Source of the DNA: Tetmemena sp. SeJ-2015
Lineage: Eukaryota > Ciliophora > Spirotrichea > Sporadotrichida > Oxytrichidae
Direction: 5' to 3'
Length of the DNA: 64,000 bases
Assembly (NCBI GenBank): GCA_027382625.1
Contig: JAJKFJ010021811.1
Span: forward strand, 186,001 to 250,000
This document shows, one piece after another, positions 1-64,000 of this stretch. The notes under the pieces were generated by a model, which saw only the letters and a list, made by a program, of their open reading frames with translations, was not told the origin of the DNA and searched no databases. The translations under genes and the position numbers were made by a program. Each line of letters starts with the position of its first letter. Position 1 is the stretch's first letter.

Positions 1-2980
1 GTTAAATACAGAGCTTACTTCAAGGGCAGGAGTGGCTAACTTATGACTATCAGCAAAGAAAGAGTCCTTATCAATGAAATAAATGTTAGGAGACTTAAAG
101 CTTTCATCATTAACTTGATAAATAAAAGTTTATTTTAATTGAAGATTTATTAATGCAAATAAATTAATTTCTATTGGCTTAGGATCTGCAGGTGTTCAAG
201 CTTTTCGATTTCTTGATTGAGTACGACCTTCTGAATTCAAGAACTATCTCAACGTATACAAAATTGAGGCAATTGTAGACTCTCTCACTTATTCGAAAAG
301 TTCAGATTAAATGACTAAGAGTTATGCTATGACTAGCTACTTACAGAAACTCAGAGAAGAACTAACACCTCTTGAATATCATAAGTAGTCGGTCTAACTA
401 CTTATTAAGATAGCTGATTAAGTTTAATTCATAAGTTTAGATTTTTGCAAATTTTAGTTGAGCAGTTTCACTTGCTCTCAAAGTGCCCCATCGTAGAACT
501 TGATCTCTCTAACATTGAAATCATTGAAACAACTTCTAATCAGACCATAAGAACATTTTCTGAGAAAAGAATTCCTCATATATTAGGTGTAGAGTTTCGA
601 TTCAAGGAATTCACTATAGATATAAGTAAGCTCATCGCTAGATAAATTCAAGATTTAAAACTGTTAAATATACTTCCACCTGAGTAAGAAAATACTCATC
701 ATTATAATGATATATTATTTAAGAGTATCTATTTAACGCGACTGACTTTTACAATAGCATACAAGGGGATTCATGGAGCTTCGGACTTGCCCTTTATTAA
801 ACAGTATTTGGAGTACCACTCATTTCACTAAGGCAACTTTATTTTTTATTTAACCATCTCAAAAGATAGATTAGTTAATAGACCTTATAGGAATCCCAAA
901 AAACCACTAAGATATTTATTTAATAAGGTAAATATAAAATCTTTAAATTATATTCCATACTGTAATTCGGAAATGTTCAGAGGACTATTTTTGTCTAAGG
1001 AATCTACACCACAGAAAATATGCGAGGCTTTTGTTCGAAGTTTGGAGTATCCATAGATTATAAACTCTAAAGATATTTCTTCTAGTCTTTCATGGATCTT
1101 TCAAGAATGCATAAAGTGGAATCCATTCGTACGAATGACCATTCACATAATTTTTAAATTTAAACTTAGATTTTTAAGCTAAGATTAAATATTTTTTATA
1201 TTCACAATCTCTCTCAGACTCTAAGCTCAGTTCTAAATAAAATGGAAACTCTGCCAGAAAGTTAAAATACTATTTTAACTGCTAATTTTTAGTTACACTC
1301 ATCATTTGAACTACGATTCAGGAGTAAACTCCCTGAAAGCAACTCAAATTCTTTAGAATAAACTAAACACAGCTTCTCATTATTCTGGTCTGAATCATTC
1401 TTAGAATCTCTTAAGTACCCGCCCCACTTATAACGATGATCCACTTAAATTTCTTCACACCCCTTTCACTGAATTCAGGGATACAAATAATCTTAGCCTG
1501 AGTAAAGCAATAGCAATAAGCAAATTCTCAAGCAGAAAGCAGGGGAGTCTTTAATGCTTAACATGCGTACGGTGGAGACCTAATAGAAACGGAGCTAGAT
1601 TTTTCCCTTACTCACAAAATGTCGACCACTCACCAATTCTCTTCTGTGAAGTTGCCTTACGGCTCTTTAGCATCCTCACTTTAGAAGCCTTCAAGGGAAA
1701 GACTTGAGTACTAGATGCTCAATAGTACTCTGAAAAATCAAACCGCCACTCAAAAGTAAAGCTATACTGAACTTGACTAAATGAATCCACAAATACACTA
1801 TGCAACTCAAGAGAATGAAAGCGTAGAGCGCTTATTTGAAAGGTAGAAAGAGAATATCTCTAATTACTAGAGAATCAAGCAGTAATACTCTGAATACTCG
1901 AGAGCATTTCACAGTCAGTAAGATAGTCGGAGAAGGGCCAGCAAGAGCAGAGAGAGGAATTGCCAAAGGATTTATACGATACTTAGTGAAGGAGCGAGTG
2001 CTGAGGAATAGAGCAAGGAAGCTTCAGTTAGAGCGAGTGTCCGCTCAAATCCAATAGTTAGCTCAGATGAAAGGGATAAATCTAGTCACTGCACAAAGTA
2101 AAGAATAAGTTAGAGATAGATGGAAGATGAAGTCATATTATCTATGAAGGATTTAGAAATTGGCAGTCAAGTTATTTCTCCAGAAAGACGCAGTATATTG
2201 AGCCGAATTCGTTCTGAACAATCATTTCAAGAAAGACCTATACTCAAATTTAAAGCTTTGTTTGTTAAAAATCGCAGGCTTCTTAGAGTTTATAAAGTTT
2301 GAAAATAGGGTCCGATTTGTAATCTTCGAGCCACGAGCGTAATGAACTTTTGAGTAACCCTAGCAATAAATCAATACATGCCGATCAAAAATAGTATGCT
2401 CTGAACGTAAGCAGTTATAGTAAATTGATGAGTAAGAAAAATTCAAAAGTCTCATTTGAAGATAAAGAGAATCGAAGTGTTAATCAAAAATGTGACTTTC
2501 AAAGTTGCAAGGATTCTTTGGATAACAGATAGGACTAATTTAAACGCTCAATTTTAGAAGATTATAATACCCTTAATTAAGTCCAAAAGAGTTAGGGGGT
2601 TCAAAATTTAGAGAAGTCATCTTCGACAGGGATAATCCCCTATCAGAGACAAAGAGAAGATGATGGTGATTCTTTGTAGAGCTATATTATTTATAAATAG
2701 ATTTTAAAGCGAAGACCATTAAAGTGTGAAAAGAATGGATTAACCTCCTCTGGCTTTTTCAGATAGTTTAGATAGAAGAAAGAATCAGTATTTTAGAGAT
2801 AGTCTTGAGAGTCAAAACTAAGTTTTAGAGAAGTTATAGAATGAAAGAGTGACGTATTACGACAGCCTTGAATCTTAGGGAGAAGAGCAGTACAAGCCAA
2901 GAGTGTATGAAAAGCATAGCAAGATTTTTATAATGGGAGAAGAGGATTTAGAAAAATCGCACGATATCAGCTATGATTGA
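1..2980 (+). CDS. Divergent protein-kinase-like, Gln/Ser-rich protein (5' partial)
   Basis: With UAR read as Gln this region is open over most of its length. The N-terminal part has a kinase-like alpha-E stretch (YLQKLREELTPLEYHKQ ... LLIKIADQVQFIH), then CPIVELDLSNIEII where HRDLKPxNI would sit, and ends FQECIKWNPFVRMTI, resembling the end of a kinase C-lobe. The HRD Asp/Asn pattern is not canonical, so it may be a pseudokinase. The rest is low-complexity Ser/Gln/Arg-rich. The frame shifts near 1545, 2300 and 2745; each is repaired by one base at a short homopolymer, so these look like consensus errors or decay rather than introns. The first residues lie outside the window, and one or two genes could be present. 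TGA ends the last frame after HDISYD. The kinase call is inference only. Confidence 0.4.
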
Positions 2981-3099
2981 TTAAGTTTCTTTATTTCTAA
3001 TATTTTTGAGCTCAATTAATTATCTCTATTCTAACTTTGATGAATGTTGTGTTTTAGGAAAATACTATATTGATAAAATATCGCAAGTTAAATTGGCTA

Positions 3100-3738
3100 G
3101 ATTATTTCGATAAATATATTTGCTCTTCTCTCTATCAATATTCGTTGATAAGATCTTTGATTCATTTTCAAATATTAATTATAAGTCAAATGAGAATAAG
3201 CTTTTGATTGGCTTGAGCTCTGCCTCTATGCACTCTGCCATGACATCAAGCTAAATTAATATTTAATTGTCGCTCCTTCTTCTCCATTTGGTATTTAACT
3301 TACCTTTGCCTTGATGAGTCCAAGGTTAACATCCTTTGTGCAGATATAGCATAAGATCAAGTTATATATAGGCTTAGCAAAGTAGTGAACATTGTCAGTG
3401 GAGATGAGTAAATTTTAGAGACTGTTGTTTTTGAAGGCCTCCAGACCGAACTCGATATATTCGTGACAAATATTTGCAAGCACGGCCGACTCAGAATAAA
3501 CCTTATCATCTTTGCCAGTCTTTGCAATTATGCTTCCTTCGATGTTGGAGAAAAGACTACAAATTTATTAGCTCAAGAAAATGTGAATTGAGTTAGTTTA
3601 GTGTATATTTAGAAAGTAATAATGTGAATATACTTACACGATGCTTCTAATTCCTGGTCCCATGCCTTTCTCGAGCATCTTCTTCATGATCTTTGGAGAT
3701 ATCATCTTGAACTATTTGTGCATCAACTCTGCTTCCAT
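3100..3738 (-). CDS. Roadblock/LC7 protein, LAMTOR2 (Ragulator p14)-like
   Basis: Three exons. Exon 1 starts MEAELMHKQFKMISP and ends GIRSI. Exon 2 gives VLFSNIEGSIIAKTGKDDK then SESAVLANICHEYIEFG and LLISTDNVHYFAKPIYNLIL. Exon 3 follows GLIKAK and gives LDVMAECIEAELKPIKSLF. Introns are GT..AG (GTAAGTAT..TTTGTAG and GTAAGTTAAA..TTTAG). Order and spacing match the Roadblock/LC7 fold, closest to LAMTOR2: a nucleotide-free scaffold subunit of Ragulator, which anchors Rag GTPases on lysosomal membranes. About 125 aa, the family's length. The 3' end is unresolved: no in-frame TGA follows ELKPI for several hundred bases. A repeat of ATTTGA 18 nt apart just downstream may mark a small IES, and a further break is needed to reach a stop. 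Dynein light-chain roadblock is the alternative. Confidence 0.72.
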
Positions 3739-3934
3739 TGTAAATAATTTGCAATTAATTATAGATCATCATTATCACAGCAGAATTCAAGAGAGGCTAT
3801 ATTATAAAAAAAGATTTATTGCAAAGAAAGATAGATAATGATCTTAGTTATAGCGTCTTAATTTGATAACTTTTTAGGGTGTTTAATAAGCGATTAGATA
3901 ATTGATAGCGACTTATTAAGCGATGATACTTTAT

Positions 3935-5933
3935 TCAGGCCTTCTCTGGGCAGACAGACTTTTCCTCGAATACAAAAATCAGCAGTATGAGAGAGATTGC
4001 TGAGAGCCCCGCACTCACATAGAAAAAGAGCTCGTAGCCAATTTACTCCAGGAAAAATTTCACAAATACACTGCTCACTATCTAAGCGATAAAAATAACA
4101 CAACGAAATATAAAATATAATGAGTAGATACTTCCAAAAGAGAAAGCTATTCCATATACGATTGCAGAGTGTTCGCCGAAAGTCTTTGCACAGAGGGTTG
4201 GCACTAGAGTGAAATGGCCACCTTCGCAGAATACTATGAATTAATATTTTGAAAAATTCAATTTATTAAAATGAGACATACCCAGATGAAATAGAGTGCT
4301 TTTACTTTGACTGCAAGTGTTAGTGTGGCTCCAAAAATTATCTGCATGATCAGTAAAAGGATGTAAGGCTTCTTGAAAGTTCCCGTGTAGTCAACGAAGT
4401 AGGACCAGATAAATCTAAGGCCTCCGAATACTGAAGAAACTGATCCCACCAGTGTCAAAAAGTTTTCGTCAGCTATGTATTATTGGCCATACTGTTTGAA
4501 GGTATTGATGACAAACATTCCCAAGACTATTATTTATCTTGAGCTCAACTAATGGATGCTTACAAATTGACATGCACGTCATCGCGTACATGACGATGAA
4601 CTGAGGAGATTTCAGGCATTGACCAAGAGTCACCTTCTATTTAGCAAGCTCATCGCTTCTTATAGTTTCCTTGTTGGCATCTATAAAATAGGAAAGATAG
4701 ATCGAGTTGATAATAATTGGTTAGTTGATATTAGATAATTTAGGTTTGATAATTACTTGAGGATAGGTTTATTCTCTTATCATCTTCATCACTTTGCTAT
4801 TTTGACTAAATAAAAAAGATAATTCCTTTTTATAAAATAGACTTAAGATTATCTAAGCTGTTAAGAAGGGGATTCTGAGATTATTCTTCATTATTTATCT
4901 CGCGTTGTTCGTAGTCAATTGTATTGTTTGAGATAGCTGGCTTTTCTTCTTTGTAGGGGAAGAATAGAAATACTGACACGATGGAGATTCCAGCCCAGCA
5001 TATCACCAATACTCTAAGCATCTTTGGAAAATTTTAGTAAACTTACATTAAACAAACAGATATAGTTTTTGTTTAAATCTCGGATTTATGAAACTATTTT
5101 TTTTAGTGCCTAGATTTTATAAATTTAATCAAGGATTGATTAGGTTTAAACGGATTCATCATAGTATCCATTTTTATCTGGATTTTTCCCCTCAGGATTC
5201 ACGATAGCTGTTGATATCAAGTCGAATACAAACGCTCCAAATCCAAATCCGCATAGCACAAGTCCTGTAACCATAATTAAATAAATAAAGCTCTTTCTTA
5301 TTTTAAACCAAGCCCTTGGAGTTTTTGAAATAGTGCCATCCATTATAGACAGGTACGACATACTATACATAAAAGCTTATAATGAAATTAAAAATATCCA
5401 CTTACACTGAATCCATTCATCCAATTAAAAATTATACTTTAGATTAATTTAATTAATTCATGAGTCCAAAGCCTCCTGCATATAGAACATAAAAGGCCCA
5501 GAAATTTGTGCAATAGGAAGAAGCAAGAGTAGTCGAAAGACCTACCACACACCCGATTCCAATTTACCTGAAAACGAAATTAGAAGCATTTCTATCCTTA
5601 CAATCTGCCATCTAATCGCTTTGCGAACCAACTCGCAAAAGGAAATAAAAATCATTGATGTCTCATAAAATTAATCAAAATACAATTGTCATGACTATGA
5701 CTTCGCAAGGGAGGATCAGAAAGACTGTGCTCTTATCAATTGAGGGATCGAACTGATGATAGTAGGACATCACATATGGATTGATATTTCCAGGAATATA
5801 GAGTGCTCCAAAGTACTGTAAGTTATTAATTAAGAGCTCTGAACTAACTTACAAGCATGACTAGGAATCCTGCAAAGACATTGCTTATTCCCTTTAAGGT
5901 TTATCGCTCGAAATCTCGTCCAAACACTTTCAT
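3935..5933 (-). CDS. MFS transporter, oxalate/formate-antiporter or monocarboxylate-like (copy 1)
   Basis: Membrane protein of about 500 aa from MKVFGRDFERQTLKG to VFEEKSVCPEKA and TGA. Blocks in order: YFGALYIPGNINPYVMSYY, FPFASWFAKRLDGR, ASSYCTNFWAFYVLYAGG, FGLMNGFS, YVVPVYNGWHYF, TGLVLCGFGFGAFVFD, a cytoplasmic loop, QCLKSPQFIVMYAMTCMSI, GGLRFIWSYFVDYTGTFKK, then FCEGGHFTLVPTLCAKTFG. This is the layout of OFA/MCT-type major facilitators, which move organic anions across membranes; the substrate is unknown. GT..AG introns interrupt VML/YFG, GRL/Q, GFS/YVV and CMSI/FLG; the first three are shared with the neighbouring copy. At least five IES-like inserts also cut the frame (listed separately). 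Tandem with a closely similar gene just upstream on the same strand. Confidence 0.8.
4092..4130 (-). other. IES candidate, pointer TATC
   Basis: A 39-nt AT-rich insert splits GSI from AQIV of MFS copy 1. The direct repeat is GATA on the plus strand (4088-4091 and 4127-4130). Removing the insert with one repeat gives FGSIAQIVS, identical at this point to copy 2, which has no insert here. It is in frame and has no stop, so support comes from the paralogue. Confidence 0.72.
5043..5151 (-). other. IES candidate, pointer GTTTA
   Basis: A 109-nt AT-rich insert after YYDESV of MFS copy 1. The repeat is TAAAC on the plus strand at 5038-5042 and 5147-5151. Excision gives DESVYQNFPKMLRVLVICW, matching DQVSKNVPKMIQILTICW of copy 2. 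The length is not a multiple of three, so the frame is broken without excision. GT..AG splicing does not restore it. Confidence 0.8.
5274..5310 (-). other. IES candidate, pointer TGGTT
   Basis: A 37-nt insert in MFS copy 1 with repeat AACCA on the plus strand (5269-5273, 5306-5310). Excision yields SKGLVTGLVLCGFG, matching HKGLVTGIVLCGFG of the uninterrupted copy 2. The only GT..AG pair available (ending ACAG) would leave a wrong frame. Confidence 0.85.
5421..5461 (-). other. IES candidate, pointer ATGAAT
   Basis: A 41-nt insert with repeat ATTCAT on the plus strand (5415-5420, 5456-5461). Excision gives GGFGLMNGFS directly before a conserved intron donor GTAAGT; copy 2 reads GGFGLMNGLS at the same place. 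The length breaks the frame and contains no usable splice pair. Confidence 0.87.
5648..5682 (-). other. IES candidate, pointer TATTT
   Basis: A 35-nt insert with repeat AAATA on the plus strand (5643-5647, 5678-5682). It starts with TGA on the coding strand, so it would stop translation. Excision gives MTIVFPFASWFAKRLDG, matching MTIIFPLGSFLLKIING of copy 2. Confidence 0.87.
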
Positions 5934-6196
5934 TTTATGATAATTTTAGGGGGAGTGAAGATTTGATAATTGTTATTTTAGAATAATCTGAAAGAGAGAC
6001 CCCTTAGAATTTGTAAATCAAGAAACTCTAAAGATCCATTTAAAAGCTTTAGTGCTCAGATTGATCAATTAAAGTAATTTAAGAAGTCATATTGATAGCA
6101 GAAATTTAATACTTGAATGTTGATAGATAAATTGAGCTAATTTTACATTATCCATTATCTTTGTCGCCTCTAAGTCTAAATCTTTTGCGCTTACTT

Positions 6197-7899
6197 TCAG
6201 CAAAAAGGCTTCTCTTCAAATACAAAGATAAGAAGCAATAGCGCTATAAAAGAGAGTACTGTACTAGCTTATAGGAAAATATCGAAAGTTTGATCATCGA
6301 GGAAAAACTCCACGAATATGCAACTCACTATTTAAGCTATACTTCCAAATGAGAAAGCTATCGCATAAACCTGAGCTGCGTGTTTCCCAAAATACTTTGC
6401 GCAGGCTGTCGGAACTAGAGTGAAATGTCCTCCTTCACACCAATTTTAAAGTTTAAATATAAACCATATTATAGCGCAAACCCAGATAAAGTAAAGGGGT
6501 TTCACTTTGACAGCTTGTGTAATTGTAGCTCCGAATATAATCTGAATGATGAGAAGGATGATATAAGGCTTCTTAAATGACCCAGTCTTGTCTACTAGAT
6601 AGGACCACACAAAGCGTAATCCGCAAAATATTGAAGCAAAAGCTCCAACTAAGGTCAGAAACACTTCATCATTCTTCATATTAGGATGAGTCTGACCATA
6701 CTACTTGAAGGTATTGAAAACAAACATGCCCAGAAATATTGACAAGCAAGTCATTGAATAGACGACCACAAATTGCTTAGATTTAATGCATTGCCAGAGA
6801 GTGGTCTTTCTTCTGATTGGGAAAGTTGTAGCAGTCGCTCTGTTGTCTATAATTAAGATTAAGACTTTAATGTCTTACTCTCTGTTTGATTTATGATTTG
6901 AATTTCTTCTATCTTTAGAGCATTCTATTTCTCTGCCTCTTTCATTGGAGTATTTGTGATCATGCTAGTTGAGGTTTGATACACAAAAGATTCCAGCTCC
7001 CCTGAAAGTGTGTCCTCTGGCTCCTCTTGATAAGGCGAGAAAAGCATAATTCCAATAACTGAAAGACTAGACCAGCAGATCGTCAATATTTGAATCATTT
7101 TTGGAACATTCTTAGATACTTAATCAGGATAGTAATCGCTCCCTTCATCTGGTGAGATTCCTTCAGGATTCACTATTGCTGTTGAAATGAGATCAAACAT
7201 GAAGGATCCCAGTCCAAAGCCACAAAGCACGATCCCTGTTACAAGGCCTTTGTGCTCTGGGAAATACATCCAGCCATTGTAAATAGGCACCACATACTAT
7301 AAATAGGATATCACTTCTCATAGTTGAGAAATTCAAATATTTGGTTAGGATATCCACTTCATTAATCTCGAATCTTATTATCTATCTAACTTACACTTAG
7401 ACCATTCATGAGCCCAAAGCCTCCTCCATAGAGTACTAGAAACCACCAATAGCTTGTGCAATAGGAGGATCCCAGACATGTCAAAAGTCCGATTGCACAG
7501 CCAATTGCAAGTTATCTGAGATGGATTAGGAATCATTGTAACTTACATTCTTCCGTTTATGATTTTGAGCAAGAAACTTCCCAAAGGAAAAATGATCGTC
7601 ATAAGCAAGGTCTCAAGTGGAAGAATAAAGAAAACTGATCTTCTATCAATAGATGAATCCTTCAAGTACTAATGATATTGCTACACATCTTGAATGAGAA
7701 TGAAAAATATAATTATTTATTTTTACTATAGTAAGACATGATATAAGGATTGATGTTCCCTGGCATGTATAAGGAGCCGAAGTACTAACAATAAGTCAAA
7801 ATATGGGCAAAAATTTACCAACATCACAATAAAACCTCCTATGACGTTACAAACTCCTTTAAAAGTTTGTCTCTTTATTTTTCTCCCACAGCAGATCAT
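6197..7899 (-). CDS. MFS transporter, oxalate/formate-antiporter or monocarboxylate-like (copy 2)
   Basis: Paralogue of the downstream neighbour, about 500 aa, from MICCGRKIKRQTFKG to FEEKPFC and TGA. Diagnostic stretches are NGWMYFPEHKGLVTGIVLCG, FMFDLISTAIVNPEG, GLRFVWSYLVDKTGSFKK, CEGGHFTLVPTACAKYFG and AFSFGSIAQIVS. Introns lie at the same three N-terminal sites as in copy 1 (VML/YFG, GRI/Q, GLS/YVV). It lacks copy 1's inserts but has its own: a 53-nt insert after MSYY, and a 24-nt in-frame AT-rich stretch between AIIW and CEGG that copy 1 has at a nearby site. Function as for copy 1: proton- or anion-coupled transport is inferred from the family, with unknown substrate. Confidence 0.8.
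7678..7730 (-). other. IES candidate, pointer TAT
   Basis: A 53-nt insert in MFS copy 2 with repeat ATA on the plus strand (7675-7677, 7728-7730). Excision gives MSYYHQYLKDSSIDRRSVFF, matching MSYYHQFDPSIDKSTVFL of copy 1. A GT..AG pair exists inside but its use gives a frame ending at TGA. Confidence 0.8.
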
Positions 7900-8044
7900 T
7901 TACTTATATCGATTTCTAGTTCTCTATAAATTATCTTCCCTTTCTAATTTAAGATTCATTAAATGCAATATTCATGAATTTGGAAGTAAAAATGTAAAAT
8001 TCCTAAAACTATTTCAATTGATTCAGACAAAAACTTGGCTTTAA

Positions 8045-9183
8045 ATGGTTTCACGTGAATTGAAAACTATAGGTAGTGCACAGCTCGACGAAAAGCTACA
8101 AACCATTTATGCTAAGCTTGTAAGTAAACCTTTTTCTTTAATTCCTATAGAGGTGAGAGGAATTGAGATAAGAAAATCCAAAGCTCACTAAACCTCAGCT
8201 TGCCAGTTAAATTCTGGGAGAGTGGGATTCATTCTCTTGGGATCAGAAAGAGCGCCTAATACTTTATTTAAAAGAAAATGCTCCTTAAGATCCTCCATCT
8301 CCTACTACAGAAAAGAAGAATGATCCTACAACTGCTACTGCTGAAAGGAACAGCAACGCTTCTATAGAAGGCTAAGAGAATACTTTGATCCCCTAGGAAC
8401 ATTCTAATTCTGATCAGAGTCTAAATCAGTAGGTATTTTAAAGGTTCCAGAAAAAGAAGTCGCTATTTCTAAACAACAAGAAGAGAGGAAGGTTTCAGAA
8501 AAAATGCCAGGCCATTTATCAGTAGAGGATGGAGCAACTTTCAGATGATCTCTATGTAAAGCCAACTAAGCAGCTTTTGAACGAGTGAGCTCATTTGAAC
8601 ATGAAGGTAAAAGATATTTGCTCAAAAGTAGACAGGCACGAGTACTTTCATTAGCAAAATAAGAGTGAGCGACTTGTGAGTCCATACCATAGGTTTGCTT
8701 AAGTTTACATTAAGGAACTTAAGTTAGAGGATCCTAATAAGGAATTTCCTCAGTATATGTCCTTGGTTGCTAAGAGGTAAGTATTTTTATAAAGCTTAAG
8801 TTTGTGATAGATGGGGAGAAATGACGAAGGAGGAGAAACTGAAATACGACGACAAAGAAACTCAAATGAAAGAGCGACAAATGTAGACTCAGAAGACTTA
8901 AGAATAGATCTTTGAAGAGCTTAAATAGAAAGAGGAAGCTTATTAAAAGAGCAGGGAACTTAAGAGCAAAGAGGAAAAAGTTTAGGTTGATGGATTTGTG
9001 GTGTATGCTGAAGAGCAGAGAAAGAAACTTATGAAAGAGAATCCAAAGATGAAGGTGGCAGAATTGATGAGAAAAACTAATGAGAGTTGGAATTCAATGA
9101 CCGAGGAATAGAGGAAGGCCTATAATTCAACAGCTTGGAGATTTATTCAAAGTTAAAAGTAGTAAAGAGAAAAGTACTATTGA
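8045..9183 (+). CDS. Protein with two HMG boxes
   Basis: Starts MVSRELKTIGSAQLDEKLQT. An intron (GTAAGTAAACC to GGTGAGAG) follows YAKL, and the frame continues ELRQENPKLTKPQLASQILG. HMG box 1 reads SPYHRFAQVYIKELKLEDP, then an intron, then WGEMTKEEKLKYDDKE. HMG box 2 reads VDGFVVYAEEQRKKLMKENP ... SWNSMTEEQRKAYN, followed by SQKQQREKYY and TGA. The HMG fold binds and bends DNA, so a nuclear or chromatin role is inferred from the family. The first ~120 residues include a helical segment that may be a third, weaker box, and a Gln/Lys linker. One 18-nt IES candidate containing TGA interrupts the linker. Confidence 0.82.
8583..8600 (+). other. Micro-IES candidate, pointer TTTGAAC
   Basis: TTTGAAC occurs at 8576-8582 and again at 8594-8600. 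The 18 nt between (one repeat included) carry an in-frame TGA. Removal joins TKQLLN to MKVKDICSKVDRHEYF in frame, upstream of HMG box 1. Confidence 0.75.
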
Positions 9184-9209
9184 TCTTATCAAAGTTTAAT
9201 TATAAAAAT

Positions 9210-10515
9210 TTAATTTCTTCTTTCACAGCTGATTCTTTCTCGTCTAACTTGTGTATTAAAGCTTTAAAATTATCCTTAAATAAACTCTTAATTCAGAGAT
9301 AGATGCTTGAAAATTTGAGGTTTTCCTAGAAAACCTTATAATCTCTTTAATATAATCACGAGTAAATTATGCAAGAGTCTGCAAGCTATTTATTGGTAAT
9401 GCATTCAACTATAGTGTTTCTACTCCTCTTCTCCTAAATATTCATATATTGAGTTAGTTTCTCTGCAAAATGCTACCTTGACTATGGCTCAGATGGAGTT
9501 GAAATAGAGTCACTAGAAAATAATATAAAAATTTTAACTTTGAGACTTGTTCAAAGTACTTGGATATTGCTCTTTCATGTGTTAAGGATAGTCTTAAATC
9601 ATGTAGATTCTATCAGCCGAGTAAACTTGGAATATAACGAAATGGAATAGATTCGGCCCTTCTTCAAAGGATATAACTGCCCTAAGTTAAGAGTTATTTT
9701 ATACTTGCGCCTCATTTATGATCATTTCCTATAAAATAAGTACTTTAGCATATGATGATTGATCATTTCAAAATCTTATGCGCTAGTGTTCTATTCATAG
9801 ACTTCTATCTAAAGCTCGTAGGGAAGCTGTATACTTCTATTTAAGGACTTGTGGTGTTCAGTTTTATAGAAAAGAAGCTTCAAATTGTTCTATTTATCTT
9901 GCTCCTGTATACCACCTATGATTGCTAGTCCCTCCTGCTGATACATTTGACTAAATTTTGCCTTAATCTTTGAAGAAATTGCTTACATAAGATCATTTTG
10001 GAGTTGACTCTTCCTCTCATTAATTTCACTAGTCAAGAATTGAATGTCCCTCACTTGGAATGATTTCGCAAGTTTGGAGTCTTCAATTATAACTTCAGGA
10101 TCTATCTGGTATTTATCTAGCTTCTCTATAGATCGCATGACTATCATCATCTCTTATTGGGGATTGATGGGACTGTTTTGCAGGACAGTAGGGATGAAAA
10201 GCTGACTAGTCTTTGACTTAATGGTGGCAATTATTGAGGGCAGACTTAGAATGAAGTTTTTCAACTCGCTCTTTTGATAACTGAGTACTATCAACTGAGA
10301 ATCTTTGTCTATAGATAAGTTTAGAAAACTCTTATTAGTGGAAGAGGAAGGAGTAATTACTCAATTCTAGGTACTGGGATATGTAGAGTAGTGATCGAGA
10401 GACTTCACTCTTAAAGGCTCGACTTGTCTCGTACCTCCCATCCTTGTAAGTACCATCATCGTTTAGATCACGATCTCGCATTACACAGCATTAACCCATT
10501 TTGAATTTTAGGAGG
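9210..10515 (-). CDS. Unrecognised protein starting MGQCC (possible N-myristoylation)
   Basis: Begins MGQCCVMRDRDLNDDGTYKD, an N-terminus of the kind that is often myristoylated. After a frame change near 10375 a long stretch reads SFLNLSIDKDSQLIVLSYQK, then TSQLFIPTVLQNSPINPQQ, then EVIIEDSKLAKSFQVRD, FSQMYQQEGLAIIGGI and LPYELQIEVYEQNTSAQDFE. Further pieces follow (VISFEEGPNLFHFVIFQVYS; DEKESAVKEEIKFL near the end). Three or more frame changes separate these pieces, presumably IESs I could not delimit. The 3' end is approximate and close to the end of the converging HMG gene. No family recognised. Confidence 0.45.
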
Positions 10516-10689
10516 TAACTAAGATTAATATAAAAGGACGTGCAAATTCTCAAAATTTTGTACCCTTTAGAATTTTAAAATTTATAAAATTAACAATATA
10601 TTAATCACTTAAAATAATTCACTTATCCTTATTCAAAAGACTTTCAAATCAATGTTTTCTCTCTTACTTTCACTCTCTCTCTCTCTCTT

Positions 10690-12519
10690 TCAATACTTGA
10701 TGTATTATTTAATGATCTACTTCTCCTGGCTTTTAATCCTTGCATCCATATTTTTCGCCATGAGCATCTTCTGCTGCTTCTTCATTTTTAGTTTCTTGAG
10801 CTCTATCTCATCCTTCCTCTTGAAAAGTCTCTCAAGAAAGGGATTGTTTTAGAACATTTACTGACGCTCAAGCAGCCAATGATCTCCACCATTCTTTACT
10901 CTCTCTAAACTTTCTGAGAATAGACCGGCTGTCTTTGACTTAAGAGATGTCTTATTTTGGCTATGATGCCTTATAACTGAATTGGCAGTTGAGATAGTCT
11001 TTGAGCCAGGGCTGGAATAGTTCTGTAGGACTGTAGCCCGAGGTGAGATGGTAGAAGAAGCGTTCAATAAGTTCTTTTAGAGTAAAGAAGGATCTTGAAA
11101 ATTTCCATAGCCACTCGAGAGTGCATGAGGATCTGGGAATTGATAAATAGACTTTATTCTTGGTGAACACGCTGTGATGGAATTCTTAGTTTAATAGTTA
11201 TTCTGCAAAGAGGAGTCATTGAAAATTTTCTGAGTATTAATTGAATGGAAGTTCATGGCTTCAGATAAGCCAAACTCATTACTTTGGAAGTTCTGGTCAT
11301 CCTAGATTTCTAAGTTTCGATCTCTCTTTGGCGAAGAACTCATGAAGTTGCCTATATTCGCGCTTTCCTTTAGCTTTAAAGTTGAATAGTTAGAGATAAA
11401 AAAATATGCGAGTTTAATTAAAAACGATGGCTTGTTGATCATGTCTGCTTTGCAAAATTTCCCTATAGCTTTAGATCCTTACCTTCTTGAATTTCCCTGA
11501 GTCACCATATAAACCACTGGCGCTCATCATACTTTCCTCGTCTCTTTCTCTTACACTTTAACAGTTAAAAATTCAAAGCAATTTTAAATTATGAAGGCTT
11601 ACTTCTATCATTGAACTAGCCAGATTAATTGACCGACTTGAAAGTGCTGTTCATAAGCACAGGTCTTTTGAGAATTAAAATTGGGCTGCTCGAGCCAAGT
11701 GATTTTTCAGGAGTTTAATTGTAATTTTGAAACTGTTCTGTAAATTAAAGAGTGGAGATGCTGCTTGTATCTAACATTTTGCGCCCAATACTTGATTAAT
11801 CTTACAACACTTTCATAGGCTTCCGAGGACTGATTGATTCAAAAGCAAATGAGCTTCCTGTATTTTACTTTATTGGTAAACAAAAAACTCTGTATGAATA
11901 TTTTAAACTAACACTGCTGCTTTTATCGGTCCCTCTTTGTAATACCTGAAGAGATTCTTTATCATATCTTTCTAAGGAAGCCTAGATTGAATGTCAGTTT
12001 AGCCAGACTTCAAAAAGCTGGTGGGAGTATCATTATAGTTCTGCATGATCTGCATGTCATTTTACCTTCTTGGCGATATTTTTCTTTGAGAAATGCTCAC
12101 TGCTTTCTTGGTTATTTCAGGTAAGTTTTGTCTCAAACTTTTAATTGCAAAATGAAATTTTAACTTTACTGCTGCAATTGAAAATTAGACTAAGTCTGCT
12201 TTTCTTTTGTGGAAGCACTTTAATTTGCCAGTGCTCTATGGGTGAGCATCTGCCCTATTCGAGGGCTCAATAACATTCCTCTTTTGTGATTTCTCTGTCC
12301 TAATTATCTGCCTCCTTGGTCACACTTTATCATCCTTCCGCTATCATTTAAAAGGAAGTATTGATTCTAGTCTTCAGAGTACCAAATTTAGGAAGTGCGC
12401 GAGAGCTAGTCCGCAGATTAGTTGAGAGAGCTCTCAATCGTAAAAGCCTGCTGCTTCTATTTCAGAGCTGATAAAGACTTCAAGTTTTTAGAGTCGTAAT
12501 TTGCATAATTAGACTTCAT
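10690..12519 (-). CDS. Unrecognised Ser/Gln/Asn-rich protein with basic coiled-coil C-terminus
   Basis: Starts MKSNYANYDSKNLKSLSALK and ends with Lys/Gln-rich FKRKDEIELKKLKMKKQQ ... IIKQYIKY and TGA. The central part is Ser-rich with SP/TP sites (SISPRKPM, TPEKSLGSSSP, SSSPKRDRN, SPRATVLQNYSSPGS), typical of disordered proteins under phospho-control. Two introns are readable: GTAAAGTT..AAAAG and GTAAGG..TTTAAAG. One IES candidate lies between KAA and GSSF, and another break lies near 11600. No domain recognised; the basic coiled end could bind nucleic acid or cytoskeleton, but that is only a guess. Confidence 0.6.
11861..11916 (-). other. IES candidate, pointer CAG
   Basis: A 56-nt insert with repeat CTG on the plus strand (11858-11860, 11914-11916). 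Excision joins EGPIKAA to GSSFAFESISPRKP. The GTTAGT..ACAG pair inside leads to TGA, so an intron is less likely. Confidence 0.6.
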
Positions 12520-12728
12520 TTCTCGATTTTATTTCTATAATTTTAGTTTACCAGAATAAGAGTCTCCTCATATAATTTAAAATTTTTGATTGATAAATTA
12601 CATCGTCATTTATTTAAAAATATCTTCCCTATTTTATATTTTAAGATATAAGAATAATCTGAAGTCAAATTTAGGTTTATAACTATTCTTTAATTAAGGA
12701 TATAGTAATATTTGAAAATTAGTCACAA

Positions 12729-13032
12729 ATGGGAAATCAGCCAGAGCCATACTAGCGAAATAGCCCCAGAGGCGCAGGCACTTATTGCGAAAGGCACACT
12801 CACAACTACTTCATGTGGTGTAAGTACTGTGGAGATGAAGACGAAGCATTTAAGAGGTACGCTTAGGAGAAAGAGCAGCAACAAAGAGATTGGAGAGGAA
12901 CTGAGGATAGAGAAAGAAAGGAGGAAAGAAGAAGAGAGGAGAAGGAGTGAGAGAAATAGACAATAACAGAGATAGTAAAGGAACAGATGGGATGATGATG
13001 ACGATGATTTTATGCCAAGCAATTTAAGATGA
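12729..13032 (+). CDS. Small protein with CxxH/CxxC zinc-ribbon-like motif
   Basis: Starts MGNQPEPYQRNSPRGAGTY and then CERHTHNYFMWCKYCGDED, a compact set of Cys/His residues that could bind one zinc ion. A highly charged helix follows (EREREERRREEKE-like). The opened frame meets TGA near 12952; one frame change in the purine-rich tract restores NRQQQRQQRNRWDDDDDDF and MPSNLR with TGA at 13030. About 100 aa. No family recognised. The opposite-strand ORF here is a shadow. Confidence 0.5.
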
Positions 13033-13634
13033 ACAGCAAATCCCTTATTAGATTTAAAAATACATTAAGATTTCGTATTTCTTATTTCTTACCAAATTTT
13101 CAGAATAAATAATTCTTTCTCCTTTCAATCTTAAATCAATTTTTTTACTTGAAGTTTTTGCAGGAATTCAAAAATATGACCAGAAAATAAGTATGAAGGA
13201 TGTTAATTCAACAGATTTGTTAAATAATTTCTTCACTCTAATGGTTTAAATAAAAGCCGGCCATATTTCTAGGAAAGAATTGATAAAATTTATATTCAGT
13301 AATGGGTTAAATCTCCAGAAAAAACCCTATTCATTTCTAATATTGAGGGGGAAAATTTGGTTTAAAGACAATGTAAAATATATATCTTTCTTCCTTTTTT
13401 GTTTACAATAGAGAAGGTGCTTTATCATATTCCTTAACCATTTTATTTCTCTTTTATTTCCTTTGTTGATGACTCTCCACCGAGATTTTGAAACAAGAAT
13501 TCAACTAAATCGTGAGTCAACCCAAATTATTATTTTTTAAAAAATAACTTTTCAAATCTGACTTAATCACTTCGATTTTATGAAAGCTAAAATTAATTTT
13601 ATTCTTTTATGTAAGAAATTAAAAACGTATCTCA
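13033..13634. other. AT-rich intergenic region
   Basis: Between the 3' end of the small zinc-ribbon gene and the 3' end of the long minus-strand gene. Strongly AT-rich with T- and A-runs; no sustained open frame with UAR as Gln on either strand. I see no repeat or RNA gene in it. Confidence 0.5.
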
Positions 13635-16600
13635 TCAGTATCTTAATTCTTAAATGGAACCAAGTGGCTATGATCTAGTAACCATTTGATTGGCATGAGG
13701 AGGCCTTCCTCTTATTTATCTCACAGCCTATGGTAATTCTAAATAGCTGCCGGATTTTAATTCCTTGACCTTCTTGATTTGTGCATTGAGAACTTTATTC
13801 TTTAACTGTTCCTCTATCAGTTATCTTCGTCTCTATATTATCCTGTCTATGATTCACAGTCTAAGAACAAATATAAAGCACAAAGTTCATTTTCTAAGTC
13901 TACTTCTGCTGCCATATATTTTGTAGAGTATGGATAATTGAGTTGGCTCCTTGCTTGTACAAATCGAAGAGAGTGAAAGTTTCATATATGTTCATGGATA
14001 CGTGATTCATGTCTGCATTTAACTGCACCAGTCCCTCTACTTCACTATCTCCACTGAATTTGATGCTCTCCACGTTTATTTGTATTCTTGAATTTAGATT
14101 TGAGATAATGGGCACTTCATGTGTGAGTTGTCTTTATTTGCCCTTGGTCTTGGGTTATTCATCCACGAAATCAATCTCACCTATCTTTAAATAAGAAAAG
14201 TGAAGAAATAAATAATTCAGACTATCTTTTCCTGTCCTTCCTCATGATTTTTATGTGAGAATTTATTTTCACTTTTGTTAAGGATTTGAAGCCCCTTCAT
14301 TTTTCTTTTAGATTGTTTAGATTTGGGCCTGGACTTATAATAATAAACAAGGAAAATTTTTTATCTTAATAAAAAATAACTTTGATTTCTTGGAGTGGTT
14401 CTTAGCTGTCCCATCTGGAATGACAAGACTCGCTTGCTTCTCTTGATGGTCTGTCTTATATACTCATTCATTAACTTTAAAAGTAATAAATAATTATTTG
14501 ATGCTCATCACAATCTTAGAGATGATCTGGTCTCTGAACTCAGATTTAGACCTTTGTGGATTATATTGGTGCTGCTCAAGCTAAGAGCGCCTTCAGCTAC
14601 GGGCTGCAGTTATTCTGAGATGACAAGCATGTTATGTTCCATGTCCTAGTTGCCTAAAATTTCGTCATCTAAAAACTTCATCTTCTTCTCTATGCTATCG
14701 AACAAATCCTTAATCAAAACTAATACTATATTCAATTATCCCCATTGGTTGAAGTAGTTTTCGGGTATGGCTGCTTGTTTTAGTCCAACATGGCTAGTCT
14801 TTAATTATCAGGGTTAAGGAATTCGCTTGAGAGTATAAAAAATTAATCTCAAAAGAAGAGAGAAGTTAAACTTAACAGCTAAATATCTCCTAAATGAAAA
14901 AAGCAAAGTGATTTATTCACTGAGATGAGACTGTTTTGGTTGTCGTAAACTCAAAATAATCGTATTTATTAAGAAGTTTAGACATCAAGGTTTAATGAGG
15001 AATGTTGTAATGCTGGACAGGAGGTTAGGAAATTGAGTTCCTATTCTGAATAGCTTATGAAACTTTTTAAGGAAGTGATTCCAAGTGGCCGAAGTTGCAG
15101 TCACTTGTAAATAATTAACTGTATTCCTGACTGGCAGCTTTATCTAAGAGCCATTGCTCATAGTCAGTGGATCTCTATTATAAAAATGAAAAGTTCTATT
15201 TTGCGACAATTAAGACTTTATCTTTGAGAGACCTTTGACTTTCTCTAAAGTGCTTTTAGAAGCAAATTTCTCTGAGATATCTTGCTAAAGTGAAGAACTT
15301 CCCATTAGACTTTCATCCTTGTCGAAATGAGATACTCTGAATTTGCAAACTCACCTGTTTGCTAATTCCTTGTCAGTGAGTTGTTTTTAATAAAGATAAA
15401 TTAGCTAATAGAAAATATTCTAAGTTTTAGAGAAGGTAGTATGATGGACGGATATAGATTTGGAGGAGTTAGAATTCTGTTTCATAGAACTAATTCTCTT
15501 CTTTCTTGATAGAAAATTAACACATCCTTTAATTCAATAACTTATCTTGTCCTTTTTTTGAAACAGACAACTGCTCTTCTGATGGTCTGAAACTAACTGA
15601 GTTCTCCTGAATATTCATGATGGCTTCCTCCACCCCGGAATTGTTCTTCTTTTGAGATTCTTCTCTCCTTCTGGGTGGTAGTAGTGCATTTTTACTCTTC
15701 TGTGTTGCCAACTCAGCTGCACCTTCCTTTTTCTCTTCCTCCTTTACATTTTATAACCCCTTTTCCATTTCAAGTTCCATTCTGCGTTCAGTCTCCGATT
15801 GAACTCTAATAGAGATGATATTATTCTTATTCTGGTTATTGTGGAGCAGCAGTAGCTTGCCAGTGAGTTCTGATTTGTGAGTTTAGGTGGGACGAATCCA
15901 GACAGCTGGTTCTTAGTAGTTATAGTGGTGTTTATGAATAGACTGTCCGTGGAGGGCTTTTTGAAAGGCGACGAGATCTTATTATCTGAGGATTTCACTT
16001 GAAAAATAAAAAAGTAGAAGGTTTGAGTTCATGGTGCTGCTCTGCATAGGCACTCGCAAAGTATTGGTCTGATTCTTAGTAGAGGCGGGAGAGTCTGTTC
16101 TCTGCCTGCTGTCTCTTTTCACCATCAGAGGTGAAAGGGTGTTATTAACAAAGTAAATAACATGGAAAAGATAAGCTTTCAAAAAGGCAGATTTTAATAA
16201 GGGCAATATTATAATTGATTCCCCGGTTAACATTAATAATTTAAGGAGGTAATTATTTGTATAATTTTGACTAAAGAATAGTGTCAATGTACATGTTCAA
16301 ATTATTGGGTTTAAGCAAAGTCTGCGAGTGAGGGAGTGGCTCAATATAGAACTGATTAAGCTTCTCCTTGTTCAATGAATAGTGATGTTATAGCTCCTCT
16401 CCATCCACTTGTTTACTATTCCTTGACTCCTCATTAAAGAGCGGGTATTTTTCACTGAGATGGAGAGTTGGAGTCCTCGACTAAGAGTTTGAGTGCCTGC
16501 TTTGGTTTAGATTAATTGATGATCCCTATCTCTTGTCATTGTAATCGGTGGACTTGTCAGCCTGAAGCATTGATCCCTTCCTGCTTATTGCTCTGCTATC

Positions 16601-19600
16601 AAAATGAACACACACACACAAACACTTATTAAGTATGCTAGTGTTCATAGAAGAAGAGAGAATCTTTCGTTGATACTTGGGCTGCATAGTAGAGTTTTTA
16701 GTCACATCTTGGTCTCGCGTAAGTTCCTTAAGATAGGGAAATTCTGAAACAAATCAAGAGAAGTTCAATTCTTACACTGGTATAGCTCCTCTAAATCAAG
16801 GCCTTTGAAAGCAGATTTAAGAATCTTCTCCACATAATTCAGCTTCTTGCCTCTCTGATTTATATTAATTATATTCTCCTAAGGCAAGTCTGGAATAGCC
16901 AGAGCTATGCTTTTTAAGTCATCTTCTTTGGAGAATTTAGAGAGTCTCTGCATCATAATAGACCTAGATCGTAGATTTAATCCTTAATTTAAGTGTACTT
17001 ACTTTCTAGGTTGTCTTTTGGGAAGGGGGTTTTCATTTTCTAGATCGATCTTATTAGTGATAAGAGTCTGCTGAGAGAGATTCATTTCATCAAGACCACT
17101 ATTGAACCTGTCACTGGGCTGCAACTTATGAGGAGCTGATCTATCTCTCTAGTTCTGACTTCTACTATCTGCCTAAGGATCCAGGGTATCTGATAACTGG
17201 CTTCCCTAACCGCCTTGATTTATTAAAAATTGAAAATAGTATTTGAGCTAGACTTTGCTCTTAAGCCTTTCTTGAAGTTGTTAAATGAGGGTTTCCTGAA
17301 TCTAAAAATAAAGATGCAAACTTCGAATTATCTAGGCTTTCTTTCCTTGGCTTAGGATGCACTCATTTTAGGAAGCTGAAGATTGCTGCCGCTTGACTCT
17401 CCAAATACTGAGGACGCTTTGACATCGTTATTGAATAAGTTCATGTTGGAAATACTCTTGCTGAACAGAACCTTAGAGATGTTGTTCTTAATATTTGTAA
17501 CAGCTCTGCTCAGGCTTCCTCCAGATCTTGGAGTTAAGCCGGCAGCTTGATTTTCAACATAGGCTGATCTTGCCTTGTTGGCAAGAGCGTTTTGAAAATA
17601 AGCTTGCCTTTTTTTATTCGCCTCCTCCTTCTTCTTTCTCCAGATCTTCAGATTCTACTTAATCTTCGCTTTTTTATTGGCCATGAAGATGAGGTTTGCA
17701 AAGTGCTCTCGCTTCTTCTTGGCCATAAAAACCATTTTCATAAAGTTAATTTCTTGGTTCTCCATATACTTGTCAAGCATTTGCTCCACTCTAAGCACCA
17801 TCATTTTAACATGAGTGGCTGCAATTGCCTTTCCATCTCGAGGTAACTCAAAGGTTTAAGCATATAGGTATTTACTTACGTTCAAGAGTGCATCTTGGTC
17901 ACCAAACATGTCACCAGCTTGGAACTTAGTATACGGATAACCCTTATCAGTGTACATTCTTAAAAATTCGGTAATAAGAATTAAAGAGGAAGATTATTAG
18001 ATCTGATCTGCCCATTTATCAAGAAGAAAACTAAGAAAATAAGTTAAGGGAAATATCATCAATTCATTTCTTACTGTCTTCTGCGTGATCTCCCTTCCAG
18101 TAGAGTACATCTCCTTTAGCAAGCTTGACTTAACGTAAGAGTGGGAGAATCTTCCATTGGAAGTCTGGATCCTGGATGTCCTCTCTGAAGAATTTAACTT
18201 TCTCTATGATCTCTCCGTAGGTGTTGCTCAGCACCTCATCCCTCAAAGAAGGAGGGAGCATTTTTATAAGCTAGCTCTCTTCGTCTTGATTGTGCATGGC
18301 TTGAAAATTGTTCTCCATGAAATTCTTTATCTTGGCTGAGAGTACTTATGGGATTTCATTCTTCAAAAATCACACAAGACATCTTAATGAGAAATTAATT
18401 TTGCAATAGCTTGTTTAGCTAGCGTGATAAGACTTTTGATTTTCTGTTGGAGAGTTGCTTGCTCTTCTATATTGCCTGATATGATTGAGGAGAAGTTTCC
18501 TATAATGAAAGAGTAGAAGCCCACTCCGAAGATCATCCAAATAAGGCAAGACCCATCTCCACAGGCGTTACTGCGGGCAAGTCTCCATAGCCACCGTAAT
18601 AACTGTCTAGGTCGACCAATAATAACATGGATTATAATTAGCAACTTTAATAAAGAGATCTCAAGTACTGGAAAGCGTCATCAGCGTCCTCAAGCTAGTA
18701 TCTCCCGATCCAAGTATCAGGATCGTGATCATAGACCTTCGAAGAGAGAAACCAAAAGCACCCAAACAGGTGAGTCAAGATCAGAGCTGAGATCATACCT
18801 TGCACCAATCTCACAATTGCGAAGTTCATTTTCAGAACGTTCATAAACCGCTTGTACTTCAAGTTGTCTTCCAAGAATAAACAAGGCAATATAAAGTAAA
18901 AACTATTCAAGAATGTGAGGGACTCTAAGATGTTCATGATCTTCAAAGAGCGATAAGTTTTGGCAGTCTGAGCAGCCTGATCAACTTTTGGTAAACTGTT
19001 CCTCCCACAGTTACATACTGAGATGGGAAACAAGCTATGCAATCCAAAAGAAACCAGCCTCTTATATAATTGACCGCTATCTTCTTTAGTTTGAAGTGAT
19101 AGACGCCGAACTTATCTTCAAAAGCTGTGAAGAAGTTTATTATGATGTCCACCATGAAAAGTACGTCCACTATCCACTCCACAATTGCTTAGTTTGTGCT
19201 AGTCTCATCAATGTAAGCTATTCTTTTAAACTTTAAACCTGACAAATTATAATTCTGTAAGGCATATAAGTAGCAGTATAAACGAGCAGATTGATATTGA
19301 TGATATGCCATATGTTCTTTATCTTGCTATTCGCAGTAAGCACATAAACTGGTATCTTATCCAGGTTTTGTATTTCCTCAAGATTCTTTGAAACTCCAAA
19401 CAAGTATGTATCTTATAATAATTTTATTTTAGACTTTTTATATTAGTAAAGTAAATCTTTCTTGCCAAATCATTGAAGAAGTTTATGACCCGAGCTCCTG
19501 CTTTAGCCTTTACGAAGGCCTTATTCCAAAGATTGATCATATGCTCTTGCTTCTCCTCAAGGTCCATGATGTTGAAATAAGAATGATTCTCCTTACAGTC

Positions 19601-21381
19601 ATCGCTGCTGATGCTGCCATCAAGATCCTATAATGAAATTTATCATAATCTTCTCAAAGGTATTTCCATACCTTCGTCTGTTTCTAATTCATCTCCTTCT
19701 CCAGCTGCGCCTTTTTCTTGTTTCTCTTCTTTTATTCATAGTCCTTGAGTAGCACATCTTTCAGCTCTTGGATGGTCATCTCCTTGTCAATTATTATGTC
19801 TAGCTTCAACCTAGATATCATGACTGTCTTCGCCCTCTCAAGTTTCTTCTTCTTCTTTTCTACATTTACAATCTAAATGTGGTTTGCGAATTTGGTGACT
19901 TACCCTAATCCTTGGAGCTGATGTTGATAGACTGCTGGCTAAAGTACTTGCTCTTAGCAGCTGAGCGCATTATTTCAGCGAGGGACTTGTTTCGCTTTAG
20001 AGCTTGCTGCTGTCTAGCCATGGAGATGAGTGTGTCATTTATGTTGAAGACTTGGACCTGCCTCTTGATGTTTGAGACGCTTGAAGTGTCCTATTACTCT
20101 CCCCTGTTTGGGGAATACCCTGACACCATGGATGAACCTGCATTCCTGAAGATGATTTATCATATCGTGATTTGATGCCCTCCATGCTTGCTGTGCGAAA
20201 TCGTATTCACAAATAGAGAATATTCATAGAGTATTTTGATGCTTTAGGGATTTATTATCCCCCAGGAGTTCAAAATAGCTGGAGGCACTTTTCTTCTCTC
20301 TGAAGTTTTTATCCTCTTCATTCAACTTAAATTTAGAAAAAGATTGTCAAATTTTGAGGATTCTTTCTTGCATTTTACGCCCTCTTTCAGTTTGCTAGGG
20401 TTCATCTTCCTCTCCAGTAATTTAAATCTGTAATTAAATTAGATAGTTAATTTCCTTTAGCTTTTGCCTCTTTTTACATCTGTAGTGGATCTCATGAGTC
20501 CAAGTTAGTTATTAGTTTTAGATCTTCCCACCAATAGATTTAATAACCGCTGAATTACGTTACTAAAAATTATCTGCATATGACTTATTAGAGATCCCTT
20601 TGAAAAGCTTTTGCTTTGCTCTTCCCATTGTGGGTGGTAAGAGAGTGTTTTGTTACTATATTTAGCCAGTAAGAAGGGATTGAGAGGGTTGCTGCCGACG
20701 CTATTCATTCGATTTCCAATCTCAGACTACGGATTAGACTTCTGCTGCTGCATTTTGAAAGCTGAATCCGCAAACGAATGATACTTCTGCTGGTTAGGGG
20801 TGTTGTGGTCAGTGCCTGTCATATTTTAGATGTTGAGATTTTGAATGTTGAATTGGAAAATACTGTTTTGATTGCCTGTGGTGTAGGGCGTAGAGCCGAT
20901 TGACCCTCCTTGAAAGGGATTGCTTTCGTTCTAATTCCCCCTCAGTTTGGAACTTGTGAGGCCTCCTTAATTTATATCGTTCTAGTTGAAGGCGAAATAG
21001 CCACTTAGGGTTTACATAGTGTCTGAGACTCTCTCGAAACCGCCTCCACTAGTCCCACTGTATCACGGTTACTGCCCTTAGGCTCTAGCTTCTCTTCCGC
21101 TGTTGAACTATTTATTCTTATCAAAGATGCTTTCAATCGACAGTAAAAATATACTCACCTAAAATATACTTTGAAACAATCGTCTCTTTTTAATCCTCAT
21201 TCTATTCCACGTTATTATCAAGCACTATATTTATTCTTGAGTTCAACGATTGACCTTAACCCTTTGGCATTTTCTAGGCTTATTAATTTGAAGAAGCCTA
21301 CATTTTCTGATTGGGACTATTGCGGGCTTGCAAGTTCCCCTTCAGCGCCTCCCCTTTTTTCTTTTACGCCTGCTGATTCAT
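13635..21381 (-). CDS. Cyclic-nucleotide-gated-type potassium channel with very long C-terminal tail (possibly two genes)
   Basis: The N-terminus from MNQQAQKKKGEALKGNLQAR is Gln/Asn/Gly-rich. The channel core follows: DVLFMVDIIINFFTAFEDKF (S2), GWFLLDCIACFPSQY (S3), KLIRLLRLPKL (S4-like), RLVQGMISALILTHLFGCFW (S5), pore WSTQTVITV-GYGDLPAVTP, S6 IWMIFGVGFYSFIIGNF, then a cNMP-binding fold (KFQAGDMFGDQDALLN; DGKAIAATHVKMMVLRVEQM). GYGD marks K+ selectivity. The tail is a Lys/Arg coiled coil and a long Ser/Gln-rich region, continuing to SGSYLELPQAVRQ and LGSIQELRY with TGA. Several GT..AG introns occur, one about 20 nt. Two homopolymer base losses break the pore and S6 frames. No clear intergenic gap separates tail and channel, but two adjacent genes remain possible. 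Likely role: membrane-potential or cAMP/cGMP-linked control of ciliary behaviour. Confidence 0.65.
14189..14229 (-). other. IES candidate, pointer AAAGATAG
   Basis: An 8-bp direct repeat (CTATCTTT on the plus strand at 14181-14188 and 14222-14229) flanks a 41-nt AT-rich insert that brings in TGA. Excision gives HEEGQEKIGEIDFVDEQPKT in one frame, in the tail of the channel gene. Confidence 0.82.
16590..16632 (-). repeat. (GT)n tract, probably inside a short intron
   Basis: A run of alternating CA/TG bases lies in the channel tail gene. On the coding strand it forms GTGTTTGTGTGTGTG..GATAG, a 30-nt GT..AG unit whose removal keeps the frame (ILNK/RAISRKGSM). Read as coding it would give Cys-Leu-Cys-Val-Cys-Val, unlike its surroundings. 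Confidence 0.5.
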
Positions 21382-21792
21382 TTTTCAATTAATTTCTCAT
21401 TTATTCAAGCTTTTATTCATCATCATAATTCATAAATTGCGATTGACTCTTATTATATACTCTAGAAGTCTGCAATTAAATTGGTCAAGTCTGGGATGTC
21501 AAAAGGAGTGGGAGCTTTGGGCACTCTCTCTGAGCTGCTATCTTCACTATCATCATATGGATAGTTTCCTCTTTGCTATCTGCTCATCTGTCGATTATTA
21601 TTGTGGTCAAATTAAATTAGCAAACCTTCAAATCCTCGCTTATAAATGTCTGCTTTTCAGTATTTACTTATTATTATTTTATCTGCTGTATACAAAAAAC
21701 TTAAGTATTACAAACTAATTCCAATTTAAAACTCAAGTTAAGGAAGGGATGGATTCACAAGGGGAGCCGAAAGAGAAATCCTAGGGGATATC
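21382..21792. other. Divergent intergenic region
   Basis: Lies between the 5' ends of the channel gene (-) and the coiled-coil gene (+), so both promoters should be here. AT-rich with T-runs; no convincing coding frame once UAR is read as Gln. No motif can be named with confidence. Confidence 0.5.
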
Positions 21793-23433
21793 ATGCACTA
21801 GGAATTTATGAGCAGCGTCAATAACATATATCTGGCGCAGCCATCAGCAGCAGCACAGGCTAATACGACCACGCTTTAGTTTACTTCTTCCACTCAAGCA
21901 TAATCCTCCTCCCCCTCTTCTGGCTAAAATCACATCTCCCATGCGCAAAGTCAATAAAAATACTGTTTACGATCAATTTTAAGCTTGCTGGACTACATGA
22001 GTGATGGCATCTATGTCAAGAGAGACCCACTTTATCATGGCTACTCAAGATTTGACTATGAGCTGGTGGAGCTTGCCAATCAGAAAGAACTCAAGACTGA
22101 TTAGAAAAAGTAAGAATTACCATAAGTGTTTTTGCGTGTGTCTTAAAGTTAACTCTATAGTTGGGTACTTGATGACACTATTTACGAGAGCCTGTAGAGA
22201 AAGAGAACTCAGATCAGTATGGAGTACGAGAAAGACGTCGAGAAGAAGAGAGAACTTGAAAAGCAGTGCTTCGAGGCCATGAGAAAGTTATTTAAGATAG
22301 GTGAGCATAAAATGTTAAAGTTGAACAGCAGAGATGCCTCAGTGCAGGATGCAGTTGACTCTTTCATAAATTATAAGATCAACAGATACAAGGACAAGAT
22401 AACTTCAGCATCAATTTTAAAGTGATCTGATTGTATCTTAAGCAGTGAAAAGAATAAAGGGAGATCCCGTCTATGACTCTGAACTCATTCAATGTTAATC
22501 TTTAAAGTGAACTCATCAGAGAAGATGCCCTTGAGACTCAGTTCTTCATAAACAGCCTCACTGATAAAATCATTGACAGGCAGAGCTCATATCTTCATCC
22601 ATTTTTAATAAGACATTTTTAAGCTTCTTACTAGAGCCTTTCCGCTAGACATACATGCTCAAAGATTTGAAGAACGCTCTAACTGATGGATTTAATAACT
22701 CTAATCATCCCTTCTTTTTAATTCTAGGATTTGGAATACTGACTCCTGACTATTCCCGATTTTCTGGAGTGTCAAGCAATTTTGAAGAGGACCTCGCTCG
22801 CCAGCGCCGAGAGATGGAGCGCTACTATAGAATAGAGGATAAGATAAACGAGAACATGAAGGAAGAATTCAAAAATATACAGGTCACTGAGGGCGGTGCG
22901 AATCCAAAAGAGAGGATAGAGACCTACGAGTAAATGATATAGCAGGAGAGGAAGTCAGTTCAAAGAGCTATGATGACGACACAAGCAAGTCAATCCCAAA
23001 GTATACATTCTTATGTAGGAACTTTGTTCAATTCTAAATCTGAGGGAATCTAGCACGCGAATAGTTTCGGAAGCACTGAAGATGCTTTATATAGATAGAG
23101 GCAGGATAAAAACTAAGCCCAGAGAGAAGATGAGTACTTCACAGTTAAGCTCTCGTCCAGTCAGTCAAGCAAAACTCGTTCTTCTTCTTTGGACGACCAA
23201 TAATATGCCGCCTCTGGAATTGCTTCTCAAAATCCCAGCTAAACTCATTAGCAATAGTAACAGTAAATCCCCTTTTGGAAGAAGTTATTGTTCATGCCAG
23301 TCTACGGCTAAATGCTGAATGACCCTATCGCCATGCATCAGTACAAGCTACAGCAGATCAAGAGAACTCCAATTCATGTTCAGCAGCGCCCTCTAGCATA
23401 ATCTAATTTGAATGAAAACCGGAGGGAATGATA
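21793..23433 (+). CDS. Unrecognised coiled-coil protein, Gln-rich C-terminus
   Basis: From MHQEFMSSVNNIYLAQPS through a Ser/Gln region to LSLLDYMSDGIYVKRDPLYH, then an intron (GTAAGAATTACC..CTATAG) and WVLDDTIYESLQRKRTQISM. A charged coiled coil follows (EKDVEKKRELEKQCFEAMRK) and then DALETQFFINSLTDKIIDRQ, FEEDLARQRREMERYYR and a Gln-rich tail ending NLNENRRE with TGA. An earlier ATG at 21749 (MDSQGEPKEKS) may be the true start if one base is lost in the G-run near 21785. At least two IES candidates and two unresolved frame changes (near 22415 and 22640). No family recognised. Confidence 0.55.
22489..22516 (+). other. IES candidate, pointer TGAACTCAT (9 bp)
   Basis: TGAACTCAT occurs at 22480-22488 and 22508-22516. 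Removing the 28 nt gives GDPVYDSELIREDALETQFF in one frame; without removal the frame ends at TGA within the insert. Longest pointer seen in the window. Confidence 0.87.
22694..22732 (+). other. IES candidate, pointer GGATTT
   Basis: GGATTT at 22688-22693 and 22727-22732 flanks a 39-nt AT-rich, in-frame insert. Excision gives KNALTDGFGILTPDYSRFSG. No stop inside, so support is the 6-bp repeat and composition only. Confidence 0.6.
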
Positions 23434-23712
23434 TCTGATGAAAATCTTCTTCTACTATAAAAGAGCTGTTTCGAAACGAGAGTTTATGGCTAAAGTAATT
23501 TATATAAATTATGTGTTTGTGAGTGAATAGAGATTGTGTGTTATAAATTTGATAAAAATGCTAATGATCCCACTACTGATTTATTCTAAAAGTCTTAAAT
23601 TTAAAGTTAATAAATTGATCTTGGTGAGATTAAAGCTGTCAACTTCTTTGGCAGTAGAAGGATTTATAATATAGTGAAAGTGCTGCTATTATAATCTTTG
23701 ATTGAAATAAAA

Positions 23713-25350
23713 ATGTCTAATTCCAAGGAGATGATGAACAAGGCCTACATCGACCACAAGCTCGCTAGCATATTCGAGCCCATGGTCAACTAAATCCTCC
23801 AAGAGCAGCCTGGAGACACAGTAAGCCATTTCTTTCTCCCTATTGAAGAATAAAATGTCTATAATTATTATTGTCACTTGTAAATTGAAGAGACTAAGAG
23901 AAAGTGTAGATTGACTTCATGATAAAGTACTTGAAGGAGCACTACGGAAACAGACCCTCCAGTAAGTACAAATAAAGTTCTCTTTACTATCCTCTTATGA
24001 AACCATTTTGCATTCATACTTGCTAATAAGAGGCCATAAAAACTATACTTGACAGTCTTATAATTTCCTTTTAGTAAATGCAAACGAAAGAATAATACAC
24101 ACTTTATTATGAATGTATCTATCTATGTATGCGGGTCTAAATATAGGTATATTTTTAAGAATGGAGCTGGAGTTCTTGCGCTTTGAGACATAGAAGCTGA
24201 AGGATATGGTAGGAGTAAGTGATTAATTAAGTGAGAGACATGATTTATTTTTTCTGAACGGATTAAGAAAGCGCTGATCTCTAAACTTTTTCTCTTAGGA
24301 TGAAGATGAGGCCTCTGAAAACGAGTCCATCCCATCAGAGGAGGATGAATACATAGATGACTTGCCAGAGGTTATTCAGCAGACAAAGAAGAAGGGTCCT
24401 CGCACATCCGTTTCAGCAGAGGTCTTCGGCACATGGAACAAGAAGGGCGACTTCAAGGCTCCCTCATTTGAAAAATCATCAGAGGTCAAAGCAGCTCTAC
24501 AGAAGAGACTTGAGCAGGCTTTCATGTTCTCATGCCTCAACCCGCAGGAACTCGAGATAGTGCTCAACGCAATGCAGTATATAAAGAAACACCCGGGAGA
24601 TCTCATAATAAGAGAGGGAGATGATGGAGACAACCTATATGTGGTCGAGAGTGGAACGCTCACTTGCACCAAGCATTTCGTAAGAATCAATCAACTCTAA
24701 ATATCTTTGACACTCTCTATATCAATATAATGAAGAGGGTATTTAATTGGGCCCATCTATAGAAAGGCAATCCAGAGCCTACATTCTTGAAGGAGTACCA
24801 CCCAGGAGAAGCATTCGGAGAGCTCTCACTACTCTATAACGCACCTAGAGCAGCCACCATAGTCGCAAAAACTGAGGCCGAGCTCTGGTCCTTGGACAGA
24901 AACACCTTCAATCATATCGTGAAAGATGCAGCCTCCGAGAAGAGAGAGAAGTACGAAGAGTTCTTGAAGAAGGTGAGAATCTTACAAAACATGGATGAGT
25001 ACGAGAGAAGCAAGCTCGCTGATGCACTCAGAGAGAGCTGGTACAAGCCCGATGATTTTGTTATCAGAGAGGGAGAGGAGGGTCAAACTTTCTATCTCAT
25101 CATGAGTGGAACAGCAGTTGCAACGAAGACACTTGAACCTGGAAATGCACCAGTCGAGGTCTATAAATACCAACCTGGTGACTATTTCGGAGAAAGATCG
25201 CTGATGAAGAACGAGCCAAGAGCTGCAAACATTATCGCTACCTCAACGCTGCAAGTAGTTGCATTAGACCGCCATAGCTTCAAGAGACTCCTGGGACCCA
25301 TTGAAGATATTCTAAAGAGAAACCTCGCTCTCTATAAATAGTACTACTGA
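23713..25350 (+). CDS. cAMP/cGMP-dependent protein kinase regulatory subunit (PKA-R-like)
   Basis: Starts MSNSKEMMNKAYIDHKLASI. The docking/dimerisation helix pair continues VNQILQEQPGDT / IDFMIKYLKEHYGNRPS, then NANERMELEFLRFETQKLKD. The inhibitor segment is GPRTSVSAEVFGTW, with Ser at the pseudosubstrate site as in RII. Two tandem cyclic-nucleotide-binding domains follow, with phosphate-binding cassettes FGELSLLYNAPRAAT and FGERSLMKNEPRAAN. It ends NLALYKQYY and TGA. Introns: 23821-23909, 23962-24074, 24209-24298, 24680-24762, all GT..AG. One 69-nt IES candidate lies between ANER and MELEF. About 370 aa, the family's usual size. It holds the catalytic subunit inactive until cyclic nucleotide binds. 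In ciliates PKA tunes ciliary beating and may work with the neighbouring cNMP-gated channel gene. Confidence 0.93.
24094..24162 (+). other. IES candidate, pointer AAGAAT
   Basis: AAGAAT at 24088-24093 and 24157-24162 flanks 69 nt that put TGA in frame. Excision gives NANERMELEFLRFETQK, the expected linker after the docking domain of PKA-R. No GT..AG pair fits. Confidence 0.88.
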
Positions 25351-25750
25351 AAGAATTTAAACTACTGAGAAATAGAATGACAGCACTATGGATCTTATTG
25401 TTTTCTATAATGCTAGATGAATATACCAATAATTCCTAATAAGTTATTATTATTCAACACAACTCCATGGTGATAGAGATATATTTAAATTCACGATCAA
25501 ATATATAATCTAGACTATTGCTAACTTCGCGCTGCATAACATCAATTTTATACAGTGATGTCTTGTTTATTTTTGGAGAATTTCCTAACTCATTTTATTA
25601 AAACTTCATTTGGGCTTTTTAAATAGGTGAACATTTTGCATAACTTTAACTTTGAATGCTTGACTATTTTCATTCAGATCTTCCATTTTAAACTTGAACT
25701 GCTCTTATTTCTATGTATTCAGATCTTTTTGTAAGCTAACTGATAATAAT
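25351..25750. other. AT-rich intergenic region between convergent genes
   Basis: Lies between the 3' ends of the PKA-R gene and the minus-strand Ser/Gln-rich gene. High A+T, no sustained frame; nothing else recognised. Confidence 0.5.
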
Positions 25751-28309
25751 TCAAATATGAATTACGTAAAATAAACTTTTTTAACTTTGATTCTTCATTC
25801 TTACTAATCTTTCCTGCCTCGCTTTATCTGCTGCCCTCTCAGCTTCTTATTTCAGTATGCTGATACTCTTTCGTTAAAGCAAAGACCAAATATATGTTTA
25901 CCTGGCTTGCTCATTTTTCCTTTGAGTTTGCTCGTCTAAGATCTTATCCAGAGACTCCGCTAGGTGTCTCTTCACTCTCTATCTTCCAAGACTCTCTTCT
26001 CTGTCTTTCTGCTCATTAAACAGCCTTAGACCTTCCTAGAAGGTTACTCCCTCTTCTTAAGTGCGTGTGCTCTCACTCTAAAGTCTCTGTCTATTCAGGC
26101 TAATCTAACTCTTTAGAAAGTTGCCATGAGTAAACAGCATGCTTGATCTTTTCTCAGTGGAGTCATCTCTACTTAGTTAGAGAGCACTTTGAGTTCCTAT
26201 TTACCTATCTCCCGAAGTTAAAGGATAAAATTAAGAGGATGTGCTGCATCTTTGTGAAATTTCTATAATATTACATCTCTCTGTCCTTAACGACTTCTCT
26301 CACGTTCTTCATGCACAAATTTGAAATGATCTCCTGAGAAAGCATCAGCAATTGATAAGGACTCTTTCAGAAAGTTGTGGTTCTTTCTCTCTATGAAATT
26401 CTAGGTGCATACATTAATCTATTCGTCTGGTTTAGGGACTATTACTTAGGAAGTAGTGTTGAAATCTAGCAGAATATTCTTCTTTGGTTAACTAAATATG
26501 ATTGCACTTTTAAAATACACAACTGTTTGGGATCATTTTAGAGTGCTTATTAAATGGTTAAGGGCCTTTGATCTTTTCAGATTGATCTTTCCTAGAGGGC
26601 CATTACACCTTAGAAACTAAGGCCATGGGTTTATCTGTTAACATTTGACTAGTTGAACTGTCTTTTTCTATCTGCAGCACCTCCTTAATATCTTTGACTA
26701 TAGGCTCAACTGATTTCTTGTAGCCTAACTTTCCATTCAGAATTTTTGAACTTGTAAGACCACTCATCTTAGAAATTAAAAGTCTATAGAAAATGAAAGT
26801 CTTGACGATTAGAGGATTTGTGATTATACTTCTTTAGCTCTGATAACCGCCCTAGTCTTGCCTTCTATCATCAACCGTCAGTCCATCTTTACTCCTATCT
26901 TTCTCAATTGTAAACTGCCCACTCAAGCTCCTATCTCTAGGGTCTTTACTCTCTCCTCCTACTCTGGCTGTCATACTTCCTCTTCTATTTAATTCCTTAT
27001 TCTCACTAATAAGAGAACTATTACTCGCTCTACTGGCTGAGCGCTCATAGATCAATCTGATGTTGTCGTTATCTCCCAGTGAGAGGCAGCTGTAATTTTT
27101 CATGTTGTGGCTAACCTTTTTCCCAAAATGGTTCTTCACAGTTTCTGATTCTTACTAAAGCAGAAATTGAATGATGCAATAAGATAATTATAAGAGAGAA
27201 GTATATAGAAATTAAGTTCTGACTTCAATGTTCTAGGATTGAGTTGAACATAAGGAAGCTCTTTTTAAAGCTTTATCTGCGGATGATTGGGCAGAAGCTG
27301 AGCGGAATATGTTTGGCTTAGGTCTTCCTTTGCAATCAATCATTAAATAATAATTGAGATACTATGAAATCAAGATAGAAAATCTCATTAGATGCGAGAG
27401 ATGGAGATTGATACTCCTTATTCTACACTCCTTTCGTTCTTGGCTATTGCTAAAGCCCTCGCGAATATTACTGCTCTTTTAAAATTCCCATGGCTGTCTT
27501 TGATCTATCCTGTACCGATCTCTCCCTGTTTTGAACCTCTATGCTGAACTGATTTCTTAAAGACCCATTTTAAGAACGATCAACTACAGCTGTGGCTAAA
27601 CCAGCATTACTAGTATTGGCAGTACTATTGAGCTACTTGCTTAATGTTTGCAGTGCAAGTATTTGCTAATTTCTCTAGATGGATGATACTCTCTCAATCT
27701 CACTCTTTGACTAATTCTTATTGATCGATTATGGAAAAGCTAAAATTAAGAGAAAATAATGTTCATAGATTACTGGTGTTAGAAAGTATTTTAACCTATT
27801 GCAGTATTCTAGGTCGTAACTTAGATTGTAGAGCCCAAAATATTTTAAGTGGTGGTGGTGTTATTGTTGTTGTTCTTGGTAGTCATTCCACCTATTGAAT
27901 TTAAATTGGCTGTTTAGTTTAGGGAAATACGAGTGGAGTTCCTTGCACTAGTTAAGTCCGCAGCTGCATGTTCTCCATTATGAAATTTCAAAGTCTCCAC
28001 GAAAAATAAGTTCTCCTTGGACCTCATCATCATCCTACTTATCAAATTAATTAAATCTATGCAAACTCTTTTTCTTCTACTTTCATTGTTGGACTTGAGG
28101 AATTGATTTTTTGAATTGAGGCTTGCATTCTAACTCTACTTGGCACTTTGATGGCCAAGTCCACTAATCGTAGTAGCAGTCTTGTAAGTCTAATTCTTCA
28201 AGTTATAATCAGAGCCCAGATTTTGAAGCTTCGGTTTGAAAAGATTTTACTTTTCAAAGGCCGTGCTAGTAATTCCTTGGGCGGAGGGCTTGTGTTGTAA
28301 GGTCTACAT
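25751..28309 (-). CDS. Unrecognised Ser/Gln/Asn-rich protein with coiled-coil C-terminus
   Basis: Starts MQTLQHKPSAQGITSTAFEK. It contains an Asn/Thr run (TKNNNNNTTTTQNILG), Ser/Arg-rich segments (FSIEVQNRERSVQDRSKTAM; SKDPRDRSLSGQFTIEKDRS), KILNGKLGYKKSVEPIVKDI, and a charged coiled coil near the end (SLGRQRVKRHLAESLDKILD; EAERAADKARQERLVRMKN) before TGA. Several frame changes occur; a GTAAACAT..GAAAG unit near 25900 may be an intron. Composition suggests a largely disordered protein with a helical end, perhaps cytoskeletal. No family recognised. Confidence 0.5.
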
Positions 28310-28352
28310 TTAAAATTAACTCGAGTTCTAATGTGTCTAGTAAAAAGAGAAG

Positions 28353-28511
28353 GGGAGGGGAAGAAGTGCACCTCCCGCCCTTTTATGGTAAAAATAGCTC
28401 GAAAATCGCTCTATTTAGGCTGAATGGGCAAAAATGCAAAAATTAAAGTTTTTTGACCTTCTAAATTTCTTGAGGTGAAATTTCATGATTTCAATTTCTT
28501 CAAAAATTCAC
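28353..28511 (+). repeat. Left arm of terminal inverted repeat
   Basis: Begins GGGGAGGGGAAGAAGTGCAC on the plus strand. It pairs with the right arm at 29020-29180, whose complement begins with a run of Gs followed by ACGGAAGTGCAC. Mismatches are scattered, so the arms are old or have diverged. Confidence 0.75.
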
Positions 28512-29019
28512 TAAAATATGGTTTCAAGTCAAATTTACCATTAAAATAATATTTTAACATAATATAGGCAAATTTAGGCAGATAAATTGACCAGTATTTT
28601 AAGCAAGATCTACAATACTCGCCACAGATAGAGGCTATAAGTTATATCTACATAGTATTTAATATTGAGTTTTTTACGTCTTCAACATAGAGAATTTTCC
28701 TGAATTTATTACTGAAAAGAACATATGAAAGTTAAGTTCAAAGTCAAAGATAATTTCATCTATTGCAGTATTTGGCTTTCTTATCTCGACTTTAAACAAA
28801 GAGATGATCTCGCTAATTCTATTTTATAAAGATAGTAATGCTTTAATTACGATTTTGATAATAGCATTTAAACTTCTTGGGAATTAATTGCAGAACTTCT
28901 CCCACCTATTTTTTATAAAAAATTTCTTAGGCTCACTATTTTGAAGAAAAATATATAGGGGTTCCCAAAAACATGAAAGCATTCATCAAAATTAGACTTA
29001 ATAACAAAAAAATAGAACA

Positions 29020-29180
29020 TTTTTGAAAAAAAATGAAATCATAAAATTTCACCCTCAAGGAAATTTCGAAGGTCAAAAACTCTTAATTTTTTGGCATTTT
29101 TGGCCCATTTCGGCCTACATGGACGATTTTGGGGCTATTTTGACCATAAAAAGGGGGGGAGGTGCACTTCCGTCCCCCCC
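29020..29180 (-). repeat. Right arm of terminal inverted repeat
   Basis: Inverted copy of 28353-28511. Its outer end is GGAGGTGCACTTCCGT followed by a C-run on the plus strand. Confidence 0.75.
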
Positions 29181-29183
29181 CCA

Positions 29184-29647
29184 GAAATAAAATGTTATTT
29201 TTATTTAGTAGCCCTAAATCGAAAAGAGACTACTCTAAGTATTGCGCTTTAATTGGGAGTTCTGGAGAGGAGAAAGTTTCGAAAGATTGCCAAAGGTGGG
29301 AGATGCCTGCTGTCGACTGCCATTTAGGATTGAAAGGTTATTCAAAGAGGAGATTTGAGTTTAATTGGGTTTCAGAGGAGTTTACTGCATATTTATTGAG
29401 CTCCTTGGAGAAATGAAGTAATTTTAAGGACTTTTATTCTGAGCTTTCATTTTGCTGACTTAAGTTCTGATTTTATTATGACCCGTTTATTTGCCCAATT
29501 AAAATTAATTCAGAATTTCACAACTTGTGGGAGATTCATCGATGAAAAAAGTGGACAAAAAAAACATAGTGAAATAGAAATTTTACTGAAATTAAATTTA
29601 GTTAGACTTTAAAAGCTTCTAAAATTGAGTCTAGTTTAGGAATAAGT
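29184..29647. other. Intergenic region with one weak + ORF
   Basis: Just outside the inverted-repeat element. An ORF from 29191 to the TGA at 29414 would give MLFLFSSPKSKRDYSKYCAL and about 75 aa, but it has no recognised domain and is flanked by AT-rich DNA. I see nothing else. Confidence 0.4.
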
Positions 29648-32600
29648 TCAATTTCTCGCATAATCCCTGTTCCTCTGGTTTTATCCGCTTTAAACTATTT
29701 CACTTTCTTCTTCTTCCTCTCCATCATCATCCTCTTCATCTATACTCTCCTCATTATCTTCTTCTTCCTCATCCTAATCTAGATCTTGCTGTCCTTACAT
29801 CAACTCTTGATCACTCATGTTCTCGAGTTCCTCATCAGGATTTTCACAGCTTAGTGTATCTTAGGGATTTCTAGCAACCCTCGACACTTGTGAAATGTTA
29901 TTGACCATAAACTGAGGTGTATTAAGCTAATTGCCATTCGCAGATTGCTACTGTTACTACTAAATAGATTACTGCTGCATCAATTGACTTTATAGAATTT
30001 GATGCTGCTGCCGCTATTGATTGATGTTTTACATGAGCAGTTATTAATATTAGCTTTGCTGCTGAAGTAGAGCTTACTGTTACTGTTGCGTGAGATTTTG
30101 CAAGTTAGCTGAGTTTATTTGCATCAAAAGCTGCTATTGCTGCTAGAGCTAGTACTGATGTTGCTACTGCAGGCTCTTTGCTTGCTCCTATCTCTTCTTA
30201 TTTACGAAGAACTAGAGCTGCTCCTGATAGAGATGATTCGACTGATCTTGCGACTGCCTGCGCCGATTTTTCACGCTCGCTATAAAGGTATCAGAGAATA
30301 TTAAAGAGGGGCTGTCTTACGGACGAAAAAGTCTTATCTTAAGTTTCTGATAAGTTTATCAGGAACTGTCCTAACAGAGCTCTCATCATAATACATCTCA
30401 ATCTTCTCATCTAACTCTCGTCTTAGATTCAATTTTGTGTCATCAACCAGCCCCTCGTCAGTAGCAACATCATCGTCTCGCTTCTAAAAGATTTATGGAT
30501 TAATTGCGAGAGTAATTTACTGTATCTCTCAGTTATGCAAATTCACCACTAAAACCCAAAAGTGACTCTGGTACGAGTAGAAAGGGTACCCTCGCTCCTT
30601 TCTTCTGGTTTTAATTTTGGTACAAAATGATCTCTGAGAAATACCTCTCCCGATTCATTTTCTTATCACTGCTGTTACTTCTGATTTTCCTCAAGCTATT
30701 ACGGTTCCTTGAGGAGCTTAATGAATTTTCTCTAGTCGATTGGGCTTACTAGCTCGAAGATAAGTTATTCAAAGTAGGATCTTGGAATTGAACATTTTAC
30801 TACACTCTTCTCCTTGTAAGGTTCTCTTAAGATGAAGGTGGATGATACTATTGATGATGGTTGGATCTCATCTAAGCCATCATTTGCTAGGATTGATCTA
30901 AAATGTCAAATAAAGAATGAGGTCTTACTTCTATCCCTAATGATGTTTTCTGATAAAGATAAAGGGTTCTCTGCTTGGAAAGGAATCAGCCCAAGAAGAT
31001 TAGATCTCTTCGGAGTATCATTTTCAATCTCTTCATCAATTTATCGCTTTCTCTCTTCTGCTCCTTGTGGACCCAGCTGCTCTAAGAATTTATATCCAAA
31101 TAAGAAATTTACCTTTGCTCTAAAGTTCCTCAGACAGCAAATCATCAACTTCTTGCTTTATCAATTCATCAGCAAGAATGTCTTTAGAGGCTTTCTTTTG
31201 CTTCCCTTTCCCTCAATTACTTTAAACATTTTTGTTTTGAACCTACTTGCTCTTTTTAATTACTTTCTATTTGTTTTGAATCTTCTACTTTAAATCCTTT
31301 TTGGATTCGTTTTGTTCCACTTCAAGATCCTCAACCTTCACAATATTCTTTATGCTCTTCCCTTTCACCAAAACTGGGAGCTTTGCTTATTCATTCTTGT
31401 GATCAGCTTTTGGAATTTGCTATTTCTTTGTCTTCTTATTTTCTTATACTTTAGGAAGGCTACTTTCAAAGCTATTTGGATCCATAATCACTTGGACTCC
31501 TTCATTTAGTGATCCATAGATATCATAGTTGGCAGCTTGTTTATGAGGTAAAGTCTTGGAACGAGACCTAGATTTAGATTGCTTCTTTGGCTTATCAGCC
31601 TCCTTTTGACTCTTTTTACTTATTAATTCTCTCTAACTTGCACTATTCTCTAGCGAATCGTCAAACTAGTTTTAGCATTCTCTACTTTAAGGTTTTGCTT
31701 TTTCATTTTTGCACTGTCTTCCCCTTTTCTTAACTTCTGGCTTCTTTTACAAAAGATTAATCGGGGATTCCGATTTCACTATAAGACTCCCACTTTATCT
31801 CTTATTATGAGTTTAGACCTTACTTTTAGAAGTAGAGTCACTATCTAGCTTGCGTCTTTTCAGGGTTTGCAGCTCATCAAGTATAATTAACAATAGAAAT
31901 TATTATCTTAAACATCCCTGGTCAAAAACTCTAAGAGATACATTTTATCCATCTCTTTACCGCCAAAGAGAGTTTAAGTGGATACTTCACAGCCAAAGCT
32001 ACTGACTCTCCCTCTTGGTGCTCTTCTACCTCTCTTATGATATGAAAATTGGTCTTGTATCTTCTACTATTATTCTATTTTCCTTTTCTCTAATTCCTCA
32101 TCCTAGGCTTTAGTAGAAACCTTTTTCCTTCCTCTTTAAATTTGTTGATTAACTTTTTATTTCACTTCTTTCTTGCTACCAATCTCTTTACTGCTCCTTG
32201 TTTTTTTATTCTAAGACTCTTCTTGCAAGTTCTAGTCTCCTTTCTTTTTCACTTTATCGCTTTTTTGTGTAAATTGTTCACTGTTATTTTACAAGCTAAA
32301 GATTTTGGTGTCAGTAGAGCTATTTGAAAATATTGAAGCATTTGAAACCAAGGGACTCTCATAGTTGTTTTGATCCTCAAAATGGACCTACTTGTTTTAA
32401 TTATTCTTTTGCGATGCGTTAGGTTGAAAGGAAGACTAAAGAAGAACCTTAGATTTGTCTATCTCTATTATAGATTTGTCTCTCGCGCCATACTTTTAAC
32501 TCTACTTGCTAGATATCTTCTCCTTCAAAGCTTTTTTCTTATCCTCTTTGATTTGTCTTTTCTTAAGTTTAGGTTCCTCACTTTTCGATCTTTTGCTATT

Positions 32601-33012
32601 GGTATCTTTAACTTCTAATTAAGTCTATCTCTCTTCTTGAGAAATAAGTGGTAACTGCCTATGATGCTTTCAAATCCGCTCTTTGCGATTGGGTTTGAGC
32701 CACTAGCTTATTCACCTTCCCTTAGAGCCTAGGGTTAATTTAGACTTATTAGCTTTGGGGCTTTTTTGCCTTCTTGGGTCGATATTCATCCTAGAGACGG
32801 GAGGGTTTAGATCTAGAGCGACTCGTTCTCTAGATTTTTGAATCTTCTTCTGAGTCCAATTTATCTTTCCTGTGGTCTTTCTTACCCCAGATCGAATCCA
32901 GCTTCTTGAGTGCTCTTTCTTACTTGCTTAGAGTCAGTTACCTTCCTCTATTTGCAGAAGTTCCATCATTCGTAGAACAGGCTTCGTCCAAAGGACTACC
33001 AGCTATCAACAT
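29648..33012 (-). CDS. Large disordered Lys/Ser/Gln-rich protein with acidic C-terminus
   Basis: Starts MLIAGSPLDEACSTNDGTSA. An RS/KS-rich part follows (KKLDSIWGKKDHRKDKLDSE; RTSRSRSKPSRLQDEYRPKK), a Lys-rich part (KPKKQSKSRSRSKTLPHKQA; KDLKQKIQNKQKVIKKSK), an Asn/Ser region (SRNRNSLRKIRSNSSDKKMN), VATDEGLVDDTKLNLRREL, long poly-Gln stretches near 30.0-30.2 kb, and an acidic end (QDEEEEDNEESIDEEDDDGE) before SGQNQRNRDYARN and TGA. At least five frame changes, so many IESs or errors are unresolved. Alternating basic and acidic blocks with poly-Q suggest a nuclear/chromatin protein; no domain confirms it. Confidence 0.5.
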
Positions 33013-33319
33013 TGTCAAACTTTTTCTTTTTTAATACTGCAAAACAAAGGAAATGGAAATTAAGGCGGGATAAAGCGAAATCCATACGAAAATTATTTAA
33101 TAAAAAAATTGAATCCACAGTTAAATGAATGCTTTATAGAGGTATTGGTAAATGATTGGAGAAAGAAATTTAAATTTGAAGAAACAAAGACCATAGATAA
33201 TCAGGAAAATTCATGGGGACTAGATTTGAAGTGGATTAAGCTTCTCACTTTGTTGAGGAATCACTTCGGGATTGATGAATTATTGGTCCCCTTCGTTTCT
33301 GGCTGGCTTTTGAGGAAAT
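33013..33319. other. Short intergenic region
   Basis: Between the 5' end of the Lys-rich gene and the 3' end of the next minus-strand gene. A + frame runs from about 33109 into the next gene but starts without ATG and has no recognised feature. Confidence 0.4.
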
Positions 33320-34226
33320 TCAGAGTTGGAGATTTGAAGGATCTCTAAGTTCTGGAGCATCATCATTCGTTGAGGGTCTATCTACTATGAAGCTATCGTT
33401 GATGATGTTGTCAAATTGCTCTTGAATAACTTCCTTGAAATCTGAAGTCAAGCCTATCATCCTTGAACCGAGATCTTTGATAGTTGAGCAAACCTCTCCA
33501 TATCTTTCTTGGTTTCATCAACTGTGTTTAAGAAGGCCTCAAAGAAGTCCTTCCTGTTTATGATGGAGGCATATCTGCCTTGTTGAGTTTACCCTCGAAC
33601 TCCCTTTGAAGCTCAAAATACTTCTGTCCTGCCTCGGGCTTGAAATAATCCTCTTTAGCTGAGATGAGCTCTTCGAACTTCTTGAGGTACTCACTCTCAT
33701 TGATCTTCTAAATGACCCTTGACTTTTAATCCTCAACTTGCTATCTGAGCTCTTAGAACTGTCTCTTGATTTGAGTGATGAGACTCTTCTTCACAATTTC
33801 AGGATCGATATCTCCGATCTTATTGAGATTGGTTGTGAAACCTCCGTATACTTGGTCGTATCTCCTCTTAATGTCCTTTGTGATCAAGTGGTGTGAAGAC
33901 AGTCTGTGCGGTGCCTGAGGATGAACGTGGATCCCTCGGCCTTGATCTTCTAGTTTTCGAAGATGCACTTGTTGCAAGAGAAGCTAGTTCTGGTCACGAT
34001 CAAAAGCCACTTTGAGTTCGTTGTGTCTGGGACAGATCTCTTGAGGCAGAGTTTGCGATATAAGCTGAGGGGGCTGCCCTTCCTTCTTGAAAGCAGATTG
34101 GTTAGCCTGTGCATGTAGACCCTAGTTCAAGTTGGATTGAGAGTTGAGCTGATTGAGTCTCTTGATGTCTTTGATGGTAGAGTAGGTAGTTTGTGGTGCA
34201 GTGATAAGTCTCTTTCCGAAATTCAT
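33320..34226 (-). CDS. Unrecognised ~300-aa coiled-coil protein
   Basis: Starts MNFGKRLITAPQTTYSTIKD and is open for about 215 codons: QTLPQEICPRHNELKVAFD, LHQVHLRKLEDQGRGIHVH-like, PQAPHRLSSHHLITKDIKRR, DQVYGGFTTNLNKIGDIDPE, then a coiled coil (IKRQFQELRQQVEDQKSRVI; EYLKKFEELISAKEDYFKPE). Frame changes of one base near 33565 and 33485 lead on to ASIINRKDFFEAFLNTVDET and IGLTSDFKEVIQEQFDNIIN, ending RDPSNLQL and TGA. Codon use and GC are high, as in the conserved genes of the window, so it is probably well expressed. No family named. Confidence 0.6.
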
Positions 34227-34407
34227 TCTCTTTGCTTTGTATCTTACTTTTACGATCTTTGTGATTGATTAACTTTGATGAAATAGATATTTCAAATATG
34301 ACAACTGTTCACACTTAAATATGATGAACTCTTGAATTGAAAGCATCACATCAATTTAAATATTTAAAGTCGTTGGGGAAATTCAAAATTAATCTAATCT
34401 CGAAAAA

Positions 34408-34692
34408 TCAATGGACCACTCATCTATCCACAATAGCCTATGCGACTTCAATCAATCTAGGATAAGTTCTATAAAGCCAAAAGAAGATCACTATGCTGAG
34501 ATTAATCATGGAATTAACTTCAAGTACCTTGGCAACGACATATTTCCACAACTTAAAACTAAGTAGACTCACTATGAAAAGTGCTAGGTTTAAAAGCATG
34601 ACCAAAATTAAACTAGTCATCTGTTTTACAACTAGTAAATTCGAACTTCTAAAAAGGTGTTCATAAAATTCTATTGCATCTGAGGTGATCAA
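34408..34692 (-). CDS. Small protein with two predicted membrane segments
   Basis: An open frame reading SSNLLVVKQMTSLILVMLLN / LALFIVSLLSFKLWKYVVAK, then INLSIVIFFWLYRTYPRLIE and VAQAIVDR with TGA. Two hydrophobic helices separated by a short loop. No clear ATG precedes the frame except the internal Met before TSLIL; an exon further upstream (around 34.85 kb, MWSFPKGFSMFRWLISPEL) might belong to it. Low certainty. Confidence 0.3.
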
Positions 34693-34759
34693 GACTCAAA
34701 ATTAAGGCAAGAGTAGGCCAGTTTTATTTGAATATATATTTCATTTTACAGCTAATAAC

Positions 34760-35542
34760 TAAAAGCAGTATATCTCTACAAGGCTTTTAAAGACTTCGAA
34801 TTGCGTGAGTGATGGCTAACCTAAATCATTCACTCATGAGGTTTATCAATAGCTCTGGGCTGATAAGCCATCTAAACATAGAGAAACCTTTGGGAAAACT
34901 CCACATGCTGAAATCTCTTCTTCATAAAGAAAAAATGCGACTACTTTTCAATTGATTTGATTATTCTTATTTGAACTTATTTTATCTCTATTTATTAAAC
35001 ATCTGTAAAAGCTATTGCAGACTTCTGTGATGATGATGCTCTCTCTAAGATTTCAAGAGTACTCCATTTCTGTATTTTAACCTTTTGCTTCTAGGTTAAT
35101 AAGGACATTAGAAAAATGATCGTGGAGGAAAGTAAAGATCGCTATATCCGCATTTTGGAGTACAAGTACTTGAGAGTTTGCTCTTTCTTGGAGGTAGGTC
35201 AAATTTATGAGTCTCAATTTAATTTCATCCACTCTCTTTCACCTTACAAAATTAATGGCTTAAATTTAGCAACTGATGGAGAAATTGAGACAAGGCCACT
35301 AAATAGATCTAGAAATGCTTGAGGAGGCCAAGGATGGATTAAGACTTGGCTTCAATGCAACAGGTTCATCTCCAGGACTTGACCACCACATGTCCATTCA
35401 CAGAAAGCTACTACTCAACTAGATCGGAGTGTCGAAGAAGCAGAAACCATCCATACTTGGCTTTGGATTCTTAGGTGGGTTTGGTGCCAACAGATCTATG
35501 AATTAAAATAGACCTCAAACTTAAAACTCAAGTTTAAAATGA
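34760..35542 (+). CDS. Unrecognised conserved-looking protein
   Basis: Pieces in order: CVSDGQPKSFTHEVYQQLWA / DKPSKHRETFGKTPHAEISS, then KAIADFCDDDALSKISR, an intron GTACTCC..TTCTAG, VNKDIRKMIVEESKDRYIRI / LEYKYLRVCSFLE, an intron GTAGGT..TTTAG, QLMEKLRQGHQIDLEMLEEA / KDGLRLGFNATGSSPGLDHH, and a Gly-rich end GFGFLGGFGANRSMNQNR with TGA. The two introns restore one frame, which supports a real gene. The first exon and start are unsettled: another frame of the same segment is also open. Function unknown. Confidence 0.5.
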
Positions 35543-35630
35543 CTTAAATTTAAAAGAAATAAAGTCTTTCTATATTAGATATAGGTAACAGATTAAAATT
35601 AATTAAGCTGAGATCCTTAATTTAGAATAG

Positions 35631-38600
35631 TCATAATAATTCCTAATATTTCCTTTAGAGTTTCTCTTCATAGCCTTCATCTTCTTACGCATTCTCTTAT
35701 TCACTAAATAGATCCCCATGATTTGTGTAGCCCATGACAATCTTAAAAATCAAAATTCGCGATATCTCTATTTAAATTATTAGTTGTTGAACCTCTTAGC
35801 TTGCCAGGAATTCAAAAGCCTGCCGATTTTGCTAAGTCATTTGAAGTAGATTCCCCTTCTCCTCGTGAATTTAGTTTATTCTGTCTATTGTTTCACATCT
35901 TAAGTCTTCAAAGTTAAACTCAAGCAGATTGTGGAGTTCTGAGGCTGAAAAGTGGGACTTTAACTCTTTGGAGTCCTTTTCTATGACTGCATCACTTAGG
36001 GCGCTTTTGAAAACTTGCCTTCTATACATTTACTCCTCCACTGAACCTACTGTGATAAATCTATACACTAAGACATCCCTCTTTTGTCCAATTCTGTACA
36101 GTCTGTCAATGCATTATAATTCAACTGTGAAGGAAAAGAATTATCTCTATCAAAGTTTTTTAAAAGATAAAAATTTTGAAGGAGAAGTAGATTTAATTTG
36201 CTGCACTTTCTAAATCTAAAACATATTTGAGATTGAAATTAAAAATAAAGATGTCTGTTGGAAATTAATTTTGAATTCTAATTAGTTTTAGTTATAGTTA
36301 TCAACAGCTGGATTCCAGTCAGGGTCTAGAATAATTGCCCTATTTGCAGATTGCAAGTTCAATCCATAGCCTGCTACCTTAGCACTCAACAGAAATACGT
36401 AATAGTTCTCGCTCTCCCTTAATTAAATTTGCCTGAATAAGAAGTTTAAGTTGATAAAATTTAAAATTGAACTCCTCACAGACTTTCTCTCTGTCAATAG
36501 GAGGCACTGACCCATCCAGCCGCTTGTACTTAATCTTTGAAAATCTGTTATCAAGCTAAAAAGTAGTTAAAGAGGAAAAAAAATTTGCTTACTTAATGAG
36601 AGATAACGTCCAGGAGGATAACTGATTTGGTGAAGATGAGCACCTTATTCTTCTTTTCCTGATGAAGTCTAGAATCATGTTGAACAGAAGCTTGATCTTG
36701 TAGGACTAGAACCCCCATTCTAAAATTAAGAATAAAACACATTAGCGCTTTGTTATTTAATTTTGCAATACTCTGAGTAATCATTGATGTGATACTTTGT
36801 GACTATACTTTCGTTAAATACTTCTATAATGTAATGAGAGTTTATAAATTTTCGTAGAGTTCCTAGATATGTAAACTTGTATTTACATCCCCGTCGGCTC
36901 CCTTTTTGCCCTCTGAAATTCTCTTAGTCTTCTCGATTAGCAAATATTAAAGATATAACATTAATAAAATGAGATTCCCCTAAGTTCTTCACTAATGCCC
37001 TCTGTCCCATCAAAGTCATCCTCGCAATAAACCTATTTCTAACATCTTCGAGACTTTACACTTGTAGGAATAAATACCCTAATAAATTTAAAATAGTTAA
37101 TCACTTTATTAAAGGTGGAGTGAGTTTATATTTAATGTTTGTAAATGTAGGGGACTATAGATAGATTAACCCTAAATAAATTACTAAAATGATGAAAAGA
37201 GAGGCAAGGATGCACGCAAAGCTTCAAATTAATTTAAGATTAATGTAGAGTAAATATCTGAATATGCAATCTTGTTATACTAATTTATTTGAATAAAGCT
37301 GTCTGAGAGCTTGAATGATCGAGAGCATCTTGACGCTGGACTTCTTTTGCGTCTTCATAAGTTCAATTGTTGTCTTGGTGATTTCTTGGTTATAAATGAA
37401 GGTGTACATGTCCTTCTAGAGAGGAGTCATCTTCACCCAAACAACTATTCAATGAGAATAATTAAAGAAACTATGTCCGTTTTCAGAGGCAGCACTTGCT
37501 CTCCCTTAGCTATTTAATAAAAAGGAATTCACATTTAAGACTTAGCTATTTTGGTTGCTTCAGCTGATCTCATCTTGAAAAGAACTTTCTTTAGCCTCCT
37601 CAGGAAGAAGGGTTAATAGATCTCTATAAGACATTTTAGTTTAGAATACTCGTCATAACTATGGAAAACAAACTTTATGCAGCACCTCTCTTACCTTTAA
37701 GCTTTTGAATTGCTTCCCTCGCTCTCGGTAGTACCTCTATCTTCTCCTCTTTCTTAAAAGACTTGATCGCAATTTCAATTGGTTCTGAAAACTGCCTCTT
37801 AAAGTAGTGCTGGGATTTGAAGATGCCATCTTGCACCAGATCATACAAGCTATATAGTTCATTGAGATTATTCTGAACAGGTGTGCCCGTGAGTATCAAC
37901 TTCATCTTTGTCGCTTGAATTTCCTTGAGTGTGGTTCTAATTTTGGTTCTCACATTTTTGGCTTTGTGCCCCTCATCTATAATTACCACATCGATCTTTA
38001 AAAGCTACTAGAGCCGTTGATATTCAGTCTCAAAAATCTTAAAAGAGGTTATCACTATCAACGAATCTTTTCGGTTTGGATTACTTAATCTGTACGGCTG
38101 GTAGCTTTTCTTCAAGCCAGTAGTTATAATAAATTCCTAGGAGAATAATAATTAACTCTTTAATTATAACTCATAGCAATTAAGAGCTTTAGAATTCCAT
38201 TCGAGTAGTATCTTCCTCCAGTAAGTTATTAAAGTGGTGGGGGTGACGATCACTATATCTCGGATCTCCCTTTTGGAGATAAGGTTGCCTAGGAATACAG
38301 AGACTTAGATTGTCTTTCCGAGGCCCATATCGTCTGCTATTATACACCCTTTATTCTGCTGATAGTTTCGATGCAGGAACTTCACCCCTTCTTTTTAGTA
38401 TTTGTACAAAAATAAATAACTGAAAATGTCTTCAAATCATAAGTTATAAATTGGTACAACCTTTGAGCCTGCCAATTCGTAAAATACTCACCACTGTCGC
38501 CCTAATTTAATAAATGAATTTACTCTTCAATAAATTAAATAGATAATACTTCTTCTTCATTAGCAATTAAATTGTGCATTTCCATTTATTTTAAACTAAT

Positions 38601-39120
38601 TGAAAGGTGGTTCATCATCTATGATAATTTATTCTTAGTACAGTCAATTGAGTTCTTCCTCATAGACTGCAATAGTATTATCACCCATGTCTTCCTCATC
38701 AGTCTAAAACACAAAAATATAAAAGTATGGATTTAAATTTAACAATTCATTGCTGAAATTCAATTATTTGATTTAGATTGTTCTCGTAAAAATATATTAA
38801 GAGTATTTAAGCGACAGACTGTGCTCAGCTGATTAGTTGTTAAGAGTTGATGATGTTAATCTACTGAACTGGAAATAAAATTAAAGCAGACTAGATAATA
38901 AAAAAACTTTATTTTACGTTGCAAATAGTTGCTGTGGAAGGAGACTAAGCTATCTCTAAAAATTGTTCACATTAAACGGATCAGCGACGCTATCTTAACT
39001 GTTATTGTTGTTGTTGCAGTTGTTGTTATCAAAGTAATCTGTGATTCTTCTATTTTAAGCAACTCTGAATCCTGATTGTTAGATCCCCATTTACTACTGA
39101 TTCTTCCACTCTCTAGGCAT
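35631..39120 (-). CDS. SNF2-family ATPase, ERCC6L/PICH-like
   Basis: The helicase core is clear: [20 protein letters not shown], motif [15 protein letters not shown], Ia [57 protein letters not shown], then [95 protein letters not shown], and [18 protein letters not shown] with a [12 protein letters not shown] tail. DEGH instead of DEAH and the YRRQVFK tail resemble ERCC6/ERCC6L, translocases acting at blocked polymerases (ERCC6) or anaphase bridges (ERCC6L). The N-terminus ([18 protein letters not shown], with RITDYF) could instead belong to the upstream gene; a start near 38.69 kb ([13 protein letters not shown]) is the alternative. Several IES candidates interrupt the core. Confidence 0.85.
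36117..36290 (-). other. Probable IES in SNF2 gene, pointer TAA (boundaries tentative)
   Basis: About 174 nt of AT-rich sequence separate [12 protein letters not shown] from [13 protein letters not shown], which are adjacent in SNF2 proteins. TTA on the plus strand at 36114-36116 and 36288-36290 gives an in-frame join (DNYNQCIDRL). Other short repeats nearby make the exact edges uncertain. Confidence 0.6.
36432..36453 (-). other. Probable micro-IES in SNF2 gene, pointer CAA
   Basis: TTG on the plus strand at 36429-36431 and 36451-36453. Removal of 22 nt puts EEFN in frame with [18 protein letters not shown]. The sequence around it is variable in the family, so only the frame supports the edges. 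Confidence 0.5.
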
Positions 39121-40286
39121 TCATGTATTAAATAAAGCAAAAAGAAGCAAACTATGATTAAAATTTAGATTCTAAGATAACGAAGTTTGATAATTTCTTT
39201 CTGTAGATGAATTTCTCGGTCCATATTTTCAATGTCAAAAGCAGTTATTTGATCCCCTCTGTTTGAGATAAACCTGTTCTTGATCTACTTTGTAACCTCA
39301 ATCATTTCTTGCAGCATTTGTTGCTAATTCTAAAGCTCCAATATTTGAGGGTCTAACTCCTGTTAATCCTACAGAGCTGCTATTTAAGTCTTTTATAAGG
39401 AAATTTATTGCTCTGCTGTCTCTCTGTTGTTTCGTAGATCAGTGGCCCTTTTCTTCTCCTCAAGTTTTTTAGATCTCTTGGTGTTCTAGCTGCTTACTTA
39501 TTCTTGGTTTATCTATTTCTTTCTAAAAGACTTTTACTACTAATTTGGATTTTGGTTTTGGCTTAAATGCTGCTGATTTGTAGTAATTTACAATCCTTAA
39601 TTCTGAAGGGCATTGCTTACGAATTCTTAAGTAGCTCAAACTTCTGGATGAACAAAAGGCTTATTGACTGGGGCTGGTGGAGGTTTCTAACAGGAAATCC
39701 CCTATTGCTACTTCTAAATAGTCAACTTGGCATCAGTGTTAGCTTCAGTATCTGAGAGTTCTATATAAATAAATTAAATAACTTAAAATATTTTTGGTTA
39801 ATTTAAATACAGTTCTTCTATCTCTTCTAAGTAGAGTTTGTCAATTTTACTAGTTATCTAGGAAGAGCCTGAATATTAAGATCTGTTTAAAAAACTTTCT
39901 TGTAGAACGAAGTCCAAAATGTTCTTTTCAAGATTTTCTTGAGAGCAGATTTAAGAGAAATTTTCGTCGTCTATCACCTCCTAGAAGCTAATTTCATTAA
40001 AAATTATTATGGTTTAAAAATGTCATGATTAGGGACTTAGATTTCTTCTAAATGAGAAGTCAAAATAATAATAAAATTTAGATATAGATTTTATAGAAAT
40101 TGGTTTTGGATTCATTCAAAATGTTAGGCTTTAGAAACTTAATTAAGTAAGCAAGCCATTCGAGTCTGCTCGTTTTAGAGTATGATATTATTTATTGTAG
40201 TGTGCCTTCTAATATTTCCCCTGAATATCTTTATTAATTTGCTCTAAAGAAAAATCAATCTTCTTAATACTGAATTCAATTTTCAT
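39121..40286 (-). CDS. Coiled-coil protein, possibly bZIP-like
   Basis: Starts MKIEFSIKKIDFSLEQINKD and LKRADSNG. A region follows an intron acceptor TTCTAG with EVIDDENFSQICSQENLEKN / ILDFVLQESFLNRSQYSGSS and SKIDKLYLEEIEELYLNQ. The C-terminal part is basic then helical: NTKRSKKLEEKKRATDLRNN / RETAEQQISLQKTQIAALQD, a long heptad region (QILELQNQQQMLQEMIEVTK) and FDIENMDREIHLQKEIIKLR. The basic stretch before the heptads recalls bZIP factors, but the NxxAxxSR signature is not clear, so this is tentative. The 3' end is unresolved and may run into the N-terminal segment assigned here to the SNF2 gene. Confidence 0.45.
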
Positions 40287-40489
40287 TTTCAATGTTAATT
40301 TAACTACTGGAAATAAGACAGTTTCAGAATAATAAATTGAGTAAATTTTGAATAAGATAAATGTGGGATAAATCCACTAAATGATAAATAAGAGACTCCT
40401 ATGATAAAGTGGAGTTGAAAAAGATATATTTTTTAATAGAAGTGAACAGTAGTAGTAGTCGACAGTTATATTAGGAGTTTCAATATCTT

Positions 40490-43400
40490 TTAGACTTCGT
40501 CTTGTAATGATAATACTTAAATGCTTTATAAACATGAAAAGGAAGAGTTTATTAAACTTTTCTAGGGCCTGGTTGATTTGATCAACGTTTACTGGCTTGT
40601 GAATGATTTCAGTGATTCCTTTTTCATAGCAGAGCATCTTACTCTGATCGCTAATGTATGCTGTCACTGCAATTAATTTCAAAATCACTCAAACACACAT
40701 ATAAAGTAAATGCATTATGAATTATAGTGAGCTTGTCTTCATTTGCGTAGAAGCCGCTGGGGTGTCTTTCTTTGAACTCCCTGAGTATGAGTTCTGAGGC
40801 TTAGTATCCATCTAGGATAGGCATATTCAGATCCATCAATATGGGAAAAAGACACATTCAAATCCCTATTTATATGAGTTTGTATCTTAGCTGGCAGCAT
40901 TTCTTATCTAGATTAGCTTTGAACATCTCAAAAGCTCAAAATACAGAGAACACATTAATATAGAGTTAAGCTTGCTACCCGTTTTGAGCCTAGTCCACAT
41001 AAAGTCCAAAGACATCTCTTAAGATAGCCTCCAAAGGAATGAGGTTGAACTAATTGTCATCCACTATCATTATCTAGGCCTTGCAATCACAAAGAGGCAG
41101 CTTTAAATTGATGGAGGAGCTGTGCCTCTTTCCGAACTTAGACTTGGTTCTCTTCTTGGGGCTGATCTCATTTAAGAAGTCTGGATTGAATTAAGCAGAG
41201 GGAGCATGCATCAGCTCTTCCAGATCCATGTCGTTGTCCATTTGCAACTTCATCATTAGTAATTTCAGAACAATATCAAGTTAATATGCAACAAGTTGTT
41301 GTGAGGGTTCTCTATGTGAGCCATGCTATGCTCTTAAAGCGTGATTTCATTCTCTTGAGATTTGTTCGCCTCCCCGTTTAGTAAATTTGCCTCAGAGTGT
41401 CGTAGGCTGATATCCAATAACTATTCATGTGTCATAAATGGCTTGCCGATTTCAAACTTGTCAACTCTGTAAAGGGGGTATCACCTCCTCCTTAAACTTT
41501 TAAATAAAACTTTTTACATTCATAAGTAAACGTCTGAGCCGTTTGCAGGACTTATTCTGCTCCTATTAACTTAAAAATATCGTAAGGGGAGAATGCAAAA
41601 TTTTGCAAATTCAATAACCTCACATTTAATTGATTTTGAATGCATTGAAATCTTTGCTCGAGATGAAGTTATCAGATTCACCACCAATGCCTTTTTAAAT
41701 GATCTGATTCGAGGGTTTATCCTGCAAGTTTATCTTGATCTGAGGAGAACTGTATTTGTAGTAGTGAGCTAAACTTTAAAACTAAACATTTGTGAATGAT
41801 CTAAGGAGTCATTCCTTGGCTTCTCTGGCTGGAGCAAACCTTGGCGTATGGGCATCAGTGAAGATATGCTTTCATCCACGTTAAAGTCACTCGTAATTTG
41901 GCTCTAGTTGTTGGAGACCTGTAGTCCGTACTTCTTTTTCTTCTCTCTGTCTTGCTTGACTGCTGTGGGGTTCAGTTAGTGAATAAAAAATCTTTTACTC
42001 GGAACTGGTGTATGAGCTCTGATCTGCCTTCGCTGCTCCTTTTTCTTCTATGCGATTTTTTGCCGAACTTGTGCCTTTTGCTATTCTTAGTAGAGGGGGG
42101 TACCTCCAAAAATTCACAAAATATTGGCCATGTTAAATTGTCCTCCAATTTAGCAATCTCAGTGGCTTTCCTTTTGCTGTTCAATCTTTGGAGATTGATG
42201 AAAGTCTACTCTTGACCGCCAATGGGCAAAAAATTAAATTTGGGAAATCTTAAGTGCTCTAGTACACTCATGCGCTTTGACCTCTACTTTGATATCTTCA
42301 TCTCTTCATCATCACCATTCACAGCTGTGTGATTAATCTTAGTTTAAATACATGACATATAAATTGCTAACTCTTATCATTAATCTTGTCTTGAGGAGGG
42401 AAAGGTCTGCTGCTTCTTTGAAGGATTCTGTTTCTTTGGGTAAAAATTATAAAAAAAAGAAGAGTTTTACTATATGTAATTACTATACCCGTTATTTACA
42501 TAATGAATTTAACATATAGGACTACTTTTTTAATGACGATTATTTATTGCTGTTAAAGTTCAGATTAAGATTAACTATGGAGTTCATGGAGCTAATTTTG
42601 CCAATGGTTGGGTGGTTATGATTCCTACTGCCCATCATGTGATTGGGACTAGTGCCCATATTATCCGGGGCAAGGTTGTTACCGGGGCTCATAGGATATC
42701 CGTAGTTACGTGAGGCTATTAAGTTGCTGAAATTAATTGAGGAAAGGTCCACGTCCCCACCTCCGAAGAACCTTTTCTAAGAAGGATTCGAGCATAAATA
42801 GAGATTAAACTATGTAGATAAAGTTTTCAGACCGTTGGATAAAGGAGGCTTCTTATTAAACTCTTGCTTGAACTGCTATTGTAAGTTGTTGATAAATATA
42901 AGCTTAAAATAAAAATCAGCATGAAGAAAGCTTAAAATTGATGTTAATTGTGAAGGGTAGACTAGGAATGGCTTCCACTTGAGAAGAAGAAAGATTCTTG
43001 CTGGTCCTTATTGAGCTCCCAGCATCAAGATTTTTAGACTTGCTATCTTGAATGATCTGAATCTTGTACTCATTAGGTAACTTGACAGTAACCTATTTTT
43101 AGAATGGTGGAGGGAAGCTCTGCTACCTACTCATCTACTTCCTATATTCAATTATAGATAAGTGAAAGGTAATAGCATATTCTCTTCTATATTGCAAGTT
43201 GGGGTGATTCTGCAGGCAGGCTTCTTGCTGTACTTGGATTTTGAACTCCACAGTGGTGCCTTCACCTTCTTTGGAGTAGACTTGGATTCCTCCCTTCATA
43301 GCTTGAGCAAGCTCCTTGCTGAGACTCAGTCCCAATCCTATTCCAGAGGTACCTAGTACTCCAAGCTCATTAGCTTCATGCGCCAGCCCACCATGCTTGC

Positions 43401-46099
43401 TAAAAGTTTAGAACAGACTCCATTAAAGTTAAAACTTTGAAATTTTATTGATTATTGAGAACTCCTTAGTTTGGGCTCACTCATTCCTATGCCTGAGTCT
43501 TGTACTCTCACCACGAGGATTCCGCAGGACGAGCAAGTGACTGAGTGATTACGACTAGAGTGCTCCGGATTTTAGCAAGATAATAAAAATACTTATTATA
43601 ATTAGTGAGTGGTCTGAATTCTAAAGTAACTTTGATTTGGCCTTGAGTGGTGAATTTAGCAGAGTTTTAGACTATATTAACTAGGATTTGCTAGTATCTC
43701 TCCCAGTCAGTTACTAAATACCTAGGCAAATTCTAGTCCTCCACTAAACCCTAACTCTAAAACTGAAGTAATCTGTAGATTAATTTTTCATTTAATAATA
43801 AAAGATTGTTTACTATTGTCTCGACCTTGCCATCGAGTTAAAAATAAATAACTATAGATAGAAGTTGGATCCGAAAAAGATCCAATATTTGCTGAGACTC
43901 ATAAATAAATTTAGAGACTTTTCTTTAGGGCGGTGGGAAGAAATGTTTAGAGTGATCTGGCCATTCTTATACTGCTGAATGTCTATCTAGCTCTTTATGA
44001 GGAGATAGATTAGTCTGCTACTACAGTTAATTATTTGGAAGTTAAGGAAAATATTTTTTTGCATTTATTCTATTAAGAGAAGTACTTTATCCATTCAGCA
44101 GCTAATTCTTTTGAAATATTTGGCCCATAATATTATTGCTCCCATTATAATTAAAAATATATTTTAGAATCTTAGCTCCACCAATCCAGATAGATTTATT
44201 ATGGAATTAAAAGTAATGAATGATGTTTTTAGAATTAAGTGGGTTCATCAGTTCATGGGACAGGGTAGCTGTGAGTAGTTCCTGGTACTTAACTTCGTTC
44301 TTCTGCTGCTCAGCCCTCAGCAGCTGCGAAATGTTTCTTATTAGGATTAACAAGCACTCTTTGTCGTTGAATACCAAATTTATCCAAAAAAATAGCAAAA
44401 ATAAATGCACATACACTTAATAAATTAATTTAAATTCCTAATGTCAAATTCTAGCACTTCAGAATCTGACTAGCAAAAAAATGTAAATATTAGATGGATA
44501 GCAGTCATCTTGGTTTTTGGTTGGAGAGTCCACAAGAAAAGAAAATATATTCTAATAAGAAAATATTGCTTGGGCTTGTTGTCTTGCAAATAATCCTCTA
44601 TATTGCAAAAGTTAACAAAAAAACTTATACAATATGTTTAGTGGATTAAATAAATATTTTTTGGAATAATATCCTCGAAAGACTTAGAGGCCAAGATCAT
44701 GCTCTATGTTAGAGGCATACCCAAAGTGTAAGGAATGAAGAGTTCGTGGCTTAAGAATTCTTGCCGCTGTTCTGAGACTTCTTCAAACAACAGGAATTTC
44801 TATAGCTCTAAAATAAATAACCATCATAAATGGAAATGATGAATTATATTTGATCTTCATTCATAAACTAGATCTCAAAATCAGATGTGGTGATCAGCAC
44901 TCCCTAAGGAAAGTTGCCCAGCACTGATTCATAAGAAGACTTAACAATTTAAAATTTAAATATGAGTATATTTACTCTTATCTGACTTTAGGGTTTGCGA
45001 CATGTAGTTGTACATGAACTGTCGTTTTCGAGACTATACCACCTCCAGCAGCCCCATTATGAACAGACAAATTGCAATTCCTATATTAGAATAATGATAT
45101 TCAGTCATTCTTTATTTAATTGCAAGTAGAGAAATGAAGATGGGGTTGTAGATCCCATAGGCCCCGCGAAAGTGGAATGTTAGAAGCCATTCCCGTCGAT
45201 ATAAACATTTCGCTGGATCATAATTTGCATAAGGAACGAATTTGCGAGAAATTAAATATTAAATATAATGATCACAAGCAAATTAAATGCAGCTGAGCTA
45301 AAAAGGCACTCCTCGCAAATCTTAAACAGCCCCACAAACACTATCTAAACTTAATTTACTATTGCCACTTGAAGAGCTGACATGTATAAACCTTTTAGCT
45401 TAAGCCAATTTATATCATTGAGAAAATTAATCTTTAAGCATATCTCAGTTTTGAAGGAGGGCTTCACTCCGATAGCAAACGGGCAAATGAAAATCAGTAG
45501 GAGATAAATAAATGAAAGAAATATATAAAATAGAAAGATAGCAGTATTTGGAAATGCCATATTTGTACTTGGAAATGACGACAGCTGTTGCGTAAATTAT
45601 AATCATCACAGACCAAACTATAAGATTTATTTTCTCGTTATCCATCCCCATCTCATTTAAAGCTATATAGAAAAAGATCGACAATTTAATGTGCTGATAA
45701 TATCTCAACTAGATCGTGTTTCTATAGTAGTACTGAAATATATTTTTGTCGAAGTAAGCGATGAGTCTTGTCACCAGGGCAGCCAGCATTAAGAAGAGAA
45801 TGAAAAGATTGCAGTTGAATCACTCATTCTGCCTCTCTCTATTGTACTTCCGCAGAATGTTGGTTTCTTTTATAGGATCTCTGAACTTATGCATCAATAC
45901 AAAATGAATCCCTCAAATCCAAATGCCTTTAATATGACTTATTGATGAAGGCTCTAATATATTTCAGAGCACAAGGTGTTTTATCCTTCTCAGGCGGTGG
46001 TTGCTGAACCTCTGTCCTCCTTCTAAGAGTCATAGAGCCCTCGAAATCAGAGCCTATTTGGTAGAGGGAGGATCTGTTGGTTGACATTCTTCTCTTCAT
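40490..46099 (-). CDS. Membrane-bound hybrid histidine kinase with C-terminal receiver domain
   Basis: Starts MKRRMSTNRSSLYQIGSDFE. Hydrophobic segments near 45.3-45.8 kb (NLIVWSVMIIIYATAVVISK; YCYLSILYISFIYL) form the membrane sensor part. The HisKA H-box is ATLSHELMNPLNS (His is the phospho-acceptor). HATPase: N-box RYQQILVNIVQNSAKFT, G1 VQDSGIGMSEPKL, G2 GTSGIGLGLSLSKELAQAMK, then GGIQVYSKEGEGTTVEFKIQ. The receiver domain has IMIVDDNQFNLIPLEAIL, ILMDLNMPILDGYQAS with the phospho-Asp, and AVTAYISDQSKML with KPV. So a phosphorelay input-kinase-receiver protein, common in ciliates; the ligand is unknown. Three IES candidates lie in the receiver alone, and more breaks occur between HisKA and HATPase. 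The exact stop after QALEKFNK is uncertain. Confidence 0.88.
40676..40724 (-). other. IES candidate in receiver domain, pointer TAATT
   Basis: AATTA on the plus strand at 40671-40675 and 40720-40724. Removing 49 nt joins NEDKLTI to IAVTAYISDQ, the conserved receiver strand beta-4. The length breaks the frame. Confidence 0.87.
40844..40876 (-). other. IES candidate in receiver domain, pointer CATAT
   Basis: ATATG on the plus strand at 40839-40843 and 40872-40876. The 33-nt insert brings TGA in frame directly before the phospho-acceptor motif. Excision gives LRYKLILMDLNMPILDG. Confidence 0.9.
40937..40972 (-). other. IES candidate in receiver domain, pointer AGCTT
   Basis: AAGCT on the plus strand at 40932-40936 and 40968-40972. 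The 36-nt insert puts TGA in frame. Excision gives AQNGQQAFEMFKANLDKKCC, the usual receiver alpha-2/beta-3 region. Confidence 0.9.
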
Positions 46100-46723
46100 C
46101 ATTAGTTATTGTTGTTGTTAGTTTCTATTTGTTAGCTACTACCTCTTCTTCTACTGCTGAAAATAATTACTACTATGCTGTTTTTACTTTAATATTTCTA
46201 AAATTATTATCTCTCTTTTTAAAGACTTCATTTAATGTCAAATCGAATTTATCTTTTAAAGAAAAGAGATTCATCTTATTTAAATATTTTAATAAGTAAG
46301 TGGAAGAAGAGGAAATTCTTTTAAATAAAATAGCCAATTACAAAATCCGACTCAAGATGTTATTAAGATTTTATAATTAAGTAATTTGAGAAAGCGCAAA
46401 AAATCAATTAGAATTTAAAGTAAATTATTAGGAATTAATTATTCCTAACGGTCATATTTAATACTTAATGATTTAAATAATTCACAGGCGTATCTCTTAA
46501 TAAGTTAAAATTTTGCCAGTAACCGATGATAATTTAGATGTGCCAAAATTAAATTTAATTAAATTACCGAAAAGTATTTTCATTATTTCTAAATAAGAAT
46601 TTTATTTAAAGATGTGAGAAATCAAATTAACTACTCAAGGAGATGATGATAGTGATGGGAGTGTTAAATACCAATATATACTATTACAAAATTAAATAAT
46701 CTGAGGTTAATAAAACACGCATA
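46100..46723. other. AT-rich divergent intergenic region
   Basis: Between the 5' ends of the histidine kinase (-) and the sugar porter (+). Very AT-rich, short runs only, no sustained coding frame. Promoters for both genes are expected here, but no motif is distinctive. Confidence 0.5.
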
Positions 46724-48674
46724 ATGGCCAAGTAAGTATCAATTTAGCAATACCACTTACCTAATCAAGCTATCATAAAGTAAACCCATTTCATAGATAG
46801 ACTGAAGAAGCAATAAGCTATCCTGCAATAATTCTGATGACCTTTTCGGTTGCCCTTGGAGGCTATTTCGTTGGGTATGCATGTGGAATGTCGGGAGGGG
46901 TTCTCATTTTCCTAGAATCTGCCTACCCTGATGTCACATTAGCGCAGAAAAGCGTAATTTATCAGCCATAAGTGTTTACAAAATTATGTAGTCGTTCACT
47001 AGCAACCCAGTGTTTGGAGGAACACTTGGCGCTGTAATAGCTGGCAGTATTTCAGAGAAAATAGGAAGGAAGATGACTACTCTTCTAGCGCTGCTGATAA
47101 TGCTCGTTAGCACTGTCGTCATCACTATCTCAGATAAAATATTTAAGATAGCCTTGACTTTATTTGCTTAATGAGACTGCCCTAAGGTCTTGGAATGGGC
47201 ATCAACATGATGATTGGATAAGACTGCAATTTATATTTAAATGTGGTGGATAAGTTTATCTGTCAGAGAGCATTCCAAAGAAGATGAAGGGAGTGTCTAT
47301 ACAGACTTACATTCTCTTTATCTTTGCAGGCTTCATCACAGCGCACTCAGTAAACCTAGCTATAGCTTACTAGTTGAAGACTATCTTCGGAATAGGCATC
47401 ATCATACCTGCAGTCTCCATGATTCTAATTATACTCACCTAGAAAGAATCACCCACATTTGTAGCATAGCGCTACTAGCCAGAACAGGTTTATTCCATCC
47501 TTCAGAAATTCTACAAGAAGTCTTCTCCTTAATTCAAATTTGCTTTCTCAATTAATTTTGCTTTGATTTTTGCAGTAGATGAGCACTATCAAGATATCAT
47601 GAATCAAATCAAGCCAGCAAACAAGGGAAGTTAGGAGTAAGAAAAGTCTCAAGGGTAGCTTTTGAAAGAGCTGTTCACTAAGTACAGATGGAACATGACA
47701 CTTGTTTTCATACTCATCTGCTTTAAAACATGACAGGCTTTAATATCATCCAAAATATGGGTCCATCTATTTTGAAGGACGCTGGCATGAATAAAATTTA
47801 ATCTAATATTGTTCTTATCAAAATGAGTGGTGACTCTTATGTAGGTTAAAAATTATTAGGTTTGTTGCTTAGCATGATATTCCTTTGCTGTGTGATTACC
47901 TTCTCAAGCATATTTGGAATAAGGTTCAGCACAAAGTATGGAAGAAGACAAATGATGATGTACACCTGCATCCCTATGGGCATCGCTCTACTTCTCCTAA
48001 ACTTTGCTCTCTATCTCAACATGTCTTCAAACGGAGAGTCCAAAGGTATGACTTCAATTCTATTCTCATTTTTGTTTAGCTGCTGGTTGGCTTTGCGTCA
48101 TCGCTTTAAGTTTGTATCTCCTATCTTTTGTCTGGGTTTTAACACCAACCCTTGGCTTGTGCAGACTGAAATTTTCCCAGTAAAATCATCGCTTTCCACT
48201 AATTCATCTTCTATAGATTGAACTGATTGGACTTTCAAATTCTTTCGCAACTACTTCAAATTGGCTTTTCAACGCTCTAACTTTGTACCTTTTCCTGCAG
48301 ATATCTAAGACAGAAACTGGCAAAGTAATTGCTTACGTCACACTTGCTGTGTCTTGCTTCCTCACTCATAAAGTAATAGTGACTATGAAATTTAATCAGT
48401 CTGGATTAATTTTCAGCATTGTTTATCTTCACTTGGAGATACGTGCCAGAAACTAAAGACAAGCCCCAGACTTTAAATGCCTAGCTGGTTCTTAGATACA
48501 CAGCGCTATGGAATTAAAAAGGCTTATGAAATGGCTGAGAAGACTCAAGCTTCTTCTTTGCAGACCATAGGATAGCAATCTCTGGGCCCTGATGATGAAA
48601 TGAAACTAGGTCTGTTAGATAATAACAGACGCTTGAATGAAGAGGGGTAAATACAAATGACTACAAGGCAGTGA
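46724..48674 (+). CDS. Sugar-porter-family MFS transporter
   Basis: ATG at 46724 is followed at once by an intron donor. TM1 is MTFSVALGGYFVGYACGMSG, then NPVFGGTLGAVIAGSISEKIGRK (TM2 and the GRR/K loop), TM3-5, MGINMMIG, then VYLSESIPKKMKGVS (the PxYLSE..P...RG signature), TM6 and a large central loop. TM7-12: FNIIQNMGPSIL, STKYGRRQMMMYTC, LGFNTNPWLVQTEIFPVK, and FTWRYVPETKDKPQ (PETK signature). The C-terminal tail ends EGQIQMTTRQ and TGA. These signatures define the sugar porter family (facilitated or proton-linked hexose/polyol uptake). A GTAATTTATC..TATGTAG intron separates AQKS from SFTS. One IES candidate before VYLSE is well supported, and other frame changes occur near 47155 and 47730-47850. 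Confidence 0.82.
47223..47254 (+). other. IES candidate, pointer TGGATAAG (8 bp)
   Basis: TGGATAAG at 47215-47222 and 47247-47254. Removing 32 nt joins GMGINMMIGQ to VYLSESIPKKMKG, the sugar-porter signature, and repairs the frame. Confidence 0.9.
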
Positions 48675-48808
48675 GTATAAAATGTTGGAATCGAGATTTT
48701 TAATTAATTTCAGAGTAAAGATGATAAATTTTCTAAGTGCAAAGTAATGTTGAATGGTAATTATGTAATTAAATTATCAGATCTAAAGGAATAATTTTTA
48801 AAGTTAAA

Positions 48809-51800
48809 ATGAACAACAACCTTAACGAATCGTTCAATAGCGAACTAGCTATGATTTAGCTGGAGCCTATTATCTACTTATAAATTTTATAAGCTCTAAA
48901 AACTGCAGTAAAGATATCAAGTACAAGCGGAGGGGATGAGCAACCCCTCATAGACATTAATACAAGGATTTCACTAGTCAAATTTAAACATTCAATCCCC
49001 TAGCTTAGCGTAAAGGAAAAACTAAGAGTACCCATAGGATTCAGGCAACTCACTTAGGACTGAGAGCTTTCTCTTGCCTCTTAACTCCTTAAGCCCCACC
49101 AATTTATTATAAGCAATATATATTTACAGTAATTTACCTTTTGAGAACCCCTTATTGATTGCAGGCTACGGGTAATGACTTGACCAGAATTGAAATTTGA
49201 TATTGGTACAGGATAACAACGCAGCTGATGTTCGCAGTGGCATGTTGAGTAATTGGAGTTGCAGCCAAACCAGTCAGCAAAGCTCTCAGCCGGGTATAAG
49301 TCAAACACCTCTTAGAGTGCTTTAATTTTTAAAAGAGACAACAAATCTAGTTCGAGTTCAACTATTGAAAGGATTTAAAACTAGCCAGAGTAAAGTGAAG
49401 ACATGCTCAAAAGTTTAAGCTACTTTTAGCAATTTTCCAACCACTCTAATTAATTCTAACTCCCTTATTTTATGACACTAGCCAACCTATCACAATAATA
49501 GATTTATTTTGAACTATAGTGTTGATATTATAACTATCAGAACACAGTTAATCAAGATCGAGGATAGCAGTAGCAACAGCTGAGTATGGGAATCCTGTCC
49601 CCTACTTTCAATACTATAAGCCAACAGCAGCAGCATCATTAAGTCGTTGATCTAATGTAATTTTACATTGAATAAGCGAGAAGCAACTAAGATGCTGAGG
49701 AGCTAAAAAATAATGAAAGATAAGAAGACATGAATTCAAGTGTGAATCATTAAGAGAGGTAGTCACTCAATCCTAACCTCCAATCTACTTCCGTTTTCTT
49801 ACTCCCTAGAATAAGTCAAGAGGTCTAGGACCCAGGTAGACTAACCCTGGACTAACTAGCTAACCAAAGTAATTTGCAATTTCTTCAATCAAAAAGCTTT
49901 CCTTCTCAATCTCAACAACCTATCAAAGCGCATCTTGCCTAGAAGTTTAATACACCACAATAATAGTGGAATGGATTATAGTATAATAATCCACAAAATC
50001 AAGACCAAATTTTAAGAATAGAAAATCGGCAACAGCAGAGAATGAGTCCCTTGCAAGCAAAGAGAAGCAGTTTGCACTCTTCTTAAAATAGTTTAGTCCA
50101 GCTCCAACTTAACGAGCACTCTGGAATATTTTAATCATAGGTTCCAATGAGATTGGATCCCTAAAACGCTGGAAGCTTGGGCCAGACTATATAGAGCTAT
50201 TAGAGCAGCTCCCCAGTCAGAATGAGTTTCTAGGCGTCTGCTTCTTCACACCACTTAATTCTCAGAAACAGAGTGCGGCTTATTCATTTTTAATTTTAAT
50301 GGCTGCAATACAAGCTCTAAAGGCCATGTAAGACAGAATTTGTGATTAAATATTTACTCTTTTTGAGAATAAAGATGTTAGAGGACGAGAATAAGAACTT
50401 AAGGGACAAAGTATTGCAGATGAGTGCCTTAAGTTAACAACAACACAATTTGAACTTGAGTAATAGCCAATCATTGGAACTAGAAAAGTAAGTGAGACTG
50501 CTTATAGAATAGCTCAAATTAGCTGAAAGCGAAAAGCTCAGACACCTTGAATATAACTCTAAGGAAATAAGAAATATACACTCTATGATTTTTTGCAATG
50601 GAAAAGCTAGAATTGAATAACCAACTTTAAGCAAAGGAACAGCAGCTATTGAAATAGAATCACCTTTTAACTAAACTTAAAGCAGAAAATCAATCGTTGA
50701 ATGAGGAGATTAAAGATCAGGATGACCTAAGATAATTCAAACCATTATCATCATAAACTAATTAAGAGAAGGAGAATCATGAATAGAAGCAAACTTTGCC
50801 AATTAAATGAATTAGAGATCATATCAAAGCAAGTGATTGTATTTTAATTGCTGATATATAAGTTATGAGAAGTTAAAGAAAGAAGTAGTCTACTCATGAA
50901 GAGATTAAAGGGCTTTGAACTAGAGCAAACCAAAGAGCGGTAAATCTGGAGAAGCAGGTAGCAACTTTACCTCTGATAATCTGAAACTGAAAGAGAAAAG
51001 CAAGGTGCTACAAGAAGACCTCACTCTATTCTAAAAGCTATATGGAACTCAATGAGGCAGAAGGCTTTTGAGTAGAAATAAAGGAGCAGCTTGAGTAATA
51101 GGAAATGCAGCAGAAAGAACTATTTTCAAATAGAGAGCTTTCTCTAAGAGAAAAGTTGTCAAAACAAGAAGAGTCCAAGAGAAGTTGAAGGCCAATAAGA
51201 AACAGTTTTTGATACTCTTTTAAAATAGTTTTGGGGCAGCTCCAACCCCCTTAAAAGGACCACCCCCTAATATTTACAACTAAGGGTTCCCAAAAGAGAT
51301 TGGGTTTAAAAAGCTTTGGAAAACTTTTTTGGGCCAGCTCTAAAAAATAGAGCTTTTTAGAGCAAAATTCACCAGTAAGAATGAGTTTCCAGGCTTCTGC
51401 TTCTTCACCTCTAAATTCTCAGAAACAGAGTGCGGCTTTTTCATTTTTAATTTTAATGGCTGCAATACAAGCTCTTAAAGCTATGCAAGACAGAATATTG
51501 ATTCAATCTTTTCTATTATTGAGAATAAAGATGTTAGAGGACGAGAATAAGAACTTAAGGGACAAAGTGTTGCAGATGAGTGCCTTAAGTCAATAACAAC
51601 ACAATCTGAACTTGAGTAATAGCCAATCATTGGAACTAGAAAAGCAAGTGAGACTGCTTTCTGAGTAGCTTAAATTAGCTGAAAGTGAAAAGCTCAGACA
51701 CCTTGAATATAACTCAAAGGAAATAAGTTTAATTACAATCTCTTAAATGTTTTGCTTTGGAAAAGCTAGAATTGAATAACCAACTTCAAGCAAAGGAACA

Positions 51801-53233
51801 GCAGCTATTGAAATAGAATCACCTTTTAACTAAACTTAAAGCAGAAAATCAATCGTTGAATGAGGAGATTAAAGCGACTAGGATGAATCTCAAAGAAATA
51901 AAAACCATTATCACTCAACTCAAGGCTAATCAAGAAAAGGAGCTCCAATCAATAACTAAGCGAATGCAGAATCAACTAGACCAAGTCAAAGATGAAAGAG
52001 ATCATATCAAAGCAAGTGGTTCATTTTTCTTCTTGCGTATGATTATTAAAGTTACGAGAAGTTAAAGAAAGACAGTAGCCTACTCATGAAGAGATTAAAG
52101 GGCTTTGAACTAGAGCAAACCAAAGAGCGGTAAATGCTGGAGAAGCAGGTGGCAACTTTAACCTCTGATAATCTGAAACTGAAAGAGAAAAGCAAGGTGC
52201 TACAAGAAGACCTCACTTATTTCTAAAAGCTATATGGAACTCAGATGAGGCAGAAGGCTTTTGAGTAAAAACAAAGGAGCAGCTTGAGTAATAGGAAATG
52301 CAGCAGAAAGAACTATTTTCAGATAGAGAGCTTTCTCTAAGAGAAAAGCCTTTCGAAAACAAGAAAGAGATCCAAGGAGAAGTTGAAGGCCAATAAGAGT
52401 TCTGCTACTTTAAGATAGCGATCGTTTGATACATAGAAAGTAGGAGCAGAACTGCCGAGATCGCTCTCAGTGCAAAGGATACCACCCTCTAATAGAGTTT
52501 ATAACAACTAAGTCATCAATAGAAATGATAACACTGTTGAGCAAAGCAAAATTTTAGCTGATTCGACCCGCTCTAATAACATTGACTCTATATAACAAAT
52601 AAGGAATCAAAGATAGTCAAGCATCAGCTAAAACTTAAGCAATATACTAGCAGAAGGTAGAACTGATCAGAGCTTTGCAGATTATCATAATTTATAAGAC
52701 AACTCATTCTATAATCAATACTCACCTTTAGACAACATTTATTATATTTAACGATCCAAATACAATTAATCCGTGCAAGCTCTTCACACTCACTCAATTC
52801 CTTTTGACAATTCAATAAGCATGGGCACCGAAACTATAACTTTTTCTTAAGAAAAGGCTAGTCCAATTCAATCTACAAACTAAAGTCGCATTCTTTAAAG
52901 CCAATAGTTCTCTCAGTCACCCATAAAGTTCTTATAATTTTTTCTTGGAAGATAATCATGGGTAGAAGTTAAAATTTGGCATTTATTTGTATATCGAAGT
53001 TAGGAATAAGAGAGGAAATATTCCAACTAGAAAGACAAATTAGTGATCTAAGAGTATAGTATTAGAGCGCTCTTTAAGCTTTTGACTCAACCCAAAGCAG
53101 TAAAAGTTAATAAGAGCACTAATAAATGAATGATTTATTTTAGCTAGCTTAGTCTCGATTATAGATGAGCAAGCTTCTACTAAATTTGCAATAGAAGGAA
53201 TATGAACTCAATAGAATGAAATAGCAATTATGA
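48809..53233 (+). CDS. Large Gln-rich coiled-coil protein
   Basis: Starts MNNNLNESFNSELAMIQLEP. The N-terminal half is Gln/Ser/Asn-rich with a poly-Gln stretch near 49.63 kb (QQQQHHQVVDLMQFYIEQAR) and segments such as ENRQQQRMSPLQAKRSS. A long coiled coil follows (MLEDENKNLRDKVLQMSALS; LSNSQSLELEKQVRLLSEQL; MNEEIKATRMNLKEIKTIIT), then a Ser/Asn-rich part (SVQRIPPSNRVYNNQVINRN) and a short end LLNLQQKEYELNRMKQQL with TGA. Coiled-coil architecture suggests a scaffold (basal body, cortex or Golgi type), but no family is identifiable. About 1.1 kb of it is present twice in tandem (50.1-52.4 kb); one copy is noisy and is probably artefactual or decayed. Confidence 0.55.
50079..51200 (+). repeat. 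Tandem duplication, copy A
   Basis: Contains the segment from GCAGTTTGCACTCTTC through the coiled-coil start (GAGGACGAGAATAAGAAC) to GAAGTTGAAGGCCAATAAGA. It matches copy B with many scattered indels and substitutions, mostly in runs. Confidence 0.8.
51201..52391 (+). repeat. Tandem duplication, copy B
   Basis: Begins with a degraded version of copy A's first 150 bases, full of lengthened homopolymers (GGGG, CCCCC, A6, T6). It then follows copy A closely and reads better as protein in its middle (MNEEIKATRMNLKEIK). Unique sequence resumes after GAAGGCCAATAAGAG. Confidence 0.8.
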
Positions 53234-53305
53234 TCATTTTATAATCTCTCTGACAAATTCATTCACAGATTAAGATTCTATGTTAAAGATAATGGTAAAA
53301 TTAAT

Positions 53306-54026
53306 TCAAACATTTACTAAAATATTTCTTGGAGAATTGTTTTTACTGTGAGGGTTAGTCTTAACCTATCTAATACTTCTAAGCCTGAACTGTCTGTCTC
53401 TCTCATTTTACTTTCCCTTCTCAACTAATTTCTAAATGCCCTCGGAGACGCCATAGTTCCAATCTTTTATAAGTTTAATGAGTTCCTCGTCATCGTCTTT
53501 TCTAAGTGGATTTTTCATTTGTCTTTGTTATACAATAGCCTTTGGAGATTAATCTTTAATAGTCGTATTTTGTAAAGGGAATTCCTGTTTAAGGATTTCA
53601 AAAGCATTCTGTCTCTAATCTTAGAGTTCAATCTTGCTTTATTTTTACTCTCTTTGACCTTAGGGCTCTGGACTTAACTGATTCTCTTTCCATTTAGCTG
53701 TTTCAAACCTTGATCTCTTTTCTTATCTTGCTTTGGAGAGTGATTAACTTAAGTGGCTTCATTTAATTTATTGCTCTTATTTCTGAGCTCCCTCAAAATC
53801 TTCCTTAGTTTCTACCTTGCCTCTATATCATTCAAGTCACTCAGATCTTAAAGTGATCCCTATATCAAGGTGACAAATTATTTCTCCTCTCAGCTATATT
53901 AAAGTCCCTATTTTCTTGACCTCCCTCATTCTAGGTAAAGCTGTTATTGTGTTACTGTTGAAGCATCTTTAAGGATTCTTTCTTCTAAGCTATATAGCGC
54001 TAAGGCCCTTGGCTTTTGGAACTCAT
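53306..54026 (-). CDS. Unrecognised small basic protein
   Basis: Starts MSSKSQGPQRYIAQKKESLK. Three pieces in different frames follow: DLSDLNDIEARQKLRKILRE with KLNEATQVNHSPKQDKKRDQ, then NAFEILKQEFPLQNTTIKDQ and RKDDDEELIKLIKDWNYGVS / EGIQKLVEKGKQNERDRQFR, ending SPRNILVNV and TGA. The frame changes near 53870 and 53625 may be IESs. Lys/Gln-rich with a compact acidic-helical end; no domain recognised. It lies 200 bases downstream of the W-T-K repeat gene on the same strand. Confidence 0.5.
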
Positions 54027-54228
54027 TATTGGAGTATGAAGAGTGGAGGAATGCTAAACTGGAGTTTTTATTTGGCGAACGGGTGAGAGAGGAGGTTGGC
54101 TACCTTTAGATCTATGCCTCTTTATGATATTCTAAAAATAAATTAAATAAAATTCCCAGTCAGATCTATACTATCGAAACTGTTGATGCTCGAGTTTAGA
54201 CTCTAATCAAATTCTGAAGCCACATTTA

Positions 54229-57200
54229 TCAGATGATTTTAGCTGAACTGGTGTCTTCTACAGGTTAAAGTGGTTTAAACTTAATCTAAGGAATCTCCAG
54301 AGTCTCGATTTGCTCCTAAGCTTCAATAGTTAATCGTTTACTCCTCTGTCGAGGCAACTCCTCTATCTCAGAATCTTCGTCATATTCATCCTCGAGTTCC
54401 ACGATTTCTTGCGAAGGGGAATTTATCACAATCTTGGGAATCCGCTTTTTCAATTAGATCTTCTAGAAAGGCTGAGCTTACTAAAGTTTTTCATCTTGCA
54501 AGCTAAGTTTCACTTCATTCTTTGAAGGCTTCTTAATTCGAACTTGGGGAATCAACGGTAGACTACTCAGCTTAGGGTTGGAATTGGTAGAAATCTTTGG
54601 ACTTCTATTAAAAGCTCTCAGCTTATTTATAAACTCATTTCCATCGAGTAGCAAATCTGAAATAGCACTTGGGTGCAGGAAATAAAAGAAAAAATAATTA
54701 AAAAAATGGCTTTGTTTATCGATCTTCTGGTCTAAATGTTGCTTTTATGAATCTTAGATGTCAGTTATAGCTTTCCTGACTTATTATCTTATCCCCTTCA
54801 GCTTCTTTATTTGCGTTTCTATGCTTTCCTTATCTACACTCGTTTTATTCTCTTCGACTGTTCGTTCATTCGACACTTTCCTATTTATAATCTAGGGCGA
54901 CTGTGGGGTTTGTTCCTCATTCTGAACAAGGGAGCTCTAGAACTTTCTGATTTTAAAATTGAGTAGTTTTAGCTTCCTCTGATTCTCTTCTAAGTCTACT
55001 TCAAATCTATGCTGATAGAGTGCATTCAAAAAGTTCACAAAGCTTTCCTAGTCTATGGTCAAGGAGTCTGCTGATACCTTCTTGAAGATTTCACAGACCT
55101 TGCCAGGGTTAAACTTTAGCCCGAAGTCATGAATGATAAGCATCACTTTGTTGAGAGTGAGTAGGTGATTTTAGTTCTCTATGTTTTGAAAAGTGTTGTC
55201 TAGTCTTGCGTTCACATTTAGATGTGAATAGTGATTGAAGATTCTCTTAAGCGACTTAAAACATTTGGCCACATTAGCTTCAAACAAATGATACAAATAA
55301 TTGAATTCGGGTCTGCCTTCTATAGTTATATCTTAGGATTATTCTTCTTCTTTAAAATGTTTATCTTGCTTCTTCTCAGTTGATATAAGTTCTTCTTTCT
55401 TTTCTTCCTCTATTTAAATCTTGAGCTAATTCTCTCCTCGTGATGTATCTTAACTTCTGAGGCTTCTGTTGTAAATCAAATCATTTAATTCTTGCAGCTA
55501 GGCTTTCAAATTCTCTATCACTTGGATTAGCTTGGCTCTGTTGTATTCATCTTCCAAGGGCAACTTGCAGAGTAAAAATAATATCAAAGAGTTTATTCTC
55601 GTAATCCTATATAGTGAGCAACAGATTTTCCTAAGGACTTAGGATCTCAGAAACTTTAAAATAATTGCGAATTAAAAATGAAACTTAAGAGGTCTCCAAA
55701 ATTGCTTATCGAGGCTAGCTCTGCTCTTCTATTTCAGCTTCATAATGGATATTTTCAAAGGCTGCTTCTTTGCTTCCACTACAAATTTTGAACTCATTTC
55801 CATTTACTCTCTTTTCAAGGATTTCTCGAACTGGCATATTTGAAGGGAGAGAAACTGCGATGTAGAAAGGTCCTTCTTAGAGTGAAGAGAAATAGTTTGC
55901 TTTCTTCCTCTCAGCCTTGACTAGGGAGTTCAAAAGTTTTCTCCCATTCGAAGTTCAAAACTTTAACTTTCTCCATATCCTCGTAAACAGGTAGGTTTCC
56001 ACCAGCCTTAAATTCAAAAGGTCTCGCCCATGAATCTTAAAGCACGGTCTTCATCTCAATAACTTCAAAGATCCTCTGATGTTTCTATAGTTTGAACTCC
56101 TTTGTCCATTCATCAGCGGTTTCTTTCTCTATCTCTATTTCTTCGAAACATGCCTATGGCTTGATGTTATCCTATAAGTTACTCAAATCAAAGGTCTTGG
56201 TCCAAGAATCCTAGAGTACTCTACTTTCCTTGGCTATTTTTTCGAATACTGGTTTAATAGGCTTAAGTTAGTGGGTCTTAGTCCACTCAGTTAAATGGTT
56301 TCTACTCTCCATAATGATGATGTCACTTATCGATTGCAAATGGGGAAGCTTAACTTCCCTGGTCCAAGATTCTTGGTGACTGATAGTCTGCTCGATTTTT
56401 TCAAATTTGGGCCCACGCTTTTCACCAGTATTGCTCTTAATGGCTTTACCTTTCGGGTTGGAAGTTGGTGGGATGTGAACTTCTTTTGTCCAAGAGAGAC
56501 TGTTGTCCTCCAATTTGTATGGTTCCATCTTCCCATACACTGGTAAAATATATTAAAAAAAGTATAATATATAATGGTTATATAAATCTTCTATTCACTT
56601 ATTAAACCCACTTCTAATTGCAATTAAATTATATAATTTTTATTTTTTTAATGCAATCAACTCTATTAGATTCGATTTTTAATTATAGCTTTGGATAAAT
56701 GAATCTTTTATGAATATATTTAATTTGGTAGGGTAAGAGGGACTTCAATAGTTCTCTGCCAGGTGTTTCTTACAAGAGCTGACTTTTGAATTCTTTCGAA
56801 AATAGGAACGGAGGGAGGAATTGATATAGACTTAGCGAACGACTCATCCCTACTTACTGTGAAACTTATGTGCTCAAAGGGAAGAAGGATATCTGTCTTC
56901 TCTTTCTTACTCATTTGAATTGGAACCTTACAGATCACCATCTCACTTTGATGTTTTGTAAATTCTATCTTTTCAAAAGTTGGCTTAGGTTTGTTCGCTG
57001 TCAGGTCGTATGGCTTCTGATAGGAGGTATTTTAAAAGGTCTGCATCTCTAGTTTACTATAGACAGCTGCATTCTTAGGCAGCTTGATCTCCTTCGTCCA
57101 CTTCTCTTTCCTTTGAGAAGCCATTTCGATCACCCCCTTAACTGGGCTAACTAACTCCACCTTCACGACCTTGGGGAGATTGATGGTGCTATTGTAGTGG

Positions 57201-58307
57201 AACATGTGTGAGTTCCTCTCGTTGAAGATGCTCTTGTCCTCCCCCAGTGACTGGTTCTGCATCAGATAGTTATCAATGTCAAACGGCTACAACTACTGCT
57301 CATTCTATTGTTCAGCATCGTTGAACTAGTTCTGATCGGCAATCATCTGCTCCTCAGCCTTTAGAGACTTGTGCACCTGTTCGATGTTCTGGTTGAGCTG
57401 GATCTCCTTATTCTCGTCAAACATGTTCTGCAGCTCGTTCTCCTTCTCCTTGTCCCTCTTCTTGTGCTGCTTGTGCTTCTTCACCTTGTGCTTCACTTTC
57501 TAATACATATACAATTTAAGAGTTTAAGTTGTCATTCGCCTCTTCCTCATGCTCTTCATCGGAGTCTCCACCACCCAGACTTATCATGTCCAGCAGGTTA
57601 TCTTGCTCTCGTTGAACTCTCTTCACCTTGGGGATGTAGTTGGCTTTGGCGACTGGGTGGTGGCCTTTGAAAGTCCACTTGGTCTTGCCCTTCACCTTGT
57701 TGTTGTTCTCGTCCAGCTCTTCCTCCCACTCCTCCTCCCACTCTTCCTCGTACTCCTCCTCAGCCTCCTCCTCATACTCACTCTCCTCCTCCTACTGCTG
57801 AGCAAATTAAATTCCCTCCTAATATTTAGCAGGCGGTTGTTTACTCTAGACTTGATTGGTTTGGTTTTGGGGTAACTACTTCTACTGGAGCTACTTGTCC
57901 AAGTCGACCATGACGTACTTGTTGGCGTTCTTGGCCATGAAGGCTCCGAACTGGCGCTGGATGTCCTCCATGTAGATGAGCCCCTGAGGGGCAAAGAGTT
58001 CACTGTTCTTGTTCTTCTCCTTGTTGTGCTTGATGAACTCGCTCGCCTCCTCCAGGAACTAATTCATATTCACGTCCTTGGTAATATCTGGTGGCTCAAT
58101 CTCCAAGTGCAGAGTCTTCAGCAGATCCCTAATCAGAGTGGGCAAGCTCCAGACGTCGATCTCCTAATACTCCGTGGAGTAGAAGTCCTCCCCCAGTTTC
58201 TGAACTGCATCCAAGTACTAGTTGTACTTCTGCATCAGCACAGGTGGAGGAGCGGCTTATTAAACTGCAGGTTGCTTGAGTGTTTATTTTTAAGCATTCC
58301 TCATCAT
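54229..58307 (-). CDS. Large protein with repeated W-T-K-x-(hydrophobic)-x-L-P motifs and acidic region
   Basis: Starts MMRNAQKQTLKQPAVQQAAP. A well-formed N-terminal domain follows (VWSLPTLIRDLLKTLHLEIE; RQFGAFMAKNANKYVMVDLD), an acidic block (YEEEAEEEYEEEWEEEWEEE), a Lys-rich block (KVKHKVKKHKQHKKRDKEKE), then at least nine spaced repeats: WTKEIKLPK, WQRTIEVPL, WTKEVHIPP, WTREVKLPH, WTKTHQLKP, WTKTFDLSN, WTKEFKLQK, WARPFEFKA, WEKTFELPS. The C-terminal third has a coiled coil (NRAKLIQVIENLKAQLQELN) and a helical part (NHLLTLNKVMLIIHDFGLKF; SADSLTIDQESFVNFLNALY) reminiscent of EF-hand-like folds, ending DTSSAKII and TGA. The N-terminal part has relatively high GC. The function and the repeat family are not known to me; cytoskeletal/ciliary is a guess. 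Confidence 0.65.
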
Positions 58308-58845
58308 ACTTTCATGAATCACAATATAAATAAATTAGAAAGAAGCAGATAACTTTATATTCAAAATCGGATTTATAACTAACACCCTCCTTCTCAAACC
58401 ATCAAACCAAGTATATGTTTACTCTCTCTTGCTCTTTCCAGATTTTCTATAAATAGGATGGATTATCGCAAAGTTTTAATTTCTTCATCTGCGCTTTAAT
58501 TCCAGATCACAAAAGGGAAAAAAAATATAAAACGTGGAATTCAAAAAAGATGAGATTAAATAACACCAGAAGCTATAATAAGAATATAATTACACAATTT
58601 TTAGTGAATAATTACTATTCAAAGTATTCTACTATTAGTCTACTAGTACTCAATTGACACCCAGATTATTAAATCAATCCTGCAAAAGAAAATGTAGAAG
58701 CAGCGCTCCTATCCTATTATAATAGTGCATTATTATATTTTATCCAGAAGAAATAGAACTCAACACGCAGAATAATAAGTTCAGCCAAGAGAATTAGCAA
58801 CTCTTGAATCATTAAGTATTTTATTTTTAAATCATAAGTAGGAAG
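58308..58845. other. Divergent AT-rich intergenic region
   Basis: Between the 5' ends of the W-T-K repeat gene (-) and the DMT transporter (+). No sustained frame; short A/T tracts only. Confidence 0.5.
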
Positions 58846-60284
58846 ATGGCGAACTACTCAAATAGGAATCAAAGCAAGATTTGTTTGTGTGCTTTTAACT
58901 TTATTTTATGAAGATCAAACAAACAAGATATAGCCTCAGTTTTGGTGGTACAGCTTGGGAGCTACCACAACATTTGCATTTTCAAACATCGTCAGGTACT
59001 ATCATGGACAAAATTCCTACCTCACAAACATAATCATCAACTCAGTGCTCATCATTCCCTGCATAGGATACATTCAAAACTTTATAATCTATCTTCAGAA
59101 TTAGAAGATTAGTTTGTTGATTGCTGTGATAGCTTTTAATATTTGATAGTACTGCAAGCTCACAAGAATGGCTCTAAGATTCCCCTTCCATGGATGATAA
59201 AGGGCAAGGGATAAGATACCGAGAATCTCCATTTCAGCTTGTGGGTACTTTTCATACTCTTTATCGGTGGGTCATTTGAGTTTTTCGGCAACCTCTTCAG
59301 TACAATCAATTATAAAGAGATGACTTTTCTTTAACTGTTTTGAGTTAATTTAACATCCATGAAGTTTGGTTTGCAAGCGCATCTTAGTCAAGGGCTCTGT
59401 GCAGCAGTCTTGAATACGAGCATCATATACGTCTCAGTGTAAAATAAACTCATCAATCCACATTCTGTTTCTATATAACTAAGTGATGTCATTTCTTCTC
59501 TTCAAAGAGAAGATGAACCTTTGCTAATTTAAGTATTTTTAAATTTAGTGGAGTGATAGGGATAATAGCAGCTGTGTTGATAGTTAGTCTTTTCAGAAAC
59601 AACGATAGTAAATTAATATAATAAGCACGAGGAGGAAGATGAGAATACTGAGGTAGTGGAGTTTGAAGATCATGCCCGATTCCTGATGGTGATTACTGCG
59701 CTCATAGCCTCCATCCTCTATTCAAGTCAACTCCTATCCTTAAATTAAATTGAGAAAGAGAGAATTCAAGTTCAACATTTATATTATTTCAATACTATTC
59801 AAGTACCTGCTAAGATATACATTCGACACCTTCGGTATAGCGTTCGCATTCCTCTTTTTCTCTGCAGCTTATGGCCTTATAAGTCTACTCTACGTTATCT
59901 GCTTTGACCCAAACACTCTCAACGATCACAATTTATGCACATATGAGATATTATTAAATTCTAGTCAGCATTTTTGGAGTGTAGTTTGTGGAATTCTACT
60001 TGGAGCTGCCATCGTTTTAGTGAATGTCTCTTGCAATTTTGGCCTAATAGGCATCACAAACGCCATTCTTCAATCAATAAATATTATAGGAGATGCATTA
60101 ATCCTACATGCTGCATTTAAATTTGAGTGAAAGCGAGACAGTGACTGTGAGTGTATTCAACTACTTCTTTTTTGGGCAGGATTTGAACCTCATGCAGGCT
60201 TTTGGAGTGTTCCTCTGCTTTACTGGGGGAATCACTATGGCATTAGGAGAGAGCATAGCCAATAAGATCAAAGGCAAATAATGA
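58846..60284 (+). CDS. Drug/metabolite transporter (DMT/EamA, SLC35-like) membrane protein
   Basis: Starts MANYSNRNQSKICLCAFNFI. Membrane segments: PQFWWYSLGATTTFAFSNIV, LTNIIINSVLIIPCIGY, LISLLYVICFDPN, FWSVVCGILLGAAIVLVNV, then SCNFGLIGITNAILQSINII and a last pair FNYFFFGQDLNLMQAFGVFL / CFTGGITMALGESIANKIKG with TGA. The terminal pair (FG..L...Q..G..L...G) and overall plan of about ten helices resemble DMT-superfamily transporters of nucleotide sugars or metabolites; the substrate is unknown. Several frame changes (near 58910, 59170, 59340-59560, 60120) are likely IESs. Its 3' end nearly meets the converging dynein gene. Confidence 0.65.
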
Positions 60285-60329
60285 GAGTTAAAAAAAACTA
60301 AAGGGATTAATTAAGACATGCATGATAAA

Positions 60330-63300
60330 TATAGCTTTCGACTTTACTCTAAAAAGCTTTAGCAATTCTCTAATGCTGATTATAAATATTGATTAGTCGA
60401 AAGTTGGATATGCAAAACGAAGTTTGTGGAATGTCCTGTAGAAATGCTTTAAAAATTGTAGTAGCTTCAATCTTATCGACTCTAAGAGGCTTGAGCCATT
60501 ATCGTGCCTATTAAATACCAGCATAGTTTGTATGCGAGTGAGTCAAATCATACTTGTGGGGATCACTGATTACTTCAAAGTCGAAGTCGATCTAATCAAT
60601 AGCGATCACATGCTTTCTAGCATAATTTTGCTTAACTCCAGTCAAGAAACTCTAAGTGAAGAAGAATCCTGACAGCCAGAAGGTGCTTGGGGCGCCATTA
60701 TCAAATAGAAGTATACTTAACAATGAATTTCAATCTCTAGACAAAGTCAACAACCCAAGAGGCCAAAATTCATGTAAATAATTGAAGGATAAGACTTCTT
60801 TGCCCAGAGTCCGGGTACTATATTATCGATACAATAACTGGCAGCCTCTAATTCTAACGACATAACCACTTCTCCTTTTATGGCTTTGCCGAGATTGATA
60901 AGTGAGCCTCTAAAATATGTATCTCAAAAGCTCTTGTTAGAGCACAGTATTCATGGATTCCTCGTAATATTATGCTTTCTCCATAATTTTGCTTCTTTGA
61001 TGCCTCATCAATATCAAAGTTAGGTGGGAGTTTGTCGAGCACACCCTTCGCCAATTCGTTCAAGATCTCGTCTTGAGATTTGCCAACACCGCCAGCCTTT
61101 CTAGGCATGAGGGAAAGGGCTGTTCCAAGCAGATTATTAGTGTCGTTAATTGCACTAGTGATATCTGCGTTATCATGGAGACCGAAATTCATACTTCTCT
61201 CATCTGCTCCTTGATATACTCAATGTAGCCTGCGAGAGGTCCATCAGGTGGTACTATGTAAACTATTTCTTATATTCAGTCAAGGTATAATTAAAGATAA
61301 GGTTTTACTTTCCACTCTCAGAGAACTTTTAGGATTAAGACATCAGGGTTGTAGAAGTCTGAGAGGATCTCATTTATTGCCCTTCTATAAACATGTATTT
61401 CAAGGCTGCGAACGGAATCTAAATTTATGATTGATAGATAGATGTTCCAACCAAGAGGTCCATACTTTCTTCTTTCCAATATGAGTGCGTTGAAGAAGCA
61501 AAGTGCCCACATCAGTCTCTTCAAGGCTTAAGAATCAAGTTTTGCAAAGTAAGAACCTAGGATGTTATTTCTAAGACCTTTTGGAGGCTCGTTGGTGATC
61601 TTAATTCCATTTTGAAGGATTGAGACTGGGAATTTCTCACTAGGCATAGAAGTAAGCCATAATAAATAAATTGTTATTAGAACTGCCTTTATCTTCTACA
61701 ATCTCCTCAATGATTCCATCAAGCATAGGCATGAATGATTTGAAGTAAAGTTTTGTAGTACGACCCACTCTTGCTGATCAGCTGCGAATAGGATGGCCTG
61801 ATTTTGAAATGAGTCTTTGGAGAATCTTACTTTCTTTTACTCTTAAAGCTTTTGAAGTTCAGACATGGGATCTGCTCCTTTTTTATGCATGCATCTCTAT
61901 GATGGAGGTGTGATATAATAGAGTCCAAGCTCCTTATCCTTTTTAATGAGCTTTTAAATAAATTTGTCAAGATTCTCAGTACGATAGCTCTTCTGAAGAG
62001 AGTGAGCTCATTCCACACACCTGGCCATAGTTCCTTCAAGCTTTGAGGAGAAGCAGAATTGAAGATCTTTTCCCAATCGTGAATTAAATTTCAAAGTCTC
62101 TGTCAAATCCCTTGAAGGCAGTAAGATTTCTCCCATATCCTTACCATCCATTATCTCCTGTAGGGTTAGCTCTGTCAAAGTCAATTGATGTAGCACTCTT
62201 CATTTATAGGAATCTAGCTTCAAGAGGATCGAGCTCTTTATTTTCCTCCATGATTTTCATGCACATCAAGAACGAGAAGAGCAGCTTATCTTTCTCAAAG
62301 AGAGATCTACAGACATTAACGTAGAGCAATTTTTGGAACTTCTTGATGAAGAAGTGCTTTCTGGCATTTCTATCTCCCTTGTCGACTTTTCCATCAGCCT
62401 TGTCGAGAGCTCTTTCATAGATCATACATGCCATCTTATATAGTTTAAGTTTATTGAGAGAGTACTGGTACATAGGGTCTACATTCATTAAGATAGCCTA
62501 TCTGTTACAGCTACTGGCACAAATTGCTCTCTGATATTTTCAATTTGCTTCATTGTGGACTCCATTTCGATAAGTTAATAATTTGTCTGAAGAACCAGCA
62601 ATCTAGTTCAGAATCTTGTCTTTCAAATTATACCATGAGCATTTGATCTTCTAATCCCTCTTGTGTAACCATGAAGTTCATAATTATATCGACTTTTGAA
62701 AGCTTTGTGGTCACATAGAACCTGAAGCTGGTAGAGTATTCCACTATTTACAAACTTGAATATCTCCAATTAAGATATGAACTACCCTTCTTTTCAATTT
62801 GCTTTCCTAATAGAGGTTCAAGCATGGGATCGAAAGTCTCATTGGCGTCTTCTAAGATGACTGGGTTTCCAAGATTGACGCAGTTTTCTAGGATTCTGCT
62901 CATTACTTTAGCGTCCATAGTGGGCTTGATTACTTGGATCTTATTCTTTAATATTTCTTCTTGATCCAAATGTTGGCCTGCATTTGAGGATCGATCATAA
63001 GAGTCCTTAAAATTGTAAGTTTTCTAGAATGATGGCATTATCGATAGAGAATTGATCTTGAGGTAGCTTGTCAATCAGCCATTCAATTCATGAACATATC
63101 AATGAAAAATTTTATGGAAAATACGTTCGATTGTCTGATTCTGACTTGGTTTCCAAGGATAGCATTCAAACTGATATCTTCATTGCTCTTGATGGGAATT
63201 AAAAAACCTTAAGCACATCATCTTGATAGTTTGGCTCAGCAATAAGAGGCTTAAGCCATACACACACATACATAATAGATAATTATCCTTCTCGAAGTTC

Positions 63301-64000
63301 ACGCATCTCTTTAAGAGATCATGATTTAGCCACAATAATAGCTCCATCGGGTGGCTTTTTGAAACCTATCATACTATATGATACCTTCTCTCTCATCAAG
63401 CTATATTTAATTTAGAGAAATAAGAGCTTCCTTTGGCCAGGGCAAGAACAAATTTAATGATAGCACAACAGTTAACAAGCACTGATAAAAATCTCTCTAT
63501 TCACTTATTCTAAGTCTTCTCTTAAAGTCCTCTCCAATAGGTGACATAGCAAGTACGACGTGGCAGCTAGTTTTAGCCTTTTGAATGAAATCAAGCATAA
63601 TCTCCTAATCAGTATAGTTCTTATAATTGGGATTATTCTTATTCACGTCTTTCATTTAGTCCAGGATGTTTCCAATTTCATCTGCCTCAGTGTAGAGGTT
63701 TGGAATCTATAAACCATCATAATAACCAATTGATGTTCAAAATGTTGTTGATATCTTCCACGAAAGCCTCATTTGTGATTTGGGTGTCTGAAAATAGGAA
63801 AACGGTCTGCTTCTGATCCACTCCACAGCCAAAGAACAGCTTCTCCTTCATATCGTCTCTCCAAGCCTTGAAATCGTAGTTCTTTGAAATTTCAATACTG
63901 AAGCTCTTCACAAATCATCATCTTAATATCTTTGCAATGAAAGTTGCTAATTCAGTGAGGGATTTTCTACCAGAGCCTCTAAAGTGTAAAAGAAGGCCAT
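60330..64000 (-). CDS. Axonemal-type dynein heavy chain, C-terminal part (5' end beyond window)
   Basis: From the right edge leftward the dynein motor appears in order: [20 protein letters not shown] and EDINNILNI (AAA4), a stalk/AAA5 region with [20 protein letters not shown] and [67 protein letters not shown] (AAA6), [95 protein letters not shown], and near the end [23 protein letters not shown] and V-Q-RL use TAG for Gln. It drives ciliary beating by ATP-dependent microtubule sliding. Many frame breaks; two short IES candidates are resolved. The block of about 60 residues usually found before STGHSTNF is shortened or missing. Confidence 0.92.
60705..60723 (-). other. Micro-IES candidate in dynein gene, pointer TTG
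   Basis: CAA on the plus strand at 60702-60704 and 60721-60723. Removing 19 nt gives [20 protein letters not shown] in one frame, as in dynein heavy chains. Confidence 0.78.
60761..60785 (-). other. Micro-IES candidate in dynein gene, pointer TC
   Basis: GA on the plus strand at 60759-60760 and 60784-60785. Removing 25 nt joins LWAKKSYPS to WVVDFVQRLKFI and repairs the frame. The pointer is only 2 bp, so the edges are less certain than the presence of an insert. Confidence 0.7.

What the first reader, a model, noticed from the sequence alone, without database searches (positions are those of the whole stretch)
3935..64000. Window is germline (micronuclear) ciliate DNA: genes are interrupted by pointer-flanked eliminated sequences
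At least fifteen short AT-rich inserts in ten genes are bounded by perfect direct repeats (2-9 bp). Removing the insert plus one repeat restores both the reading frame and a conserved protein motif: PKA-R linker, receiver domain, sugar-porter YLSE signature, dynein FxFF region, and MFS paralogue identity. Most inserts lack any GT..AG pair that would work, while true GT..AG introns coexist in the same genes. This is the expected signature of IESs removed during macronuclear development.
Basis: partly seen in the sequence, partly recalled or inferred. Interest (0 to 1): 0.95.

Follow-up and report, generated by a model that had tools for sequence, protein, structure and literature searches.

The report
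Ciliate germline DNA with excised inserts
This stretch looks like germline DNA of a ciliate related to Stylonychia, whose genes are cut up by short AT-rich inserts that the cell must delete when it builds its working nucleus; the phenomenon is well known, but some inserts seem to be present on one germline copy and absent from the other.

Summary
The finding holds in substance. The window lies in a 146-Mb assembly of a hypotrich (spirotrich) ciliate: TAA/TAG read as Gln, C4A4 telomeres, best named protein hits from Stylonychia lemnae. I verified 12 inserts of 24-109 bp in six genes by homology. All 12 are flanked by perfect direct repeats (3-8 bp; 11 of 12 at least 4), none has a GT..AG solution, and removing the insert plus one repeat restores motifs seen in orthologues, a paralogue or protein families. 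GT..AG introns in the same genes mostly lack repeats. Further support: five 39-54-bp inserts present in a second haplotype are missing from the window, which keeps one repeat copy each; four of five telomere-capped contigs searched have uncapped homologues running past the telomere position. Corrections: one repeat-flanked gap is an ordinary intron (PKA-R intron 1), and the other dynein frame breaks I examined look like single-base errors. One capped contig shows the opposite of the simple expectation. No same-species macronuclear DNA or RNA was available, so elimination is inferred, not shown. A known kind of system; the less ordinary part is presence/absence polymorphism of IESs between germline haplotypes.

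The parts
24088..24156 (+). IES, 69 bp, pointer AAGAAT, in PKA regulatory subunit linker
   Evidence: removal gives NANER|MELEFL, S. lemnae P0004 has NERMELDFL; identical in haplotig C4055
40937..40972 (-). IES, 36 bp, pointer AGCTT, receiver domain
   Evidence: Response_reg restored after removal of the three receiver inserts; present in C1177
40844..40876 (-). IES, 33 bp, pointer CATAT, receiver domain (KLI|LMDLNMP)
   Evidence: present in haplotig C1177
40676..40724 (-). IES, 49 bp, pointer TAATT, receiver domain (TII|AVTAYIS)
   Evidence: present in C1177
5648..5682 (-). IES, 35 bp, pointer TATTT, MFS-B (IVF|PFASW)
5421..5461 (-). IES, 41 bp, pointer ATGAAT, MFS-B (GLMN|GFS); absent from paralogue MFS-A
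5274..5310 (-). IES, 37 bp, pointer TGGTT, MFS-B (KGL|VTG); absent from paralogue MFS-A
5043..5151 (-). IES, 109 bp, pointer GTTTA, MFS-B (ESV|YQNFPKM); a neighbouring deletion without repeat gives the same peptide
4092..4130 (-). IES, 39 bp, pointer TATC, MFS-B (FGSI|AQIVS); in frame without stop, so visible only by homology
7678..7730 (-). IES, 53 bp, pointer TAT, MFS-A (SYY|HQYLKD); absent from paralogue MFS-B
   Evidence: present with 7 mismatches in C4055
47215..47246 (+). IES, 32 bp, pointer TGGATAAG, sugar porter (MMIG|QVYLSES)
   Evidence: Sugar_tr matches in two frames
63909..63932 (-). IES, 24 bp, pointer AAGA, dynein heavy chain ([13 protein letters not shown]); a neighbouring deletion without repeat gives the same peptide
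   Evidence: PDB dynein alignment needs a gap there
41249..41292 (-). candidate IES, 44 bp, GTTGCA; coding-potential evidence only
44807..44853 (.). 47-bp insert with TCT repeat present here, absent from haplotig C1177
25183..25187 (+). empty site (one TATTT copy) in the GDYFGER motif of PKA-R; haplotig C4055 has a 42-bp insert here
20823..20826 (-). empty site (ATTT); C4055 has a 44-bp insert
19559..19563 (-). empty site (AAGGT); C4055 has a 39-bp insert (GT..AG possible on the + strand only)
19027..19030 (-). empty site (GAAA); C4055 has a 54-bp insert
29351..29356 (.). empty site (AGATTT); C4055 has a 44-bp insert
23821..23909 (+). spliceosomal intron GTAAGC..GTAG, PKA-R (control; no flanking repeat)
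   Evidence: S. lemnae DT|IEYMI
23962..24074 (+). spliceosomal intron GTAAGT..TTAG, PKA-R
24215..24298 (+). spliceosomal intron, PKA-R
24680..24762 (+). spliceosomal intron, PKA-R
7297..7394 (-). spliceosomal intron, MFS-A (same position as 5363-5405 in MFS-B)
5363..5405 (-). spliceosomal intron, MFS-B
28352..29182 (.). MITE-like element with roughly 155-165-bp imperfect terminal inverted repeats, absent from haplotig C4055

Best explanation
The window is micronuclear (germline) DNA of a hypotrich ciliate near Stylonychia. The inserts are internal eliminated sequences (IESs). Shown from sequence: short AT-rich inserts flanked by direct repeats (pointers), lacking splice signals, whose removal with one repeat copy restores conserved coding. 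Inferred from the known biology of hypotrichs: during development of a new macronucleus after sex, the inserts are cut out as DNA and flanking coding segments are joined at the pointer, leaving one copy. The chromosome is fragmented and C4A4 telomeres are added. True GT..AG introns stay in somatic DNA and are removed from RNA. Some IESs segregate as present or absent between two germline haplotypes.
For: 12 of 12 verified inserts have a 3-8 bp direct repeat and no GT..AG solution (null). Response_reg rises from at best 26.6 bits in a single frame to 61.1 bits over 1-110/111 after removing three inserts; MFS-B goes from no match in 3 of 3 frames at E<=0.5 to 102.4 bits over 3-346/347 (its introns were removed too). 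S. lemnae proteins run uninterrupted across all six junctions they cover. GC: inserts 21.7%, introns 28.9%, exons 41.9%. The five 39-54-bp C4055-specific inserts carry 4-6 bp repeats with precise empty sites in the window. PKA-R exon differences between haplotypes are 0, 0, 11 by codon position, so the gene is under selection. Four of five capped contigs searched have uncapped homologues continuing past the telomere. 150 DDE_3 transposase matches among the 150 scored of 921 candidates.
Against: No macronuclear DNA or RNA of this species was seen. C672 is telomere-capped and has a 37-bp AATCT-flanked insert that the uncapped C3247 lacks, the reverse of the simple expectation (C672 may be a chimera). 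None of five capped contigs whose other end I read has a telomere there, so they are not complete somatic chromosomes as assembled. Presence/absence between haplotypes at 5% divergence is a high turnover. Single-base assembly errors weaken frame-only arguments, and a coding-potential model did not separate real from pseudo-pointers well (198 against 162).
Confidence: 0.93

Rival explanations
1. The inserts are non-canonical introns, retained in somatic DNA and removed from RNA.
For: C672, capped by a telomere, carries a repeat-flanked insert. Intron/IES interconversion is described in spirotrichs (passages of PMC9797194).
Against: 0 of 12 have GT..AG, while 9 of 10 intron cases looked for in the same genes do (the tenth was wrongly specified). 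I saw no common end sequence beyond the repeats. Repeats fit DNA joining, and introns mostly lack them. Of the five precise haplotype inserts, 4 lack GT..AG on either strand and the fifth has it only on the + strand.
Confidence: 0.04
2. Assembly artefacts or pseudogenes: frame breaks come from sequencing error or decay.
For: Many single-base frame slips by eye in dynein and in capped contigs.
Against: 24-109-bp inserts with repeats are hard to explain as base-calling errors, and the five that lie in haplotig-covered sequence are present there with repeats intact. Haplotype differences in PKA-R exons are all at third positions.
Confidence: 0.01
3. On the sub-claim of polymorphism: the five C4055-specific inserts are not a true germline polymorphism, because somatic reads removed them from the window contig during assembly or polishing.
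For: All five are missing in the same direction. Telomere-capped contig ends suggest that somatic reads are in the data.
Against: In PKA-R the window keeps a 69-bp IES and lacks the 42-bp one in the same gene, hence presumably at the same somatic read depth. At 44807 the window has an insert that C1177 lacks.
Confidence: 0.35

Closest known systems
Hypotrich IESs and pointers (Oxytricha trifallax, Stylonychia, Tetmemena)
   Same: Variable pointers, short AT-rich IESs in coding exons, introns coexisting, C4A4 telomeres and code 6 (these two recalled for the named species), many Tc1/mariner-type transposases. O. trifallax median IES 73 bp and pointers mostly under 10 bp (PMC10901763 section 18).
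   Different: Species not identified. My set is shorter (24-109 bp, middle values 37 and 39), probably because short inserts are easiest to verify. No scrambled gene was looked for systematically or established. IES presence seems to differ between haplotypes.
Tetmemena sp. micronuclear genome (PMC9797194, passages)
   Same: Stylonychia-like hypotrich germline with IESs and TBEs.
   Different: That assembly is 237 Mb in 28,446 contigs, N50 14.7 kb; this one is 146 Mb in 5,213 contigs, the window's own contig being 279 kb. Not the same assembly.
Paramecium / Euplotes TA-bounded IESs
   Same: Short AT-rich germline inserts in exons.
   Different: 5 of 12 pointers here contain no TA.

Membership tests
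hypotrich IES | direct-repeat pointer at both ends | tested here: met
   12 of 12, 3-8 bp; random expectation for at least 4 bp is 2.4%
hypotrich IES | removal with one pointer copy restores coding | tested here: met
   12 junctions, Pfam for receiver and MFS-B, S. lemnae orthologues for six junctions
hypotrich IES | precise empty site with one pointer copy | tested here: met
   shown between haplotypes, not between somatic and germline DNA: the five inserts of 39-54 bp in C4055; 10-, 14- and 64-bp indels there have no repeat
hypotrich IES | absent from somatic DNA of the same species | not testable with these tools
   two window stretches searched in the own genome (PKA-R; 38500-45500) gave only one further near-identical copy each (C4055, C1177); no somatic copy was recognised
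hypotrich IES | host is a hypotrich (code 6, C4A4 20-nt telomere) | tested here: met
hypotrich IES | RNA-guided, transposase-assisted elimination | not testable with these tools
   needs development experiments; transposase genes present
spliceosomal intron | GT..AG ends | tested here: not met
   0 of 12
Paramecium/Euplotes IES | TA in the boundary repeat | tested here: not met
   5 of 12 pointers lack TA: AAGAAT, AGCTT, ATGAAT, TGGTT, AAGA

The most novel reading that the evidence does not exclude
Within one assembly's germline, IESs inside genes segregate as present or absent between homologous haplotypes (five in the C4055 alignment at about 5% divergence, one the other way in the C1177 alignment at about 9%). 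One is a 42-bp insert in the GDYFGER motif of PKA-R. If real, IES birth and precise loss are ongoing and can be studied in this genome.
Probability: 0.55. Interest if true: 0.55.

Novelty: new member of a known kind. Interest (0 to 1): 0.4.

Why it matters
It identifies an assembly as hypotrich germline, in which ordinary gene prediction will fail: code 6, IESs and introns must all be handled. It also gives a worked rule for telling IESs from introns in the same genes. The haplotype presence/absence sites would let one ask how IESs arise and are lost, including whether loss copies the somatic version back into the germline.

Tried and rejected
A gene finder on codon usage with pointer and intron jumps found 198 pointer jumps against 162 with pseudo-pointers, too weak to use, so I relied on homology. 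A simpler gap scan of 52 gaps generally scored unflanked joins highest. The GAGAC repeat in PKA-R was rejected after the S. lemnae alignment. Dynein frame breaks other than the one verified were read as single-base errors by eye, not counted formally, and some remain unexplained. The C4A4 pattern count is not above its control (100 against 103), because the reversed pattern also matches C4A4 arrays; the evidence is its position at exact contig ends. The 123-bp insert missing from capped C4311 and present in three uncapped copies (two of them identical) has only a 1-bp exact repeat and lies in AT-rich, apparently non-coding sequence, so I do not count it. One intron case of ten was given a wrong peptide and is left out of the intron count. 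Rfam (gathering threshold) and tRNA scans of the window found nothing.

Papers: search listings; outline with abstract and section 18 of PMC10901763; passages of PMC9797194. The others listed were seen as listings only. I make no claim that IES polymorphism is absent from print; my two searches touching it were narrow, and PMC9797194 mentions a Stylonychia two-strain interconversion case (Mollenbeck 2006, not read).

Full report
Setting. The window is bases 186001-250000 of contig C2873 (278,892 bp) of a 146.2-Mb, 5,213-contig assembly. Under the standard code the longest open frame is 192 aa; with TGA as the only stop (code 6) frames reach 720 aa. A self-trained codon model uses TAA and TAG freely as Gln (203 and 217 against CAA 325, CAG 229). 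Genes found include two tandem MFS transporters, a PKA regulatory subunit, a receiver domain near a histidine-kinase ATPase match (one gene is inferred), an SNF2 helicase, a sugar porter and an axonemal dynein heavy chain.

Which organism. Repaired PKA-R has as best hit a Stylonychia lemnae protein (80% by BLASTP; 83% in the alignment); repaired MFS-B has one at 55% and 64%. Contigs begin or end with exactly CCCCAAAACCCCAAAACCCC or its complement: 9 start with it at base 1, and C4087 and C4084 end with it. So this is a hypotrich close to, but not, S. lemnae. I could not name the species.

The inserts. For each suspected insert I asked which single deletion yields the peptide expected from an orthologue, paralogue or domain family. 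Twelve cases in six genes gave a deletion with a direct repeat: PKA-R AAGAAT; receiver AGCTT, CATAT, TAATT; MFS-B TATTT, ATGAAT, TGGTT, GTTTA, TATC; MFS-A TAT; sugar porter TGGATAAG; dynein AAGA. (For two, GTTTA and AAGA, a neighbouring deletion without repeat gives the same peptide.) None has GT..AG. In the same call, nine of the ten intron cases that I looked for have GT..AG solutions, with repeats 0,0,0,1,4,0,0,1,0; the tenth had a wrongly specified peptide and by eye is GTAAGC..ATAG. Random deletions have a repeat of 4 bp or more in 2.4% of trials.

Independent checks. The S. lemnae proteins cross all six junctions that they cover (PKA-R one, MFS-B five) without interruption. By eye the two MFS paralogues lack one another's inserts at all six sites (five of MFS-B, one of MFS-A) while sharing intron positions. 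With the three receiver inserts removed, Response_reg scores 61.1 bits over 1-110/111; the raw frames give 26.6 bits, 15.6 bits and nothing. Inserts are 21.7% GC against 28.9% for 9 introns and 41.9% for 6 exon stretches.

Haplotypes. C4055 (22.4 kb) aligns to window 6790-28352 at about 95% and, at 83%, to 29199-29478. It carries eight indels of at least 8 bp relative to the window: the five of 39-54 bp have 4-6 bp flanking repeats and the window keeps one copy; the 10-, 14- and 64-bp ones have no repeat. The 42-bp insert would add 14 residues inside GDYFGER of PKA-R. C1177 aligns at 91% over 39011-44942 and lacks a 47-bp TCT-flanked insert that the window has; it carries one 9-bp extra there. 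Five of the twelve IESs fall in haplotig-covered sequence, and all five are in both haplotypes with pointers intact. Mismatches there: 14 of 240 bases in IESs, 18 of 501 in six introns, 38 of 1899 in seven exon stretches. PKA-R exon mismatches are 0, 0 and 11 by codon position.

Chromosome fragmentation. I searched five telomere-capped contig starts (C298, C672, C586, C4311, C4966). Four have uncapped homologues, 92-99% identical, that continue beyond the telomere position; C4966 has none. This is what telomere addition at a germline-internal site predicts. Results against a simple reading: none of these five contigs has a telomere at its other end, and capped C672 carries a 37-bp AATCT-flanked insert, shared in diverged form with uncapped C5175, that uncapped C3247 lacks, although C672 and C3247 differ at only 46 aligned bases in about 2.9 kb. 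C672 may join a somatic end to germline sequence; I cannot show that.

Mobile DNA. The genome has 150 DDE_3 transposase matches among the 150 scored of 921 candidates; 3 of 14 control genomes also ring. This is as expected for a germline with Tc1/mariner-type elements; that these are TBEs is inference, and bacterial contigs in the assembly could add some. The window holds an 830-bp MITE-like element absent from C4055, with 39 further copies at 80-85% among the 40 places scored of 645 candidates.

Verdict. The micronuclear reading is well supported and ordinary for a hypotrich. Its limits are the missing somatic DNA, small counts made by hand, and single-base errors in the assembly. The less ordinary element is the haplotype polymorphism of IESs. 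It is more likely real than not, because PKA-R keeps one IES and lacks another within a single gene, but collapse with somatic reads is not excluded.

Noticed in passing
window 28352-29182: MITE-like element with roughly 155-165-bp imperfect terminal inverted repeats, absent from haplotig C4055, 39 further copies at 80-85% among the 40 places scored of 645 candidates.
   Followed up: partly
window 50191-51200 and 51347-52398: Partial tandem duplication, about 88% identical, inside a coiled-coil-like gene; local paralogy of the kind linked to scrambled genes in PMC9797194.
   Followed up: no
C672:509-915 (L037): A second repeat family of about 400 bp, 37 further copies at 78-82% among the places scored, present in a telomere-capped contig.
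   Followed up: no
L044 2521, L045, L046: AATCT-flanked 37/39-bp insert present in capped C672 and uncapped C5175 but precisely missing from uncapped C3247.
   Followed up: partly
window 60300-64000: Several single-base frame slips by eye in the dynein gene, suggesting an error-prone, perhaps low-coverage long-read assembly.
   Followed up: partly
P0004 (S. lemnae PKA-R): The public S. lemnae protein carries 11 extra residues exactly where this species has intron 24680-24762, possibly an unspliced intron in that annotation.
   Followed up: no
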